Assembly: GCA_963922205.1 (NCBI GenBank)
Contig: CAWUHX010000235.1
Coordinates: forward strand, 413,918-477,917
From: Romanomermis culicivorax
Lineage: Eukaryota > Nematoda > Enoplea > Mermithida > Mermithidae
DNA length: 64,000 nucleotides
Reading direction: 5' to 3'
Shown here: piece by piece, positions 1 through 64,000 of the stretch
Layout: the number at the start of each line of letters is the position of its first letter
Position numbering within the stretch: position 1 is the stretch's first letter
Program-made: the position numbers and the translations under genes
The notes under the pieces: generated by a model
The model's input: the letters and a program-made list of their open reading frames with translations, nothing else
Told to the model about the DNA's origin: nothing
Databases searched by the model: none

Positions 1-1500
1 TGGCGCCTAGTGCAGGAATCTATGTTGTAATTCTTAGAATTGGAAAACCCGCTGTTTTTTCGAAATTATGCTCATTTGGGAAAAATGTTTAAAAAAGCGG
101 AAAGTGTAAATTATCGACGCACGAAAAACAATATTGGTGCGTTTTCTAACGTGAGCATCTGAAATTGGCCAACGTAGTGGGAAATAGTGAGTTGTTTTTC
201 GAACATTGCTCTACATCTACTCTGGTTGTTAGTGCATGAATTAAGATATATTTCTATAGCACATTGGCTTGGGTACATGAAAACAATTATCTAAGTGACA
301 AGTGAAAATCTGCACAATAAAGTATCACTGAACTGCTACATTTTGGTGCAAACAAAACCTTTATAGACGTGCCCTGAACTCTTCTAAACGTTCAGTGGTA
401 CCTATAAATAGAAGTAGGTGCAAGAGAAAATGCCATTCAATTAGTTCAGTTCATTATTATTTTGAGTGGTGCAGTGTGTATCAGTTCTGTGGTGCAGAGT
501 TTGGTACAGGTAAATTTTTACGCCACTGAATCAATAGAAAGGCTCAGATGCGTTTGGTACATCTAGCCCCTTGTCTGGTGCCGAGAACTAGTCCGTCTGG
601 TAGTTGCCAGTTGAAATATTTTCCATGTATATATGATACTTTGACCATTTTTTCTAGTGGTTACTTCATGTGATTGCCAAGAATCTAATGTTTCCGTCAT
701 GTGAACAAAATATTCGCATTCGAGACATATAAAACACAAAAAGCGAAAAAACTATAAGTAATTTGCTTTGTTGGTAATACATATGGAATAAAATTAATCC
801 TGAACCTGTTGAAAAAGAACTATTCTAGGTGTGTTTTGTGCGAGTGAACAAGCAAGTAATCCTGAACTCCTGACCTCCTAATACAGTGCAAAATAACACT
901 GTTGAACTTCTAGGTTGCTGCTAGCAGAACTTGATGAATAGGAAGATCGCCACCACTTGGAATATGTGTTCTGTTAAATTTTTCCATGAACTGTTTCACG
1001 ATTTTCAAGCTTCGCTGTACACCCACCAAATGATAAAAATCGTATGCTTGATGAAAAACTGTTTTTGACTAGCCAATTCTTTATTTCTAAGCAGATTGCA
1101 ATTAGTGTTCAATCATTTTCGAAACTCCAGCAAAAGTCCAAAGACCTAATAGGGGTGAAAACTTTGCGAGTCATAGTCACAGTAGCAGAAACGTTATATT
1201 AGAGTCTGGCTTTTAGAAATGGACTGGCGTTGTATATGTTGCAACAAAACTAATGAGGATTAGATTAAAATCATATTCCTTAACCACAAATTACTCGAAA
1301 AAATCTAATCGTAATGGTAAACAATTTTAAGCTGTCAAAAAATTCATTCTCAACCGGACCGACTATAAGTGAGCAGCCGTAGTTTGATCGCAGTTAGGCT
1401 GGTTTAACCGAATCCGACGCTTACTTACATCGAAACAACCTATTATGCATGATAGAACTCATATTTTGATGAAACATAAACTCTACGGGTGCAACGCGAG
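1..1500. other. AT-rich leader, no gene seen
   Basis: No open frame with coding character, no RNA gene and no repeat shared with the rest of the window was recognised. A TATAAATA motif at 403-410 and a possible splice donor (GTAAAT) near 511 are isolated signals that could belong to a distal 5' exon or a decayed LTR; neither is supported further. Confidence 0.4.
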
Positions 1501-1519
1501 AAGGATATTGTAACATAGT

Positions 1520-2426
1520 AAACCGGGCGCTGAATAATCAACGTAATGATAAAATGTTATTCAGGGCCATGCTTGGATTTTCAGCGCCGGGCGCTGGATA
1601 AAAAAAATTAAGACGGAAGGATATTCAGCGCCGGGCGCTGAAAAACCACTGCCAAAAAAACACTGGTGCCAAAAACCATGTTTTGGCACAAAAAAAACCA
1701 CAAAAACACACAAAAAATTTTGAGCGTTTGTGCCAATCAGCGTTTTTTTTGTGCACGGACATTTGTGCCAATTGGAACAAGGGGCCAAAAAAATTTGTGC
1801 CAATGGCACAAAAAATTTTTTTTTAATAGAGACATACTGAAAACTGCGGAAAAGTTTTAGACCAAAAGTTTGATAAAAAGTTAACGTTTAACGCATTAAT
1901 TTTTTGTAAAAATCGTGCCCAACCTATTTTTCAGCTAACCATGTCAGTGAGAAAAGAAAAAACTGTGCAACAAAATAGTTTACGAAATCCCAAAAAGAAA
2001 TGGAATGCTGAGACAATATAAACAGCTGTAGAATTGTTCAGGAAGTTCAAATTGATTCAATTTTCGACTACAAACGAATATCTATGTTATGTATACTTAA
2101 CAACCATGTAAAGACTAGAGAAAATAAAGTAGAAAATCGTGTTAATTTTCGATCAAAAGATTGTACCATTATCAACGATATCAACTTTTCTATTTGAATC
2201 AATCAAACACAAAAAGAATTTTAGTTTTAAATCTGAATCTAACTGAATGAAGAGAGAATATTCAGAATTTCGGGTAAATTAGGGGTGGCAGTGGCTGCTG
2301 AATTTACCCTACCTTTAAAATTTTCCTTAGGCGTAGGCTTAGGGTACAGCAGCTGCGCCCGAAGGGCGCAGCGCTGTTGAGGCTCTTCCAAATGAATAAT
2401 TTGAATTACGATGAAGAAGAAAAGGT
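1520..2426 (+). repeat. Family C repeat copy, decayed
   Basis: Two perfect 15-bp palindromes, CAGCGCCGGGCGCTG, lie at 1582-1596 and 1626-1640. They are followed by T/A runs carrying GTGCC/GGCAC words. From about 1740 to 2250 the sequence matches 25213-25690, and in reverse complement 3575-3790 and 5805-6000. The shared core includes AACGTTTAACGCATTAATT. Short open frames here are all inside the repeat and are not genes. Confidence 0.7.
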
Positions 2427-2434
2427 GGACGAAT

Positions 2435-3463
2435 CACTGTTTTTTTCCACGAACTTTTTTCCACAAATGTGGAAAGCGGTCAAATTTTTTTTCCACATAT
2501 GGAAAAAATTTTTTTCCGTCTTAAAATCCATTTTTTGGCTTAAAAATGCTCACAGACGCTTCATCGCACTGTTTTTGAGCTTTTTCAAGCCTTCCGGTGT
2601 TTTTAGAGAAGTTAATTCATTAAAATTGGAGAAAAATTGAAATGTTCGACTTAAAAGCATAATCTACAACCGTTGTTGAACAAATTTTGTAGCAAACTAT
2701 CCAAGAGCATAATTGACTTGAATTACACAAGAAATCAATGGTCAAGTCCTCTATGATGACAAGTGAAAGCCCAAAAAAGATGGTACTTTCCGGCGCGGGG
2801 CGCCGGAAAATTTTTTGGGTATATTGACATTCTAGGATGCTGGAAAATCATTTTTCCGAACATTTATTTCAAGAATTAGATTCCAATTTAGTGTTCAAGA
2901 GTCGTAATTTCTAGAATTTTACTTGAAAAATTTTAAAATCTGTAATTTATTTGTAAACTCTCATGAACTTGGTCGAAAATATATGAGTAAGAAGAATATA
3001 AATTTCCGCAAGATATTTCCAAGAAGCTTTTGATACGATTTTACGTTAGCAAAGAAATAATCGCATCATAAATCATAGAGACTTGACGTGTATTCATCTT
3101 TCTCAAAAGGAAAAAATGCGAATCTTCATTAAATATTATGATAAAATGTCGAAGATAACCAATTAAAACATGAGATACTACGTTTAAGATGATGAAAACT
3201 ATTATAGATTAAGTGATAAATGAAGGTAGACATGATAAAAGCCGCGCCTGAACTTTAATGAATAATGATGATTATTAAAGTTATTACCGGCGCGAAGCGC
3301 CGGAAAATTTTGAGATAATGACCTTCTAAAATGCACCAAAATGCATCTTTTCAATATGAAAACCCCAAATTTTTCTTCCACATTCGTGAAAAGACCTCAA
3401 AAATTTTTTCCACATTCCAGATTTTTTTTCCACATTATAGTGCAAATATGGAAAAAAACAGTG
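2435..3463 (-). mobile_element. Non-autonomous DNA transposon B, complete
   Basis: This 1,029-bp element begins CACTGTTTTTTTCCAC and ends GGAAAAAAACAGTG. It is bounded by a perfect 8-bp duplication, GGACGAAT, at 2427-2434 and 3464-3471. The 8-bp size and CA...TG ends fit the hAT superfamily. Both ends carry repeats of a TTTCCACA/TGTGGAAA word. The core has the hairpin GGCGCG-AGCGCC type and is shared with copies at 14246, 40390, 45511 and 54011. There is no coding capacity, so it would need a transposase supplied in trans. Confidence 0.88.
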
Positions 3464-3471
3464 GGACGAAT

Positions 3472-4258
3472 ATAGGGACATCATTGCATAAGTGAGGATA
3501 ATAAATATGCAAATTTTTTCCCATAACATCGCTTTGGCGCTTTTCCAGTCGTCGTGAACTACTTGCACAGTTTTTCCTTATCTCACTGACATGGTCAGCT
3601 GAAAAATAGGTTGAGCCCGATTTTTACAAAAAATTAATGCGTTAAACGTTAACTTTCTACCAAAGTTTTGGCCCAAAAATTTTTCGCAGTTTTCAGTATG
3701 TTTCTAGTAGAAAAAATTTTTTGTGCCATTAGCACAAATTTTTTTGGCCTCTTGTGCCAATTGGCACAAATGTCCGTGCACAGAAAAAACCCTGCTGCAG
3801 AATTCATATCCCGATACATTTCAACTACAGTTATCCTCATATCTTCTGCTTTACTTAACCCAGTATTATCACTTGATTTTCATTCCAAGGAACAATCTGA
3901 ATAAAATCAGAAATGTGAGAACGTTGTGATGAAATCAAGAAAACAGAGCTTTCCATCGCAAAATGAAAATCGATATTTCCTAGGAAGTACTACAAACGGT
4001 GATAAGATAAACAAAATCGATTGGAATTTTCTACAGTAATAATAATCGATCAATCGATAGTGGAAATTATATTTGAAAGAAAACTGTGATCAATTAATAT
4101 TCGGCTGCGCGCTCGACTGTAGTTTTGGATGATTATACATATTTATGACGTATCCGCGGTTTTTACCCAAATATTTTCTTCTGTTCATAAGTTCGTTCAG
4201 GGTTTCTTCGCACTCAGCAACCAAATTTCGGGCTGTGCAACCAGATTTTTTTCGTGTT
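3472..4258 (-). repeat. Family C fragment, reverse, and unassigned sequence
   Basis: Positions 3575-3793 are the reverse complement of the family C end seen at 1750-1960, finishing GCACAGAAAAAACCCTG. It carries the TTGTGCCAATTGGCACAAA palindrome at about 3752-3770. The rest (3800-4258) is AT-rich with no feature recognised. Confidence 0.6.
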
Positions 4259-4299
4259 CAGTGTTTTTTTCGTGCCAGAGCCAGAACATGGTTTTTGGC

Positions 4300-6011
4300 C
4301 AGTGTTTTTTTTGTGCCAAAATATGGTTTTTGGCACAAAAAAATTTGGAATCGCACAAAAAATTTTGAGCGTTTGTGCCAATTGGCACAAAATTTTTGGC
4401 TGGTCCAAACATTAATTTTCCTTGATTTTTAGACGTTTTGGGGCTGAAAATTCAAAAAATTTTCGGCGCCTCGCCTGGCGCCGAGTCAACGAAAACAGTA
4501 TTTCCTATTTGTATATTTGACCCGAACGCGAACGATTTTTCTTCGAACAGTGTATTAGTATCGTTGCAGTAAACTTTATAGGCTGTCAATGACTGATGAA
4601 CGAAGAGAAATTCTGAATATTCTCTGTTCATTCAGTCAGATTCGGATATAAAAGTGAAATTCTTAGCTTTTTGTGTTTGATTGATTCAACTAGAAAAATC
4701 GATATCGTTGGTAATGGCACAATGTTTCGACAGAAAATTTACTCAATTTTCGACTTCATTTTCTCTGGTCTTTACTTTGTTGTTATAGATATTCATATTT
4801 GTAGCCAAAAATTGAATCAATTTGAATTTCCGGCACTTATGGAGTTTAAGTGGTACGGAATTTTTTTTTTCAAAATTTTTCCAAATTTGCATATTTCCGA
4901 CTAAAATTATGACGCTGATTACGAATATGCCAATAGTTTTCCATAAAACCGAATATTTTGACTGCAAACAGGGTGTCCTATGACAAAATTTTGTTACCCA
5001 AAGTTTGCATATTTGTGATTATGTTATGGGTAAATCGATGAAGCTGAATACGAATATGCCAGTAGTATTGCATGCAATCAAACATATTGACCAAAAAACA
5101 TTAATTGTGAGGTTTTCATTTCCATCAACCTGCAGTTTATTGTGTAAAACCGGAAAAAACCCGGAAGCCGCGATTTAAGCGTTTTATATGTTGTTTTACT
5201 GTAGTCACTTTTTGTTAAAGATGTTTATCAGTAGTATATTACAATATATGTACGGCTACATTTGGGTTTCATCATTTTTACATCTTTTTCCTTGAAAACC
5301 TTCTCACATATTTGTAACCAATATCTGTAATCGATTCACCAAATTTCGAGAGAAAAAAAATTGATTTTTCCATAATTCGTAAAAAATGCAAATTTTTGAA
5401 GCTCTTTTAGACAACAAACTGCAGGTTGATATGTTTTTTGGTCAATATGTTTGATTGCATGCAATACTACTGGCATATTCATAATCAGCTTAATCGATTT
5501 ACCCATAACATAATCACAAATATGCAAATTTTATGTAACAAAATTTTGTCATAGGACACCCTGTTTGCAGTCAAAATATTCGGTTTTATGGAAAACTACT
5601 GGCATATTCGTAATCAGTGTCATCATTTTAGTCGGAAATATGCAAATTTGGAAAAATTTTGAAAAAAAAAATTCCGTACCACCTAAACTCCATAAGTGCC
5701 GAATTTCCTGAACAATTCGAGAAGATTTATTTGAATTTTCTCAGCATTCCATTTCTTTTTGAGTCGTCGTGTACTATTTACTTGCAGTTTTTTCTTGTCT
5801 CACTGACATGGTTTGCTGAAAAATAGGTAGGGCACGATTCTTACAAAAAATTAATGCGTTGAACGTTAACTTTTTATCAAACTATTGGCATATAACTTTT
5901 CCGCAGTTTTCAGTGTGTTTCCAGTAAAAAAAAATTTTTTGTGCTATTGGCACAAATTTTTTTAGCCTTTTGTGCCAATTGGCACAAATGTCTGTGCACA
6001 AAAAAACGCTC
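4300..6011 (-). mobile_element. Family C element inserted inside another family C element
   Basis: The element starts CAGTGTTTTTTTTGTGCC at 4300 and ends at 6011 after a GCACAAAAAAA tract. It is flanked by an 8-bp duplication, TTTTTGGC, at 4292-4299 and 6012-6019. The flanks (4259-4299 and 6012-6140) are themselves family C sequence that joins when the insert is removed, so this is a self-insertion. The copy is the reverse complement of 25213-26187 and is interrupted by the foldback element at 4832-5700. The terminal bases on the right (CGCTC) have diverged from the expected CACTG. It is non-coding. Confidence 0.75.
4832..5700. mobile_element. Foldback element with long inverted arms
   Basis: This 869-bp element starts GGCACTTATGGAG and ends CTCCATAAGTGCC. 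The inverted arms are about 300 bp (4832-5147 against 5404-5700) and are nearly identical apart from one indel of about 23 bp near 5104. A spacer of about 255 bp separates them. An 8-bp duplication, GAATTTCC, lies at 4824-4831 and 5701-5708. The empty site is reconstructed from family C copies at 2036 and 25450. It has no coding capacity. The 8-bp duplication fits hAT, P or Merlin; the superfamily is undetermined. Confidence 0.88.
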
Positions 6012-6140
6012 TTTTTGGCACAAAAAAGTTTGGGATGTTTGTGCGTTTATGCCAATTGGCACAAAATTTTTGGCTGGTCAAACATTGAATTTCCTTAATT
6101 TTTAGACGTTTTAGGGGCTGAAAATGCAACAATTTTGCGC
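6012..6140 (-). repeat. Right part of the outer family C copy
   Basis: This continues the family C sequence interrupted at 4299. It matches 4322-4450 closely, including the TGCCAATTGGCACAAAA palindrome and the following TTTTTGGCTGGT. It ends in unassigned sequence. Confidence 0.7.
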
Positions 6141-7944
6141 GTAAAATGTCCACCCGAATCGCCTCCATTTCTGTCCCACCACGCTACCAGTATCCACGAC
6201 CAGACCTAAAGAATATTGAAGCATCATTTTGAAACCCTTGGGGCTAAATTTTACAATGGTACAATATTTCGACCGAAAATTTACACAATTTTTGACTTTT
6301 TCTCTAGTCTTCACGTTTTCGTTAAATATATATATAATATATATATATGAGGTAAAGTGGGGCGACTTTGATCAGAGCGTGGCATTTGATAACTATTTGA
6401 GATCAGCAGGTCATTTTTCCTGTGAATGAACTATGCATAATTGAGCTTTTCTGAAAATATTTAAGTAATGCTTCTGCAGTCGGTTATTTTATCAAAAATG
6501 GAGAAAAAAACAAAAAAATTTCATTTTAGGGTCAGATTATGATGAGGATTTATGAAAGTTTATAATAACTAAAACATTATCGTACAAACCCGAACATGCT
6601 CGTCCCGCATTGTAGATATCAATTTAAATTAGAATCGGCGCAACGCGTCAGAAAATTTTGTTGAAATATACGCCCCTGCACTTTTGAATCTGAAAATTTT
6701 TTCGCTGTCAAAAACGCCGTTTGACGAAAATGCAGTACTCACAGATTGCTGATTCGGTTTCATTGTTTCCGTATTCTGGTCGCATTTCTCTTTCCTTTTG
6801 AATGCATCCTTTTGTGCTCCTTAATTCTTATCACTATTTTTTTGTACGATCAAAGTTTTTACGTGGAATATGTTACATAGTCATGTTACATCCGCTGTTA
6901 ATGTTCGTGTATTTAAAAAACGATGTGTAGCTTTTTTGAGCTTATATCCGCGCTATACTAATCGCCTCTAAGCTCGTGATAATATTTTTCCTTTATTCTA
7001 TTCTGAATTTATTTTTTTCTAGAGATGAATAAATTTATATTATCTTATCTTATCTTTTGACTCTGCATAAAGATTTTTTTGGTATCGTTTACAAAGTACA
7101 AATAGATTCTCTCGGTATGACTTGGTCAAATAATGCGTCTCCAGTCTTTAGAATCAGAAAACACGGGAAAATTTTCTGGCGCTTCGGCCGGATACTATTT
7201 TACTTTTTTTCGGATTAGTCCTCGTTCCACTATTCGTCCTCAAATCGTGATTTTTGGAGAAAAATCTTCGGAAAAGGGAAAAAATGTTGGAGGTTCGGCA
7301 TGAAAAAGTGCATGACTGTTATAATCTCAAATTTTCCATTTTTTCGGAAGCAGAGTTTATATTAAAAAACATCATTCAAGTTATTTTCAGAAATTTCAAG
7401 TTCAAATTGATGTTTTCCAAATTTCTTGTTTTCTTCGGTTTTCCACTCAGAATTTTTCGCCAAGATTCTCTATCAGTCATCAACTATAAATTTAGGTACT
7501 AAATACTCGACGCTACTTGTGAATCAGCTCGTGCGTTTTTCCCACACGCTTTTCTTCCATTTTGCCTACTATTGTAATCCTATATTGTTATATTATGGGG
7601 TTATAGTTTCAATATGGTTCACTTTTTTAAACGCAGAATTAATAAAGTTAGGTCTGCATTAATGTAGCTTTTAGCCGCGCCAAGAAAGAGCGATATCACG
7701 TATGGAAAAGAAGCGGCTGCGCTAATGGTTATGCCGTTATAATTGACATTTTCATACTTTCTTCTAACTAGTCTAGGATGATAGAGAGTGAGTGTGTTCA
7801 TAGCATCTTCTACATAGTTATTTTGACCCACCAAACGTTCCAAAGAATTGAATCAGAGAAGAACCATTAAATCATTATCAAAATATCGAAATTTCCAGAG
7901 TTCGGTTTTATTGATTCCGGTGAAGAATAATATCGTAATCATAA
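6141..7944. other. Intergenic AT-rich DNA
   Basis: No gene was recognised. A short (TA)n tract lies at about 6326-6348. A GGCGC-type hairpin remnant is near 7170-7185. Open frames here lack coding composition and conserved motifs. Confidence 0.4.
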
Positions 7945-8100
7945 CCGACGGATAACCCTTCCAAGTCCTTAAAATTAATCACTGGGTGCCTAATTTTGAG
8001 ACAAAATGCAGTGTTTAGTCGACATTCAGCTATACTACCCCCGAAAATTTTCAACTTTACTCCTACCCGAAAAATCTGACCTTGGAAACCTCTGATAAGA
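7945..8100 (-). repeat. Family E repeat copy
   Basis: The segment containing CTAATTTTGAGACAAAATG is the reverse complement of segments at about 12905-13010 and 17690-17830, and is parallel to 26255-26400. It is non-coding. Confidence 0.65.
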
Positions 8101-8329
8101 CTTTGACTTCATAAAATGTCGTTTTTTCATCTCGAGCTCTCAAAATTTTTAAATTCTGCATTTCATTTTTCGTCTAAAACACCGATTTGACATTTGTCCA
8201 AGCTGAGCGCCTAATCGGCATCCACTGAGCCAGTTGATGGTCAGTGGCATCGTTGTGTTCGTTACTATAATTAGATGCGAATGAAAAATTGTTTCCGTCG
8301 ATTATGTTTAAAATCATCGTAAAGTTTTT

Positions 8330-8560
8330 TCTATAGCATGGATTGCCGTTTCCGACCGGCTACGTTTTGGCGCTTGTTTTATTCTGATTGGTTAGCCGTC
8401 GTCGTTACGATCAGTATGGGGGCTTATTGATACGAAAAGAGGGGATTTTCGGCCGCCAATCTCCTTTAGCCGGCGGTAACCCTCCTCGTCGGGGGTTGAC
8501 TTTACATCGTTCCCGGCCGCTCCACTTAACGGCTTACATCGGCCGATTATAGTCGCTTAT
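8330..8560 (+). promoter_or_regulatory. CpG-rich putative promoter or 5' UTR
   Basis: This is a short island of dense CpG (CCGACCGG, GCCGTCGTCG, CGGCCGCC, GCCGGCGG, CCCGGCCGC) in otherwise AT-rich DNA. It lies 420-650 bp upstream of the first recognised ATG at 8980. A possible noncoding first-exon donor is GCCGGCG|GTAACC near 8477. The position suggests the core promoter or first exon of the large gene. No TATA box was identified. Confidence 0.4.
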
Positions 8561-8979
8561 TAATCAAATTTTTGCGATTTTACTCTATTAAATTCACATT
8601 ATATTTTTCGGACGGTTTTTCCGCCATCAATTTATAGCGCCGGAATTTAGTTGGTCATTGTATAGTTATTATTGATTAATTAGTTGAAAATAGCTTCTTT
8701 ACTCCCTAAAGATTTTCCAACGCAACAAAAGTAATAATATTACTATTTTGCTCATTTTCGAACATTTATTCGGTTAAAACTTGGTAAAACCACTTGTTTT
8801 GGGGATTTATTTATTTTTGTCGCGCTAATATTTTTGTTCTAAACATTACGTTATTGCTTCGTCATTAATTATTACGATCCCATTGTTTTATTGGTGAGGA
8901 CCAAGTTATGTTGATTATTTGATGTGTATATTTTTAAGTTGTTCTTTTCTAGGTATTACAAATTTTGTATTAATCAAAA

Positions 8980-9007
8980 ATGTCGGAAATTATCGAAGAA
9001 CCGTATG
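8980..9007 (+). CDS. Exon 1, start codon
   Basis: An acceptor TTTTCTAG at 8945-8952 precedes a short leader and ATG at 8980. It encodes MSEIIEEPY plus one base, then donor GTAATT at 9008. This start is chosen because its phase continues correctly into the next exon. Confidence 0.6.
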
Positions 9008-12000
9008 GTAATTAGATGGACTGTATCTTCAGGAGAAACTTAGAACAAATGAAACTTGAGCTGATTGAATATAGAAATTTGTTCACACCGTAGATTCTAA
9101 ATCTGATTCATATTTCTTTGAATTGGGTCATATTTTTTGTACTTCATATTATCGTCCTTATGTCACTGGCTCATAAAACTTCCTCATCACTTGAAATATA
9201 AACGTATAGCTTAAATGTTTAGATAACGAAAAGCACGATCCCGCTCTAGACTCGGGCGTTTGCCCATCACCGAATGAAAGCTGTCAAAGGTAGTATGTTA
9301 TACTGATTTGAAGTGTCAGAAATCATACGTGTCCGACATCTGGTCGGTTCAAATTCTTTGAATAGCGTTACTTAATTACCCAAAATCTTATAGACCCCTA
9401 TACAAGTCGAAAAAGCCGAAAATTTCGATTATTTTCCAAGAGAGGTCGAAAAATGTTTTGGCCAAGTTTTCTAGTTACGAGAGTAGTGTTCCCCTTCATA
9501 CCTGCCCCTCCAAATTACCTTGATTTCTTCATTCCAATTTGTCACCAAATTTGAAAACGGAATTTGTTTACCGCATTTTTTTATTCGTATGATCTCATTG
9601 TGAATTTACAGCTATTTCGAAGCATTTCCGGCATTGTCCGCTTGTGCTAACGCAAAAATTAGCAATAAAACGTTGGTCGACGCAGCTGCAAACGATGAAT
9701 ATTTCGTCGAAAAATTTCGGTCGAAATTGAATAGTTTGACGAGTAATAAAAGTTCCAAATCGATGATGTCTAATCGTGGATTTTCGCCGTTGAGTTGGCA
9801 GTACGCCAAAAGACCGTATACCGACGATTCGAGTCAAACGTCGTCGGCTTCATGGCCTACTCAACAAAAAGCGAATTTTTCTTCGTTACTCCAGGCCAAT
9901 TTGAAAAACAGGAGTAAGATAAATTTTCGACTTCATCGAAATTTTTGCATCACAAATTCCGGCACTATGTATTAGTATTCATGATTAGTTGTGCTGACAA
10001 TAGTAGAAATTCTTGCTAGTCGAGGATAAATTTTTTATTGATCGCCTCATCTTTGAATTTCGGCTACAGGTTTTCAGTGTAAAACTGTTATGATTTCCAC
10101 GCTATTCTCTTACATAATTTATGAAAAATGATTTTTCAATCTGTTGATGCAGCTCTCCCTATTTATCAAAAATGTTATCATGGTTTGATTATGAGGTTCC
10201 TCATTCACTTTTCACCTTAAATTACCTTCCGGCTTGTTTATTTCGAAGTTCTTGTAGTCAAATATAGAAGATGATATTTTTTCAAAAGTTTTTTTCCAAT
10301 TGTTATAGCTTGTTGCAATGCACATTCTCCTATTAACGCCGATGTCACGCCTCATAAACGTCAAAAAGTCGTCGAAAAATACGCTGCGCCCATCGATTTT
10401 TCCTATTTTTCGTTGGCAGAGCTTGAGAATGAAAGGAATAAACCGACTCGCAACGCTCACATGACTGAAACGCATTGCGATCAGTTAAAAAGCTGCCCAA
10501 ATTTGACTACGGATTGTGTTATGAGGAATCACTATCACGCTCATCGCTTCAATTACGAAGATACAACGTCAGAAAAATCGAAAACCCAAAAGGTTGCTTC
10601 TTCGCGATGTAGCTCGCCTCGATTTGTCGTACCAAAAAGTTTTCACGTGAGTTTTCACTGTTAACATAGTGTAAACGTTTTGAAAATAAATCAACGGTGT
10701 CGCTTATAAAAAAAAAATCAAAACATCGGTAGTCGGTGACGAAATCATTACAAATGCGTCTGAAATTTGATGTAACTCATCGAAATCTATTCTTCCGCTC
10801 CTCCTCCAGTTTTGGCTGGCTCAACTCGCGAAAACAAAAAAAATGCCCTTGCAATTGAACATTATACCGCCTGGCTATGCTACATATAAAATTTTAGACT
10901 TCTTACTTGTCTGAGCGCCTTTGAATGTGTTAATGTCAGACTGGGACTAAATTTTGGTTCGATTTTCCATATTGAGATTGAAAAATGCTTTTAATGCCAT
11001 TTTATCCTTTTTGGTCAATTGTACGTTTTTTTTCCGCCCTCGCCCCGCACAAAAATTTTTTTTTGTTCGCGCGGTTCTGGTCGATACGATAAGGAAAACA
11101 AACATGAGTAAAAATGAGACGTTGTTTATCTTCTCATCGGTATTGACGTACCAAGCGTTAACCAACACCACAAATAAAGGTATGTTAGGAATTCAAATTT
11201 AATTGATTATTTAAAAAAAGCTTGTCATCAGATACTTCTTTTATTTTAAAATAAGTTCAATTATAAATGGTGTGAGCGACACGTGTTATTATTATATTAA
11301 TATCGTTCTTATTAATAGTTGATATTCTTTAATCGTATTAATGGTTGATAGCCGATACCTTCACTATCCAAAAATCACGTGAAAGAAGTGATTTATGTGC
11401 ATGGTGGTACAGACATTTATACAAACCAAACTACATATTCGTGCGTTAGAATTAAAAAATTTTTTAATGCGTCATCCTAATTTTTAATATACTAAAGCCG
11501 GAAAACTGTCCAGGAATCAAGGCTTTTCTCCGTACCGGTCGATCCGTACCGTACGGAATTCTAGTGAAAAAATTTTCGTTTCGCACGGGTTTTCATAAAA
11601 AAGCACATGCAAAAATCGGTACTGCACAAAAAACTCGATCGAACTGGTTATCGTTACTTTTCTGTGTAGTATCATATCACATTTTTTAGGTGGTTTTATT
11701 AGTGATAAAAAGTGTCAAAAGACCTTGTCGCTTGAATGATAGTTTTTTGTTTGTCTAATTGTTGGATTCAGGCTTTCTTCTCTACACAGTGTCGATCTTT
11801 TTAACCTGGCAATACATTTTTTGAACGTTTATTACTTAGAGGATTCAATATATTAGTCATTTTTTGGTTCTTAGAGTTGCTCTGGATCATACATGTAATT
11901 GGGGGGAAGTGCTATGGGAACTCCCCAGAAATCGTCGACCACATGGCTAGCCATTGGGCGACCCCACCCCAGGGATTTTCCAATCCTATGGCTAGCCATA

Positions 12001-15000
12001 TGGTAGCCGCAGGGATCCCGATACTTTTGGTCGGGAAAATACTAAAAAATGTCAATTTTTGAACAAAAAATGGTCTTAAAGGCCAATTTTCTCGGCGCTC
12101 TGCACAATGAATACACACGTCTTTTTAGAAGAAATTACTATTTTTGAACTACTTTTCTGACCTCTTTTCGTAAAAAATCGATTTTTTCCCTTCGGAGACT
12201 CCTCCCCACAAAATTTCGAGAATCACTGACCTCGCCCCTAAAAAAAGTCGCTCCCACCCAGACCTCGGGGCCCCGTTACATGTATGATCTGAATATACCT
12301 CAAAAAATCTTATCGGTTCATCTGGTATCAGCCAGCCCAAAAATTCGGTTGGTTGTCGGATCGTTTTGGTGGTTGTCGAGACAAACGGGGGTAGGGAATC
12401 GATAAACCTAATGCAGTCAAGGTTGATTTTCAAGCTTATTTCAGAGTCTACACACTTATTAATACGTGCGAATGTATCTAGCAAACCTGGAAAAAAATAT
12501 GCCTGGAACCATGAAAAGTCAGAGAATCAAAAAAAAATCGGTTCATTCTATAAAGTTTGAATCTCAAAATTTTCTAGTGCGTAGTATTCATTGATTCCCT
12601 GGTTGGTTGGTTGACATAACTGTAATTGATGGAGGAGTTGTAGGACACCCCTTAATTGGTCGAACCCTATACCCATCCTCCCCCCCCCCCCCCCAAACTC
12701 GGAAAAGTGTGGAAAAAGTTGGCTTTTTTTGCCTTTCTAGGGGAGGAAAAATCTTCGAAATTTTTTCAACTTTCTTAGGATTTTTGCGACCCCCCTCCCC
12801 AAAATTTGGGGAATTTTGGGACCCACCCCTAAATTTTGGGTTTACTCCAGAGTTCCCCAAGATCAGATTTTTTAGGTTGGGGTGAAACTTGAAATTTGTG
12901 GGGGTGGTGTAGCTAAATATCCACTAAACATGTCATTTTGTCTCAAAATTAGGCAACCATTTATCAGTTTTAAATACTTTAGGTAGCGGTAATACTCTCC
13001 TCATACCACTGCCTATGGGGCTGTCTGATTTACCCCCCCCCCCAACTACTCGGACCTCTTACAGGTATCTTTTTTGGTTCGTCGATCGATTGATTTCCTG
13101 ATAAGTTGGTTGATTCTCTAATTGATTGACTGATTTCCCGATTAGTGGGTTGATTCCCTGGTTGAATTCGGTGTTTGGTCGATTTCATGGTTGGTTCGTT
13201 CATTGGTTCCCTGTTTAGTTAGTTGATTCTCTGACCCAATGGTTGGTTGATTCCCTGGTTGATTGTTTCACTAATTCCCCGATTGGTTGGTTGATTTTCT
13301 GATTCAAATTTGTTTGACCGATTAGTTGGTTGATCACCTGGTTAGTGGTTGGCTGATTGATTCCCTCGTTAGTTGGTTGTTTCTCTGATTCTCTGGTTGG
13401 TTCATTAGAGCATGGTTGGCTCCCTGATTTTCTGGTTAATTTCCTGGTTGGTTCATCGATTTTGTTGTTGGTTAGTTACCTTCCTGATTTGTTGGTCGGT
13501 GGGGATGTATCGGGGACTCGGACCCAAGATGGAACCCGATATTACCTCACCATTCTGTTGGACCCGCACCCGATATTTTCAAAATTTCGGACCCGATACA
13601 TCTCTAGTTTTTATCGTATATACAAAAGTAAAAGTATGTCACACAGATAAGCGTAAAAATATAATGGATCCAGACCCGAAATGAGACCCGAAATTACCCA
13701 ACAATTTCGCTGGACCCTGACCTAATATTCTTAAAATTTTGGACCCGGACTTGATATTCTTGAAATTTCGGACCCGGACCCGATATTTTCAAAATTTGGA
13801 ACCCGATACAACTCTGTTGATTGCTTGATAACCTGATTGCTTGGTTGATTGATGGATTGTTCCATGATAGTTGGTTGGCTTTTGTTTATTGTTGGTTGAT
13901 TATCTAGTTTTTAGTGGTTCGCCTATCTCCAAATCCTCTATCCCGTTCTTGCTGTTAAAATCGGTTCACACACAAAACATGATCTCGCGCTGAGAATAAC
14001 GTCATCTGGTAAAGGATGTCGCTTCATCTGGTACCTAGTTGCATCCAGTTGAACTTATTATACAGGTATGTCGAATACTTGTAAGGCTTGAAGTTTTAAG
14101 TGCACTCATTGTTAATCATGCGGAACTGATTTTTCCTCACTATTTGTTCTTACGTTCACAATCACCAATTGCAACAGAAAATCATTAAAAAAATCGGCTT
14201 TAGTGTCTCAAAGGTATATAAACTGGAATTATCAAGCGTTTAATACATAGTTTTTTAGCATTTTACAAGCCATGGCTTGTAGAATTTTTGTCTAACAAGC
14301 CAAAATGGCTTGTCAGAATTTTTTGAGTCATGTGTTTGATCATATCGGATACTGAAAAGATGCATTTTGGTGCATTTTAGAAGGTCATAATCTCAAAAAT
14401 TTCCGGCGCTCCGCGCCGGTTATAACTTAAATAAGCATTATTATTTATTTCCTAGCTCAGGCGCCGCTTCTAACATGTCTGCCTTCACTTATCATCTAAT
14501 CTTTAATAGTTTTAATCATCTTAAACGTATTATCTCATGTTTTAATTAGTAATCTTCAATATTTCATCTTGATATTTTTGATTTCATTTTTTGATTCACA
14601 TTTTTCCTCTGGCACATTTTTTGAGAAAGATCAATACGTCAAGTCTGTAAACTTTTTGAAGCGATTATTCCTTTCTTAACGTAAAATCAATTCAAAAGCT
14701 TCGTGGGAGTAGTTTTCGGAAATTTCTACTCTTCTTACTCATATCTCTTCGGCCAAGTTCATGAGAGTGTGAGAATAAATTAATGGTTTTAAAATTTTTC
14801 AAACATGAAATTCTAGAAATTACGACTTTTGAACAGAAAATTCGAATCTAGTTCTTCAAATAAGTGTTTGGAAAATTGATTTTCCAACATCGCAGAATGT
14901 CAATACCCAAAAAAATTTCCGGCGTTTCAGGCAGGAAAGATTAAAAGCTTTTTGGGCTCTCACTTGTCATCATAGACGATTTAACCGCCGATTTCTCATG

Positions 15001-18000
15001 TAATTCAAAGTCATTATGTTTTTGGATAGTTTGCTCGAAAATTTGTTCCACAATGCTTGTAGATTCAACTTCGATCAAACTCAAAAATTTCAAGTTTCCT
15101 GAATTTTAATGAATTAAGGGCTCTAAAATGTTATTTAATAAATGTTGAATGACATCTCTTTTTTTGATCGATTGCCATGATCCTCAATATATACATTTAT
15201 TTAAAAAATAACCTAGCATTGGAATTTATTCACGTATACTGATATTATAAAATTGGCTTGTAAAAATTTGGAATGGCTTGTAAAATTTTAGGTCAACAAG
15301 CCACTTGGCTTGTGACTCGTAGGTCAAAAAAACCCTGGTTTAATATCGCAAAATTGATGAACGAACACATTTCTTTTTTCAACTATTTGATTTGTACGTT
15401 TTTATAGTTAGGGAATGTTTTTGCAGTCGAGCAATTTTCCTCTGAAATACAAAAAAGATCCAGTTAGGCGCTTGTTAATTCTTTTACGTAGAAATGAAGT
15501 TTAATAAACAACAAAATGACCCCTAGACAAAGTCATACGAGATACGCTATTTTGATATTAAAAGGACAGAATGTATGTTATGCTTTCTTTTTCGACATTT
15601 CAGGACGAGGATTCTTCTACGTACCAAGTGACTAGATAGTTTTCCTGAAAATGGTACTTTTGAACGCGAGAAAAGTGGCACTTCTAACTTGGTTCTTCCC
15701 TATACACATAAAAATTTGAATTTATAATATGTTTTATGCACAATGAAGACTTTTTAGTCGTCGTGAAAAATTTTTTTGTGATTTCTGCACTGGTGCAGAA
15801 TTTTTCGAGTCATGTGTTTGGATAAAATTTTTATGATATGTGTACACACTTCTGATATTAATGAATTACACATTTAATTGCCTTTTTTCCTATATTCACC
15901 ATTATTGTATTGAAACGGGAGAAAAGAACAGTCCAGAAACTTTTTTTGACTTTTCTGCACTGTGCAGAAAGCCCGGTGCAGAAAAAAGACTGGTTTAAAT
16001 TGATCAGTCTACATTTGATTTGCTCACTGTTTGTTTATTTGAAATTTGAGTTTGTAAATTCTAAAGTGTCCTCTATTCATTCATTTACTTTTTGATTCTG
16101 ACTTTTTTCATTGATCTACTTTTTCAGGTAGGATCGTGGCCGCTAAAAAACAGCGACCTCCGTGCCTACGGCGATGTTCCATTCTGGCCGTGTACGGAAT
16201 GGTTTTGTACCGAACACAAAAGTTTACAGTTCAGCTTATTAGCCGCCAAATCGCAGCAAGACGCTTCGAAATTTCTACAACCGCAATGGTCGTCGTCGAT
16301 GGAACCAGCAGCCGCGGCCGCCGCCAATAAATATTTTAGTCAATGCGAAATCGACGATTTGTCGTTGGCGGCCGCGTTTCTGGCCGGAGAACCGATCGCT
16401 ACGGCCCCATTACCCGCGCCCGTTTCAACCCTCTACAACACCGAAGCGGACGATGATTTGGACGTCATTCTGGACGACTTATTGCCGAACGACCTGAGCG
16501 CGGAACAAGAAATCAATGCTCTCGGCGTTCGTCGATCGGAGTCTTTGACGTCGTCATCATCACCGTTAGTTGATTTTGATTCACCCTCACCGGTGGTGGT
16601 TTTTTTCGACCGATCGGTTGAGAGCGAAATCAACGATTGGCGTCAAAGGCGCGTTCTAACTTCGAATGCGCCGCCGGAAAACGTTGACGATAGTGACGAC
16701 AACGGCGATAATTTGTCGGACGAATCGATGACTTTCGATGCACCACAGTTCATTTTGCACATTATTAATGATAACGATTCGCAAAGTGGCAACGAAGAGC
16801 AAAAAGCAAATGCTTTCCCGAGAAGTGAGCTTATAATGATAATAATTTTCTAAAAAAGTGTATCATCTGAATTTCGATCATCAGATTTTTCTTTCATTCT
16901 CCCACATACTTGTAAATAGGTGATTTCTTAAAACACTGAAGCTAAAGATATTAAATTCACCTCGAAATAAGGTATTATTGAGTGATTGTTAATTCAAGTT
17001 TAGTAAACTCACGTTTCCACAATGCATGTCACGGAGATCCGACATTTGAGGAGATAAAGGAAAATTTCGTGAGTAAGGCCGTCGATTGTACAAAATTTTA
17101 GGGGGACATATGGGGAAAAAATTTCATTTTCTAGCCAAAAACTTCTAAAAAATTGTTTAAAAGATTACTGATTGGATTCGGAGAAGAGGCATACATGTAA
17201 CGGGACCCCAAGGTCTGGGAGGGTGGTTGGACGACTTGTTTGGGCTGGGGGTCAGTAATTTCCAAAATTGGGGGGGGGGGGGAGGTGTCTCTGAAGGAAA
17301 AAGTCGATTTTTTCACGAAAAAAGTCCGAAAAATAGTTCAAAAAATAGTAATTTTTTCTAAAAATACCGAAAAAATGTATTCATGGTGCGAAGCGCCCGG
17401 ATAATTCGCATTCTTGACCATTTTTTGTTCAAAAATTGACATTTTTCATGAAAAAATTAACGTTTTTCAGTATTTTTCCGACCAAATGTATAGAGGTTCC
17501 TACGGCAACTATATGGCTAGCCATAGGATTGGAAAATCCTGGGGGGGGGGGCGGTCGCCCAATGGCATGGCTAGCCATATGGTCGACGATTTCTGGGGCG
17601 GGGGGGGGGTTCCCATAGCACTCCTACACAATTAGATGTATGATCAGAGGTCATCAAGGTCACATTTTTCAGGTAGGTTTAAAATTGAAAATTCGCAAGG
17701 GTAGTACAATTAAATTTCAACTAAACACGTCATTTTGTCTCAAAATTAGACAGCCAGTGATCTATTTTAAGGACTTTAGGTGGGGGGTAATACCCCCCTC
17801 ATACCCCTCCCTATGGGGCACTCTGATTCGGGTTGTGATAGTTCAAAAAAAATAAGCGAGATTTTTATATTATTTTTGGATTTCATCATATTTCATCATT
17901 TACAATGATGAAAAATACCGGGAAAAATCTTCTCCCGAACAAAATCTCCGAGTGTTTGCATTTAGGCATGAATTTAATCACGTTTCATCATTGGCCCTAA

Positions 18001-21000
18001 TTTTTTGGTGATACAGGGTTCCTTTTAGCATGAGTTTCATTAGCATTCGTGCTAATAAAAAAATTTTTCATTAGGGTCATTCCATGCCAACTGTCCTGAT
18101 ATCAGACGTGGTTCGCGCACGATCATCTCAAATTTTGTTTAAAATTTCTGTAGGTGTACGTATACATGTGTTAAGATGTTATGCAAATTTCAGCTCGATT
18201 TTTCAAATATTTGAGGAGCTAGGACACTTTTTGTAGACCCATACTCAGTTGGAAGAATTCCACGTGCAAAAATCTGGTCGACTCTGACAAGTGCTTGTGC
18301 AATAACTAACTTATTAATTGGTTCGGTTCGACACAGCAACCCTATGCAAATTTCGCTGAAAATTCCAGTCTTTGTATGATTTGGATCGAAAGTGCCATGC
18401 AAAATTTGTCGCAAAGAATACGAATCAAACTTTACCTATCTATATGTACCATTGTATGTTCAAAAAATGACATATATGCACCATTGTATGTTCAAAAAAT
18501 TGAATCAAATAAATTTACTTATTTCAGTTTTTTGCCGACAGAAGTATGGCGGTTCCTTATGACTCACTGTATTGCCTACAATTTTTGGAAGAGGTTTCAA
18601 TGGCACTCTCCCAATTATATGTATGCTGGATTTAAAAAATTTTTCAAGTTTAGCGCCAAAATAATGTCTAACCAACATCTACTGGGGATAGGGGGTTAAA
18701 CCCTCGTACCTGAGACCATGAGCTCTCCTCTGGTCCGAAAAAATCGTCAAACACCCCCTGATCTTTTTCCAGGGCAGCTATTTTGATGATTTGTATGCAT
18801 ATTTTATATGAAAAACAGCCTTAAGGAGCTTTTTTGTTTTTTTGCTCGCCAACCCCCATCCCTCGATAAGAAGTCCAAATACCCTCCCCCCTAGAAAACT
18901 GTTGCCCTGCATGTCTGACAGGAACAGCTCTTCTTCTAAGCCGTTCTTCATAGAAAATGGTCTATTTGAACGAGAAATTATTGAAAATGCCAGTTCACCA
19001 ATTCACATTGTTTTTTAGACAAAAATTACTGAATTTTTTGGTTGGCTATTTTTCTCTTCACGTTTGTATGATCTGATGCAGTTCATCATCCTAGTATCTC
19101 TGGTACATATTTATCGCCCATGTATATATATATGTTTACATATTTACCGCTCCGGCTTGTGACTTGAACGACCTGAATGTTCCATATCTTCCAAGTCTCC
19201 TGTTATCTTGTGTTCTCCGGTCAGATGTAACATATTTTATCGATCACTTTTTAGGCGGAGTCGATAATGAAAATGCTCAAGTTTCAAATTTCGTCGATTT
19301 AGACGCTTATTGGCCATCTGAAACGTCGGCTCCTAATCCAAATCCATCTGTTCCGGAATTCGAGTTGTTTCCATCGGCTCTAAATTTGCATATCGTTCCG
19401 CCAGTTAGTGACGTGAGAACTTATACAGTTAGGTTCTAGGTTTTTGACCAGAAAGTTCTTGCATAAAAATAGGTATAATGCATGCATGTGTGGGTTCATG
19501 CACAAAAATGTTTGCAAATTTTCTTTTCACTTGTTTTTATTGAAATTCTTGAATTGCTGATGCTCCACTCGATGATAAGGAAGTAGATTCTCGAAGCGAC
19601 TCCTCAGCATATCGAAGCTTTTTATTCCGTCAAAATGCCCCCCAGCAATGCCTTTTTTGTTTCTCCGTTTTTCTAGATTTTTCGCATTTTTAAGGTCAGC
19701 TTCTGCTTACCCAAATTTGACCTTTCGTCCACGGACGTTCATTCGAGTGCCAAAGCGTCATCTTCGTTTTTAAATCCGAAAAGCTCCGATCAACCTGGAG
19801 CCGCCGCGGCGCCAGTTTCAATACCGATTAGCCCAGATACACATTTCGTGCCTATTCGTTCCGAATCGATGGAAGACGCTTACATTCTCAAGCCGCATTT
19901 TGACGATACTTTACTCGTCGAAAAATTATTCAGTTTCGGAACGGGCCGTAACGTATCTTACATCGAAGATTTGGATTATTACGTCTATTTAGAACCGGAA
20001 AAATCTATCGATACGTCGAATGGATCGGACGATAGTGTGCTACATTTTATTGGAGATCGTGGCGAAAAGGTTTCAAGTCTAACTACTGGCATAAATAACA
20101 TGTGTGTATGTGAACATGCGTAGCAAAGCTTGTTCAGTAACTAACCACTAGTATTTCTTTTTTTGCATATGTCAAAATAATTAGTACTACGAACCATAAA
20201 ATTTTATCAATTTTCGACTGTTCAAGCTTGCACAGATTATTTTTCAACAGATCCCACGGAAGTCAATGGATTTGGGAGACCAGATTATCGAAAAATGTCA
20301 GCAAATAAATGGAGTTCTAATGCTTTGTTTCGTATGTGTTTTAGATCAATGCGAGTATTTCAGGCAAAAAATTGAGCCGGAAAAATTTTAGTCGTCAACG
20401 GAATCACTGACTGATTATTTTTTCAATCTGTGGATAAGCGAAGCTTCATAATAATGATATAAGTAAGGCACAATTCACAGAAATACATGCATGTACAAGT
20501 GCTTTACTATCATCTTAGCCTAATGAGGTATATTGACGTAATCGTGTTTCAGTCATTTTCTGCAATGTTGCTAACAGCTTGTTTACTCAACCTGCGGCGG
20601 TCATGTAAAATGATATGGTCAAAAAAATTTTCCGTTAGCCAAGAAAGTTTACATTGACATGTAAGCAGGTTGACATGAACATGTCAGCAAAATATGTTTA
20701 CGTAAATATGTACTCATTTATTATATTCCATTATGTCAGAAAGTTCACACTATATAGTTCAGTTGTGTGCTTTCAAAGTTTCATGTCTGAATTTGTATTT
20801 TTGTAGGCGGCACTTTCGAAATCGTCGACCCCATCGGACCGTACGTCTAATACACGGAACGCTATTGTTCGTCAGTTGAATGCGCGTAAAAATCAACAAA
20901 CTACGACGGTTGAAAATTCGTACAAGAAAAGCGAAAAGTCTGCGAAAAAGTTGCAGTCGAAGAATCGATCGTCCTTGCCTTTAAAGTTCCGCGCTTTGAA

Positions 21001-24000
21001 GCCGGGAAAAATGGTAATTTTTTTGGCCAATTTTGAATGTGTATAAAGTTTATCATGTTATTAGTCAGTTTTTCTTTTTAACATTCTTCCACTGTATCGA
21101 TTCACGGAAAGTGCGTTTTCATGTTCAGGTTCAAACAGAAGATAAATATTTCATCGACATGAGAAACGATTCATCGGATACTTTGCCAGATTTAAGCACT
21201 TTTCCCATAACAATTGGTTCAGAAAATCGTCAACGTCGATCTATGTCGGAAAACACCAATTTTATGGATATTGGTGGAATTGACTTTAGCGAATTGATTA
21301 ACAACCCTAATTCTAGCAACGTGAATTGGGCCAGTCTTTTAGGTTTGACGCAATTTCATTTCGATCAAATCAATAACAACAACGAAACAATGTCTAACGT
21401 CGTCGACGAAAAACGCATCCTGGACGAACACGGCTTTCAAATTTGGGTGCCGTTGGCTAGAAAACTATCACCGATAGAGGAATTGGAGTCACGGTAAGTT
21501 AATATAAATGTCTTGGAAAGTTTATAATAGAAGTAGCACAAATCTTATCGGCTCCCTATGTAGTTGATTCTCAAATTTTCATCGTAGTTTTCGAGCCAAA
21601 TAAGCGAGATTTGATGCCAAAGCAGAACAAGATTTAACTAGAGTAATGCTAGTTCACCACTACGGGCGCAAATGGTAGTACCCAGTACCCACCATATGCA
21701 ATTGCTGACAGGTCTATTGTATCTGATAGAGGTGCAATGATTCCAGTTTCATATGAAGATCATTTCCGGCTCTGTTTCCCGTGCTAGTAATCTTGTAATA
21801 TCGCTTCCGGTTACGATTCCTGTTCTGAAAATCCATGAACCGTGTAATTTCTGTCCTGCTCGGCTCAGATTCGTGTAAGTTTGATTACAACAATGTGATC
21901 ATCGTGCCAATTGAACACCACCATTACATGTCGTGGGCAACGACGTCTGAGGGGCCACTGACACCCGAAAATTTTAGGGGTCTCTGAAGAAAATGATTTT
22001 TCATCAGAAAAGTCCAAAAAACGATTCGAAAAATTGTAATTTTTGTCTAAACGAAGTGCCAAGAAAATTGACGTTTTTGACCATTTTTTGTTCATAAATT
22101 GGTATTTTTAATCGAAAATTTAAATTTTTCGGTATTTTTCCGACCAAAAGTATGTGGGGTTTCCTATTACTACTATTATGGCTAACCATATGATTATAAA
22201 ATCAGGGGGGTCGCCCAATGGCTAGACGATTTCTTAGGTTGGGGTGGGGTTCCTATAGCGTTTTCTAGAATATATGCATATAATCAAACGCCACTTATTA
22301 ACATCAAACAATTTTCTCGGCGTTTCGCGCCAAAAATACATTTTTCAATGTTTTTTAAAGTCATAAATTACCACTTTTTGAACAATTGTTTCGGAGTTTC
22401 GTGGTGAACAAATCGAACTTTTTTCCTTCACAGACTCCTTTCCTAAAATTTTGGGAAATCACCAACTTCCTGTCCCGAACAAGTCGCCCGACACCCTCTG
22501 CTCCAGACTTCGATGTCCCGTTACATGTAGGCATTAGCACGCGTGCTAACTTCTGAAATTTCTATTAACACGGCTCTGGTTTCATTGGCGCCGTGCTAAA
22601 AAGGAGCGCTGTGAAAGTTTACATTTTTCACCGTTTTTACAAAGTATATATTTTTTTAAACAAAAGGTGACTATTTTTCGTACTTTTCCGTCCAAATATG
22701 GTTTATTATGGCTTGCCCATATTAGCCATATGATTTTAAAATCTTGGTTAGCTAACCGTATGGTCCTCAATTTTTTTATGAGGGATTCTTGCTCAGTTAC
22801 ATGAATGATTCAGGATTGTTTTTGCACGTTTTTCAAGAAGCGCTAGGAAAAAGTTTTACGCCAAAATTTTAGTGAATTTTACAATTCATACTTTGGCACA
22901 TTCCTTAATTGAACGAATTTTTACAAAGTACATTCTCCTAACGTTGTTGTAATGTGTATTGAATGAAGAATTCTTCGCTTAGATGGCCGTCTTCAATCGA
23001 TCTTAAACGACAGTTGGACATTTTGAACGAAAATATGTCATTTTCGATGTCGTCGTCGCACGAAAACCCGAACGCCTGTTGCTCGTGCAGTTTACACAAT
23101 AGTTTTTCGGCGCCGGTCGTCAATCAATCGACGACGTCGACTTTTTCCGGCAACAAAAATTCCTTTTACACCAACACGCGCAACAGCAGTACGATGCCTT
23201 CGTTGTGTAAAAGTGACGCCGTCGGCGGCGATTTGGAAATGCTTCAGAAACAAGATAAACGCGACGAAGAATTATTATTGAAATACGTGAGCAATATTTC
23301 TTTAGTTTCGCCATTGGAGAAGCCATTATTTTTCGACGAAAATTCTTCGGGAAACGGATGACTAAGCGCCGGAAGTTAAATTCGATTAACGTCTGGTTTT
23401 TTATGCAAAATTTCGGCGCAAAAATTAGCTTTAGGTGTAATGTAAATTTTTACAGGGGTTCTGCCGTTTTTCATGCTGAAATCATAGTTTTTTTGAGCGG
23501 ATTTTCAAAGGACGACTTCCCAAACTTGGTTTGAGGATGAGCTTGAAGCTAATTTGACATATATAATATTTAGTCTTTGTAACGTTTGTTTCTATTTAGA
23601 TCTTGAAAAGACACAAAAAATGTTAAAAATGTCGCACTTGTTATCGCGTGAAAACACTAAAAACTTGGCTTTTTTAAAGTTGTCTGTATCGGTCTTTCTT
23701 CGAGTATTCTCTACATGTTTTCGTTTTTCTTTTCCTTTTTTCGCTCGCACTTTTTTGCCTTATAGCTTCCGTTTACTTTCTATCGTACTCCTTGGCTCGA
23801 TATTGTAATGAGTTATGTATAAATTTTGCATTCATGTACACGTTCACTCACAAATGTGTAAATCCAGCTAAATTATGATAAAATTCGTTTGTAAATTGAA
23901 ACGTGTAAAGCGTGATTCATCGCAACGCTTTACATTAAATATTCGATGTAGCGCAGGTTTTTGTAAAGTCAATTTTATGTCATTATGAAGAATGTAATTG

Positions 24001-27000
24001 CGTCGTGGATTTTTGTAGAACAATATCGTTGCAGAAAGAGCGCGAATTCGGATGCATGCAAGTTTTTGACACTATCTGTAAAAAAAGCCTTCATCAGTGT
24101 ATTTCAATTTTTAAACTTTCTGTTCCCTACCTCGCGCTTAAAACTTCGCGAAGCGGTAGGAGTAATCAATTTTTTAGTCGCTGATAGCTCCGCCCAGGCT
24201 CCTGAACTCAAACAACACTGAAGTGAAGTTCAGCTGGACTGGAATTGATTTTTTTTGACGTTGGTGTATTTTCTGTTTCGTCGATAAGTATAAGAGCGCC
24301 GAGAACATTGTTTTTCGCGATTTTTTGATGAAGTTTAGTTTACGAACTTTTTATTTGGAAAGGTTCAGATCTATCACGAAGTTCAATAAATCTTTTGAGG
24401 TAACGTTTCGCTCATGGCTACCTGTCGAAGGTGGTTGATTCCATTTATCAGCTCAGTTTCGAAAGTTGGATTCAAGATTTGTGTCTTATATTTTAGGACT
24501 TTTTGCATGACTCGTTAAAGATGTCACTCAGATTCAACTATACTTTACTTGTTCCTAATGCTTGCGCTTTACACAGTCCGCGGGGACGCGGCGCTACGAA
24601 CGATAGATCCAACTCCTGCCTGGCTTCATCCAGTCCCTCGACATATTTTACAAATACAAGACCCAAAATTATGAAAAAACCCGAACATTCTAGCTCTTAC
24701 CGTTTTGGTGCTAGGGCGGGGGGGGCCAAGTATATTATAGGTTGATGCTATTGCATCACCTATGATTTAATGAAATCAGTAACTCTTTATTCTGATCAGA
24801 AATTCATTCCTAAAATTGTGTATGTGCATTTTTCGAATAGGTGGTAGTATTTTAATTAATTTTTTTAGAATCATGTTACTCTTTTTTTGCATATAATACA
24901 CTCGAATACATAGTACTGTAGTGTTCATTTGTTATGTTACTGTTCCATCAGTTTGCTTGGCCTCAGCGCCAGTGATGCCATACTGGCATTTTCGATGCTA
25001 CATCTGGCACTGTTTGGAATTATCTGGAAACGATCTGGCATTATTCGGATCGGGCACTAATTCTGGCGTAATGTCCTGCTTTGTGGCGTATTTGTGGCAT
25101 AACTAGAAAATAAAGTTTTTGCTGGCTCTGCATTCTAGTATTCAGTTCAAGTTTACTGTAGAATCGAGACATAATAATTTATTTCCTGATTTTTGATTTC
25201 CATTGGTTAGTTTTGTGCACGGACATTTGTGCCAATTGGCACAACAGGCCAAAAAAATTTACTAGAGACATACTGAAAACTGCGGAAAAGTTTTAGGCCA
25301 AAAGTTTGATGAAAAGTTATTGTTTAAGGCATTAATTTTTTGTAAAAATCGTGCCCAACCTATTTTTCAGCTAACCTCATGTCAGTGAGAAGAGAAAAAC
25401 TGTGAAACAAAATAGTTCACAAAGTCCCAAAAGGAAATGGAAAGCTGAGACAATTTAGATCGCTCTAGAATTGTTCAGGAAGTTTAAATTGATTCAATTT
25501 TCGACTACGAACGAATATCTATGTTATGTTTATTTAACAACCATGTAAAGACTAGAGAAAATAAAGTCGAAAATCGTGTTAATTTTCGATCAAAACATTG
25601 TGCCATTATCAACGATATCGATTTTTCTATTTGAATCAATCAAACACAAAAAGTAACAATTTCAGTTTTAAATCCGAATCATACCTGTAGGACCTCCGAC
25701 CAGTTGGGGGGAGGGGGTAGGAAAAAGTCGAAATTTTTCCCAAAAAAGGCCAAAAAAACATACTTTTTTGGCAAATTTTTTTAATTTTTTCTCAACTGGG
25801 GGGGGGGGGGGTAAATGATTTTGGGTACTGGGTTGGCCAATGATCCGAATCTGACTGAATGAAGAGAGAATATTCAGAATTTCTTTTCACTCATCAGTCT
25901 TGACAGCCTATGAAGTTTGCTGCAACGATACTAATACACTGTTCAAAGAGAAATCGTTCGCGTTCGGGTCAAATGCACGAATATGAAATATTATATAAAT
26001 TGATTCGGCACGAAGCGCCGAAAATTTTTTGCATTTTCAGCCCCTAAAACATCTAAAAATCAAGAAAATTTAATGTTTGACCAGCCAAAAAATTTGTGCC
26101 AATTAGCACAAACGCTCAAAATTTTTTGTGCCATCCAAAATTTTTTGTGCCAAAAACCATGTTTTGGCACAAAAAAAACACTGGTTGTTTCATTTTGTTC
26201 AATGTTCGTTTTGCTCTCACACAGACGGCCCCATTTGGAGGGGTATGAGGGGGGTATTACCCCTACCTAAAGTTCTTAAAATTAATCACTGTTTGCCCAA
26301 TTTTGAGACAAAATGACGTGTTTAGTGGACATTTAGCTTTGTAGTACCTTCGCGGATCTTCAACTTTACCCCTACCTGAATAATCTGACCATGGGGACCT
26401 CTGCTCTCATACATGCCTGAGATTGGGGAGGACCCCTCATCTTGGCCGGCCAACCCTGTACCCAACCCCTCTCCAGACTTGAAAAAATTGGCAAAAAATG
26501 CCTTTTTTGGGGAAAATATCAATTTTTTTCAGATCCCTCCCCCCCCCAAAAAAAATTTGGGGTTTACCCTCCCCAACTGATGGTCGGACCTCTTAAAGGT
26601 ATGATCTCATAGATTCTGGGCTGTAGTTTTTGTGTATCCTGTCCATATAATCAAGTTGCATGTCTTCACAAAGGAATTAAAAAAAAGAAAAGAATTTTCA
26701 AAAGTATAAAACATCGTGACTCAGTGAAAAATCATTTAAAGGTATAAATGTATGTATCCAGGAAGCACTGTTTTTTCCACGGACTTTTTTCTAGAACTGT
26801 GGAAAAGAGTCAAGTCTTTTTCCACATGTGGAAAATTTTTTTTCGTCTTAAATACTCGTTTTTTTTGCTTGAAAATGCTCATAAACGCTTCATTCAATGT
26901 TTTTGAGCTTTTTAAAGCATTCTGCATACCTGTAATTGGGGGAGGGGTTGGGGGGCCACCCAACTCGGCCATCCATATAGCCAACCCATACCCGTAATTG

Positions 27001-30000
27001 GGGAGAGGTTGGGGGGACCACCTCCCATACATGTAACGAAGCCCCAAGGTCTGGGAGGGGGGTTGGGCGACTTTTCTGGGGTCGGGTGGTGTCAGTAATT
27101 CCAAAAATTTTCTAGGTAGGGGTCTCTCAAGGAAAAAAATTCGATTTTTTCACGAAAAAAGTCCGAAAAATAGTTTAAAAAATAGTAATTTTCCCTAAAA
27201 AGACCGAAAAAATGTATTCGTGGCGCGAAGCGCCAAGAAACTTCACATTTTTTACCATTTTTCGTTCAAAAATTGACATTTTTTGGCAAAAAATTGACAT
27301 TTTTCAGTATTTTTTCGACCAAAAGTATGGGAGTCGCTACGGCTACCAAATGGCTAGCCATTGGATTGGAAAGAAATGTGTAAAAACACTGATGCTTTCT
27401 CATCAGATGGATATTGAGCAAAATCTGATCAAAAAATCTGACCCCAAATTATTTTTCAAATTCGTCAACTCTAAAATTCAATCAAAGAAAACTATCCCCC
27501 CTTTAGTAAGTAACAGTGACACTATCATTCTTGATGATCTTCAAAAGTGTACACTTTTCAATGAATATTTTAGTTCAGTTTTTACTCATGATGATGACTC
27601 CACTCTTAATATCCTCCCCAGAACAACTTCCAAAATTTCGTCGATTTCATTCACAGTAGACTTGGTTGGTATAGCACTCAGAAAATTAAAACCCTCTCTA
27701 GCTCTAGGCCCGGATCATTTGTGTGCCTATTTCCTGAAGAAACCTTCTGCCTGTTTGACTGAACCACTCTCACATATTTTTGAAGTTTCTTTCAGAACTG
27801 GATCACTCCCCTTATTGTGAAAAAAGGCCAACATTGTTCCTGTATTCAAAAAAGGCGACCCTGCCCTTCCTTCCAACTATCGGCATATCTCTTTGTGCAG
27901 TGTCCCTTGCAAGATTATGGAAAGTATCATTAACTCCTCTATCATGTTTCATCTGAGAAATAATTCTCTCTTAACTCCATGTTAGTTTGGTTTCCTCCCA
28001 ACAAAATCTTGTGAAACACAATTACTTCAGTGCAAAAATGTATGGACTAAACACATCGATTCCGGCTTGTCAATCGACACAATTTACATTGATTTCAAGA
28101 AAGCCTTTGATTCCGTTTCTCACAAAAAATTGATGCTTAAATTGAAAACCCATGGTATCTCAGGCTTTCTTGAAAAGTGGATCTTAGATTTCCTCTCAAC
28201 TCCGACCCAGAGAGTCTGTATCAATAATGTCACTTCTCAGTTTGCTCCCGTCTCTAGTGGTGTTCCTCAGGGTAGTGTTCTAGGTCCTACACTTTTCTTG
28301 TTATTCATCAATGATCTCCCTGACAATCTGAAATCTGATCTATCTTTTTGCTGATGATGTTAAGATCTTTAATTGTTCCAGAAACAAACGTATCCTCCAA
28401 GATGATCTTGATCAAATCTTTGGTTGGTCCAAAAAAATGGCAATTAGAAATTTCTGCTGAAAAAAGTACTGTTCTATATTTGGGTTCTTCAAATCCAAAA
28501 TACAATTACACAATGGGTAATTCTGTTATTTCTGGCAACAATCCATACGTTAGAAATCTTGGTATACTTATCTCCCAAAATTTAAATTTCAGGGATCACC
28601 TCAATCATATAATAAAAAAGGCTTACCAACGGAGCTATTTGATAATGAAAACATTTACTTCTCGTAATGCCTCTAATCTTATCCGTGCCTTTACAGTTTA
28701 TGTTAGACCAATATTAGAGTATTGTTCCACTGTTTGGAATCCCTATTATGCTTCTGATATCGACTTAGTTGAAAATGTTCAGAGGAGGTTTACTAAGCGA
28801 ATTTTTGGTTTTAAGTGTGAACTTTCCTATGACCAGCGCTTATCAAAACTGGGTATAGAACGCCTAGAAGTTCGTTGACTGTTATCTGCATTAAATCTCA
28901 TGTTCCAAATCTTTAAGAACCAATCCTGCCTTAAACCATCAGATTTTTTCATTAGCAGCAGTTCTGACTGTACTCACCATAAAAATGACTACAAACTGAT
29001 TACTGGTAAAGCCAAAACAAATGCAAGGCTTTATGATTTCTCCAACAGATATGTCAACATATGGAATGACATCCCAAATGATGTTATTAGTTCTTCCAAT
29101 CTACAGGCCTTTAAAACTATGGTGTCAAAAATAGATTTTTCAAGGTATCTTGGGGGGGCGCGTTAGTTCTGTTACGCATAGCAACCTGCGCTCCCTATTA
29201 CTTGCAGCGTGATTTACTGTAATCATTTTTCGCCTATCGTCACATCTTTAATATGGTTTTTTTCGCATTTTATTTACTATTAGTAACAATTTTGTATATT
29301 TTTTTTCTTTCCTTGTAATAACTGCTCAAATTATATTTATTTCCATTGACTGTCATCGTTGTTTATTTTTTCTAATGCAAGTAATAAATAAATTCATTCA
29401 TTCATTCATTCAAAATCCTGGGGGGGGGCGGTCGCCCAATGGCTAGCCATATGGTCGACGATTTCTGGTTCCCATAGCACTCCCCCGCAATTATATGTAT
29501 GCCCCCACCCCCCAAAGTCGGAAAAATGGGGAAAAATTATTTAAAAAGTGGCTTTTTTGGCCTTTTTTGGGAAAATTTTCGAAATTTTTTCGACTTTTGT
29601 GGGGGTTTTTCGACCCTCCTCCCCAGAATTTTGGAAATATTTTGCGACCCCCACCCCAAAATTTTGGGTTTACCCTCCCCCCCCCCAACTAACAGGTATG
29701 TCCCAACCCCCACCCAACCACCTCCCCCAGTTTGGGAAAAATTAGAAAAAGTGGCAAAAAGTGTATGTTTTTGGCCTTTTTGGAAAAAATTTCGACTTTT
29801 TTCAACCCCCTCCCCTAAAATTTCGGATTTACTCCCCCCCCCTACTGGTCGGACCTCTTACAGGTATGGCATTCTGATAATTATTCTGATCATATATCTC
29901 AAAAATTAGATTTATATTTTGTGTTCATAACTCGTAATTCCTAGAAATTTATCATTCGAAAAATTTTAAAATCATTAATTTGTTCGTAACCTTTCATGAA

Positions 30001-33000
30001 TTTAGCTAAAAAGCTGTCAGAAGCGTAGAAATTTTCCAAAAATACTTCCATGAAGCTTCTGTCAAGTTGCACTGTGGAAAAAATCCTGGTTGTAACTAGT
30101 GATGCTTGCGCTAAAGTTGATTTTATGAATCTTGTTGATGTTTAAACATTTAGAGCTTCTATTATGTGCATATTATTGAATGAAGTTTTTATTGTGGTAT
30201 CAATTTTGTAATTTTTGCATTTAAAAAAATTTTGTCTCGTTATTTTTAGCATTGAAAATCTCGTACTATTTGCAAGGTGTTTTTTTGCACTGTGCAAGAC
30301 TTTTTCGGCTCGTGAAAAACTTTTTTTCCAGTTTTTTTGCACCGTGCAAAAAAATATTTATGAAATATGGAAAAAATTGGTGTTTCCATATAGAGAAGAT
30401 GCATTTTGGTGCATTTTCGTAGGTCCAAATCTCAAAATTTGTCGGTGCTTCGCGCCGGTTATAACTTTAATAATCATTATTTTTTATTGTCAAGCCCAGG
30501 CGCGGCTTTTAGCATGTCTACCTTCACTTATCACTAATTTTTAATTGTTTTCATCGTCTTAAACGTGTTATTTCATGTCTAATTGGCGATCTTCAGTATT
30601 ACATCATCATATATTTAATGAAGATCCCTATTTTTCCTTCATACATTTTTTGAGAAAGATCAACGCATCAACTTGGTGCATTTTAGAATGTCATAATCTC
30701 AAAATTTTCCGGTTATAACTTTAATAGTCATTGATGTGTGTATTACATAGCTCAGACGCGGCTATCAGAATGTCTTCGTTCAATTATTATTTAATGTAAA
30801 ATAGTTTTCATCATCCCAAACGATCTCATGTTTTAAATGGTAATCTTCCACGTTATCTCGATATTTAATGAAGATTTACAGTTTTTCCTTGAAACATTTT
30901 TTGAGAAATATCAATACGTCAAGTCTCTAAACTTTTTGAAGCGATTATTCCTTTCTTAACGTAAAATCAATTCGAAAGCTCCATGGGAGTAGCCTTCAGA
31001 AATTTCTACTCTTCCGCTCATATCTTTTCGGCCAAGTTCATGAGAGTTAACGAATAAATTACTGGTTTAAAAATTTTTTATATTATAAAATTCTAAAAAT
31101 TACGACTTTTGAACACAAAATTTGAATCTAATTCTTGAAATAAATGTTTGGAAAATTGATTTTGCTGCGTCGCTGAAGTTCAATAGACGAAAAACTTTTC
31201 CGGCGCGGAGCGCCAGAAAGATTAACATATTTTTTGGACTTTCACTTGTTATCATAGAGGACTTGATCATCTTTATCATCTAATGCAAATTCATTATGCT
31301 ATTGGACACTGGACAGTTTTCTAGAAAATTTGTTCCACAATGCTTATAAATTAGACTTGAAACTGGAGAATTTAAGTTTTTTGTTCAATTTTAATGTTTG
31401 TAGTTATAAATAAAATTTGAAAATTACACTGATTTGGTTATTAGTCTTTGGCCATGACGTGGAATAACACAGGTTACTTTATTTGTACGTATTTTTGCCT
31501 TGTACAAATTGTACAAATGAAATATTGGCTGCTGTTTGTACATGTACAAATGGGTCATGTACAAAAAAAAACCTGTTTATACTACAAAAATTTTTTGGCG
31601 TGCAAAACAGCTAGTGCAAAAAAACACGACGCCCCCTAAAAATTTGATCTGGCAACACTGTCCAGCGCGCCCAGCAGTGTTTTTTTGTGCACGGACATTT
31701 GTACCAAATGGCACAAGAGGCAAAAAAAATTTGTGCCAGTGACACGAAAAAATTTTTTTCGATAGAAATATACTAAATATTACGATAAGATTTTAGGCAA
31801 AAAGTATGATAGAAATATAATGGAAGCTATTCAATGTTTCTTTTTTCCTGTTGGCCTTGTCCCAAATGTCGAAAGAGGTCAAAATTTTTTCCCCATTTCC
31901 CAAAGTCGTTTTTTTCGCTTAAAAATGCTCATAGATGCTTTTCAAAAGTGTTTTTGAGCGTTTTCAAACCTTCTGGTGCTTTTTCCGTTAATTCATTAAA
32001 ATTGAGCAAAAAATTTGAAATTGTCGAGTTTGAAGTCTAATTTACAGGCTTTGTGGAACAAATTTTCCAGGAAACTATCCAAGAGCATAATGGCTCTGAA
32101 TTACATGAGAAATCAATTGTTAAGTTCTCTATGATGACAAGTAAGAGCCTAAAGGCTATTAAAGTTTTTGGCGCTCTTATCAGCTCTCCAACCGAAAATT
32201 GTTTTTTTACAACCATCACTGCTTTTTTGATTTTTTTCAAGCAAAAACAAAATGTGTTCCTCCAACGATTTCCCTAACATTTTGAGCCATCTGGAGACAA
32301 TCCATAATGAAGTCTCTTTATTCCCTCCCGTACTTCGGAGTTCCGCTCAATGTTTTTTGTACAGTTACGATATTGGTGTAAAAAAATTATCAAGTTTTCT
32401 GCATGCCACACAAAAAAACTTTGATTTCTGTTGTACTTTGCATGCAAATCGTTTTTGGCAATTTTCTTTGAACAGTGCACAAAGAGAAATAACTGGTTCC
32501 ATTATATGTATGTTCTGAAGTAATGACCTCCTAGACTAATTCAATAGTTGTTGTTGCTACCGGCCCAGGATTAGACCAACTTTTTTTCATATTATTTTAG
32601 ATGAAAGCGTAATGAGTTGGCGTTTATTAAACTCGATTGATCTTCGAATGCTGACAGCTATCAAACGTTCTATATTTCAAGCTGTGATTACTCGTCCCAT
32701 TTCCACCCTCGACCAAAAAGTGGAACTTGAAGCGTCACGCCTAGGTTGTAAACGTGACAAGTTCTTTTATTTATGTGCTTTCGAAATTGCTAAACGTCTA
32801 CAAAGACAAAAAGGTCGACTAAGGGAACCTTATAGCGATGTAATAGAATCGCCGTCACCCAATGATCATTTTTCCATTGCGCCTGGGTTATTATACTCAG
32901 TGCCTTTGGCATGTACAAAGTTTTCGCGTGATAATCAATTTCCAGATGATGTTTCTTTACGTAATTGGCTAGATATTATAGAAGAAGCCATTGCAACAGA

Positions 33001-36000
33001 AAGTGTACACTACAAACAGCTTTCAAAAGCTTTACTCGCATTGTCGAAAATGCATCTTATTAGTGAAGGTCAATTATGCCATAAGATTGGCTGGCCTTTG
33101 TTGGTTCGATGGTTTAGTTACGCATATTACAAATTAGCTGAAGAGGAGTCTGGGGCAAGGTTTTCTCAGTAAGTTTCTTGCTCGGTGTAGAAGACTAGAC
33201 GGCTGTGCAAAAACTCGTGCCAGTTTTTTCACAGTGCAGAATTCAAGCACAGTTTTTTAAGACAAAATTTAGTTCTGTCCTGATATGTCTTTCAAACAGG
33301 AATCTGAAAAAATTTCTTCGTCGATGCCCACGGTGAGACTGTATAAATTTCAGTCTTTGACCCGATTTTGTTCAATGAATTTCCCAAGTATCTGTGTGAA
33401 CTGAACAATTTGTTGAGAATTTCTCTTTTTCTGATTCTTAACCATTATGACACTCATTCACTTTTTAGAAAACAAAAATGAAAAACACATTTTTGAGGAA
33501 ACCTTTGTTTTATGATACGTTTCTAAAGCAGCTTCTAGAATTTATGATTTGGAAATTATGAAGTTAACTGCTCAGCTTTTTTACACTACATTTAATAGTA
33601 ATACTAACATTGAATTTTACATAAGAGAACACTATATATCGCAGAGATAAATGGCGTATGCAGTGATATGAATTATCCCTGCATAGGGCCCTGGCCGAAA
33701 TAAAAAGGCTTTATTCATGCCTGTAAGCATACATGTAACGGAGCCCTGAGGTCTGGGGGTGGGGTTGAGCCACTTTTGTGGGGCCGGGGGTCAGTAATTC
33801 CCAAAATTTTGGGGGGAGGGGTCTCTGAAGGAAAAAAATCGATTTTTTTTTAAGGAAAAAGTCCGAAAAATTGTTCAAGAAATAGTAATTTTTGTCCAAA
33901 AAATGATAAAAAATTGTATTTATGGTGCGAAGTGCCGAGAAAATTCACATTTTTTACCATTTTTTGTTCAAAAATTGACATTTTTCATTAAAAAATTGGT
34001 ATTTTTCCGACCAAAAGTATGGGGGTCCCTAGGACTACCATATGGCTAGCCATAGGATTGGAAAATCCTGGGGGGGGCGGTCGCCCAATGGCTAGCCATA
34101 TGGTCGATGATTTCTGGGGGGTCCCATAGCACTTCCCCTCAATTACATGTATGCCTGTAAAGGTCCTGCTATACTTCGCCAGCCAGCACGCCGGCACCAG
34201 CCGTCACTGTTAGAAGTATAGCAGCTCATAGTCGGCACCGGCCATCGCCAGTTTCTAGCCGCTATACTTTGTGTTTTTGATGACGGATGGTGCCGGCCAG
34301 GGCCAGTTGTCAATTTCGATTCAATCGAAATTTCTGAACCCTCACTAGCCGTCACGTATGTTCATATGAATTATGGTGCGAAAAATGCATCTTGGTGTTT
34401 TATCATTCTTTTGTAGGTTTATAGTAGGTATCTCACAGCTGGCACCAGATGAAGTATAGCAGCAAAAATTTGCAACTGGTGATGGCTGTCGCCAGCCGGC
34501 GACGGCTGTTGAAGTATAGCAGGGCCTTAAGAGGTCCGACTAGTTGGTGGGTGGTCGAAAAAAGTCGAAAATTTTCCCCAAAAATACCAAAAAAAGGCCC
34601 TTTTTTGCCAATATTTTCTAATTTTTCCAAGTCTGGGGGAGGGTTGGGTACAGGGGTGGCCAAGTTGTGGGGAGGTCCCCCCCAATAGAGATGCAACGGG
34701 TACCCGAACAACCTGAATATCAGGTACCCGAGCTATTTTCAGCTACCGGAACCGAACCCGAATAAAACATTTCTCAGATACCTGAACCTGGAGTGAACCC
34801 GAATAGTTTTGACAATTTTTTTCGGGTTTTATTTGTGTTTATAGGAGACTTTAGGGCACCTATATTCTGGGAAATCAATTTATCAACAACAATATTTACT
34901 TATCAATATTTGAAATTACATTTTACCAAATTAATTTGAACAAACAATAATTTTTCAGTAGTTTCACCCTTCATTCTGTTTCGACTCGGTTCATAAATTA
35001 GACATGCACGGCTAAACAATCTTTCTGAGGGCAATGATGTAGGTGGTGATGCCAAATATCTTTTTACAACAATGTCAATTTTTTTGATGAGAAACGTCGA
35101 TTTTTGAACACAAAGTGATCGAAAATGTGGATTTATGGGTGCTTGGCGCCATGAATAAATGTTTAGATCTTTTTAGACAAAAATGACTATTTTTTGAATT
35201 CAGAATTTTTTCCTGAAACAAATGATTTTTTCCTTGAGAGACCCCTCCCCTGAAATTATGGGAATTACTGACCCCCCCAGACCTCGGGGCTCTGTTACAT
35301 ATCGTACTCTTAGAGCCAGAATGTACTATCTGACATTTCTTTTTTTCTAGAATAGCTCTTTTGAAAGTTGCATTGTGTCTAGAAATTTAAATTTTGATTA
35401 TTTAAAGTTTAAAACACAGTGTATACATGCATATAGAACGTTTTGGCACTGGTAGATGACATTATGGTAATGCATATGACATGAAAAACTTATTTTTGGA
35501 AAAATGCAGATAGTACGGTCTGTCTCCAATCTCCAAAATCCAAGAACAGGCGTCCCTACAGCTACAGTATGGCTAGCCATAGGATTGGAAAATCCTGGGG
35601 GGTTCCCATAGCATTCCCCCGAATTACATGCATGCATCAGACCTGAATTAGAATTGTAGCAATTTCTTCCAGTTCAGCTCTAAAATTTTATGACGATTGG
35701 GTCCTGGTGCAAAATTTTAAGAATAATGAATGGTGGTCTTAGATCATAAGAATATCAGATCTGGTTGCAGCAAAACAACAAGATAATTTCAGGTCTGGGT
35801 ACTTGTTACATCTCTAATTTTCAATATACACAACGAACAAAAGAGAAAACATAGTTATAAATGTGTACCTTTTTCAAAGTACCAGAAAAAGAGGAAATTT
35901 TGATTTCCTCGTTTTTGAAATAGGTACACAAATAGGTACACAGAAATTTTGATTTCCTCTTTTTCCTTGAGATGCTACAAAGAAAATGAACAGCAACTTG

Positions 36001-39000
36001 ATGACCATCTTCTAATTCACGGGGTGCACATTTTGCTCATGTGATGTTTGGCTGATGAGGCTGAGCTTACCAGAAATTCAAAAATGTTGTTAGGAAAAGT
36101 TATTTAACCCCAGTTATTTCATCCTTCAATGGAATCCCCACAGACCAATTCTTCGTTTCTTTCCATTTCATTTCTTTTGCATGGTTTATGGAGCTTAATT
36201 TTGATTTTTTGGCTCAGTTGGATTGATTTTCATATTACTAGATTTTCATGATGTCTCAACTCCAGCAACTTCATTTCGATAATTTGATCTAATAGACAGG
36301 GTAAATTGCCATTCAGGCAATTCCAGAAAAACAATTTGTACAACCAACCATGGTGCTGCCAATAATATTTACACTTGAATATTAAAAGTACAGGAGTTCT
36401 GGTGTCGAATAGTTGCATTTCAGGAGATCATTTATTTTCATGCACTTGTCCTAATAGGACTTATGTTTGGAAATAGTAAGGAGACAATAAAAGGACCTAA
36501 TCAGCTACTCACTAAATCACCTAATCAGGCCGAAACCTTAGATAGAAATAGTGCATAACAGTTCAATATATCACAATCTCAACAAATGATCAACTGCTTT
36601 CATTCTAGTGAATTGCAGATGATCTGATAGCTCTCTGAGCTCAGATAACTTCCAATCAGTGGGTAAATCAGGCTGAGAATTGAGTTGTGTGTAGTGATCA
36701 ACCTGAGCTCGGGCCTCTGGCAAATGCAGCTTATTTTCTGACCTCCCTAAAGTGGCTGGAGGCCAATTCCTTCACCTTTCCATGTTCTTTAACCAACTCG
36801 CCTCCTATTAACTCAAGAAATAAAGCTGACAACAGTAGTAGTCAAAATGAAAGTAGTGATAATGAACTCAGTTCATTTGGAAATGAATGATGTGGTTGAG
36901 GAAATAAAATGTTGATAAAGTTCAAGTTCAGGCACCACATTTGTAGCACTATATATTATTATGCCTCTGGCTCCAGCGGATGCCAGATGTAAAAGTTTCT
37001 TGGGCCTTTGGCTGGAGCATACATGTAACGGAGCCTCGAGGTCTGGAGGGTTGGGTGACTTTCTTGGGGCCAAGGGTCAGTAATTCCCAAAAATGTTGGA
37101 GGAGGGGTCTCTCAAGGAAAAAAATTTGATTTTTTTGACGAAAAAAGTAGAAAAGATAGTTTAAAAAAAAGTTTTTGTCTAAAAAGATCAAAAAAATGTA
37201 TTCACCGTGTGAAGCACCCAGAAAATTCACTTTTTTCATCAAAAAATTCACGTTTTTCAGTATTTTTCCGACAAAAAGTATGGGGGTCCCTATGGCTACC
37301 ATATAGGATTGGAAAATCCAGGGTGGAAGGGCAGTCACCCAATGGCTAGTCATATGGTAAATGATTTCTGGGGGGGGGGTTTACCATAGCACTTCCCCCC
37401 AATCACATGTATGGGCTGGAGGTACAATTGGACCCCCAGTCAATCACCAGTTGTAAAAAGGGATGTCCCAGGCACTGGTGCAGGTGCCATGGTATCTAGC
37501 ACCAGCAGCAGAGGTCCCCAAGGTCAACAATTTAGGTAGGGGTAAAATCTTAAATTTTAAGGGGCGATTTTTTGATTAATCACATATACATAAGTCATTA
37601 TTTCATCTCCCAATTATATATATAATGATTTCCTACAAGTAGTATATATTAATGTGCTGATATCCTTTCCTAAAAATCGCTATATGGCACAGAAGTTGCA
37701 TACTTTCCCATTATCATTTGCTCAGTAAATGTGTCAAAAAGAGCAGTGAGTAATTCCTCAGAATCACACATCCTGCAGTTTTTCTCGAATTAGTATAACC
37801 TACTGGGGAGAGGATGAAGTCAACCAAAATTTTTTGCTATAGTGAGCTGTTTTTATGGGGGTAGTAAATGAATTTCCAAATCTAAGACGGGGATAATACC
37901 CCCCCATACCCCCCATGGGGTGCTCTGACCAGCAGGTGCCACTGGTTTTGGCACCTGCAAGTACTTTAAATATTATATACATGTTGATGAGTAAATACAT
38001 ATTCGGATAGAAAAAATAACAAAATGATGTTAAAATTCTTTTATTTCCATGATTCTCAATCAACTTTTATAATTCTCAAATTTTTTGATAAATACACTAA
38101 CATTTCAAGTTTTTCCTGTGATAATCTTGTCCTAACATCTGAGAAAATAATGCGACTAGTGGTGAATAAATGTTCACTGGATACACTTGTTGCTCGGGCA
38201 CATGAAAATTGTGTGAGGTTTGCAAGTGAATGATATTCATTCTTCTTAATTTTCCAATAGTCCATCAGGTCTTCAATTTTTGTCATTTTGTCATTTGAAA
38301 AACAAATTGTAAAATTCAAACAAAGAAATTAAATCATTAGTTTTTCCTCATTCATTAACCTAAATATTTTTGTAATTCAAGTTAGGAATTTATTTTGCTT
38401 GATGTTTCTTCATTGGATCAATTTCCTGAGAATTGAGGAAATTATTAAGACATAAAAATAAGAAATTAATGTTTTTTTAGTTTACCTTTAAAATTTTATC
38501 AAAATCAGACGATTTTTTTGTCTTCTTCCATCTTGTCGGTAGATCACTATTTATTTCTTCATTTTCTTCTTCTGTGTCGGTGGACACGGCCAACATGTAG
38601 TCAATCGCTAAACACTTTATTCAATTTTTCTGGTTATCATTGAAGAAGCGGATCTTGTATCGAGGATCGAGCAAAGTTGACATGCAACAAAAATCAATAC
38701 CCATCAACTGATCCATTCCTGAAGCTAATCCTGAAATGACATAAACAATAGATAGTAAATTTGTATGCACAAGAAAATCCTTAATAAAAATAGAATATGA
38801 TTTTACCTAGCAACATTTGATGCTTTGACAAAATCAAGATGCTATTACTGATCGACTTTTTTAAATGACATTTCAGAGTTTTAACAAATGGGATCATTTG
38901 TGAAACACAAGCCGATTTCAGGCATAGCTTTCTGGTAGCAGATTCAAAAGTTTGTAACATTTTGACAACATTGGCAGCTAAAATCCACTGATCATCTCGT

Positions 39001-42000
39001 AGCAAAAGCTTTTTGTCACCTTGAAGTGCAGCCATTATGCGAAGATTTTGTTCAATTAAATGGTCTAACATATAATACTGCGCATTCCAGTGAGTCAGTT
39101 CAGCTTGCAATAAGTGATTTCCTTTATCACTAGGTAAAAATGCTTCTTGAAACTTCTTTAAATTTTCTGTTGCCTTCAGCCAATGTTTGAAGTGGCTGAC
39201 TAATTTTCGTGCTGTTGCTAACAATTTACCTGAAAAAATAGCATCATATAATATTTGAAAAACATAGCTTGAAACACCAGATTTTGAAGAAATTTAATGC
39301 ATTTTTGAGAAATAAATTTAGTTACCGATAACATGATTTGCCCAAACCTTCATTGCTAACTATGTTTTGGATTATATGTACCGAGAAAGGTAGGCTAGGT
39401 AAGTCAAAAATTTGAAGTCCAGCCACCATATTTGAACTGCTATCTGGTAAAATCATTTGTGTTTTTTCGAAGACGTTGTTCCCTTGCAGCATTTCGGACC
39501 TTTCTGGCCAACATTTTCCCCAGTATGAATCAAAAATAATTTATATTTGATGTGGGAGAGAATACAAAAATTGAGTAACATTGATCATCTGGGAAATATG
39601 AACAGCACAAAATAAATTCTCGTTTGAAGTCTTTAGTTATGTAATGGCACATAAGGCTACAATAGCTTTCCAAAGCACAAGAAGACCAAATATGGTATGT
39701 GAATGCTAAATATTGCTGTTCTTCCAAAAAAAAGCGACTTTCGTGCGAATTTTTTCATACAGTGAAGGATTTACAGTTTCCGAAAAATAGTGATAGCTAG
39801 GGCACTTAGATTTCTGAGTAACGCGTTTCATAATTTCCCGAAAACCTTCGTCTTCTACAACAGACATCGGCTGTTGATCTAAGCAAATAAACTGAGCAAT
39901 TTTTTGAATTAAAGCTTGGGAACTTTCATAGTCAATGTTCCAAGTTTTTATAAAACTAGCAACTAAAGTCATTTGATTGGCATTATTTGTATTGTTTTTC
40001 ACTGCTTGGTGCTTATTTTTCACTTTTTCTTCCAATTTCTGCTCATTTAAATATTTTCTGTTAATCGATGGATGGGTCGCCAAGTGCCTTTTCAGGCCAC
40101 TGTGCCCAAACCCATGTTCATCTTGACCACCATGGCTAATTTCTTTAACACAATAGTTACATATTGCCTTTCATTTGTCAGTCGTCGAAATAGTAAAAAA
40201 TTCCATATAACAGCAGAATGAGTAGAGGTGGCCATTCTTCAAAATTAAGGTTTAATTTGACTAAATTAGAGAATTAAATCTGCAAAAAACAGAGGAAAAA
40301 ATATTGTACATATGATCCAGAACCAGTGTTCTTTTTTGCCAGAGGCAAATGAAAATTTTTTTCGGCAAATGAAATTGAGGTAGTCATTTGTACATGTACA
40401 AATGGCTCTTTCCCCATTTAGGGAAGAAAATTTTGGGGATAAGGTACAGAAAATATGCGTTTTGGTGCATTTTAGAAGCTCATAATTTTAAAATTTCACA
40501 GCGCTTCGTGCCGGTTATAACTTTAATAATCACTATTATGTATTATCTAGCTCAGACGCGGCTTTCAGGATGTCTACCTTCACCTATCATCTAATGTATA
40601 ATAGTTTTCAACATCTCAAATATATTATCTCATGTTTTAAGTGGTAATTTTCAATATTTTATCTTGATATTCAATGAAGATTCACAGTTTTTCATTGGAA
40701 CAATTCTTGAGAAAGATCAATACGTCAAGTCTGTAAACTTTTTGAAACGATTATTTCTTTCTTTAAGTAAAATCAACCGAAAAGCTTCATGGAAGTAAAT
40801 TTTGGAAATTTCTACTCTTCTTACTCATATCTTTTCGGCCAAGTTCATGAGAGTTTGTGAATAAATTACTGGTTTTAAAATTTTTCAGATAAAATTCTAG
40901 AAATTACGACATTTAAACACAAATTCTAATTTAATTCTTGAAATAAATGTTCAGAAAATTGATTTTCCAGCGTCGCAGAATGTCAATATCCAGAAAAATT
41001 TTCTGGCGCTTCGCGCCAGGAACATCAGTATCTTTTTTGGGCTCTCACTTGTCGTCATAGATGACTTGACTGTCTTTTTTTCATGTAATTCAAGGTCATT
41101 ATGCTCTTGGATAGTTTTCTGGAAAATTTGTTCCACGATGCTTGTAGATGAGACTTCGATCAAACTCAAAAATTTTAAATGTTTCCTAAATTTTAATGAA
41201 TCAAAGGCTGTAAAAACAGCAAAAGGTTTGAAAAAGCTCAAAAATACATAAATAGATTGTCTAAGATTTTTAAACGAAAGACGACTTCGGGAAAAGGGAA
41301 ACAAACTTTGATCTCTTCTCCGTACATGTAACGGGGCGCCGAGGTCTGGGGGGGGGCGGGCGACTTTTTTGGGGCTGGGGGTCAGAAATTACCAAAATTT
41401 TGGGGGGAGGAGTCTCTCGAGGAAAAAAATCGTTTTTTTCAGGAAAAGAGTGTGAAAAATAATTCAAAAAATAGTAATTTTTTTCTAAAAAGACCAAAAA
41501 ATGTATTCATGGCGCGAAGCGCCAAGAAAATTCACATTCTTTACCATTTTTTGTTCAAAAATTGACATTTTCCATCAAAAAATTGACATTTTTCAGTATT
41601 TTTCCGACCAAAAGTATGGGGGTCACTATGGCTACCATATGGCTAGCCATTGGATTGGAAAATCCTGGGGGGGTGGTCGCTCAATGGCTAGCCATATGGT
41701 CGACGATTTCTGGTGGGGGTTCCCATAGCACTCCCCCCCCCCCCAATTACATGTATGCCCTTCTTCCATTTGGGGAAAACGCCTGGGGAAAAACAGTGGT
41801 GACAGGAGAAAACCGCAGTGCAGAAACTTTTTTTTAAACTTTTCTGCACTGAGCAGAAAGTCCGGTGCAGAAAAAACACTGCTTTCACTCATATCTTTCC
41901 GGCCAAGTACATTAAAGTTAACGAATAAATTACTGGTTTAAAATTTGTCAAATAATAAATTCTAAAAATTACGGTTTTTGAACACTAAGTTCGAATCTAA

Positions 42001-45000
42001 TTCTTGAAATAAATGTTTGGAAAATTGATTTTCCAGCGTCGCCGAAGGTCAATACACAAAAATTTTTCCCGGCTTTTGCGCCGGAACGATTCACATCTTT
42101 TTTGGGCTTTCACTTGTCATCATGGAGGAATTAACCATTGCTTTATCATCTAATACAAATTCATTATGCTATTGGATAGTTTTCTAGACAAATTGTTCCA
42201 CAATGCTTGTCAATTAGACTTGAAACTCGAAAATTTTGATTTTTTGTTCAGTTTTAATGATTTTTTTTGCAGTTATAAATAAAATTTGAAAATTACACTG
42301 ATTTGGTTATTAATCTTTGTCCATGACATAGAGGAACACAGGTTACTTATTTATACCTATTTTTGCTACGTACAAATGAAATATTGGCTGTCGTTTGTAC
42401 ATGTGCAAATGGGTCATGTACAAAAAAAACCTGTCCAGAACTCAACTTTGAATAACTTACATTAATTTCAAATATAGGAGAACACAGAGTCATAAAAAAC
42501 AGGTAAAAAAACGCGTATGATTGGCACCAGCACTGGCGCAGGTGCTTAGGCCCCAGCACCAGCAAAAAAGGTGGCACCGGGACATCCCTAAAGTCAACTT
42601 GCATGCAGGGTGGTCCTCCAGAAATCCAGGTCCTAACTTGCATTCCTTCCGCTGCAAGAATCGAAATAGAGGTCCAGGTGAAGGACCCTGTATTTGGACT
42701 GCTGGACTCCACAAAAATATAAAATTGAGAAATATTAAAATATGGCCCATCTGGCTGCCGATTTTCTTCTTTAATAGAAACAAATTAACAATGACCAAAA
42801 ACATAGACACACGGGCCTTTTATGCACGTCGTCTATACAAATCATGGTGGACGCGATTGGCATCAACTTTGGCTAATTTTCACAACCTGGAGATAGACTA
42901 TGTCCATCCCCCGACACGCTAAAGGAAAGACTCTTTCAAAATAAAGAAAAATCCAAATTTTGTCCAAAAATATCAAGAAAAGTGAGAACTTTGGTCAGAA
43001 AAGTTGTTACTTATTCAAAGCATGGAGCACCGGAGTGAGACTTTCTGGCTTAGAGTTATGCGTGAACTACATTAAAATTCACTGAAAATTGGTATGCTTT
43101 TTGTATAGGCTGGCATACATTTGCACGAGTGAAGTAAAATCTAGATGTTTATTTCATCATTGAAAAGGTTCAAAAATCGGAGAATAGGAAGTTCCGATTT
43201 AATTTCAAGAAAATTATTGACATATCTTCAACTGCATAACGAAATATCCAGTGCATACGTGCATATTGGAGGTGGTAAGGGGGTAACCCTCCTACCTGTG
43301 ACCCTGGGTATCTCCTGCATACATGAAATTGGGGGGCAAGTGCTATGGGAACCTCCGCAGAAATCGTCTGCCATATGGCTAACCTTTGGGCGACTCCACC
43401 CCAGGATTTTCCGATCATATGGCTGGCCATATGTCGGCCTTAGGGATCCCCATACTTTTGGCCGGAAAAAAACTAAAAAATGTCAATTTTCGAACAAAAA
43501 ATGGTCAAAAAGGTCAATTTTCTCAGCGCTCGCACCATGAATACATTTTTTCGGTCTCTCCAGAACAAATTACTATTTTTTGAATCATTTTTCGAACTTT
43601 TTTCGGGAAAAAATCCAATTTTTTTCTTTCAGAGACCCCTCCCCCCAAATTTTTTTGATTTACAGACCCGGCCGCAAAAGCGTTGACGGACCCCTCCAGA
43701 AGTCGGCGCCCCGTTACATGTATGATCCCCTTTCTATGAAAAAATTCTCAAACACCCCTTATATTATGTATGATAATCATCCTTGTGGAGCTCTCTTTTT
43801 GTTTTTTGCTCATCCACCATTCCCTCGATGAAACAAGGATCCTCCGCCTGGAAAATAGTTGCCCTACGTATCTGATCGGTGGATGCCTCAAGTATCTCTT
43901 TTTCTAAATATAATCTAGTTACTTATTTTTAGTGCTTATCGTGATCTGTGTTGCTCAGCTCACCGAATGGTAGCTAACGCTAATCAATTGGAAGGAAACG
44001 CAGAGAATTTCGCCGAAATTGGTCGGCTTACGTGCGATTTATTGCCTAGATATTGCGATTTTTGCTTCGATTATATCAATTATGTACCTAGAGAGGATCT
44101 TCATGGTAAAAAATTAGAAATTCGCAATAGAGAACAGCCGGTTCCACGTACTTTGACCGGGCTGCTGCGTCTTCCGAAAATAGATGGATCGGCAACTGTA
44201 ACATTGAGCGTCTTGAGCATTGATTGATCAAAAATGATCACAGAATATTTTCTTTTTATGAAAATTAGCGTTAAAGTTTACAAATATGCTTTTCTAGTAT
44301 AGATGGGACGGATCCACGTTTTTGACTACATGAGGTACGGATATTAATAAATTGCTTCATCAGATCCGGATCACTGCAATCATCGGATCCGAATTAGATC
44401 CAGGCAGCTGAATCCATATCCTCTATATTGCATATACATGTGGAAGAGTAATCGCGTATAAACCTTTAATTATTAAAACTCAAGTTGTATGAATTCATAT
44501 TTCTTTCATAAGTTTAATAGATTTTATGGTAATCATTAAAATAAGGGGGAAATTGAAGCAAGAGCTTGGACAAGTCTGCACCGCGCAGAAATGACCAGAG
44601 AGATTCTGCACCTTCCGTATCAGACGGATTTTTTGGGCTGGTACGGGAAACTTTTACCGAGTTTTTTGTACGGTACGGATTTTTTGATGCACAGCGCAAC
44701 CTAGAGCATGACTATGAGAAAATTCAATGAATTCATGTTCACCGCAGTCGGATAATTCTATTTCTCACTAGCTTTACAGACGTTTCGAATTTTATTCACG
44801 TTGATATGAGATGAGACATAGCGGATTCATAAATCATTCAGGGATAACCGGATGAAACTGCATCTTTGAACTCAACGGCCTTAGCTGTGAAGGAAAAAAT
44901 TACAAATTGTGTTTTAACTATTAATCAAGCGCACAGTACTGAAAAATCTTGAATTTTAATATGTTGAAAAGCCGAAAAATGCATCTTATCATCGATTCTC

Positions 45001-48000
45001 TCAGTAGAAGAGACACCGAAAACTTGGACTGCTTCTCGACATACCTTGGCAAAAAAAATTTTGTACGTAGCTACCCGAGCAAAATTTATTTAGCTTGGTT
45101 GTCATTTTTCAAAAAGGTTGTTTCAATATTTATCATAAATGTTTTTTCACTCCAAAATGCCCAATGATCTTTTATATGCACGCTTTTGAGCTTGTTTTGA
45201 ATTCTCTTCTTCCATTAGTCAGTAATTTGTGTAAATTAAGGGCAAAAGTAAAGATTTTTTAATTTTAGGTCAGGTAATGCTGAATGCAGCAAAATCAACA
45301 ACAATGTTCTTTTTTTGGTCATGTCCATGATCACATATATTCCTGTATAATGTGTCAGTCATTGATTCTGAACTTTTAAAATCAATTATTTTTCTTATTT
45401 TAAGACTTTAAAATGTCTAGTCAAAAAACTATAAATTCGTTCAAATTTAACATTGAATTACACATTTAACTTGCCTTTTTCCTATATTCACTATTATTGT
45501 ACTGTAAAGGCACTGTTTTCCCCAAATCGTGCTTTTTGGGGAAAGATGTATTTTAGTGAATTTTAGAAGGCCATAATCTCAACATTTTTTGGCGATTGGT
45601 GCCGGTTATAACTTTAATAATCATTATTATGTATTACCTAGCTCAGACACGGCTTTTGGCATGTCTACATTCACTAATCACTCAATCTATATATAACAAT
45701 TTTCATCATCTTAAAGGTATTGTCTCATGTTTATTGGTAATCTTCAATATCCTGATATTTAATGAAGATTCACATTTTTTCCTTGAGACATTTTTTGTGA
45801 AAGGTCAATAATGTCAAGTCTCAAAGCTTTTTAAAGCAATTATTCCTTTTTTAACGTAAAATGAATTCAAAGGCTTCATGGAAGTAGTTTTCGGAAATCT
45901 CTACTCTTCTTACTCAGTTAACGAATAAATTACTGGTTCTAAAATTTTTCAAATAATAAAGTTTTAAAAATTACGACTTTCGAACATAAAATTTGAATCC
46001 ATTTCTTGAAATAAATGTTCGAAAAATTGATTTTACAGCATCGCACAATGTCAATACCCAAAAAAAATTTCTGGCGCTTCGCACCGGAAACATTGACATC
46101 TTTTTTGGATTTTTCCTTTTCATCATAGAGGACTTTACTGTCGATTTCTCATGTAATTCAAAGTCATTATGCTCTTGGATAGTTTGCTGGAAAATTTGTT
46201 CCACAATGCTTGTAGATTAGACTTCGATAAAACTCGAAAATTTCAATTTTTCCTCAATTTTAGTGGATTAACGGCTCTAAAAACACCATAAGGTTTGAAA
46301 CAGCTCAAAAACACATAAATAAAGCGTCTATCAGCATTTTTAAGCGAAAAAATGGCTTCGGGAAAATGGAGGAAAAAATTTTGACCCCTTTTCCCATTTG
46401 GGGAAAAGGTCCGGGGGAAAAACAGTGGTAACAGGAGAAAACCTGCAGTACAGAAATTTTTTTTGGCCTTTCTGCACAGTGCAGAAAAAAACACTGCCTA
46501 GAGCTATAATCTTTCTTTGTACTTGTACAAAAAAAGACAAAGTTCTTTTGTGCATATAAAAAATCCAAATCATTTTATAAACGAAATTTTGTTCATGTTC
46601 CCTAGGAAACTCTTCATAGCAGGCACGTATAAGATACGATATTGAAAAATACAAATTTCTCTTATAAGCTTTTCATGCAGAATGAACTTAGAATTCATGT
46701 TGTTTAAACGGCTGAACATAAATTTTCCTCCTTTTTAAATCAAGATCATATGACTTGTTTATAAATATTGGTAAAAAAGAAACTTTAACCAATACTGATA
46801 CTATCACAGTATTTGCACCCTGCAGACGCATTTTCGAAGCTTGGTTGGATGAACCAATCCGAGTCACTATGAAAAACCATGTCTTGACTTGATGTTTTAC
46901 TGCATTTAGAGTCTGGAAAAAAGTTTTCAGACCAGTATATGCTGAAACTCTGTGCTTTGTACAAAAATCTCAACAAAATTTTGTATGAAGTCAAAAATAT
47001 TCATCCCGTAAAAAACACTGAATAACCATTTGAATCATAATTTGTGTGTAGCGCCAGATAGTTTCGTAAAAATTTGCCTCAACAATTCTGAACTCTCAAA
47101 ATTTCTTTTTGCCACCAAAAACACCGTCTTGACGAAAAAATAGTATTCACATATTTCTGATTCGGTTTCATTCTGTTTTCTTATTCTCATCGTATTTCTT
47201 TTTTCCTCCTGAATACATTTGTACTGTGCTCCTTGTGCTTTAATTCTCCAGAACAGGAACCCCGCATTAATCACTGATTGGTTGATGCCAGATGTCCCCA
47301 AGGGCAAAAATCTAGATAGGGGTAAAGTCTTATATGGTAAAGGTGTTAAGTGCTTTTAACATGCCCAGCGTTACTTTTTTTGCTCGCTGCAGGTCCCAGA
47401 GGTTTATATTGCGGTGGCTCCATGAATACGATAGGTCTACAGCGACGCACAAAGTACAAGTCAAATATTCATCAGTATCTTGGTCAATTTTACACTTTAC
47501 TCTCAAATTAGTTAGTAGTTTCTCAAATTTGTTTGATGGCGGTTGCTGAGTCCATGATTGGCTTGTTTTTTTCCCGAATCTATTGGTTCTTCCCAGGTTG
47601 GTTGGTTTGCTGAACTTCTTGGTTGGTTGGCTGACTCCCTGGTTGGCTTTCTTGGCTGTTTGTCAAGTTCGACTCTCGAATTGCTTGCTTCTACCCAAAT
47701 TTTTTTTGGTTGACTCCTTGAATGACTGTTTCCTAAACTTGTAGGTTGCCTCACTGACCAGTTGGTTAGTTGTTTGACTCCTAGATTGATTGGTTGTTTC
47801 ATAAATGGGTCATTTGCCTTCCAGATCATTTGGTTGGTTGTTTCCTAAATTGGTTGGTTGTTTCCCTGATCAGATGGTTGGTTGACTCCCAGATCGGTTG
47901 GTTAGTTTCCAGATCAGTTGGTTGGTTGCTTTCCAAAGTGTTTGGTTGCTTCCCAAATTGGTTGGGTGCTTCCCAAATAGGTAGGTAACTTCCCAGATTA

Positions 48001-51000
48001 GTTGGTTGGTTGTTTTCCCAAATTGGTTGGTTGGTGAATTTTTTCAAGTTGGATGATTGATTGGCTGACTCTATCTCTTTTTCTTCAATTCTCTTCTCGC
48101 TTTTTCTTTCTTTCCTCTTCTCTTTCCTCTCTCTTTTTTCCTTTTTCAATTCCTCTTCCCTCCAGGAAGTGTTGATTTTCTGGAGCCACCCACAGCTGCA
48201 AGCGTAGCTACCGTGCACAAAAATGTAGCTACCCGGTGGCTCGGGTGACCCAGCATTCCTAAGGTATGCTTCTCGATCAGAATTTTCTATTGAGTGCAGG
48301 AAATAGTCAGAAATTTGTCTGCACGGCAAAAAAGACAATACTTAAAAAAAGACTGCTTCCAACTTTCAATTATAATTTATAATTAATTTAATAAAACTGA
48401 CAACTGACATTCTCTTGACTATGTTACGGCCGAGTATATAAATGCAAACTAAAAGAAAATCAGTCTTTGAGAATCGAGACTCAAAGTTGAAACAGTTAAA
48501 TAACCGGTCCCGTCCAATGCACAAATTTTATTTTTTTGATTGAAATCCTTAACGTGATTCCAAATTATTTTTGTATGGTACAGGATTTTTTGTGCACCGC
48601 ACGGTGTGCACGGTGCACAAATTGGGTTAATAACTTTGTGCACTGTGAGAAAAAAATCTGCACTTTCCTGACATGAATTCGTGTGGTGCTGGATCACTGT
48701 CCCTGACATTTGAGCAAGAAGATGAGACTGGAAACTGTTCTAACGTCTGCATTTCAAAATAACTATTCTCTGCGACCAAAAACTGAGGCAAAAAAGCTTA
48801 AACTGTCTAGAAATTTCACTGGCGACATCTTTGTGATCGGTCAAAATAAAAAACTATAGACTGCATTTAATTTATCTTTTGCAGTTTCATATCCTGGGAC
48901 GATGGTAAATGAATGTTTTCAAGACCTATTCCACAGCTTAAGTTTAATTTTTAAGTCTAGAATGATGTTCTGACTTGAGATGATCAATCAGCTAACGAGC
49001 GAGAAAATCAGTTTGAAGTGAATGACGTTCAATTAATTCATGCAAAACAGAAAGAATTCCAGAGCAAAGCGCCATAAATTTCTATGGATTTTGATATTAC
49101 GATGCTGAAAAATAAATTCTGTGAACAGTTATTTACTGAATAAGCGACCTAATTTGCAGTTAATGAAATAACTTTCCATACAAGAACAGAATTTAAAAAT
49201 CAAAATCATATTGCATAAGGTAGACGTTTTAATAGCGCTTTACTGTACAGGCCATTACGTGACAATATATTCTCCTTCTTTCTGTATTTCTTGAACTGTT
49301 TTTTCGCGTATTTTCCGCAGCTCAAGAGCTTGGAATCCGATCTAAACTATTAGTATTAAAAAAGAACTTCACTCTTCAATCCTCTTTCAATCTTCATTAT
49401 GCTTGTCAAAGCATTTTTCTTCTCTAGATCCTTCGAGCCAAGCTTGGACTTTGTATGGATTAGTCGACACTCTTCGACGGATCGAATCTACTTTTCATTC
49501 TACGAAATGCTTACTGAGGAATGATACTCGTCAAAAAATTTCAAAGCTTTTGCTTGATAAATCCATACTCACCAAATCGCTTAGTGTTGTACGAGGGACG
49601 GAGAATGGCAAAAGTAAGAGTCAAAATAAATTGCTTCATCAATTTATGTCGTATTTATTATTTAATAGCTTTCGCGAGATTTTGATTGGATAACGCAATT
49701 TTTCAATTCCTGGATGATTTTCTTTTTCCCCGCCCGATTGACTCAGTGCAATTAACCAAAGAACTATTCGTACAATATTTCGTAAACTTCTATTTCTAGC
49801 TGCTAAAATCTGCTGGGAGTCAAGATCCATGATGGGTGAATTTTTTTCTACTTTAATTTTTTTCAAAATATCTTATAAAAATGCTTGAGTAACAGAAGGC
49901 ATACTCATGTGCCACGCAGCATAAGTCATTTACATTCTATCATGTTATTGGACTTTTAACTAGACATATGCATACGTTATTCCTCCATTGGCTTTCTAAG
50001 ACTATAAAAAGACGAAGTGGGTTAAGATATCCGGATTTGCGGATATCTGGATATGAAAAAATATTCGAATATCCTAACATTTTGTGAAATACTTTCAACA
50101 GAAAGGATGAATAAAAATAGAAAAGTCAGAGCACTCGTAAACAGGCGAGTAATATCAAATCAAACCAATTTTTGAGTTGCACAAATGCGAAGTGATCAAG
50201 TAAAAGAGTTGAGAGCTAGCAATAAACATGTTCATGTTATGCTTTCATTGACAAGCTTGTTGTTTTTGTCCTTATTTTCAGTTTGTCCTATCCTCTGGTT
50301 GACAGTTTCTGCTTGTTTTTACTTTTTTTTTATTCTGGTCCCCTATCCGACGGCTTTTGTTTACAATCATCTACAAAAAACGTATATAAAGTAAATTTTT
50401 TCTTATTGTCCGCTTTCGCAGACTGTTTGGAATTTATCCAATCCCACTCGAAAAACAGTCTGCTGTGTAGGTTATACATTTTCAGCTCATCTAGTTGAGA
50501 GTGTAAATTTCTTATTGTTGTTTCGTACATATTTTTAGATCGTTTTCCTTTTCTTTTTATTTAATATTATTTAATATTGTATTATTATTTTCCTTTCTTG
50601 ACAAATATTTTTTCATCAGCTTGATCACGGAATATACGCTGAAATTTATGAATTAATTTTTCTATCGTCGCACGGCCGCCAAAGTAAAATACAATGTGCT
50701 AAGTTGCGAAGGGCGCCAAATTGTGATACAATCGAATAGACAAAAAAGCCAAACACACTGCACTGGTTTTTCTTATTTACACTTGTCGAATAAGATGTGG
50801 AAAAAAATTCGGCCATCAAGATAGAAAAAACAAGCAAACCGTTTGCCAATTGATACTCAGTAGTTATAGTGCCTGAAATGTTTTCACTAAACATTGATTA
50901 CTCAACGTTTTTCCATGAGTAATTTTGAATTTTAACCTCTCTAATAATTTTTTTTCTCATTTTTCCTCACTTGATTTTTTTTAATTAAGCGAGGCAATTT

Positions 51001-53488
51001 TTAATAGGGAACTTTTTAAAATCTATCATCATTATCACTCATCAATAGTGATTGATAACATTAAAAAATTTTTCAAAAGCTCATTTTTCAATTTTTTCCA
51101 GGCTGCAAGATTTTGAACTGTACTCACTACTCATCCAGTCTGCTTTTCATTAATTTCATTCAATCGAAATTGTAGATTTTTTCCACCTTCCGCTTACCAT
51201 ATTCTTGCTGTAGAAAAAGCAGTGAACACAAGGATATTTTGTAAAATTTATATGATCACATATCCGGATATCGGCACTTCCCAAAAACCCGGAAATCCGC
51301 ATGTCATATTTGTGATTATTGAAATAACCTAATCAAAAAGACTCATTAATCAAAAGAAAAATAATCAAAAATGATTCCAACCAAAAGTATGTGAGTCGCT
51401 ATGACAAGCATATGACTGGCCATATAAGTGGCAAATCTTGTTTGGAGTACGACCATATATGGCAAGCCATATGTCCGACGATCCCTGGGAAGGTTCTCAT
51501 GGCACTTCCCGCAGTAACATGTATGGGTTCGAAAGCTGCTTCATTTAGCCATAATGCTGGATGGTGTCAACACTATCGGAGCCGCCACAAACTCTTCTCA
51601 AAAACGTGTATGTAATTAAATCACCCTATGTATTGTTGCTAGTTACATGATACCTCTTCAGATTTGTCAATCGTAGCGCTTACATAACATCACATTACCC
51701 TTAAGATCAAAAAAGTTGAAAGATTATCAATGTCTTGGTTGCAAAAGTCATATTCTAACAAAACGGTTTTAAAGTTAATTTCTCGGCCCTTCGAGTCGTG
51801 AATACGAATTTTTCTCAAGTCGTAAGATCACAAATTTAATTGTGGCAAAAATTCAGAGTTTTTCGTTCAATGACTCCTCTCCAAATTTTGGACAACCTAT
51901 GACCCAGAGATCCGTTACAAATAAGTTATGGAATCATGTGACAACTTTTCTCTTTTGAAAATCGCACTGAAGCTTCAAGAACATACGTGTAATTTTGGGA
52001 AGTGCTATGGGTACCTGGGCGACCCCCTAGGATTTTCCATTCCTATGGCTAGCCATATGGTAGTCGTAGGGAGCCCATACTTTTGGTCTCAAAAATACTG
52101 AAAAATGTTTTTTTTGTGAATTATATCAATTTCTGAACAAGAAATGGTCAAAAAGGTCGCACCATGACTACATTTTCTCCGTCACTTTAGAAAAAATACT
52201 ATATTTTTTGAACTATTTTCCAAACTTTTTTCGTTTCAAAAATCGATCCCTTCAGAGACCCTTTTCTCCAAAATTTTGGGAATCACTGACCCCCGGCCCA
52301 AAAAAAGTGGCCCGACCCCCCCCCCCCCCCGACCTCGGGGCCCCGTTACATGTATGTTCAAGAACCGATTTGAAAACCGGTCATTCGGCATACTGAGGCT
52401 TTACGGAAAATTTTCGTTCTCAGAGCTTATCAATATTGGGAATAAAATTGGTTTCGCTTTTTACAGGGTGTAAAAAAATTTCGTGTAAGCAACTACAGTG
52501 ATAACCACCATGTTTTATGCTCGAAGCTTAACTCTTCATATATTCTGAAACATGAATAAATTTTGAATAGGAAGATGAAACTCAAGAACTTGTAACTTAT
52601 ATCTTGATGTGTGTATAAGCAAAATGCGAACCATTGACGATGAATGTTTAGAAAATTTATGAACAACGACGTTTCATTTTGTAGTGATGACATGCAGTCG
52701 CAAAATTGAAAAAATTGAGCCCGCGGACCATGTTTGGGAACGAGCCAAATATAGAGAAATGAATTAGTTCCACATTAAATACTTGAAAAATGTTTGGAAA
52801 TCGGCTTCTTCAAGGACATAAAAAATGCAGTACTGATTTCCATGGAAATTGGATATCTACGTTAATTGCTTTTAGCTCCTATACTAACCAAAAATTGCGA
52901 CAAGTTATTTAAGGTGATTTTATTTCTCACAATCGAATTATTACGTACAGTTGGTTAAGTTGATGACGTCTCACACGAAGTTTCCTTACTTCACGTACAA
53001 ATCACCATTTTATTTTAGGATCACTGAAAATCGAATCAAACGATGCTTCGGGAATGAACCAACAGCAGTTGACACGTTGCGACCGTGCGAATCTGCTTTT
53101 GATAAATTTAGCCAATATTATGGAACGTTGGGATGTCGGAGATTCTGATTTTTGGATCGAATTTTTCCAAAATCCGTTCAAAACATACGATAATTACATC
53201 CAATTGCCTGAGCCATTTACCGCTTCCTTGTTCGTCATTTTGGCTGCCCGAGTTTTATTACACTATAATATTGTTAAACTCAAAACCAACCAAGATATTT
53301 TAGGCAATATTTTGAAACCTTTCGTTCGAAGTCACTTGGCCGTCGCTCTACAATCAGCGCCTAGAACCGAAATCGAAAGCTTGAACGATAAAATAAAAAA
53401 TTATGATTCGCGCTCGCGATTATTTTTAACTGCGACAGATTTAAAATGGTTGAAAGAATGCGTCAAAAGTTCGACATTCGAATGTTAA
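8980..53488 (+). CDS. Large multi-exon gene of unknown function (joined model, about 1,445 aa)
   Basis: The model joins 8980-9007, 9223-9289, 9612-9913, 10420-10646, 16128-16824, 19255-19412, 19695-20069, 20807-21013, 21129-21493, 22983-23286, 24497-24707 (weak), 32601-33168, 43933-44105, 49428-49613 and 53019-53488. All junctions are GT-AG and every phase matches, totalling 1,446 codons with the stop. Residues 1-980 are rich in Ser, Asp, Asn and Thr, with an Ala run and acidic patches, and look largely disordered. Residues about 981-1445 are Leu-rich and helical in character. No kinase, zinc finger, signal peptide or membrane segment is visible. From memory only, SYFEAFPALS and ISPDTHFVPI recall motifs of the vertebrate KIAA0232 family; this is unverified and is not my call. 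Introns of 5-11 kb are filled by transposons. The join across 23286-32601 is the weakest point, so there could be two genes. Confidence 0.6.
9223..9289 (+). CDS. Exon 2
   Basis: Acceptor TGTTTAG ends at 9222 and donor GTAGTA starts at 9290. It encodes DNEKHDPALDSGVCPSPNES and onward, with phase 1 in and phase 2 out. The short acidic/Ser-Pro peptide is typical of a disordered N terminus. Confidence 0.65.
9612..9913 (+). CDS. Exon 3
   Basis: Acceptor TTTACAG ends at 9611 and donor GTAAGA starts at 9914. It encodes about 100 residues beginning with the hydrophobic SYFEAFPALS motif, followed by a Ser/Asn/Lys-rich stretch. CpG-containing codons make it stand out from the introns. Confidence 0.75.
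10420..10646 (+). CDS. Exon 4
   Basis: A polypyrimidine acceptor ending TTGGCAG is at 10419, and donor GTGAGT starts at 10647. The split codon A|AG restores the frame from exon 3. It encodes a basic, His/Cys-containing stretch (THCDQLKSC...HYHAHRF) without an obvious zinc-finger spacing. Confidence 0.72.
10647..11886. other. Intron sequence, no feature
   Basis: AT-rich intronic DNA between exon 4 and the family A element. Short open frames at about 10950-11200 overlap on both strands and lack splice support. Confidence 0.4.
11887..12286 (-). mobile_element. Family A MITE, reverse copy
   Basis: The 400-bp element starts CATACATGTAATTGGGG and ends CCCCGTTACATGTATG. It contains the diagnostic GCTAGCCATATGG block and a CCAAAAGTATnGGG-type block. 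The flanks CTCTGGAT and ATCTGAAT agree at 6 of 8 positions, consistent with a decayed 8-bp duplication. Confidence 0.8.
12287..12639. other. Intron sequence, no feature
   Basis: No gene or repeat identified. A short GGTTGGTTG motif at about 12600 anticipates the minisatellite downstream. Confidence 0.35.
12640..13075 (+). repeat. Family D and E repeats with long C runs
   Basis: Positions 12640-12900 carry family D, with a poly-C run and the AAAATTTTGGG(T/G) blocks shared with 29502-29875 and 34531-34685. Positions 12905-13015 are family E. A family D end, GGACCTCTTACAGGTAT, is at about 13049-13065. Both are non-coding. Confidence 0.65.
13080..13500 (+). repeat. Degenerate GGTTGGTTGA minisatellite
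   Basis: Loose tandem copies of a 16-26 bp unit, approximately GGTTGGTTGATTCCCTG. The overlapping open frames are low-complexity artefacts. A related array lies at 47540-48070. Confidence 0.75.
13500..13930 (+). repeat. GGACCCGATATT array (family G fragments) and minisatellite tail
   Basis: Tandem units of about 35 bp contain GGACCCGATATTnT(C/T)AAAATTT. They are bounded by GATGTATCGGGG at 13505 and by GATACATCTCTAG and GATACAACTCTG ends (about 13595 and 13805). The same units occur at 55225-55455. The minisatellite resumes after 13815. Confidence 0.65.
14246..15337 (+). mobile_element. Non-autonomous DNA transposon B, AAGCC variant, complete
   Basis: This 1,092-bp element starts CATAGTTTTTTAGC and ends AAAAAAACCCTG. 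It lies between perfect 8-bp duplications, GTTTAATA, at 14238-14245 and 15338-15345. Its subterminal palindromes use the word AAGCC/GGCTT, for example ACAAGCCATGGCTTGT at 14265-14280, and further copies near 14295 and 15296. The core is shared with the element at 2435-3463, although the end words differ. It is non-coding and hAT-like by TSD length. Confidence 0.88.
15346..16127. other. Intron with TGCAC-word palindromes
   Basis: Mostly featureless. At about 15787-15995 it carries CTGCACTGGTGCAG and CTGCACTGTGCAG palindromes ending GCAGAAAAAAGACTGG. This is the same subterminal word set as 41815-41882, 46440-46497 and 61755-61839, and probably a short decayed element. Confidence 0.5.
16128..16824 (+). 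CDS. Exon 5, Ala run and acidic region
   Basis: Acceptor TTTTTCAG is at 16127 and donor GTGAGC at 16825. It is the largest exon (697 nt), phase 0 in and phase 1 out. It encodes a Trp-rich start (GSWPL...PFWPCTEWFCTE), an Ala run in MEPAAAAAANKYF, an acidic stretch EADDDLDVILDDLLPNDL, Ser-rich linkers, and a DDSDDNGDN acidic patch. G+C content is clearly above the intron background. Confidence 0.8.
16825..17189. other. Intron sequence, no feature
   Basis: AT-rich DNA between exon 5 and the next family A copy; nothing recognised. Confidence 0.4.
17190..17642 (+). mobile_element. Family A MITE
   Basis: The 453-bp element runs from CATACATGTAACGGG to ATTAGATGTATG. It has G runs of up to about 13 and the GCTAGCCATATGGTCGACGA block. 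The flanks AGAAGAGG and ATCAGAGG (6 of 8) are compatible with an old 8-bp duplication. Confidence 0.8.
17643..17835 (+). repeat. Family E repeat copy
   Basis: Contains CATTTTGTCTCAAAATTAG and the CCCCTCATACCCCTCCC segment shared with 12905-13015 and, in reverse, 26220-26400. Confidence 0.65.
17836..19254. other. Intron sequence
   Basis: No gene seen. A short direct repeat of CCATTGTATGTTCAAAAAAT occurs at about 18449 and 18481. Otherwise unassigned. Confidence 0.4.
19255..19412 (+). CDS. Exon 6
   Basis: Acceptor CTTTTTAG is at 19254 and donor GTGAGA at 19413. The split codon A|GC continues from exon 5. It encodes a Pro/Asn-rich acidic peptide ending LNLHIVPPVSD. Confidence 0.72.
19695..20069 (+). 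CDS. Exon 7
   Basis: The acceptor is TTTTTAAG at 19694 (a less common AAG; the nearby CAG at 19699 breaks the frame). Donor GTTTCA is at 20070. It encodes SFCLPKFDLSS, an Ala/Ser linker, ISPDTHFVPI, and an acidic aromatic stretch with DLDYYVYLEPEKS. Phase 0 at both ends. Confidence 0.68.
20070..20806. other. Intron sequence, no feature
   Basis: AT-rich intron with no recognised repeat or gene. Confidence 0.45.
20807..21013 (+). CDS. Exon 8, basic region
   Basis: Acceptor TTTGTAG is at 20806 and donor GTAATT at 21014. It encodes 69 residues rich in Lys, Arg, Ser and Gln, a possible nuclear-localisation-type basic segment (YKKSEKSAKKLQSKNR). Phase 0 at both ends, so it could be skipped in frame. 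Confidence 0.72.
21129..21493 (+). CDS. Exon 9
   Basis: Acceptor TGTTCAG is at 21128 and donor GTAAGT at 21494. It encodes VQTEDKYFIDMRND through a hydrophobic segment (NVNWASLLGLTQFHFDQI) to PLARKLSPIEELES. It ends in phase 2. Confidence 0.78.
21494..22982. repeat. Intron with family A fragments
   Basis: Diverged family A pieces lie at about 21922-22275 (forward), 22305-22530 (reverse, ending CCGTTACATGTA) and 22600-22805 (forward). They retain the GTATTTTTCCGACCAAAAG and CTAGCCAT/TGGC-type blocks. No complete ends or target duplications remain. Confidence 0.55.
22983..23286 (+). CDS. Exon 10, with alternative terminal form to 23361
   Basis: Acceptor TTCGCTTAG is at 22982. One base completes the CG|A Arg codon from exon 9. 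It encodes WPSSIDLKRQLDILNENM and a Ser/Cys/Asn-rich region ending DKRDEELLLKY. Donor GTGAGC at 23287 keeps phase 0 into 24497. Without splicing, the frame continues 24 codons to a TGA at 23359-23361, giving a protein of 934 residues. Confidence 0.7.
23362..24496. other. Intron or alternative 3' UTR
   Basis: If exon 10 is terminal, this is its 3' UTR, with an AATAAA at 24385-24390 as a candidate polyadenylation signal. Otherwise it is intron. A possible acceptor TTTCTATTTAG at about 23599 opens an 84-codon frame of low quality that I did not accept as coding. Confidence 0.4.
24497..24707 (+). CDS. Candidate exon 11 (weak donor)
   Basis: Acceptor TATATTTTAG is at 24496 and phase 0 matches exon 10. 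It encodes FLHDSLKMSLRFNYTLLVP, then an Arg/Ser/Thr-rich stretch ending HSSSYRF. The phase-1 donor needed to reach 32601 is TTTTG|GTGCTA at 24708, a poor match to consensus. The frame otherwise stops at about 24745. This exon could end a separate gene. Confidence 0.4.
24708..25212. other. Intron sequence with TCTGGCA repeats
   Basis: No gene. Positions 24970-25090 contain several interspersed TCTGGCA/ACTGGCA words of unknown significance. Confidence 0.4.
25213..26187 (+). mobile_element. Family C element, forward, interrupted by family D
   Basis: It starts TTTTGTGCACGGACATTTG, includes the palindrome TTGTGCCAATTGGCACAAC, and ends GGCACAAAAAAAACACTG. It is the reverse complement of 4300-6011 without the foldback insert. 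A family D element with a target duplication lies inside at 25680-25842. No clear duplication is visible at its own outer ends. It is non-coding. Confidence 0.7.
25680..25842 (+). mobile_element. Family D element with 8-bp target duplication
   Basis: The 163-bp insert starts CATACCTGTAGGACC and ends GGCCAATG. It is flanked by perfect ATCCGAAT copies at 25672-25679 and 25843-25850. The uninterrupted target is recovered from the reverse family C copy at about 4645. It carries G runs and AAATTTTTnCC blocks. The CA...TG ends and 8-bp duplication fit hAT. Confidence 0.78.
26205..26605 (-). repeat. Family E and D repeat pair
   Basis: Positions 26220-26400 are reverse family E (CTAA/AATTTTGAGACAAAATGAC). 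Positions 26440-26600 are family D, ending GTCGGACCTCTTAAAGGTATG. Confidence 0.6.
26606..27017. repeat. Fragment of a TTTCCAC-word B element end and G-rich repeat
   Basis: CACTGTTTTTTCCACGGAC at 26765 opens a B-type end with TGTGGAAA words. It matches 2435-2600 until about 26925, where it is cut by a G-rich segment (CCTGTAATTGGGGGAGG), itself repeated at 26990-27010. Confidence 0.55.
27026..29501 (+). mobile_element. Family A MITE split by a LINE
   Basis: The left part is 27026-27372 (CATACATGTAACG...GGATTGGAAA). The right part is 29412-29501 (AAAATCCTGGGGG...TTATATGTATG). Together they rebuild the intact GGATTGGAAAATCCTGG block seen in other copies, so the LINE inserted without loss. The outer flanks CCACCTCC and CCCCCACC are only roughly alike. 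Confidence 0.78.
27373..29411 (+). pseudogene. 5'-truncated non-LTR retrotransposon (CR1/jockey-like), dead
   Basis: Reverse transcriptase motifs occur in order: LKPSLALGPDHL, ANIVPVFKKGD, IDTIYIDFKKAFDSVSH, SSGVPQGSVLGPTLFLLFIN, then FADD at 28347-28358. A 3' region follows with LEYCSTVWNPYY and the usual RRFTKRIF. Breaks are a TGA at 27818, a TAG at about 27978, frameshifts near 28340 and 28440, and a TGA at about 28876. It ends in an ATTC tandem tail at 29393-29411. The FADD box and tail suggest the CR1/L2/jockey group. The endonuclease part is missing. It cannot be active. Confidence 0.88.
29502..29875 (+). repeat. Family D tandem copies
   Basis: Two successive family D units with CCCCACCCC runs and CCCAAAATTTTGGG blocks. 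They end GGTCGGACCTCTTACAGG at about 29848-29865. The proline-rich open frames in this stretch are repeat artefacts. Confidence 0.65.
29876..30279. other. Intron sequence
   Basis: About 29900-30070 resembles part of the B core (TTAGATTTATATTTTGTGTTC...CTCGTAATTCCTAGAAATT) in decayed form; the remainder is unassigned. Confidence 0.4.
30280..31580 (+). mobile_element. Composite B elements, TGCAC and TGTACA variants
   Basis: The left end has GTGTTTTTTTGCACTGTGCAAG and a second GCACCGTGCAAAAAA. A truncated B core (30375-30670) is followed directly by a second B core (30675-31380). The right end carries TTTGTACATGTACAAATGG and GTACAAAAAAAAACCTG. The two ends therefore use different palindromic words. 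No target duplication was identified. Confidence 0.65.
31660..32600. repeat. Family C end and reverse B fragment in intron
   Basis: CAGTGTTTTTTTGTGCACGG at 31676 begins a family C end that decays by 31810. Positions 31830-32160 are a reverse B-core fragment (AACTATCCAAGAGCATAATG). The rest up to the exon acceptor is AT-rich. Confidence 0.55.
32601..33168 (+). CDS. Exon 12, start of helical C-terminal block
   Basis: Acceptor ATTATTTTAG is at 32600 and donor GTAAGT at 33169. It encodes about 189 residues rich in Leu, Lys and aromatics (KRDKFFYLCAFEIAKRLQR, LRNWLDIIEEAI, QLSKALLALSKMHLI), with several predicted amphipathic helices. Phase 1 in, phase 2 out. An in-frame ATG at 32612 would be the start if this is a separate gene. 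Confidence 0.82.
33169..33719. other. Intron sequence, no feature
   Basis: Nothing recognised apart from a TGCAC/GTGCAGAA-type motif at about 33195-33245. Confidence 0.4.
33728..34153 (+). mobile_element. Family A MITE with 8-bp target duplication
   Basis: The 426-bp element runs from CATACATGTAACGG to ATTACATGTATG. The left duplication is CCTGTAAG at 33720-33727. The right copy is CCTGTAA at 34154-34160, with its final G displaced to 34531 by a later MITE. It sits in the end of a family D element. Confidence 0.85.
34161..34527. mobile_element. PIF/Harbinger-like MITE
   Basis: The 367-bp element has 17-bp inverted ends, AGGTCCTGCTATACTTC on the left and its complement with one mismatch on the right (GAAGTATAGCAGGGCCT). 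It is flanked by a 3-bp duplication, TAA, at 34158-34160 and 34528-34530. Internal GAAGTATAGC/GCTATACTT repeats occur near 34210, 34258 and 34449. A TAA duplication is typical of PIF/Harbinger. It is non-coding. Confidence 0.82.
34528..34685 (-). repeat. Family D remnant
   Basis: Starts TAAGAGGTCCGACTAGTTGG and carries AAAATTTTCCCC and GGTTGGGTACAGGGG blocks of family D, in the orientation of 25680-25842. Confidence 0.65.
34686..35816. mobile_element. Family G element with TAGAGATG ends and nested family A pieces
   Basis: The left end is TAGAGATGCAACGGGTACCC. The right end is the complement of TAGAGATGTAACAAGTACCC. Near both ends are repeated GGTACCCGAA/ACCCGAAT words. Inside are a reverse family A fragment (about 35040-35300) and a forward one (about 35540-35635). 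The ends resemble hAT termini, but no matching 8-bp flanks are visible. Confidence 0.6.
35817..37009. other. Intron sequence, no gene
   Basis: AT-rich. An imperfect direct repeat of TTTTGATTTCCTC occurs at about 35900 and 35947. Nothing else recognised. Confidence 0.4.
37018..37413 (+). mobile_element. Family A MITE with perfect 8-bp target duplication
   Basis: The 396-bp element, CATACATGTAACGG to AATCACATGTATG, lies between GGCTGGAG copies at 37010-37017 and 37414-37421. It carries the AAAAGTATGGGGGTCCCTA block. Of the family A copies here this is among the cleanest. Confidence 0.9.
37422..38020. repeat. GGCACC-rich repeat and family E fragments
   Basis: Positions 37455-37530 have CACTGGTGCAGGTGCC and related GCACCAGCA words, also found at 42520-42590. 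Family E fragments lie at about 37530-37575 and 37835-37925 (CCATACCCCCCATGGGG). Confidence 0.55.
38050..40200 (-). pseudogene. ZBED-type hAT transposase relic
   Basis: Read on the minus strand, the parts come in the expected order. A BED finger lies at about 40170-40075 (CNYCVKEISHGG...LKRHLATH). The motif QPMSVVEDEGFREIMKRV follows at about 39870-39810, then AFTYHIWSSCALESYCSLMC near 39700-39640. A helical segment is at 39224-38781 (LLQAELTHWNAQYYMLDHLI). The C-terminal dimerisation domain is at 38250-38080 (ATSVSSEHLFTTSRIIFSDV, LSQEKLEMLVYLSKN). An in-frame stop precedes the first finger Cys, and several frame breaks separate the blocks, so it is inactive. It lies in an intron, antisense to the host gene. 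Confidence 0.85.
40390..41798 (+). mobile_element. B element interrupted by family A
   Basis: The left end carries TTTGTACATGTACAAATGG at about 40387 and a CCCCATTTAGGG word. The B core follows (40460-41280). The right end, TTCCATTTGGGGAAAACGC to AAAAACAGTG at 41798, comes after the family A insert at 41321-41757. The right end and its flank match the copy at 45511-46427. Confidence 0.68.
41321..41757 (+). mobile_element. Family A MITE inside a B element
   Basis: The 437-bp element runs from CGTACATGTAACGGGG to AATTACATGTATG. The flanks CTCTTCTC and CCCTTCTT match the CCCCTTTTCCC tract of the related intact B copy at 46385. They are consistent with an 8-9 bp duplication that has since diverged. 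Confidence 0.8.
41799..42440 (+). repeat. TGCAC-word end joined to B core, TGTACA right end
   Basis: CAGTGCAGAAAC at about 41816 and GCAGAAAAAACACTG at 41868-41882 are followed by the right half of a B core (41885-42300). A TTTGTACATGTGCAAATGG end with GTACAAAAAAAACCTG follows. This last part is nearly the same as 31380-31578. Confidence 0.6.
42441..43317. other. Intron sequence with GGCACC repeat
   Basis: Positions 42520-42590 repeat the CACTGGCGCAGGTGC words of 37455-37530. A 133-codon frame across this stretch is not supported by splice sites or composition. The remainder is unassigned. Confidence 0.4.
43318..43724 (-). mobile_element. Family A MITE, reverse copy
   Basis: The 407-bp element, CATACATGAAATTGGGG to CCCCGTTACATGTATG. 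The flanks ATCTCCTG and ATCCCCTT agree at 6 of 8 positions. Confidence 0.8.
43933..44105 (+). CDS. Exon 13, Cys-rich helical segment
   Basis: Acceptor CTTATTTTTAG is at 43932 and donor GTAAAA at 44106. The split codon CA|T continues from exon 12. It encodes AYRDLCCSAHRMVANANQ and LLPRYCDFCFDYINYVPRED, with five Cys among 57 residues but no recognised metal-binding pattern. Reading through the donor gives about 40 further codons to a TGA at 44225. Confidence 0.8.
44228..45510. other. Intron sequence
   Basis: GATCCGGATC-type words at about 44310-44410 (GGACGGATCC, AGATCCGGATCA, CGGATCCGAA) resemble the family G word arrays. The rest is AT-rich and unassigned. Confidence 0.4.
45511..46427 (+). 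mobile_element. B element, CCCC/GGGG variant, near complete
   Basis: The 917-bp element runs from CACTGTTTTCCCCAAATCG to GGGGGAAAAACAGTG. The right flank GTAACAGG and left flank GTAAAGG differ by one missing base, consistent with an 8-bp duplication. Its palindromic word is TTTCCCCA/TTGGGGAAA. The B core contains a GGCGC-type hairpin (TTCTGGCGCTTCGCACCGG) at about 46069. Confidence 0.78.
46428..47539. other. TGCAC-word tail, then featureless intron
   Basis: Positions 46440-46497 carry CTGCACAGTGCAGAAAAAAACACTG, the same tail as 41815-41882. From 46498 no repeat or gene was recognised. Confidence 0.45.
47540..48070 (+). repeat. Degenerate GGTTGGTTG minisatellite
   Basis: About 20 loose units of 20-26 bp, approximately TTGGTTGGTTGnTTCCnAAA. 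A pyrimidine-rich TTTCTTTCCTC tract follows (48080-48165). The long minus-strand frame with NQPT repeats is a low-complexity artefact. Confidence 0.75.
48071..49427. other. Intron sequence
   Basis: A palindrome, GTGCACCGCACGGTGTGCAC, lies at about 48591-48610, amid TGCAC words typical of B-type ends. Otherwise unassigned. Confidence 0.4.
49428..49613 (+). CDS. Exon 14
   Basis: Acceptor TTCTTCTCTAG is at 49427 and donor GTAAGA at 49614. The codon G|AT joins exon 13. It encodes SSQAWTLYGLVDTLRRIEST, then KISKLLLDKSILTKSLSVV, Leu-rich helical sequence. Phase 1 at both ends. Confidence 0.78.
49614..51360. other. Intron, possible TIR element with GATATCC words
   Basis: ATATCCGGATTTGCGGATAT at 50029 and CATATCCGGATATCGG at about 51256 are roughly inverted. 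They may bound a decayed element of about 1.3 kb. There is no target duplication and no coding sequence. Confidence 0.35.
51361..51981. repeat. Family A fragments
   Basis: Forward fragment at 51378-51526 (CCAACCAAAAGTATGTGAG ... TAACATGTATG). Reverse fragment at about 51775-51920 ending CCGTTACA. Both are diverged. Confidence 0.55.
51982..52356 (-). mobile_element. Family A MITE with perfect 8-bp target duplication
   Basis: The 375-bp element, CATACGTGTAATTTTGGG to CCCCGTTACATGTATG, is bounded by TTCAAGAA at 51974-51981 and 52357-52364. A poly-C run of about 17 lies near its right end. Confidence 0.9.
52365..53018. other. Intron sequence, no feature
   Basis: AT-rich; no gene or repeat recognised before the exon 15 acceptor. 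Confidence 0.4.
53019..53488 (+). CDS. Exon 15, terminal exon
   Basis: Acceptor TTTATTTTAG is at 53018. The codon A|GA joins exon 14. It encodes about 156 residues (MNQQQLTRCDRANLLLINLA, FWIEFFQNPFKTYDNYIQLP, LFVILAARVLLHYNIVKLK, DLKWLKECVKSS) and ends FEC with TAA at 53486-53488. It is strongly helical and hydrophobic in pattern. A candidate polyadenylation signal ATTAAA is at 53541-53546. Confidence 0.82.
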
Positions 53489-54010
53489 ATTTTTACTAGT
53501 TTCTGTTAATCAGACGAAAATTGTCCATTCAAAATAGCGTATTAAATTGTGCTAATTTTTTGGTTTTTGCCGCATCTGTCACAAATTAAGTGGGCTGTTG
53601 TCATTCTGTTGTTATACCGAACTTTTTTGCCATTCTGACAGCCAATGGGGCTAAGACTATGCAGCACTATTGCACCAAAAAAGTTAAGGTACTTATACGC
53701 ACTTTAGCGGCCCTTGAATTTTTTCCAATTTTTTCAACGTATAAGGTATGTACAGGGTTTCAACCCTATGCAGCGAAACTCAAAATAGCGGGACTCAATA
53801 CAGCGATTCTCAGAACTGCGAAATCTCAATACAGAGAAGTCTCAGAGCAGATTTTCATATTTGCGAATTTTCAAAAAAAGTTATCTTAAGAATGGGAAAA
53901 TTGAGATTGGGGTGGGGTAGACACTTTGGCCTAATAGACCTAATTCGTCCTCCATTTCGATCTGATCTGGTGGATGCTGATTATGACACATTTTGGTTAG
54001 GTCAACCCTC
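53489..54010. other. 3' UTR and downstream sequence
   Basis: Contains the ATTAAA at 53541. Further on, a CTCAATACAGCGA/CTCAAAATAGCGG pseudo-repeat lies at 53775-53835. No gene seen. Confidence 0.45.
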
Positions 54011-55114
54011 CAGGGTTTCTTTGACCTACGAGTCACAAGCCAAGTGACTTGACCTTGAATTTTACAAGCCATTCCAAATTTTTGCAAGCCAATTTTATAA
54101 TATCAGTATACGTGAATAAATTCCAATGCTAGGTTATTTTAAATGTATATATTGAGCATCACGGCGATCGATCAAAATAGAGATGTCATTCAACATTTAT
54201 TCAATAACATTTTAGAGCCGTTATTTCATTAAAATTCAGAAAACATTTGATATTTTAGAGTTTGATGGAAGTCTAATCTACAAGCATTGTGGAAAAAATT
54301 TTCCAGCAAACTATCCAAGAACATAATGACTTTGAATTACATGAGAAATCGACGGTTAAGTCGTCTATGATGACAAGTGAGAGCCCAAAAAAGCTATTAA
54401 TCTTTCCTGCCTGAAACGCCGGAAAATTTTTTTGGGTATTGACATTCTGCGATACTGGAAAATCAATTTTCCAACCACTTGTTTGAAGAATTAGTTTCGA
54501 ATTTTCTGTTTAAAGGTCGTAATTTCTGGAATTTCATGTTTGAAAAATTTTAAAACCATCAATTTATATTCACACACTCTAATGAACTTGGCCAAAAAGA
54601 TATGAGCAAGAAGAATAGAAGTTTCTGAAAACTACTTCCATGAGGCTTTTGGATTGATTTTACGTTGAGAAAGGAATAATCACTTCAAAAAGTTTACAGA
54701 CTTGACGTATTGATCTTTCTCAAAAAATTTGTCAAGAGAAAAATGTGAATCTTCATTAAATATCAAGATGCAATATTGAAGATATTACCAATTAAAACAT
54801 GAGATGATACGTTTAAGATGATTAAAACTATTAAAGATTAAAGGATAAATGAAGGTAGACATGTTAGAAGCAGCGCCTGAGGTAGGAAATAAATAATAAT
54901 GCTTATTTAAGTTATAACCGGCGCGAAGCGCCGAAAAATTTTGAGATTATGACCTTCTAAAATGCCCCAAAATGCATCTTTTCTGTATCCGATATGATCA
55001 AACATGTGACTCAAAAAATTCTGACAAGACATTTTGGCTTGTTGGACTAAAATTCTACAAGCCATTTTGTCAGTCCAACAAGCCATGGCTCGCAAAATGC
55101 TAAAAAAAACAATG
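54011..55114 (-). mobile_element. Non-autonomous DNA transposon B, AAGCC variant, reverse
   Basis: The 1,104-bp copy reads CAGGGTTTCTTTGACC at the left and AAATGCTAAAAAAAACAATG at the right. It is the reverse complement of 14246-15337 along its whole length, with the same AAGCC/GGCTT palindromes. The flanks (CAACCCTC and AATCAAAT) do not match, so the insertion boundary is altered. Confidence 0.8.
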
Positions 55115-55224
55115 AATCAAATACTCACATTGAAGAATGTATAGAAATTTATTGTTTAGATCACTATGAGACTGACTTAGATTCAAAATGTATAGCAACC
55201 ACAAAATAGCGCAGCATGTGTGAA

Positions 55225-55460
55225 AATATAATGGACCCAGACCTGAAATAGGACCCGAAATTACCCGACCATTTTGCTGGACCTGGACCCAGACCCGGAC
55301 CTGATATTCTCAAAATTTTGGACTGGGACCCGGACCCGGACTAGATATTCTCAAAATTTTGGACCCGGACCGGGGCCTGATATTCTTAAAATTTTGAACC
55401 TGGACCTGGACCCGGACCCGATTTTCGTAAAATTTTGGACCCTATACATCTCCAGTGTAC
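55225..55460 (+). repeat. GGACCCGGACC array (family G)
   Basis: About six units of 35-45 bp with GGACCCGGACC and GATATTCTCAAAATTTTGG. It ends ATACATCTCCAG, the complement of the TAGAGATGTA-type end. The array abuts the truncated LTR at 55474. Confidence 0.7.
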
Positions 55461-55473
55461 GTTATGTATTTAG

Positions 55474-58400
55474 ATTGATGCGTTAGCATCTACATTACAT
55501 TTCCCTCCTTTCGAAGTTGAACGTCCTCGTTCAAGGGGGTCGAGGGAGAGAGGATTTTCGGGTCGAAGACTTGGAGGAATAGGGGAAATGGGGATTTTGT
55601 CTGGACGATTGACCCTCTGGTTGTATATGAATGGGAATTGCCTTGACTGATATCAGCTTTCTTAAGCTGCTCAACTTTTTGTTTGATGCTTTGTTCTGTT
55701 TTTGGTGGTTTCCTAAAAAGGGGTCTGTGGCTGTGTTTACAATTACTTGTATCAATGCTGTGGGAGACAAGTGTCCTGCGACTCACATGCGTTTTCGATT
55801 CAATGTAAAGGGGATATTTGGATAAAAATTTGATTATCTCAGCTTTTTCCGTTTCATACTTGTCACTCTTGGTCCATTCTACTTTGCCTTTTACCCATGT
55901 GAATGTATCGAGCCATTTTTGTTTGTCTTGGGTAGGGCGGGTGAATTTTTCTCTGGAAGGGGACAAGAAACAGGGGCGATGCATGTGTCAGGATAGAGGA
56001 TTTGGGGCTTGCTGACGTCGTTTGAGACAGAAATGCAGATACCACTATTTTTACTCTGGAAAATTCTAGCTGCAAAATGAATTTTACGATTTTTTCATGC
56101 TTTGGGGGTAGGAAGAAAAGTTTTTCGCTGTGGGCATGTGTAGGGGTCTGTGGTGGGGCCCTGCAACTGTGAAAACATCAGGCATTCCTTTTTGTATGCT
56201 GGTTCAGAATTAGACGTCTCACTGGCTCCAGGATGTTTACGTTTCTGTGCAATTTTACAGTTTTCTGGTAGGGGGGGGTATTGATTTCAACATGTCACTG
56301 CTTTTTGGTGATGCAATTTTTGAAGTGCTGCCTGTATCAGGAAGGGGTATGTCAAGGACGTACTGGCAGTCAAAATGCTTATGACTGTTGGGCATAATTG
56401 TATTTAAAGCATGTTGAAGTCGATGCTGGACAGTGGGCAATGTGGAGTATAAGGCTGGGTCATCAATGTTCATTTGTGGTGGGGGTAGTCTCTCTTCAAT
56501 GAAATTTTGGATGTTATGGGTCATTTGGTTGGGGCAATATCTACTCGTGTGACCTTCCTGCTTGCAAAGAAAACATTCTACATTGGAGTAGCTTTTGGAT
56601 ATGCAATGGCTGGATCGGTGACCTGTCTGATAACAGTGAATGCATCTGCTTTTACAGTCTCGAGTCATGTGATTACTCCTAAAGCAAATTTCGCATGATT
56701 TCTGAGTACCTGGCGAATTACAATTTCTGGCGAAATGCCCGACTTGACTGAATGAAAACATGTGATCTGTCTCAAATTACTGTTATCATGCTGGGGTTGA
56801 GTTTGAGAATTTCACATTATTTGCAATTGCAACTCCGTGACTTGTTGCTCCAACTTATGTAGGATTCCCTGCTGTTCAGTGCGGCTGCCTAATGAAAAAA
56901 TGGGTTCTGGTTTGGGGGACATGAAGGGTATGGGGTTAGATTTTAATCCATTTCTGAAAATTTGTTGTTCGACATAAGCTGCCTCGTCAAACATTTCTGT
57001 TAGGTTTGCGAATCGTTTGTACTTCAGTGCCTCTCTAATTTCGGTCTGCATGCCTTCCATGAAAAGGGGTTTGATTATCATCTCACGTGCGTCTGAATTG
57101 AAATTGGGGTAAGCAAGGGTTGCAAGATGTTCAAGGTCAAACAAAAATCCAACTACAGTTTCCGATCTTTTTTGTTTCCATTCCCGCAAAAAATGTTGGT
57201 GTAAATCAGTGTCCCTATGGTCGGGGAAACATGCTTGTAATGCAGTTTTATACTGTTCATACGTTTAGGGTGGGTTTTCAGAATTTTCTAAATTTTTAAA
57301 TTTTGCTCCGCACCACCCAAATGAATTTCAAAACATGCTAATTTTAATTGCCCGTCAGTATCTTTCATGCCTAGGAGTATCATAAATTGCTCCAGTGGTT
57401 TGCTCCATTCACCAAAATGTTGGGTTACTCCACCCCTAAATACTGTATGTTTTGCATAAAAATTGTTTGTGATATTGTTACAAATATTGGCTGTTCTTAA
57501 ATTGTAGATTAGGGTGGGATTCACAGTGTTTTGGCTTAATTGTGTGCGTAGAGTTCGAAAATGTTCTGCAAAAAGTTCGTTGATTTGCTCTCTTACAATT
57601 TCTCCTAAGTGGTCTTGTGTATGGTGGGTCATTTTCAATTTGTGTTTGGGTGAGTGCTTTGAAATTACACTTTTTGCTTTGTGTTCGATTCGTAGGAATG
57701 TGTTACTCAATGTTTCATTAACTGCTTTTTCCAGTTTCGATGCTTACGAATTACTTATCACTCTACAGTGGGGGAAAATGCTTTCGATTTACTAAAATTA
57801 CTTGCCATGATTGCCCGGACAAGGATGCACCTTAATGGGGCAGGGAGTTCCAATAGTTATGGTAGGGTACAGTCTCCAAAAATATGTAATGCCCAGTTTC
57901 TCTACTCTACTTTTACTTGGTCCCAAAAATGATTTCGCTTGCTCACGGTCCTCGGGGACGTGATGATAAGGAATGGCGATGACAATAATAAAATGACAAT
58001 TAATATAAACGAACAACTTGCTGACGATTGCGTCTTGCTGATGCACAATACTAACAACGCTTTTTGCTCCACCCAAAACGAGTATCGTATAAAAACACAA
58101 CACGATTTTAAATCTGCATAAAATCTACATAAAAAATCTGCCTTTTTCCCCATTTTCTTGTCTTTTATATTGCTTCTTTGAACCACACCTTCGGGCCATG
58201 GGAGGTTAGCTTCCGTCTGCTCACCTGACCAATCATTGCTTCGCTTACCTGCTTCTGCTTACTGTGTGCTTCTATCGCCACACCTTTATGCTTTAATTCA
58301 CGCTTAATTTCCATGCTTACATGCTTTAATCTACAGTATGCTTAGCCATGCCTATATGTTTTTAGTTTTTCATGTGTTTTTCAGTTTTCCATGCCTTCTA

Positions 58401-58666
58401 CCTAAATCTTGTGCCTGGGTCAGGGTTTCTGTATTTTCTACATGGGCAGTGTGTTTACGCCTCTGGGGGGAATTATTGTACCTACAGAATGTATGTTTTC
58501 ATGTGAGTTATGAGGGCCAGGTGCCTATGTGCAAATAATTATGTACATCTTAATTGGGTCAATGGGGTGTGGGACGATCAAAACAGAGTGATTCACATAA
58601 ATTTATATGAATGTTTGGGTGTGAATTCCAGACACCCTTGATTGATGTGTTAGCATCTACGTTACA
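55474..58666 (-). pseudogene. Gypsy-like LTR retrotransposon, gag with deleted pol
   Basis: Minus strand. A putative 5' LTR begins TGTAACGTAGATGCTAAC at 58666. A gag frame follows at 57710-56255: an N-terminal helical region, a matrix/capsid-like segment, then tandem CCHC knuckles (CEICFRSNHMTRDC, CIHCYQTGHRSSHC, CFLCKQEGHTSRYC). Further frames at 55984-55490 include a short pol-like stretch (IKQKVEQLKKADIS) and end NEDVQLRKEGNVM, with TAG overlapping a second TGTAATGTAGATGCTAAC at 55499. Only about 26 bp of that 3' LTR survive. The protease, most of RT, RNase H and integrase are missing. Frames are broken, so it is inactive. Confidence 0.78.
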
Positions 58667-58899
58667 ATACCTACATGCATGTTCTTTGTTTCTTTTTTCC
58701 CTTATTGGCTCATTCCCTTTTTTATTCTTATTTTGAACCACTTTTTGTTGAATTTTTTCAGGTTATGTACTTTCCTCCTATTTTTTTACCTATCTTCTAT
58801 TGTGTTTTTTTGCTTATTGTCTCTTTATTATTTGTTTTTTGTTCTGCCTTTAGTACTCAAGACACGATTTCTGAGAGGTTCTACTTTCCCTATGATAAG

Positions 58900-60215
58900 T
58901 TGAAAATTAATTATACCTCAATACTTTGTCGATTTGCATGTCGACTTCCAATTGGGGCTTTGCCAGCAACAGGGTATCCAATACACAGAATTCAAACTCT
59001 CCATTCAGCCCTGGAAAAGCCCTGCCAATGGCAATGCTAATGCTTTGTTACACCTCTCATGACATTGATGATGCCTCCCACCATAGGCCAGGAGGAAATG
59101 TCATGATGATACAGCAGATCGACCTCTTTACTCTCCAAAGAGTAGACCCTCACCTCAAACCCATCATTGAAAGCATCCAACCAAACCCTAGCTGTTCACT
59201 TATGCATGTGTTAAGGAGTGCTTCTAACCTTTCCTTAATGGGATACAATATTTCATTTATTCTCCAATGTTCACAAATCACCACAGAATAATCCCGAAAA
59301 TAAAAATCATCAGAATAAGAAGAAGAATAATAATAAGGTATCTAAAAATGTTTTATTCATATAGTTTCTTATCAGGTTTGGCCTAGATTACTCACGGGGT
59401 TCTGTTTATCAGCTTCATGAAAGTTTACTCTAGTTGCTAACCGAGGCTAGCTAGAAGTTTCTCATAATTCTTTACTGTGGATCGCTAGCCGAGGCTAGTT
59501 GTAGTTTACTTTTGATTAGAATGGTCAATATGAACTTGACCAAAATTTTCGGACAGGCTTGGTGGTTTCTCAAACAACAATGATAATAAATTAAAATGCA
59601 AACGTAGTTGCTCGAAATAATATTTTGTTTCTCAATGAACAAACAGCATAAAAAACATGATGGAATTTTGTTTCCATGAAGTGGTTGCTGTTCTTCACTC
59701 ATGTACATACACACTGACTGGGAAGAACACCTCCCATATGCAGTGTTTGTGGTAAACATACACCAGAATGAGACCACAGGGTACTCCCCCTTTGAATTCA
59801 TGTATGGACAAACTTCTGGGCTACCAATTGACTCAGCCTTCACCTTTACCTCACCTGCACACATTGTACTCATGGCCACCTATAATATGGAGGTCAAGTG
59901 TCACTTCACTAAAGCCCTGACCATCATCCAAAACAAATTTGAAGGCACAGGACGCCTGCACCTGAACTTATAATTCCAATGCCAGAGATGCCTCATACAA
60001 GTAGGGGACTTGGTACGGAAACACAGTACATCCAGAAAACTTGACCTTACCCTGTAACTGCTCCCAGTTTACACTATACCCAATGCAGTCATAGAAGCAG
60101 CATACCCCAGTGTCACCATTGAGTGTGGCACCAGCAAAGTTGAGGTGGTCCCCATGAACAGGCTTAAGCATTACCACCTGTCCACTGACATTCCAGTAAT
60201 GCTATTGGATTAGCC
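58900..60215 (+). pseudogene. Gypsy-like pol fragment: RNase H end and integrase
   Basis: Plus strand, several frames. At about 58940-59040 is an RNase H C-terminal motif (YTEFKLSIQPWKSPANGNAN; compare the Gypsy YxFxIxYRPGKxNxNADALSR pattern). At 59095-59200 is the linker (IDLFTLQRVDPHLKPIIES). At 59715-59850 is integrase (LPYAVFVVNIHQNETTGYSP, FEFMYGQTSGLPID). At 60000-60180 is a C-terminal module (VGDLVRKHSTSRKLDL ... VPMNRLKHYH). Stops at about 59291, 59971 and 60057, and shifts, make it inactive. Orientation is opposite to the gag at 55.5-57.7 kb. Confidence 0.78.
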
Positions 60216-61485
60216 ATGCATCTCAGATGCAATACCAGAGGTCATATCTGCCAATCAGGACCATACATGCATGTGCGGGGTTTGGGGTGTTTCAACCCAC
60301 AGCTCACTTTGATTGACCCACAGCAGATTCTTGCTGATCCCCAGCAGATTTCACTACCCCAGCAATGATCAAGAAGATGACGAAGGAAAATGCACTAGAG
60401 AAAAGAGAAAGTCATCATAAAAATGGAAATGATGCTTCAGATTAACAATTTTTCTAAACAAATCATATTTGATTCCAAAAAAATAACATCAAAACTTTAA
60501 AAAGTGATTCTTGGCAAATAGTTTCACATATCTGACAACCATAAAATCAAGAATATGCTGATTGGATGTTAGAAGACCTTTCTAAAATCTTTTTTTCATT
60601 ATTGAGAATGAGAATTAATCTTGTATTCCACTCTCTGTCCTGGCTGACCCTCAGCTGATATTCTATGCTGTGCATATATGCTCAGGATCCCCTTTGTACT
60701 TTTGCAATGACGTCATTGATTGAATGAGACATGGGTCTCAATCTTAATGCTGAAGCGGATGACACCAATGCCACCATGCCTGGACCACAATAGGATGATC
60801 AATTGGATGCGAACCACCACCACTTCAAGGACAGGGTCATCCTTCTCTGAAGGCCTGCCATGTCACAAGTAGTCACGCATGTGATCTTATGGTATACCTA
60901 AATTTCTTACAGTATGCCTGCTTGTTGTCACTTGTGTCCACTTTCATGTTTGCATCTTTTTATAACTATTTTTGTACTTGACAAACGACTCTATCAAACA
61001 GTCCCTGACTCCCCAGAGACTTCCTTCTTGCATCTTTACATGAATGCATGCACACTGGCATCATCTCTACTAGAAAGGCCAGTGCAAACTATTTTTGGCC
61101 TTCAACTCAACCAGCTTCGTCTCTACTGCAAGAAGCATCAATGATTACTGTAGCCTCCTCCTGCTACCATACTCCAGAGTGGCTGACACACCTACTCCCA
61201 CTAGCAAGAATTCCAATTTTTGCACCACCATACTTGTATTTTGATACTACAGAGTATTTTCAAATAGCATCAGCCCGATCTTGAAATATCGCTTAGCTAG
61301 CAAGACCACTGAAAAATGCCAAAAAATCATCAATTTTCAAACTTTGGCATACTGTAGCGGCGCGAATATTCGTTTACAAGCAAAACGAATGGTACAATGG
61401 AACTCAGGGCACGAAAATACCCAAAATATCTGATTTTGAGGTATGGTTAATTTTCAACTTATTATAGGGAAAGTAGAACCTCTCA
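60216..61485. other. Sequence downstream of Gypsy fragment, unassigned
   Basis: GC content stays a little higher than surrounding introns and CCCCAGCAGATT words recur at 60330-60360. This may be decayed Gypsy 3' sequence. No recognisable frame. Confidence 0.35.
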
Positions 61486-61489
61486 GAAA

Positions 61490-61839
61490 TCGTGTCTTAA
61501 ATACGTATCAAGATAAAATATTGAAGATTACCAATTGAAACATGAGATGATACGTTTAAGATTATGAAAACTATTAAAGATTAAATGATAAGTGAAGGTA
61601 GCCATGTTAGAGGCCGCACCTGAGCTAGGAAATAAATAATAATGCTGATTAAATTAATAACCGACGCCAAGCGCCGAAAAGTTTTGAGATTATGACCTTC
61701 TAGGATGCACCGAAATGCATTTTTTCGTTATCAGATGTTATCAAACACATGGCTCAAAAACTTCTGCACCAGTGCAGAAATAAAAAAATATTCTGCACGA
61801 AGCCTAAAAAGTCTGCACTGTGCAGAAGAAAAAACACTG
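61490..61839 (-). mobile_element. Partial B element, TGCAC variant
   Basis: Reverse B-core 5' half (61500-61720, with CCGACGCCAAGCGCCG) followed by CTGCACCAGTGCAG and CTGCACTGTGCAG palindromes. It ends AGAAAAAACACTG at 61839. The other end is missing. Confidence 0.65.
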
Positions 61840-61859
61840 CAGAAAACTATTCAAAGGTT

Positions 61860-62399
61860 TTCACTATGTTTTTAGGGTGAAAAATCATTTTTGTGTCATT
61901 GGTACAATTTTTTGGCTCTTTGTGCCCATTGGCACAAATGTCCGTGCACAAAAAACTGTCGCCCTAGCCTTTTTTGCACACAACAACCCAAGGTTATTTT
62001 TGCACACAGCAACCAGATTTCGAGGTGCACAACCAAATTTTTTCTGTGAAATTGCACAGTGCAACCTGAAGCCTGACTGCCCTTTTGATTAGATTATAGG
62101 GTCTCCTGTCGGGAGATGCATTTTTATGCGTTATAAAGTGGAAAATAGTTAAAAATTTTCCGGCGCTACATGCCGGATTTTAAATATTTAATAATTTTTC
62201 TATCTTATTCCAGTGTGCGGTTAACAAGTGTCATTCTAGCTAATACTTATAGCTTATAATTATATGTATTACTGCAGCTGGTGCACACTACCCTGTAGCG
62301 TTATAATGATAAGTGTATGTACGGTATATTTGTCAGATTATTGATTACTGTAGCAGAATGATCAACTTGCTCATCAAATTTCAAAATAGCCACAAGAAG
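61860..62399. repeat. Family C word remnant and unassigned DNA
   Basis: GTGCCCATTGGCACAAATGTCCGTGCAC at 61921-61948 is a family C palindrome. A TGCACA-rich stretch follows to 62070. A CCGGCGCTACATGCCGG hairpin lies at 62159-62175. Confidence 0.5.
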
Positions 62400-62454
62400 C
62401 TAAAAACGCGTCAAACGGCAGGGACACCATCTTGGGAGGCTTGGGCACGACCAC

Positions 62455-62640
62455 ACGACCCGCGGGAGGTCAAGGGGTAAGGCGCCGCACAATTTCTTGC
62501 AAATTGCGCTGGTTCTTGAAATCTTTTCAATAATTTGATTAAAATATTGACTACTAAAATGAGCATTAAGTGCGACACATTGTGAGGGGCCAGGCCACAT
62601 GCCCCGCGGGAGGTCAAGGGGTAAGGCGCTGCACATATTC
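62455..62640. repeat. Direct repeat of a GC-rich segment
   Basis: CCGCGGGAGGTCAAGGGG plus TAAGGCGC(C/T)GCAC occurs at about 62459-62492 and again at 62602-62635, about 143 bp apart. It lies in otherwise AT-rich DNA. It may be part of a tandem or terminal repeat of an unidentified element. Confidence 0.65.
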
Positions 62641-63570
62641 CTGCAAAATTTTTATTTTTAATATGTTTTTTCTTATATTTTCTTGTTTTTATGGTTTTTT
62701 ATATTTGTTTTTTCTTCTTATTTTTTCGTGTTTTCTTAATCAATTTTTTTAGTTTTTGTGTTTTTTGTTTTTTTCTCGGTTTTATGTGTTTTCTTCCAGA
62801 TTCTTCTATTCTTCTGCTAGCTGTCTGTGTTTTTACTCATTTTTTTCTTTTTCTTTTTATTTTCTTTGTTTTTTCTTTATTTGTGTTTTACTTTTTCAAC
62901 TGTTTTCGTTTTTTCAATAAAAAATGATAGTCTATGCTGGCATTTTTATTTTTTGTGCTTCACTTTCTTTCTGTTTTTTTTGTTTTACTTGCTTTCTGAT
63001 TTTTATTTGCTATGTTTTTTTTCTAGAAAAAAATGCGGATTTTATTTTTTGTTCTTTTTGTTTGCTTTTCTTCCGTTTTTCTAGTTTGTTGTTTTTTGTT
63101 GATTTCTATCATGTTTTGTGTGAAAATTATAGTTCATGATTATTTTTTGTTTTTTTTGTTTTTATTTTTTCAAAGTGTTTTTGTTTTTTCAATAAAAAAT
63201 TGTAGTTTATGCTAACAGTTTTGGTGTGTTGCCTGCTTTTCGCTTTTTTTAATTTTTTATTTATTCTTTTTTGTGTTTTTTATTGTTTTTTTGTCAAGTT
63301 TTTCAGTATTTTGGCTTAAAAATTGTAGTTTATGATCAAATTTTTTTGTTTTTTGTGTTTTATTTTTTTGTTCTCTTTTTTGTTGATTTTTTGTTTTTTT
63401 GATTGTAAAATTAAAGTTCATGGTGAAATTTTTGGTTTTTTGAATTTTATTTGTTTTTGTGGTTTATTTTACGTCAAAAAATGTTTTTTTCGTAATTTTT
63501 TAATCTGTTTTTTCGCTTTTTTGTAGTTCATTTCTACGTTTTTTAGTTTTCGGAAATTTTTTTCGGAAAA
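62641..63570 (+). repeat. T-rich low-complexity tract with degenerate units
   Basis: About 930 bp are dominated by T with scattered G. A recurring unit AAAATTGTAGTTTATG(A/C)T appears at about 62922, 63122, 63196, 63318 and 63405, twice preceded by GTTTTTTCAATAAAAAAT. The Phe-rich open frames are artefacts. Confidence 0.75.
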
Positions 63571-64000
63571 ATTGTGCATTGTGTCACATTAAACAGAATG
63601 TGGAGCCATGTCACATTAACTGAATTTGGTGATCAGTCACATTGACGGGCAAACCCGTACCATATCCCATAGGAAACATGGCCATGACACGGTAGGTGAC
63701 ATGCTGTGACCCCGTGGGGTGGCTCCAGTGATGTATTCTGTTTCGGGAACCCAACCCAGCTGGTACTACCACAGGTTAACCTATGGTGTACCTCGGCCTT
63801 GTCCTGGGGTTAATGCTGTAGAATAATGGACAACGCGGCCGGGTCGGGGGTGTCAATCCCTAATCCTCATTCTACGGAATGGGGGACGGTGCCATTCGGG
63901 GAATGGCTTACTGTAGGGGACCCGATTGTTAACCTAAATCCCCTTTATTGGCCCTGACCTTAAGGGTCTGAGGGCTTTCTTAACTGAGGGTCCTTCCGAG
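63571..64000. other. G+C-rich segment, unidentified, cut by window end
   Basis: A sharp change to balanced composition, with TGTCACATTAA repeats at 63574, 63609 and (variant) 63635. GGGG/CCCC blocks and no open frame follow. It may be the 5' UTR of a retroelement continuing beyond the window. No match recognised. Confidence 0.35.

Follow-up and report, generated by a model that had tools for sequence, protein, structure and literature searches.

hAT elements in the window and in the genome

The 64-kb window, by which we mean the whole stretch of DNA analysed here, carries a series of hAT elements and element remnants whose coordinates are collected in Table 1. The data set consists of this window and 111 loci (approximately 299 kb), mostly picked by similarity to the window elements. 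The genome searched comprises 359 Mb in 595 contigs, and for each search the best 40 DNA or best 150 protein-family matches were scored; copy numbers given here are lower bounds, and the copies examined are those most similar to the queries. The loci hold non-autonomous hAT elements with 8-bp target duplications, one common core, and differing short inverted words at their ends.

Table 1. Elements and element ends of the window, with positions counted from its first letter
Feature	Coordinates	Strand	Remarks
TTTCCACA-word hAT element, B core	2435..3463	-	Duplication GGACGAAT; core-left at the high-coordinate end
AAGCC-word element, CATAG/CAGGG ends, B core	14246..15337	+	Duplication GTTTAATA
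Degraded TTCTGCAC element without B core, empty relative	15732..15990	+	Matches L111 element 9-99 and 204-365
TTTGCAC-ended composite	30274..31629	+	Extent approximate; duplication not seen
End of family C type with the word GTGCC/GGCAC	31675..31760	+	By eye; end coordinate approximate
TGTACA-word element	40324..42433	+	Duplication TCCAGAAC
TTCTGCAC element, left end lost, holding a nested TTTCCCC element	45311..46496	+	L111 matches flank the insert
Nested TTTCCCC-word element, B core	45511..46427	+	Duplication reads GTAACAGG on the right and GTAAAGG, one base short, on the left
Second AAGCC-word element, B core	54011..55114	-	No matching duplication seen
TTCTGCAC composite of which left end and core remain	61506..61839	-	Repeats elsewhere in the genome

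The assignment to the hAT superfamily draws on both duplications and ends. Across loci and window, 8-bp duplications (at most one mismatch) flank hAT-like end pairs at 52 distinct coordinates, against 0.75 expected from shifted flanks; these correspond to 50 places, as two window copies are also counted as L001 and L009, and the duplications common to L052, L054, and L057 and to L070 and L073 may mark the same or duplicated insertions, so that these copies are not independent. The terminal inverted repeats are short and of the form CA(C/G)TG, or CATAG/CAGGG in AAGCC elements. Subterminal repeats of the hAT kind, here one 7-mer present at least three times and in both orientations, occur at 77% of 186 T-run ends compared with 18% of 2191 other T-runs, the 186 ends not being independent because the loci were chosen by similarity. 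The elements are MITE-like, with a size of approximately 0.2 to 1.4 kb, which as a gauge points to little or no coding capacity, and with many copies: for each query, almost all of the 40 best-scoring places span nearly the entire query at 86 to 98% identity. As such, they resemble other hAT MITEs, for example mar of Drosophila, described as short, non-coding hAT elements (PMC3517528).

Within the window, the original prediction had listed loci that combine one core with different end words, and this pattern is confirmed. Repeats join its B loci at 60 to 94% identity (drawn from 20 of 42 direct and 25 of 95 inverted repeat families), and the common core is real. Three of the listed loci are, however, parts of two elements. 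The loci at 40387 and 42400 belong to the single TGTACA element as its opposite ends. Also within this element lie a stub of TTTCCCC type, an insert with CATACATGTAA ends (by eye, at about 41318-41767), and, at 41799-41881, a TTCTGCAC right terminus. The supposed terminus at 31540 is a buried TGTACA end, a right terminus that stops at 31575 within the TTTGCAC composite; core-left is present twice in this composite, at 30393-30671 and 30673-30904. The TTTCCCC element at 45511 does carry the B core but is nested within a TTCTGCAC element, and the element at 54011, correctly read as an AAGCC element with this core, shows no matching duplication. The word at 61755, read as TGCAC, is TTCTGCAC, and at least 39 other places, among the best 40 scored, match almost all 334 bp of this fragment at 86 to 89%. 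The elements at 2435 and 14246 both have perfect 8-bp duplications, and 14 of 14 terminal bases match in the former. Family C elements with duplications are present in L003, and nesting is frequent in these loci (for example, L003, L032, and L038).

End words on one core lineage

The core is common to the TTTCCACA, AAGCC, TTTGCAC, TGTACA, and TTCTGCAC families. Duplications with at most one mismatch were found in 6 of 8 loci of the TTTCCACA family (L001, the window copy, and seven others, L002-L008; mean divergence 1.0%, n = 6), at the family ends in 22 of 30 AAGCC loci (L009-L038), and in 16 of 30 TTTGCAC (L039-L068), 5 of 6 TGTACA (L070-L075), and 2 of 4 TTCTGCAC loci (L097-L100). In the flanks of core copies, the same start of the core is joined to other types of end as well, namely TTTCGCC (L030), TTTCCTCA (L085, L018, and L032), and TTTCCGCA (L034). 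Other words at T-run ends in these loci are TTTGTAC, GTGCC, GTGCAC, AGGAGCC, and AGGCC, and in L013 the AGGAGCC end adjoins a distant variant of the core.

Discordance between the trees of words and cores had been the proposed test, but the two are mostly concordant. On a tree of 47 core-left sequences, 11 labelled groups need 10 changes, which is the minimum (shuffled mean, 34.1), and words are therefore mostly inherited with the core. CTGCAC needs two changes and CCCC three, neither being a single clade, and a tree in which GCAC and CTGCAC cores are forced together is not rejected (p 0.133). Discordance shows up within composites and not among groups.

In the TTTCC group, the words CCCC, CCACA, CCTCA, and CGCC form the continuous series by which the original prediction said its discrete swaps would be refuted, and here the wholesale replacement that it proposed gives way to change in place. 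The left ends with these words are alignable from near the terminus into the core, and TTTCCCC and TTTCCACA elements are alignable from terminus to core. When CCACA (L004) is compared with CCCC, identity is 103/138 at the left end (L020) and 151/191 at the right end (L002), and the same base differs, A versus C or its complement, at 8 of 10 word sites (left s2-s5 and right s1-s4, with left s2 requiring the shift of a one-base alignment gap). Left s2 and s3 carry further changes, left s1 has changed otherwise, and right s5 is lost. One letter differing at most word sites is hard to explain via independent drift. The CCTCA left end of L085 has an inner TTTCCACA site next to TTTCCTCA sites, as an intermediate between words would.

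Nested and collapsed elements

Replacement of ends by nesting is shown for TTCTGCAC and TTTGCAC. For TTCTGCAC, the empty, nested, and collapsed forms are all present. L111 is an empty TTCTGCAC element with a perfect duplication, CTGCAGAC, in which neither core nor TTTCCCC sequence was found, although a deletion product of the composite would be expected to retain one or the other. The nested form is the TTTCCCC element within the TTCTGCAC element of the window, where positions 80-289 and 286-345 of the L111 element are matched at 73% and 85%, respectively, on either side of the insert. The collapsed composite is a repeat family with TTCTGCAC ends (L097-L100), in which a buried terminus of another word group is intact in L098 and degraded in L097. 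The AAGCC family appears to continue this series. Approximately 29 bp of the TTCTGCAC element lie inside the newer ends in 30/30 AAGCC loci, compared with 0/8 TTTCCACA loci; in the window element at 14246, this stretch is 14314-14342, inside the left end, and matches L111. AAGCC cores fall within TTCTGCAC cores on a midpoint-rooted tree (supports 82 to 94, unstarred), and AAGCC copies are less diverged (2.4%, seven copies) than TTCTGCAC copies (9.5%, two copies).

Similarly, TTTGTACA lies inside TTTGCAC, where duplicated cores show recombination. Core-left occurs twice in 18 of 30 TTTGCAC loci, with an identical junction (core 282-286 to 17-20) in 16 of these 18; the first copy is a clade of its own, and the second groups with TGTACA cores (99/97). 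In 25 of 27 TTTGCAC right ends, a TGTACA right terminus with a CAGGG tip lies buried at a depth of approximately 90 bp. When nine single-copy TTTGCAC forms were typed at 32 diagnostic columns, two different switch points were seen: type 1 changes to type 2 early in five (L040, L043, L049, L064, and L066) and late in one (L053), and type 2 runs throughout in three, namely L041, whose first copy is broken, and the two forms with a TGTACA left end, L047 and L048. L043, L053, and L064 each carry their own perfect duplication, so that collapsed forms have moved again. An empty TTTGCAC element was sought among eight short elements (L101-L108). L104 and, by eye, L103 retain a remnant of the TGTACA end and are deletion products, not empty recipients. 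No such remnant was found in L101, L102, and L105-L108, the pattern match in L106 being, by eye, due to chance, and these may likewise be deletion products.

The unlike words reported at the two ends of some copies can be placed in this context. They are genuine in the TGTACA family, where the left end has TTTGCC plus TGTACA and the right end TGTACA, but the pair at 30280 and 31540 reflects layering. End replacement by nesting is the best reading for AAGCC and TGTACA.

These forms also bear on ordinary divergence, by which separate hAT families would have drifted, each word with its own transposase and with no exchange of ends. Words change a minimum number of times on the core tree, as divergence would have it, and the in-place series fits as well, so that for the TTTCC group this account may hold. 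For TTCTGCAC and TTTGCAC it is contradicted by the termini of other word groups that lie buried in composites of both families, by the three surviving TTCTGCAC forms, and by the TTCTGCAC sequence within AAGCC ends, and as a general explanation we regard it as unlikely.

Site geometry and a possible exchange of mobilising enzymes

Site maps were drawn for one copy per family, with words picked by inspection and at most one mismatch allowed. Right-end sites lie at about 10-14, 24-28, 33-39, and 55-60, and their orientation begins ++-+ in 8 of 12 families; the first site is absent (+-++) in 3 of 12, the three AAGCC-like right ends. The gap between s1 and s2 is 14-15 bp in all eight four-site families, and that between s2 and s4 is 31-33 bp in 11 of 12 families and 29 bp in CCTCA, where s3 was not found. 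The CCTCA right end would give gaps of 15 and 29 bp and was left out of the gap test. Left ends are looser, with three sub-geometries according to the position of the first two sites. Their orientation is +--+- in 7 of 14 families (CCACA with one extra weak site), six more keep this order but miss sites, and TTTGCC deviates; where all sites were found (7/14), s2-s3 is 20-21 bp and s3-s4 is 21-24 bp. Permutation of gaps within each end gave a variance as low as that observed in 0 of 20000 cases on the right and 1 of 20000 on the left. This comparison used only families with all sites found (8/12 right and 7/14 left), with the weak extra CCACA left site and right-end sites past s4 dropped, and as the families may be kin by descent, its figures measure conservation and not independent trials. 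Word and geometry are decoupled, with right-end spacing alike in families with different words. A masked-spacer alignment of the ends was weakly positive, and geometry was used instead for end homology.

This arrangement can be compared with Hermes, a hAT element of Musca domestica (PMC10368747). At the Hermes left end, STR1 is sense and STR2-7 antisense, spacing is rigid, and a 1-bp shift impairs cleavage; a short BED-bound motif is repeated near the tip, STR1 and STR2 form a quasi-palindrome, STR3 is antisense, and the neighbouring sequence is AT-rich (PMC10368747). Repeated motifs, a quasi-palindrome, a largely kept spacing, and AT-rich surroundings recur here, with BED binding of the words putative. 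The order + - - of LE-STR1 to STR3 (PMC10368747) is that of the first three left sites from the tip (at most one mismatch) in 8 of 14 ends; five of the remaining six lack at least one site, and TTTGCC deviates. Two differences stand out: Hermes is one element with one motif (AAGT/C), whereas many words occupy one geometry here, and Hermes RE-STR1 to STR5 are all sense, whereas right ends here are mostly ++-+ (PMC10368747).

Hairpins or host-protein sites could also produce such repeats, in which case the words would be stem-forming or regulatory and not transposase sites. Many word pairs are indeed adjacent inverted repeats, and transposase binding of the words is putative; their enrichment within approximately 130 bp of the termini, and an order and spacing like those of the Hermes left end, make this improbable. 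It is likewise improbable that the core is a frequent insert into many unrelated MITEs, so that common cores would say nothing of lineage: nesting is common here and the AAGCC and TGTACA junctions lie at the limit of core homology, but homology in the TTTCC group is continuous from terminus into core with no junction, and a duplication flanking the core alone was not noticed in casual reading.

No transposase with these ends was found in the whole of L069 or in 23 downstream regions of up to 950 bp, among the best 150 PF05699 places, and the tie to changing protein specificity is therefore one that we infer. The 23 regions belong to other hAT families with other words, and no T-run ends in them were judged native to those families. 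T-run ends near PF05699 places in L078, L079, L080, L085, L109, and L111 were judged to be inserted elements, insertion being demonstrated by duplications for L085 and L111 only. A PF05699 fragment within the CCTCA element of L032 was rejected as its transposase because L096 shows that the fragment belongs to a nested hAT with CAGGGTTGGCAA ends and the duplication GCTGGAAA. This genome also holds a transposase remnant with introns, which together with its transposon content mark it as eukaryotic. Other hAT families in this genome each have their own subterminal word (by eye); their coexistence, together with Hermes, suggests that a change of word would imply a change of transposase.

Taken together, these observations make it likely that the elements represent one MITE-like hAT core lineage in which site order and spacing were largely kept and words changed both in place and via nesting, with transposases as the putative partners. 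It can be hypothesized that transposases reading short near-end words move these elements, each word being the binding site of a transposase BED zinc finger and the spacing mirroring how the transposase multimer is built, as in Hermes. The words themselves changed in two ways. In the first, they changed in place, the same base altering at most homologous sites (TTTCCCC/TTTCCACA, with CCTCA and CGCC on the same framework). In the second, an element inserts into a hAT element that bears a different word, the ends of this host mobilise the composite, and deletion, or recombination of duplicated cores, removes the inner left end; the old core ends up under a new word, often with its old right terminus still buried. 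The new word would mean a new enzyme moving the element. We give even odds to the fuller proposal of a docking geometry that stays fixed while its address word can be swapped, in which one MITE core lineage switched enzyme at least twice in sequence (TTTCCCC to TTCTGCAC to AAGCC) by nesting in other word classes, with former ends as buried fossils and several transposases of differing word specificity coexisting.

In maize Ac, a classical hAT element, the transposase binds short subterminal motifs, like the putative words here. We know of no word series on one core lineage described for classical hAT subterminal repeats, and the same phenomenon was not found in the open PubMed Central literature, as judged by titles and the start of abstracts. 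Galileo of Drosophila, a foldback-like element of the P type, has long terminal repeats and, unlike the elements here, no word arrays. Recombination among copies is reported for Galileo and is a likeness between the two (PMC2775673).

The question of how transposon ends and transposases swap partners is difficult, as the binding sites have to change in concert. The elements described here offer a natural series: words differ while geometry stays similar, changes in place affect most sites, and replaced ends form layers, and one case retains all stages, from empty recipient through nested form to collapsed product. Pairing BED fingers with words makes transposase-end co-evolution testable. Through nesting and subsequent loss or recombination, a parasite of one transposase may turn into a parasite of another, and this lineage could show how elements switch between mobilising enzymes.

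Short TTTGCAC elements and duplicated loci

In three of the short TTTGCAC elements (L105-L107), TTTTATAGTTATAGTAC occupies the position at which the long forms carry the TGTACA element, and similar sequence is present in a fourth (L108). This site resembles an excision footprint; alternatively, it may be a junction left by deletion. Among the loci of the TTTGCAC and TGTACA families, three groups (L047/L048, L052/L054/L057, and L070/L073) have target duplications or flanks in common within each group; these loci are probably copies that the assembly contains more than once, as segmental duplicates or as haplotypes.

Other repeats in the window

The dispersed repeat with CATACATGTAA-like ends also carries G-runs and the palindrome ATGGCTAGCCAT. 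The inverted repeat is a foldback-like element, and the degenerate array advances in many steps of 20-44 bp.

Features of the window and of two hAT loci from the same genome
Feature	Sequence	Position	Strand	Details
Hermes-like hAT transposase remnant	window	38781-40170	-	BED finger, Pfam E 2.4e-4
Dispersed repeat	window	17189, 27025, 33727, 37048, 41320		CATACATGTAA-like ends
Inverted repeat	window	4831-5101 and 5431-5701		271-bp arms, 329-bp loop, 96% complementary
Degenerate repeat array	window	13066-13471 and 47702-48021		units around TTGGTTGATTCCC
hAT element	L069 (G000:C126:713900-718800)	283-4178		open 864-aa hAT frame
hAT element	L096	456-3459	reverse	BED-like exon, CAGGGTTGGCAA ends, duplication GCTGGAAA

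hAT transposases and subterminal words

The Hermes-like remnant apparently contains introns. Near it (about 37450-42590), GGTGCC/GGCACC repeats and AGGGATGTCCC-like ends were seen by eye. The frame of the L069 element comprises DUF4371 and a dimerisation domain, and the element has the duplication CTATTGGC and a subterminal word of its own, GGGCCGCAAAAA. A C-terminal fragment of the L096 element occurs at at least 150 places in the genome, most of the 150 listed being 93-100% identical.

Inspection by eye of the sequence 3' of other hAT transposase fragments (L076-L095) found additional, distinct repeated words, namely GGATCCGGATC, CCGGATAT, CCCGGGTACC, CGGTTTC, GGTTCC, GAGTCC, AAAAAACCT, and GCGGAGC. 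The diversity of words may extend across the genome.
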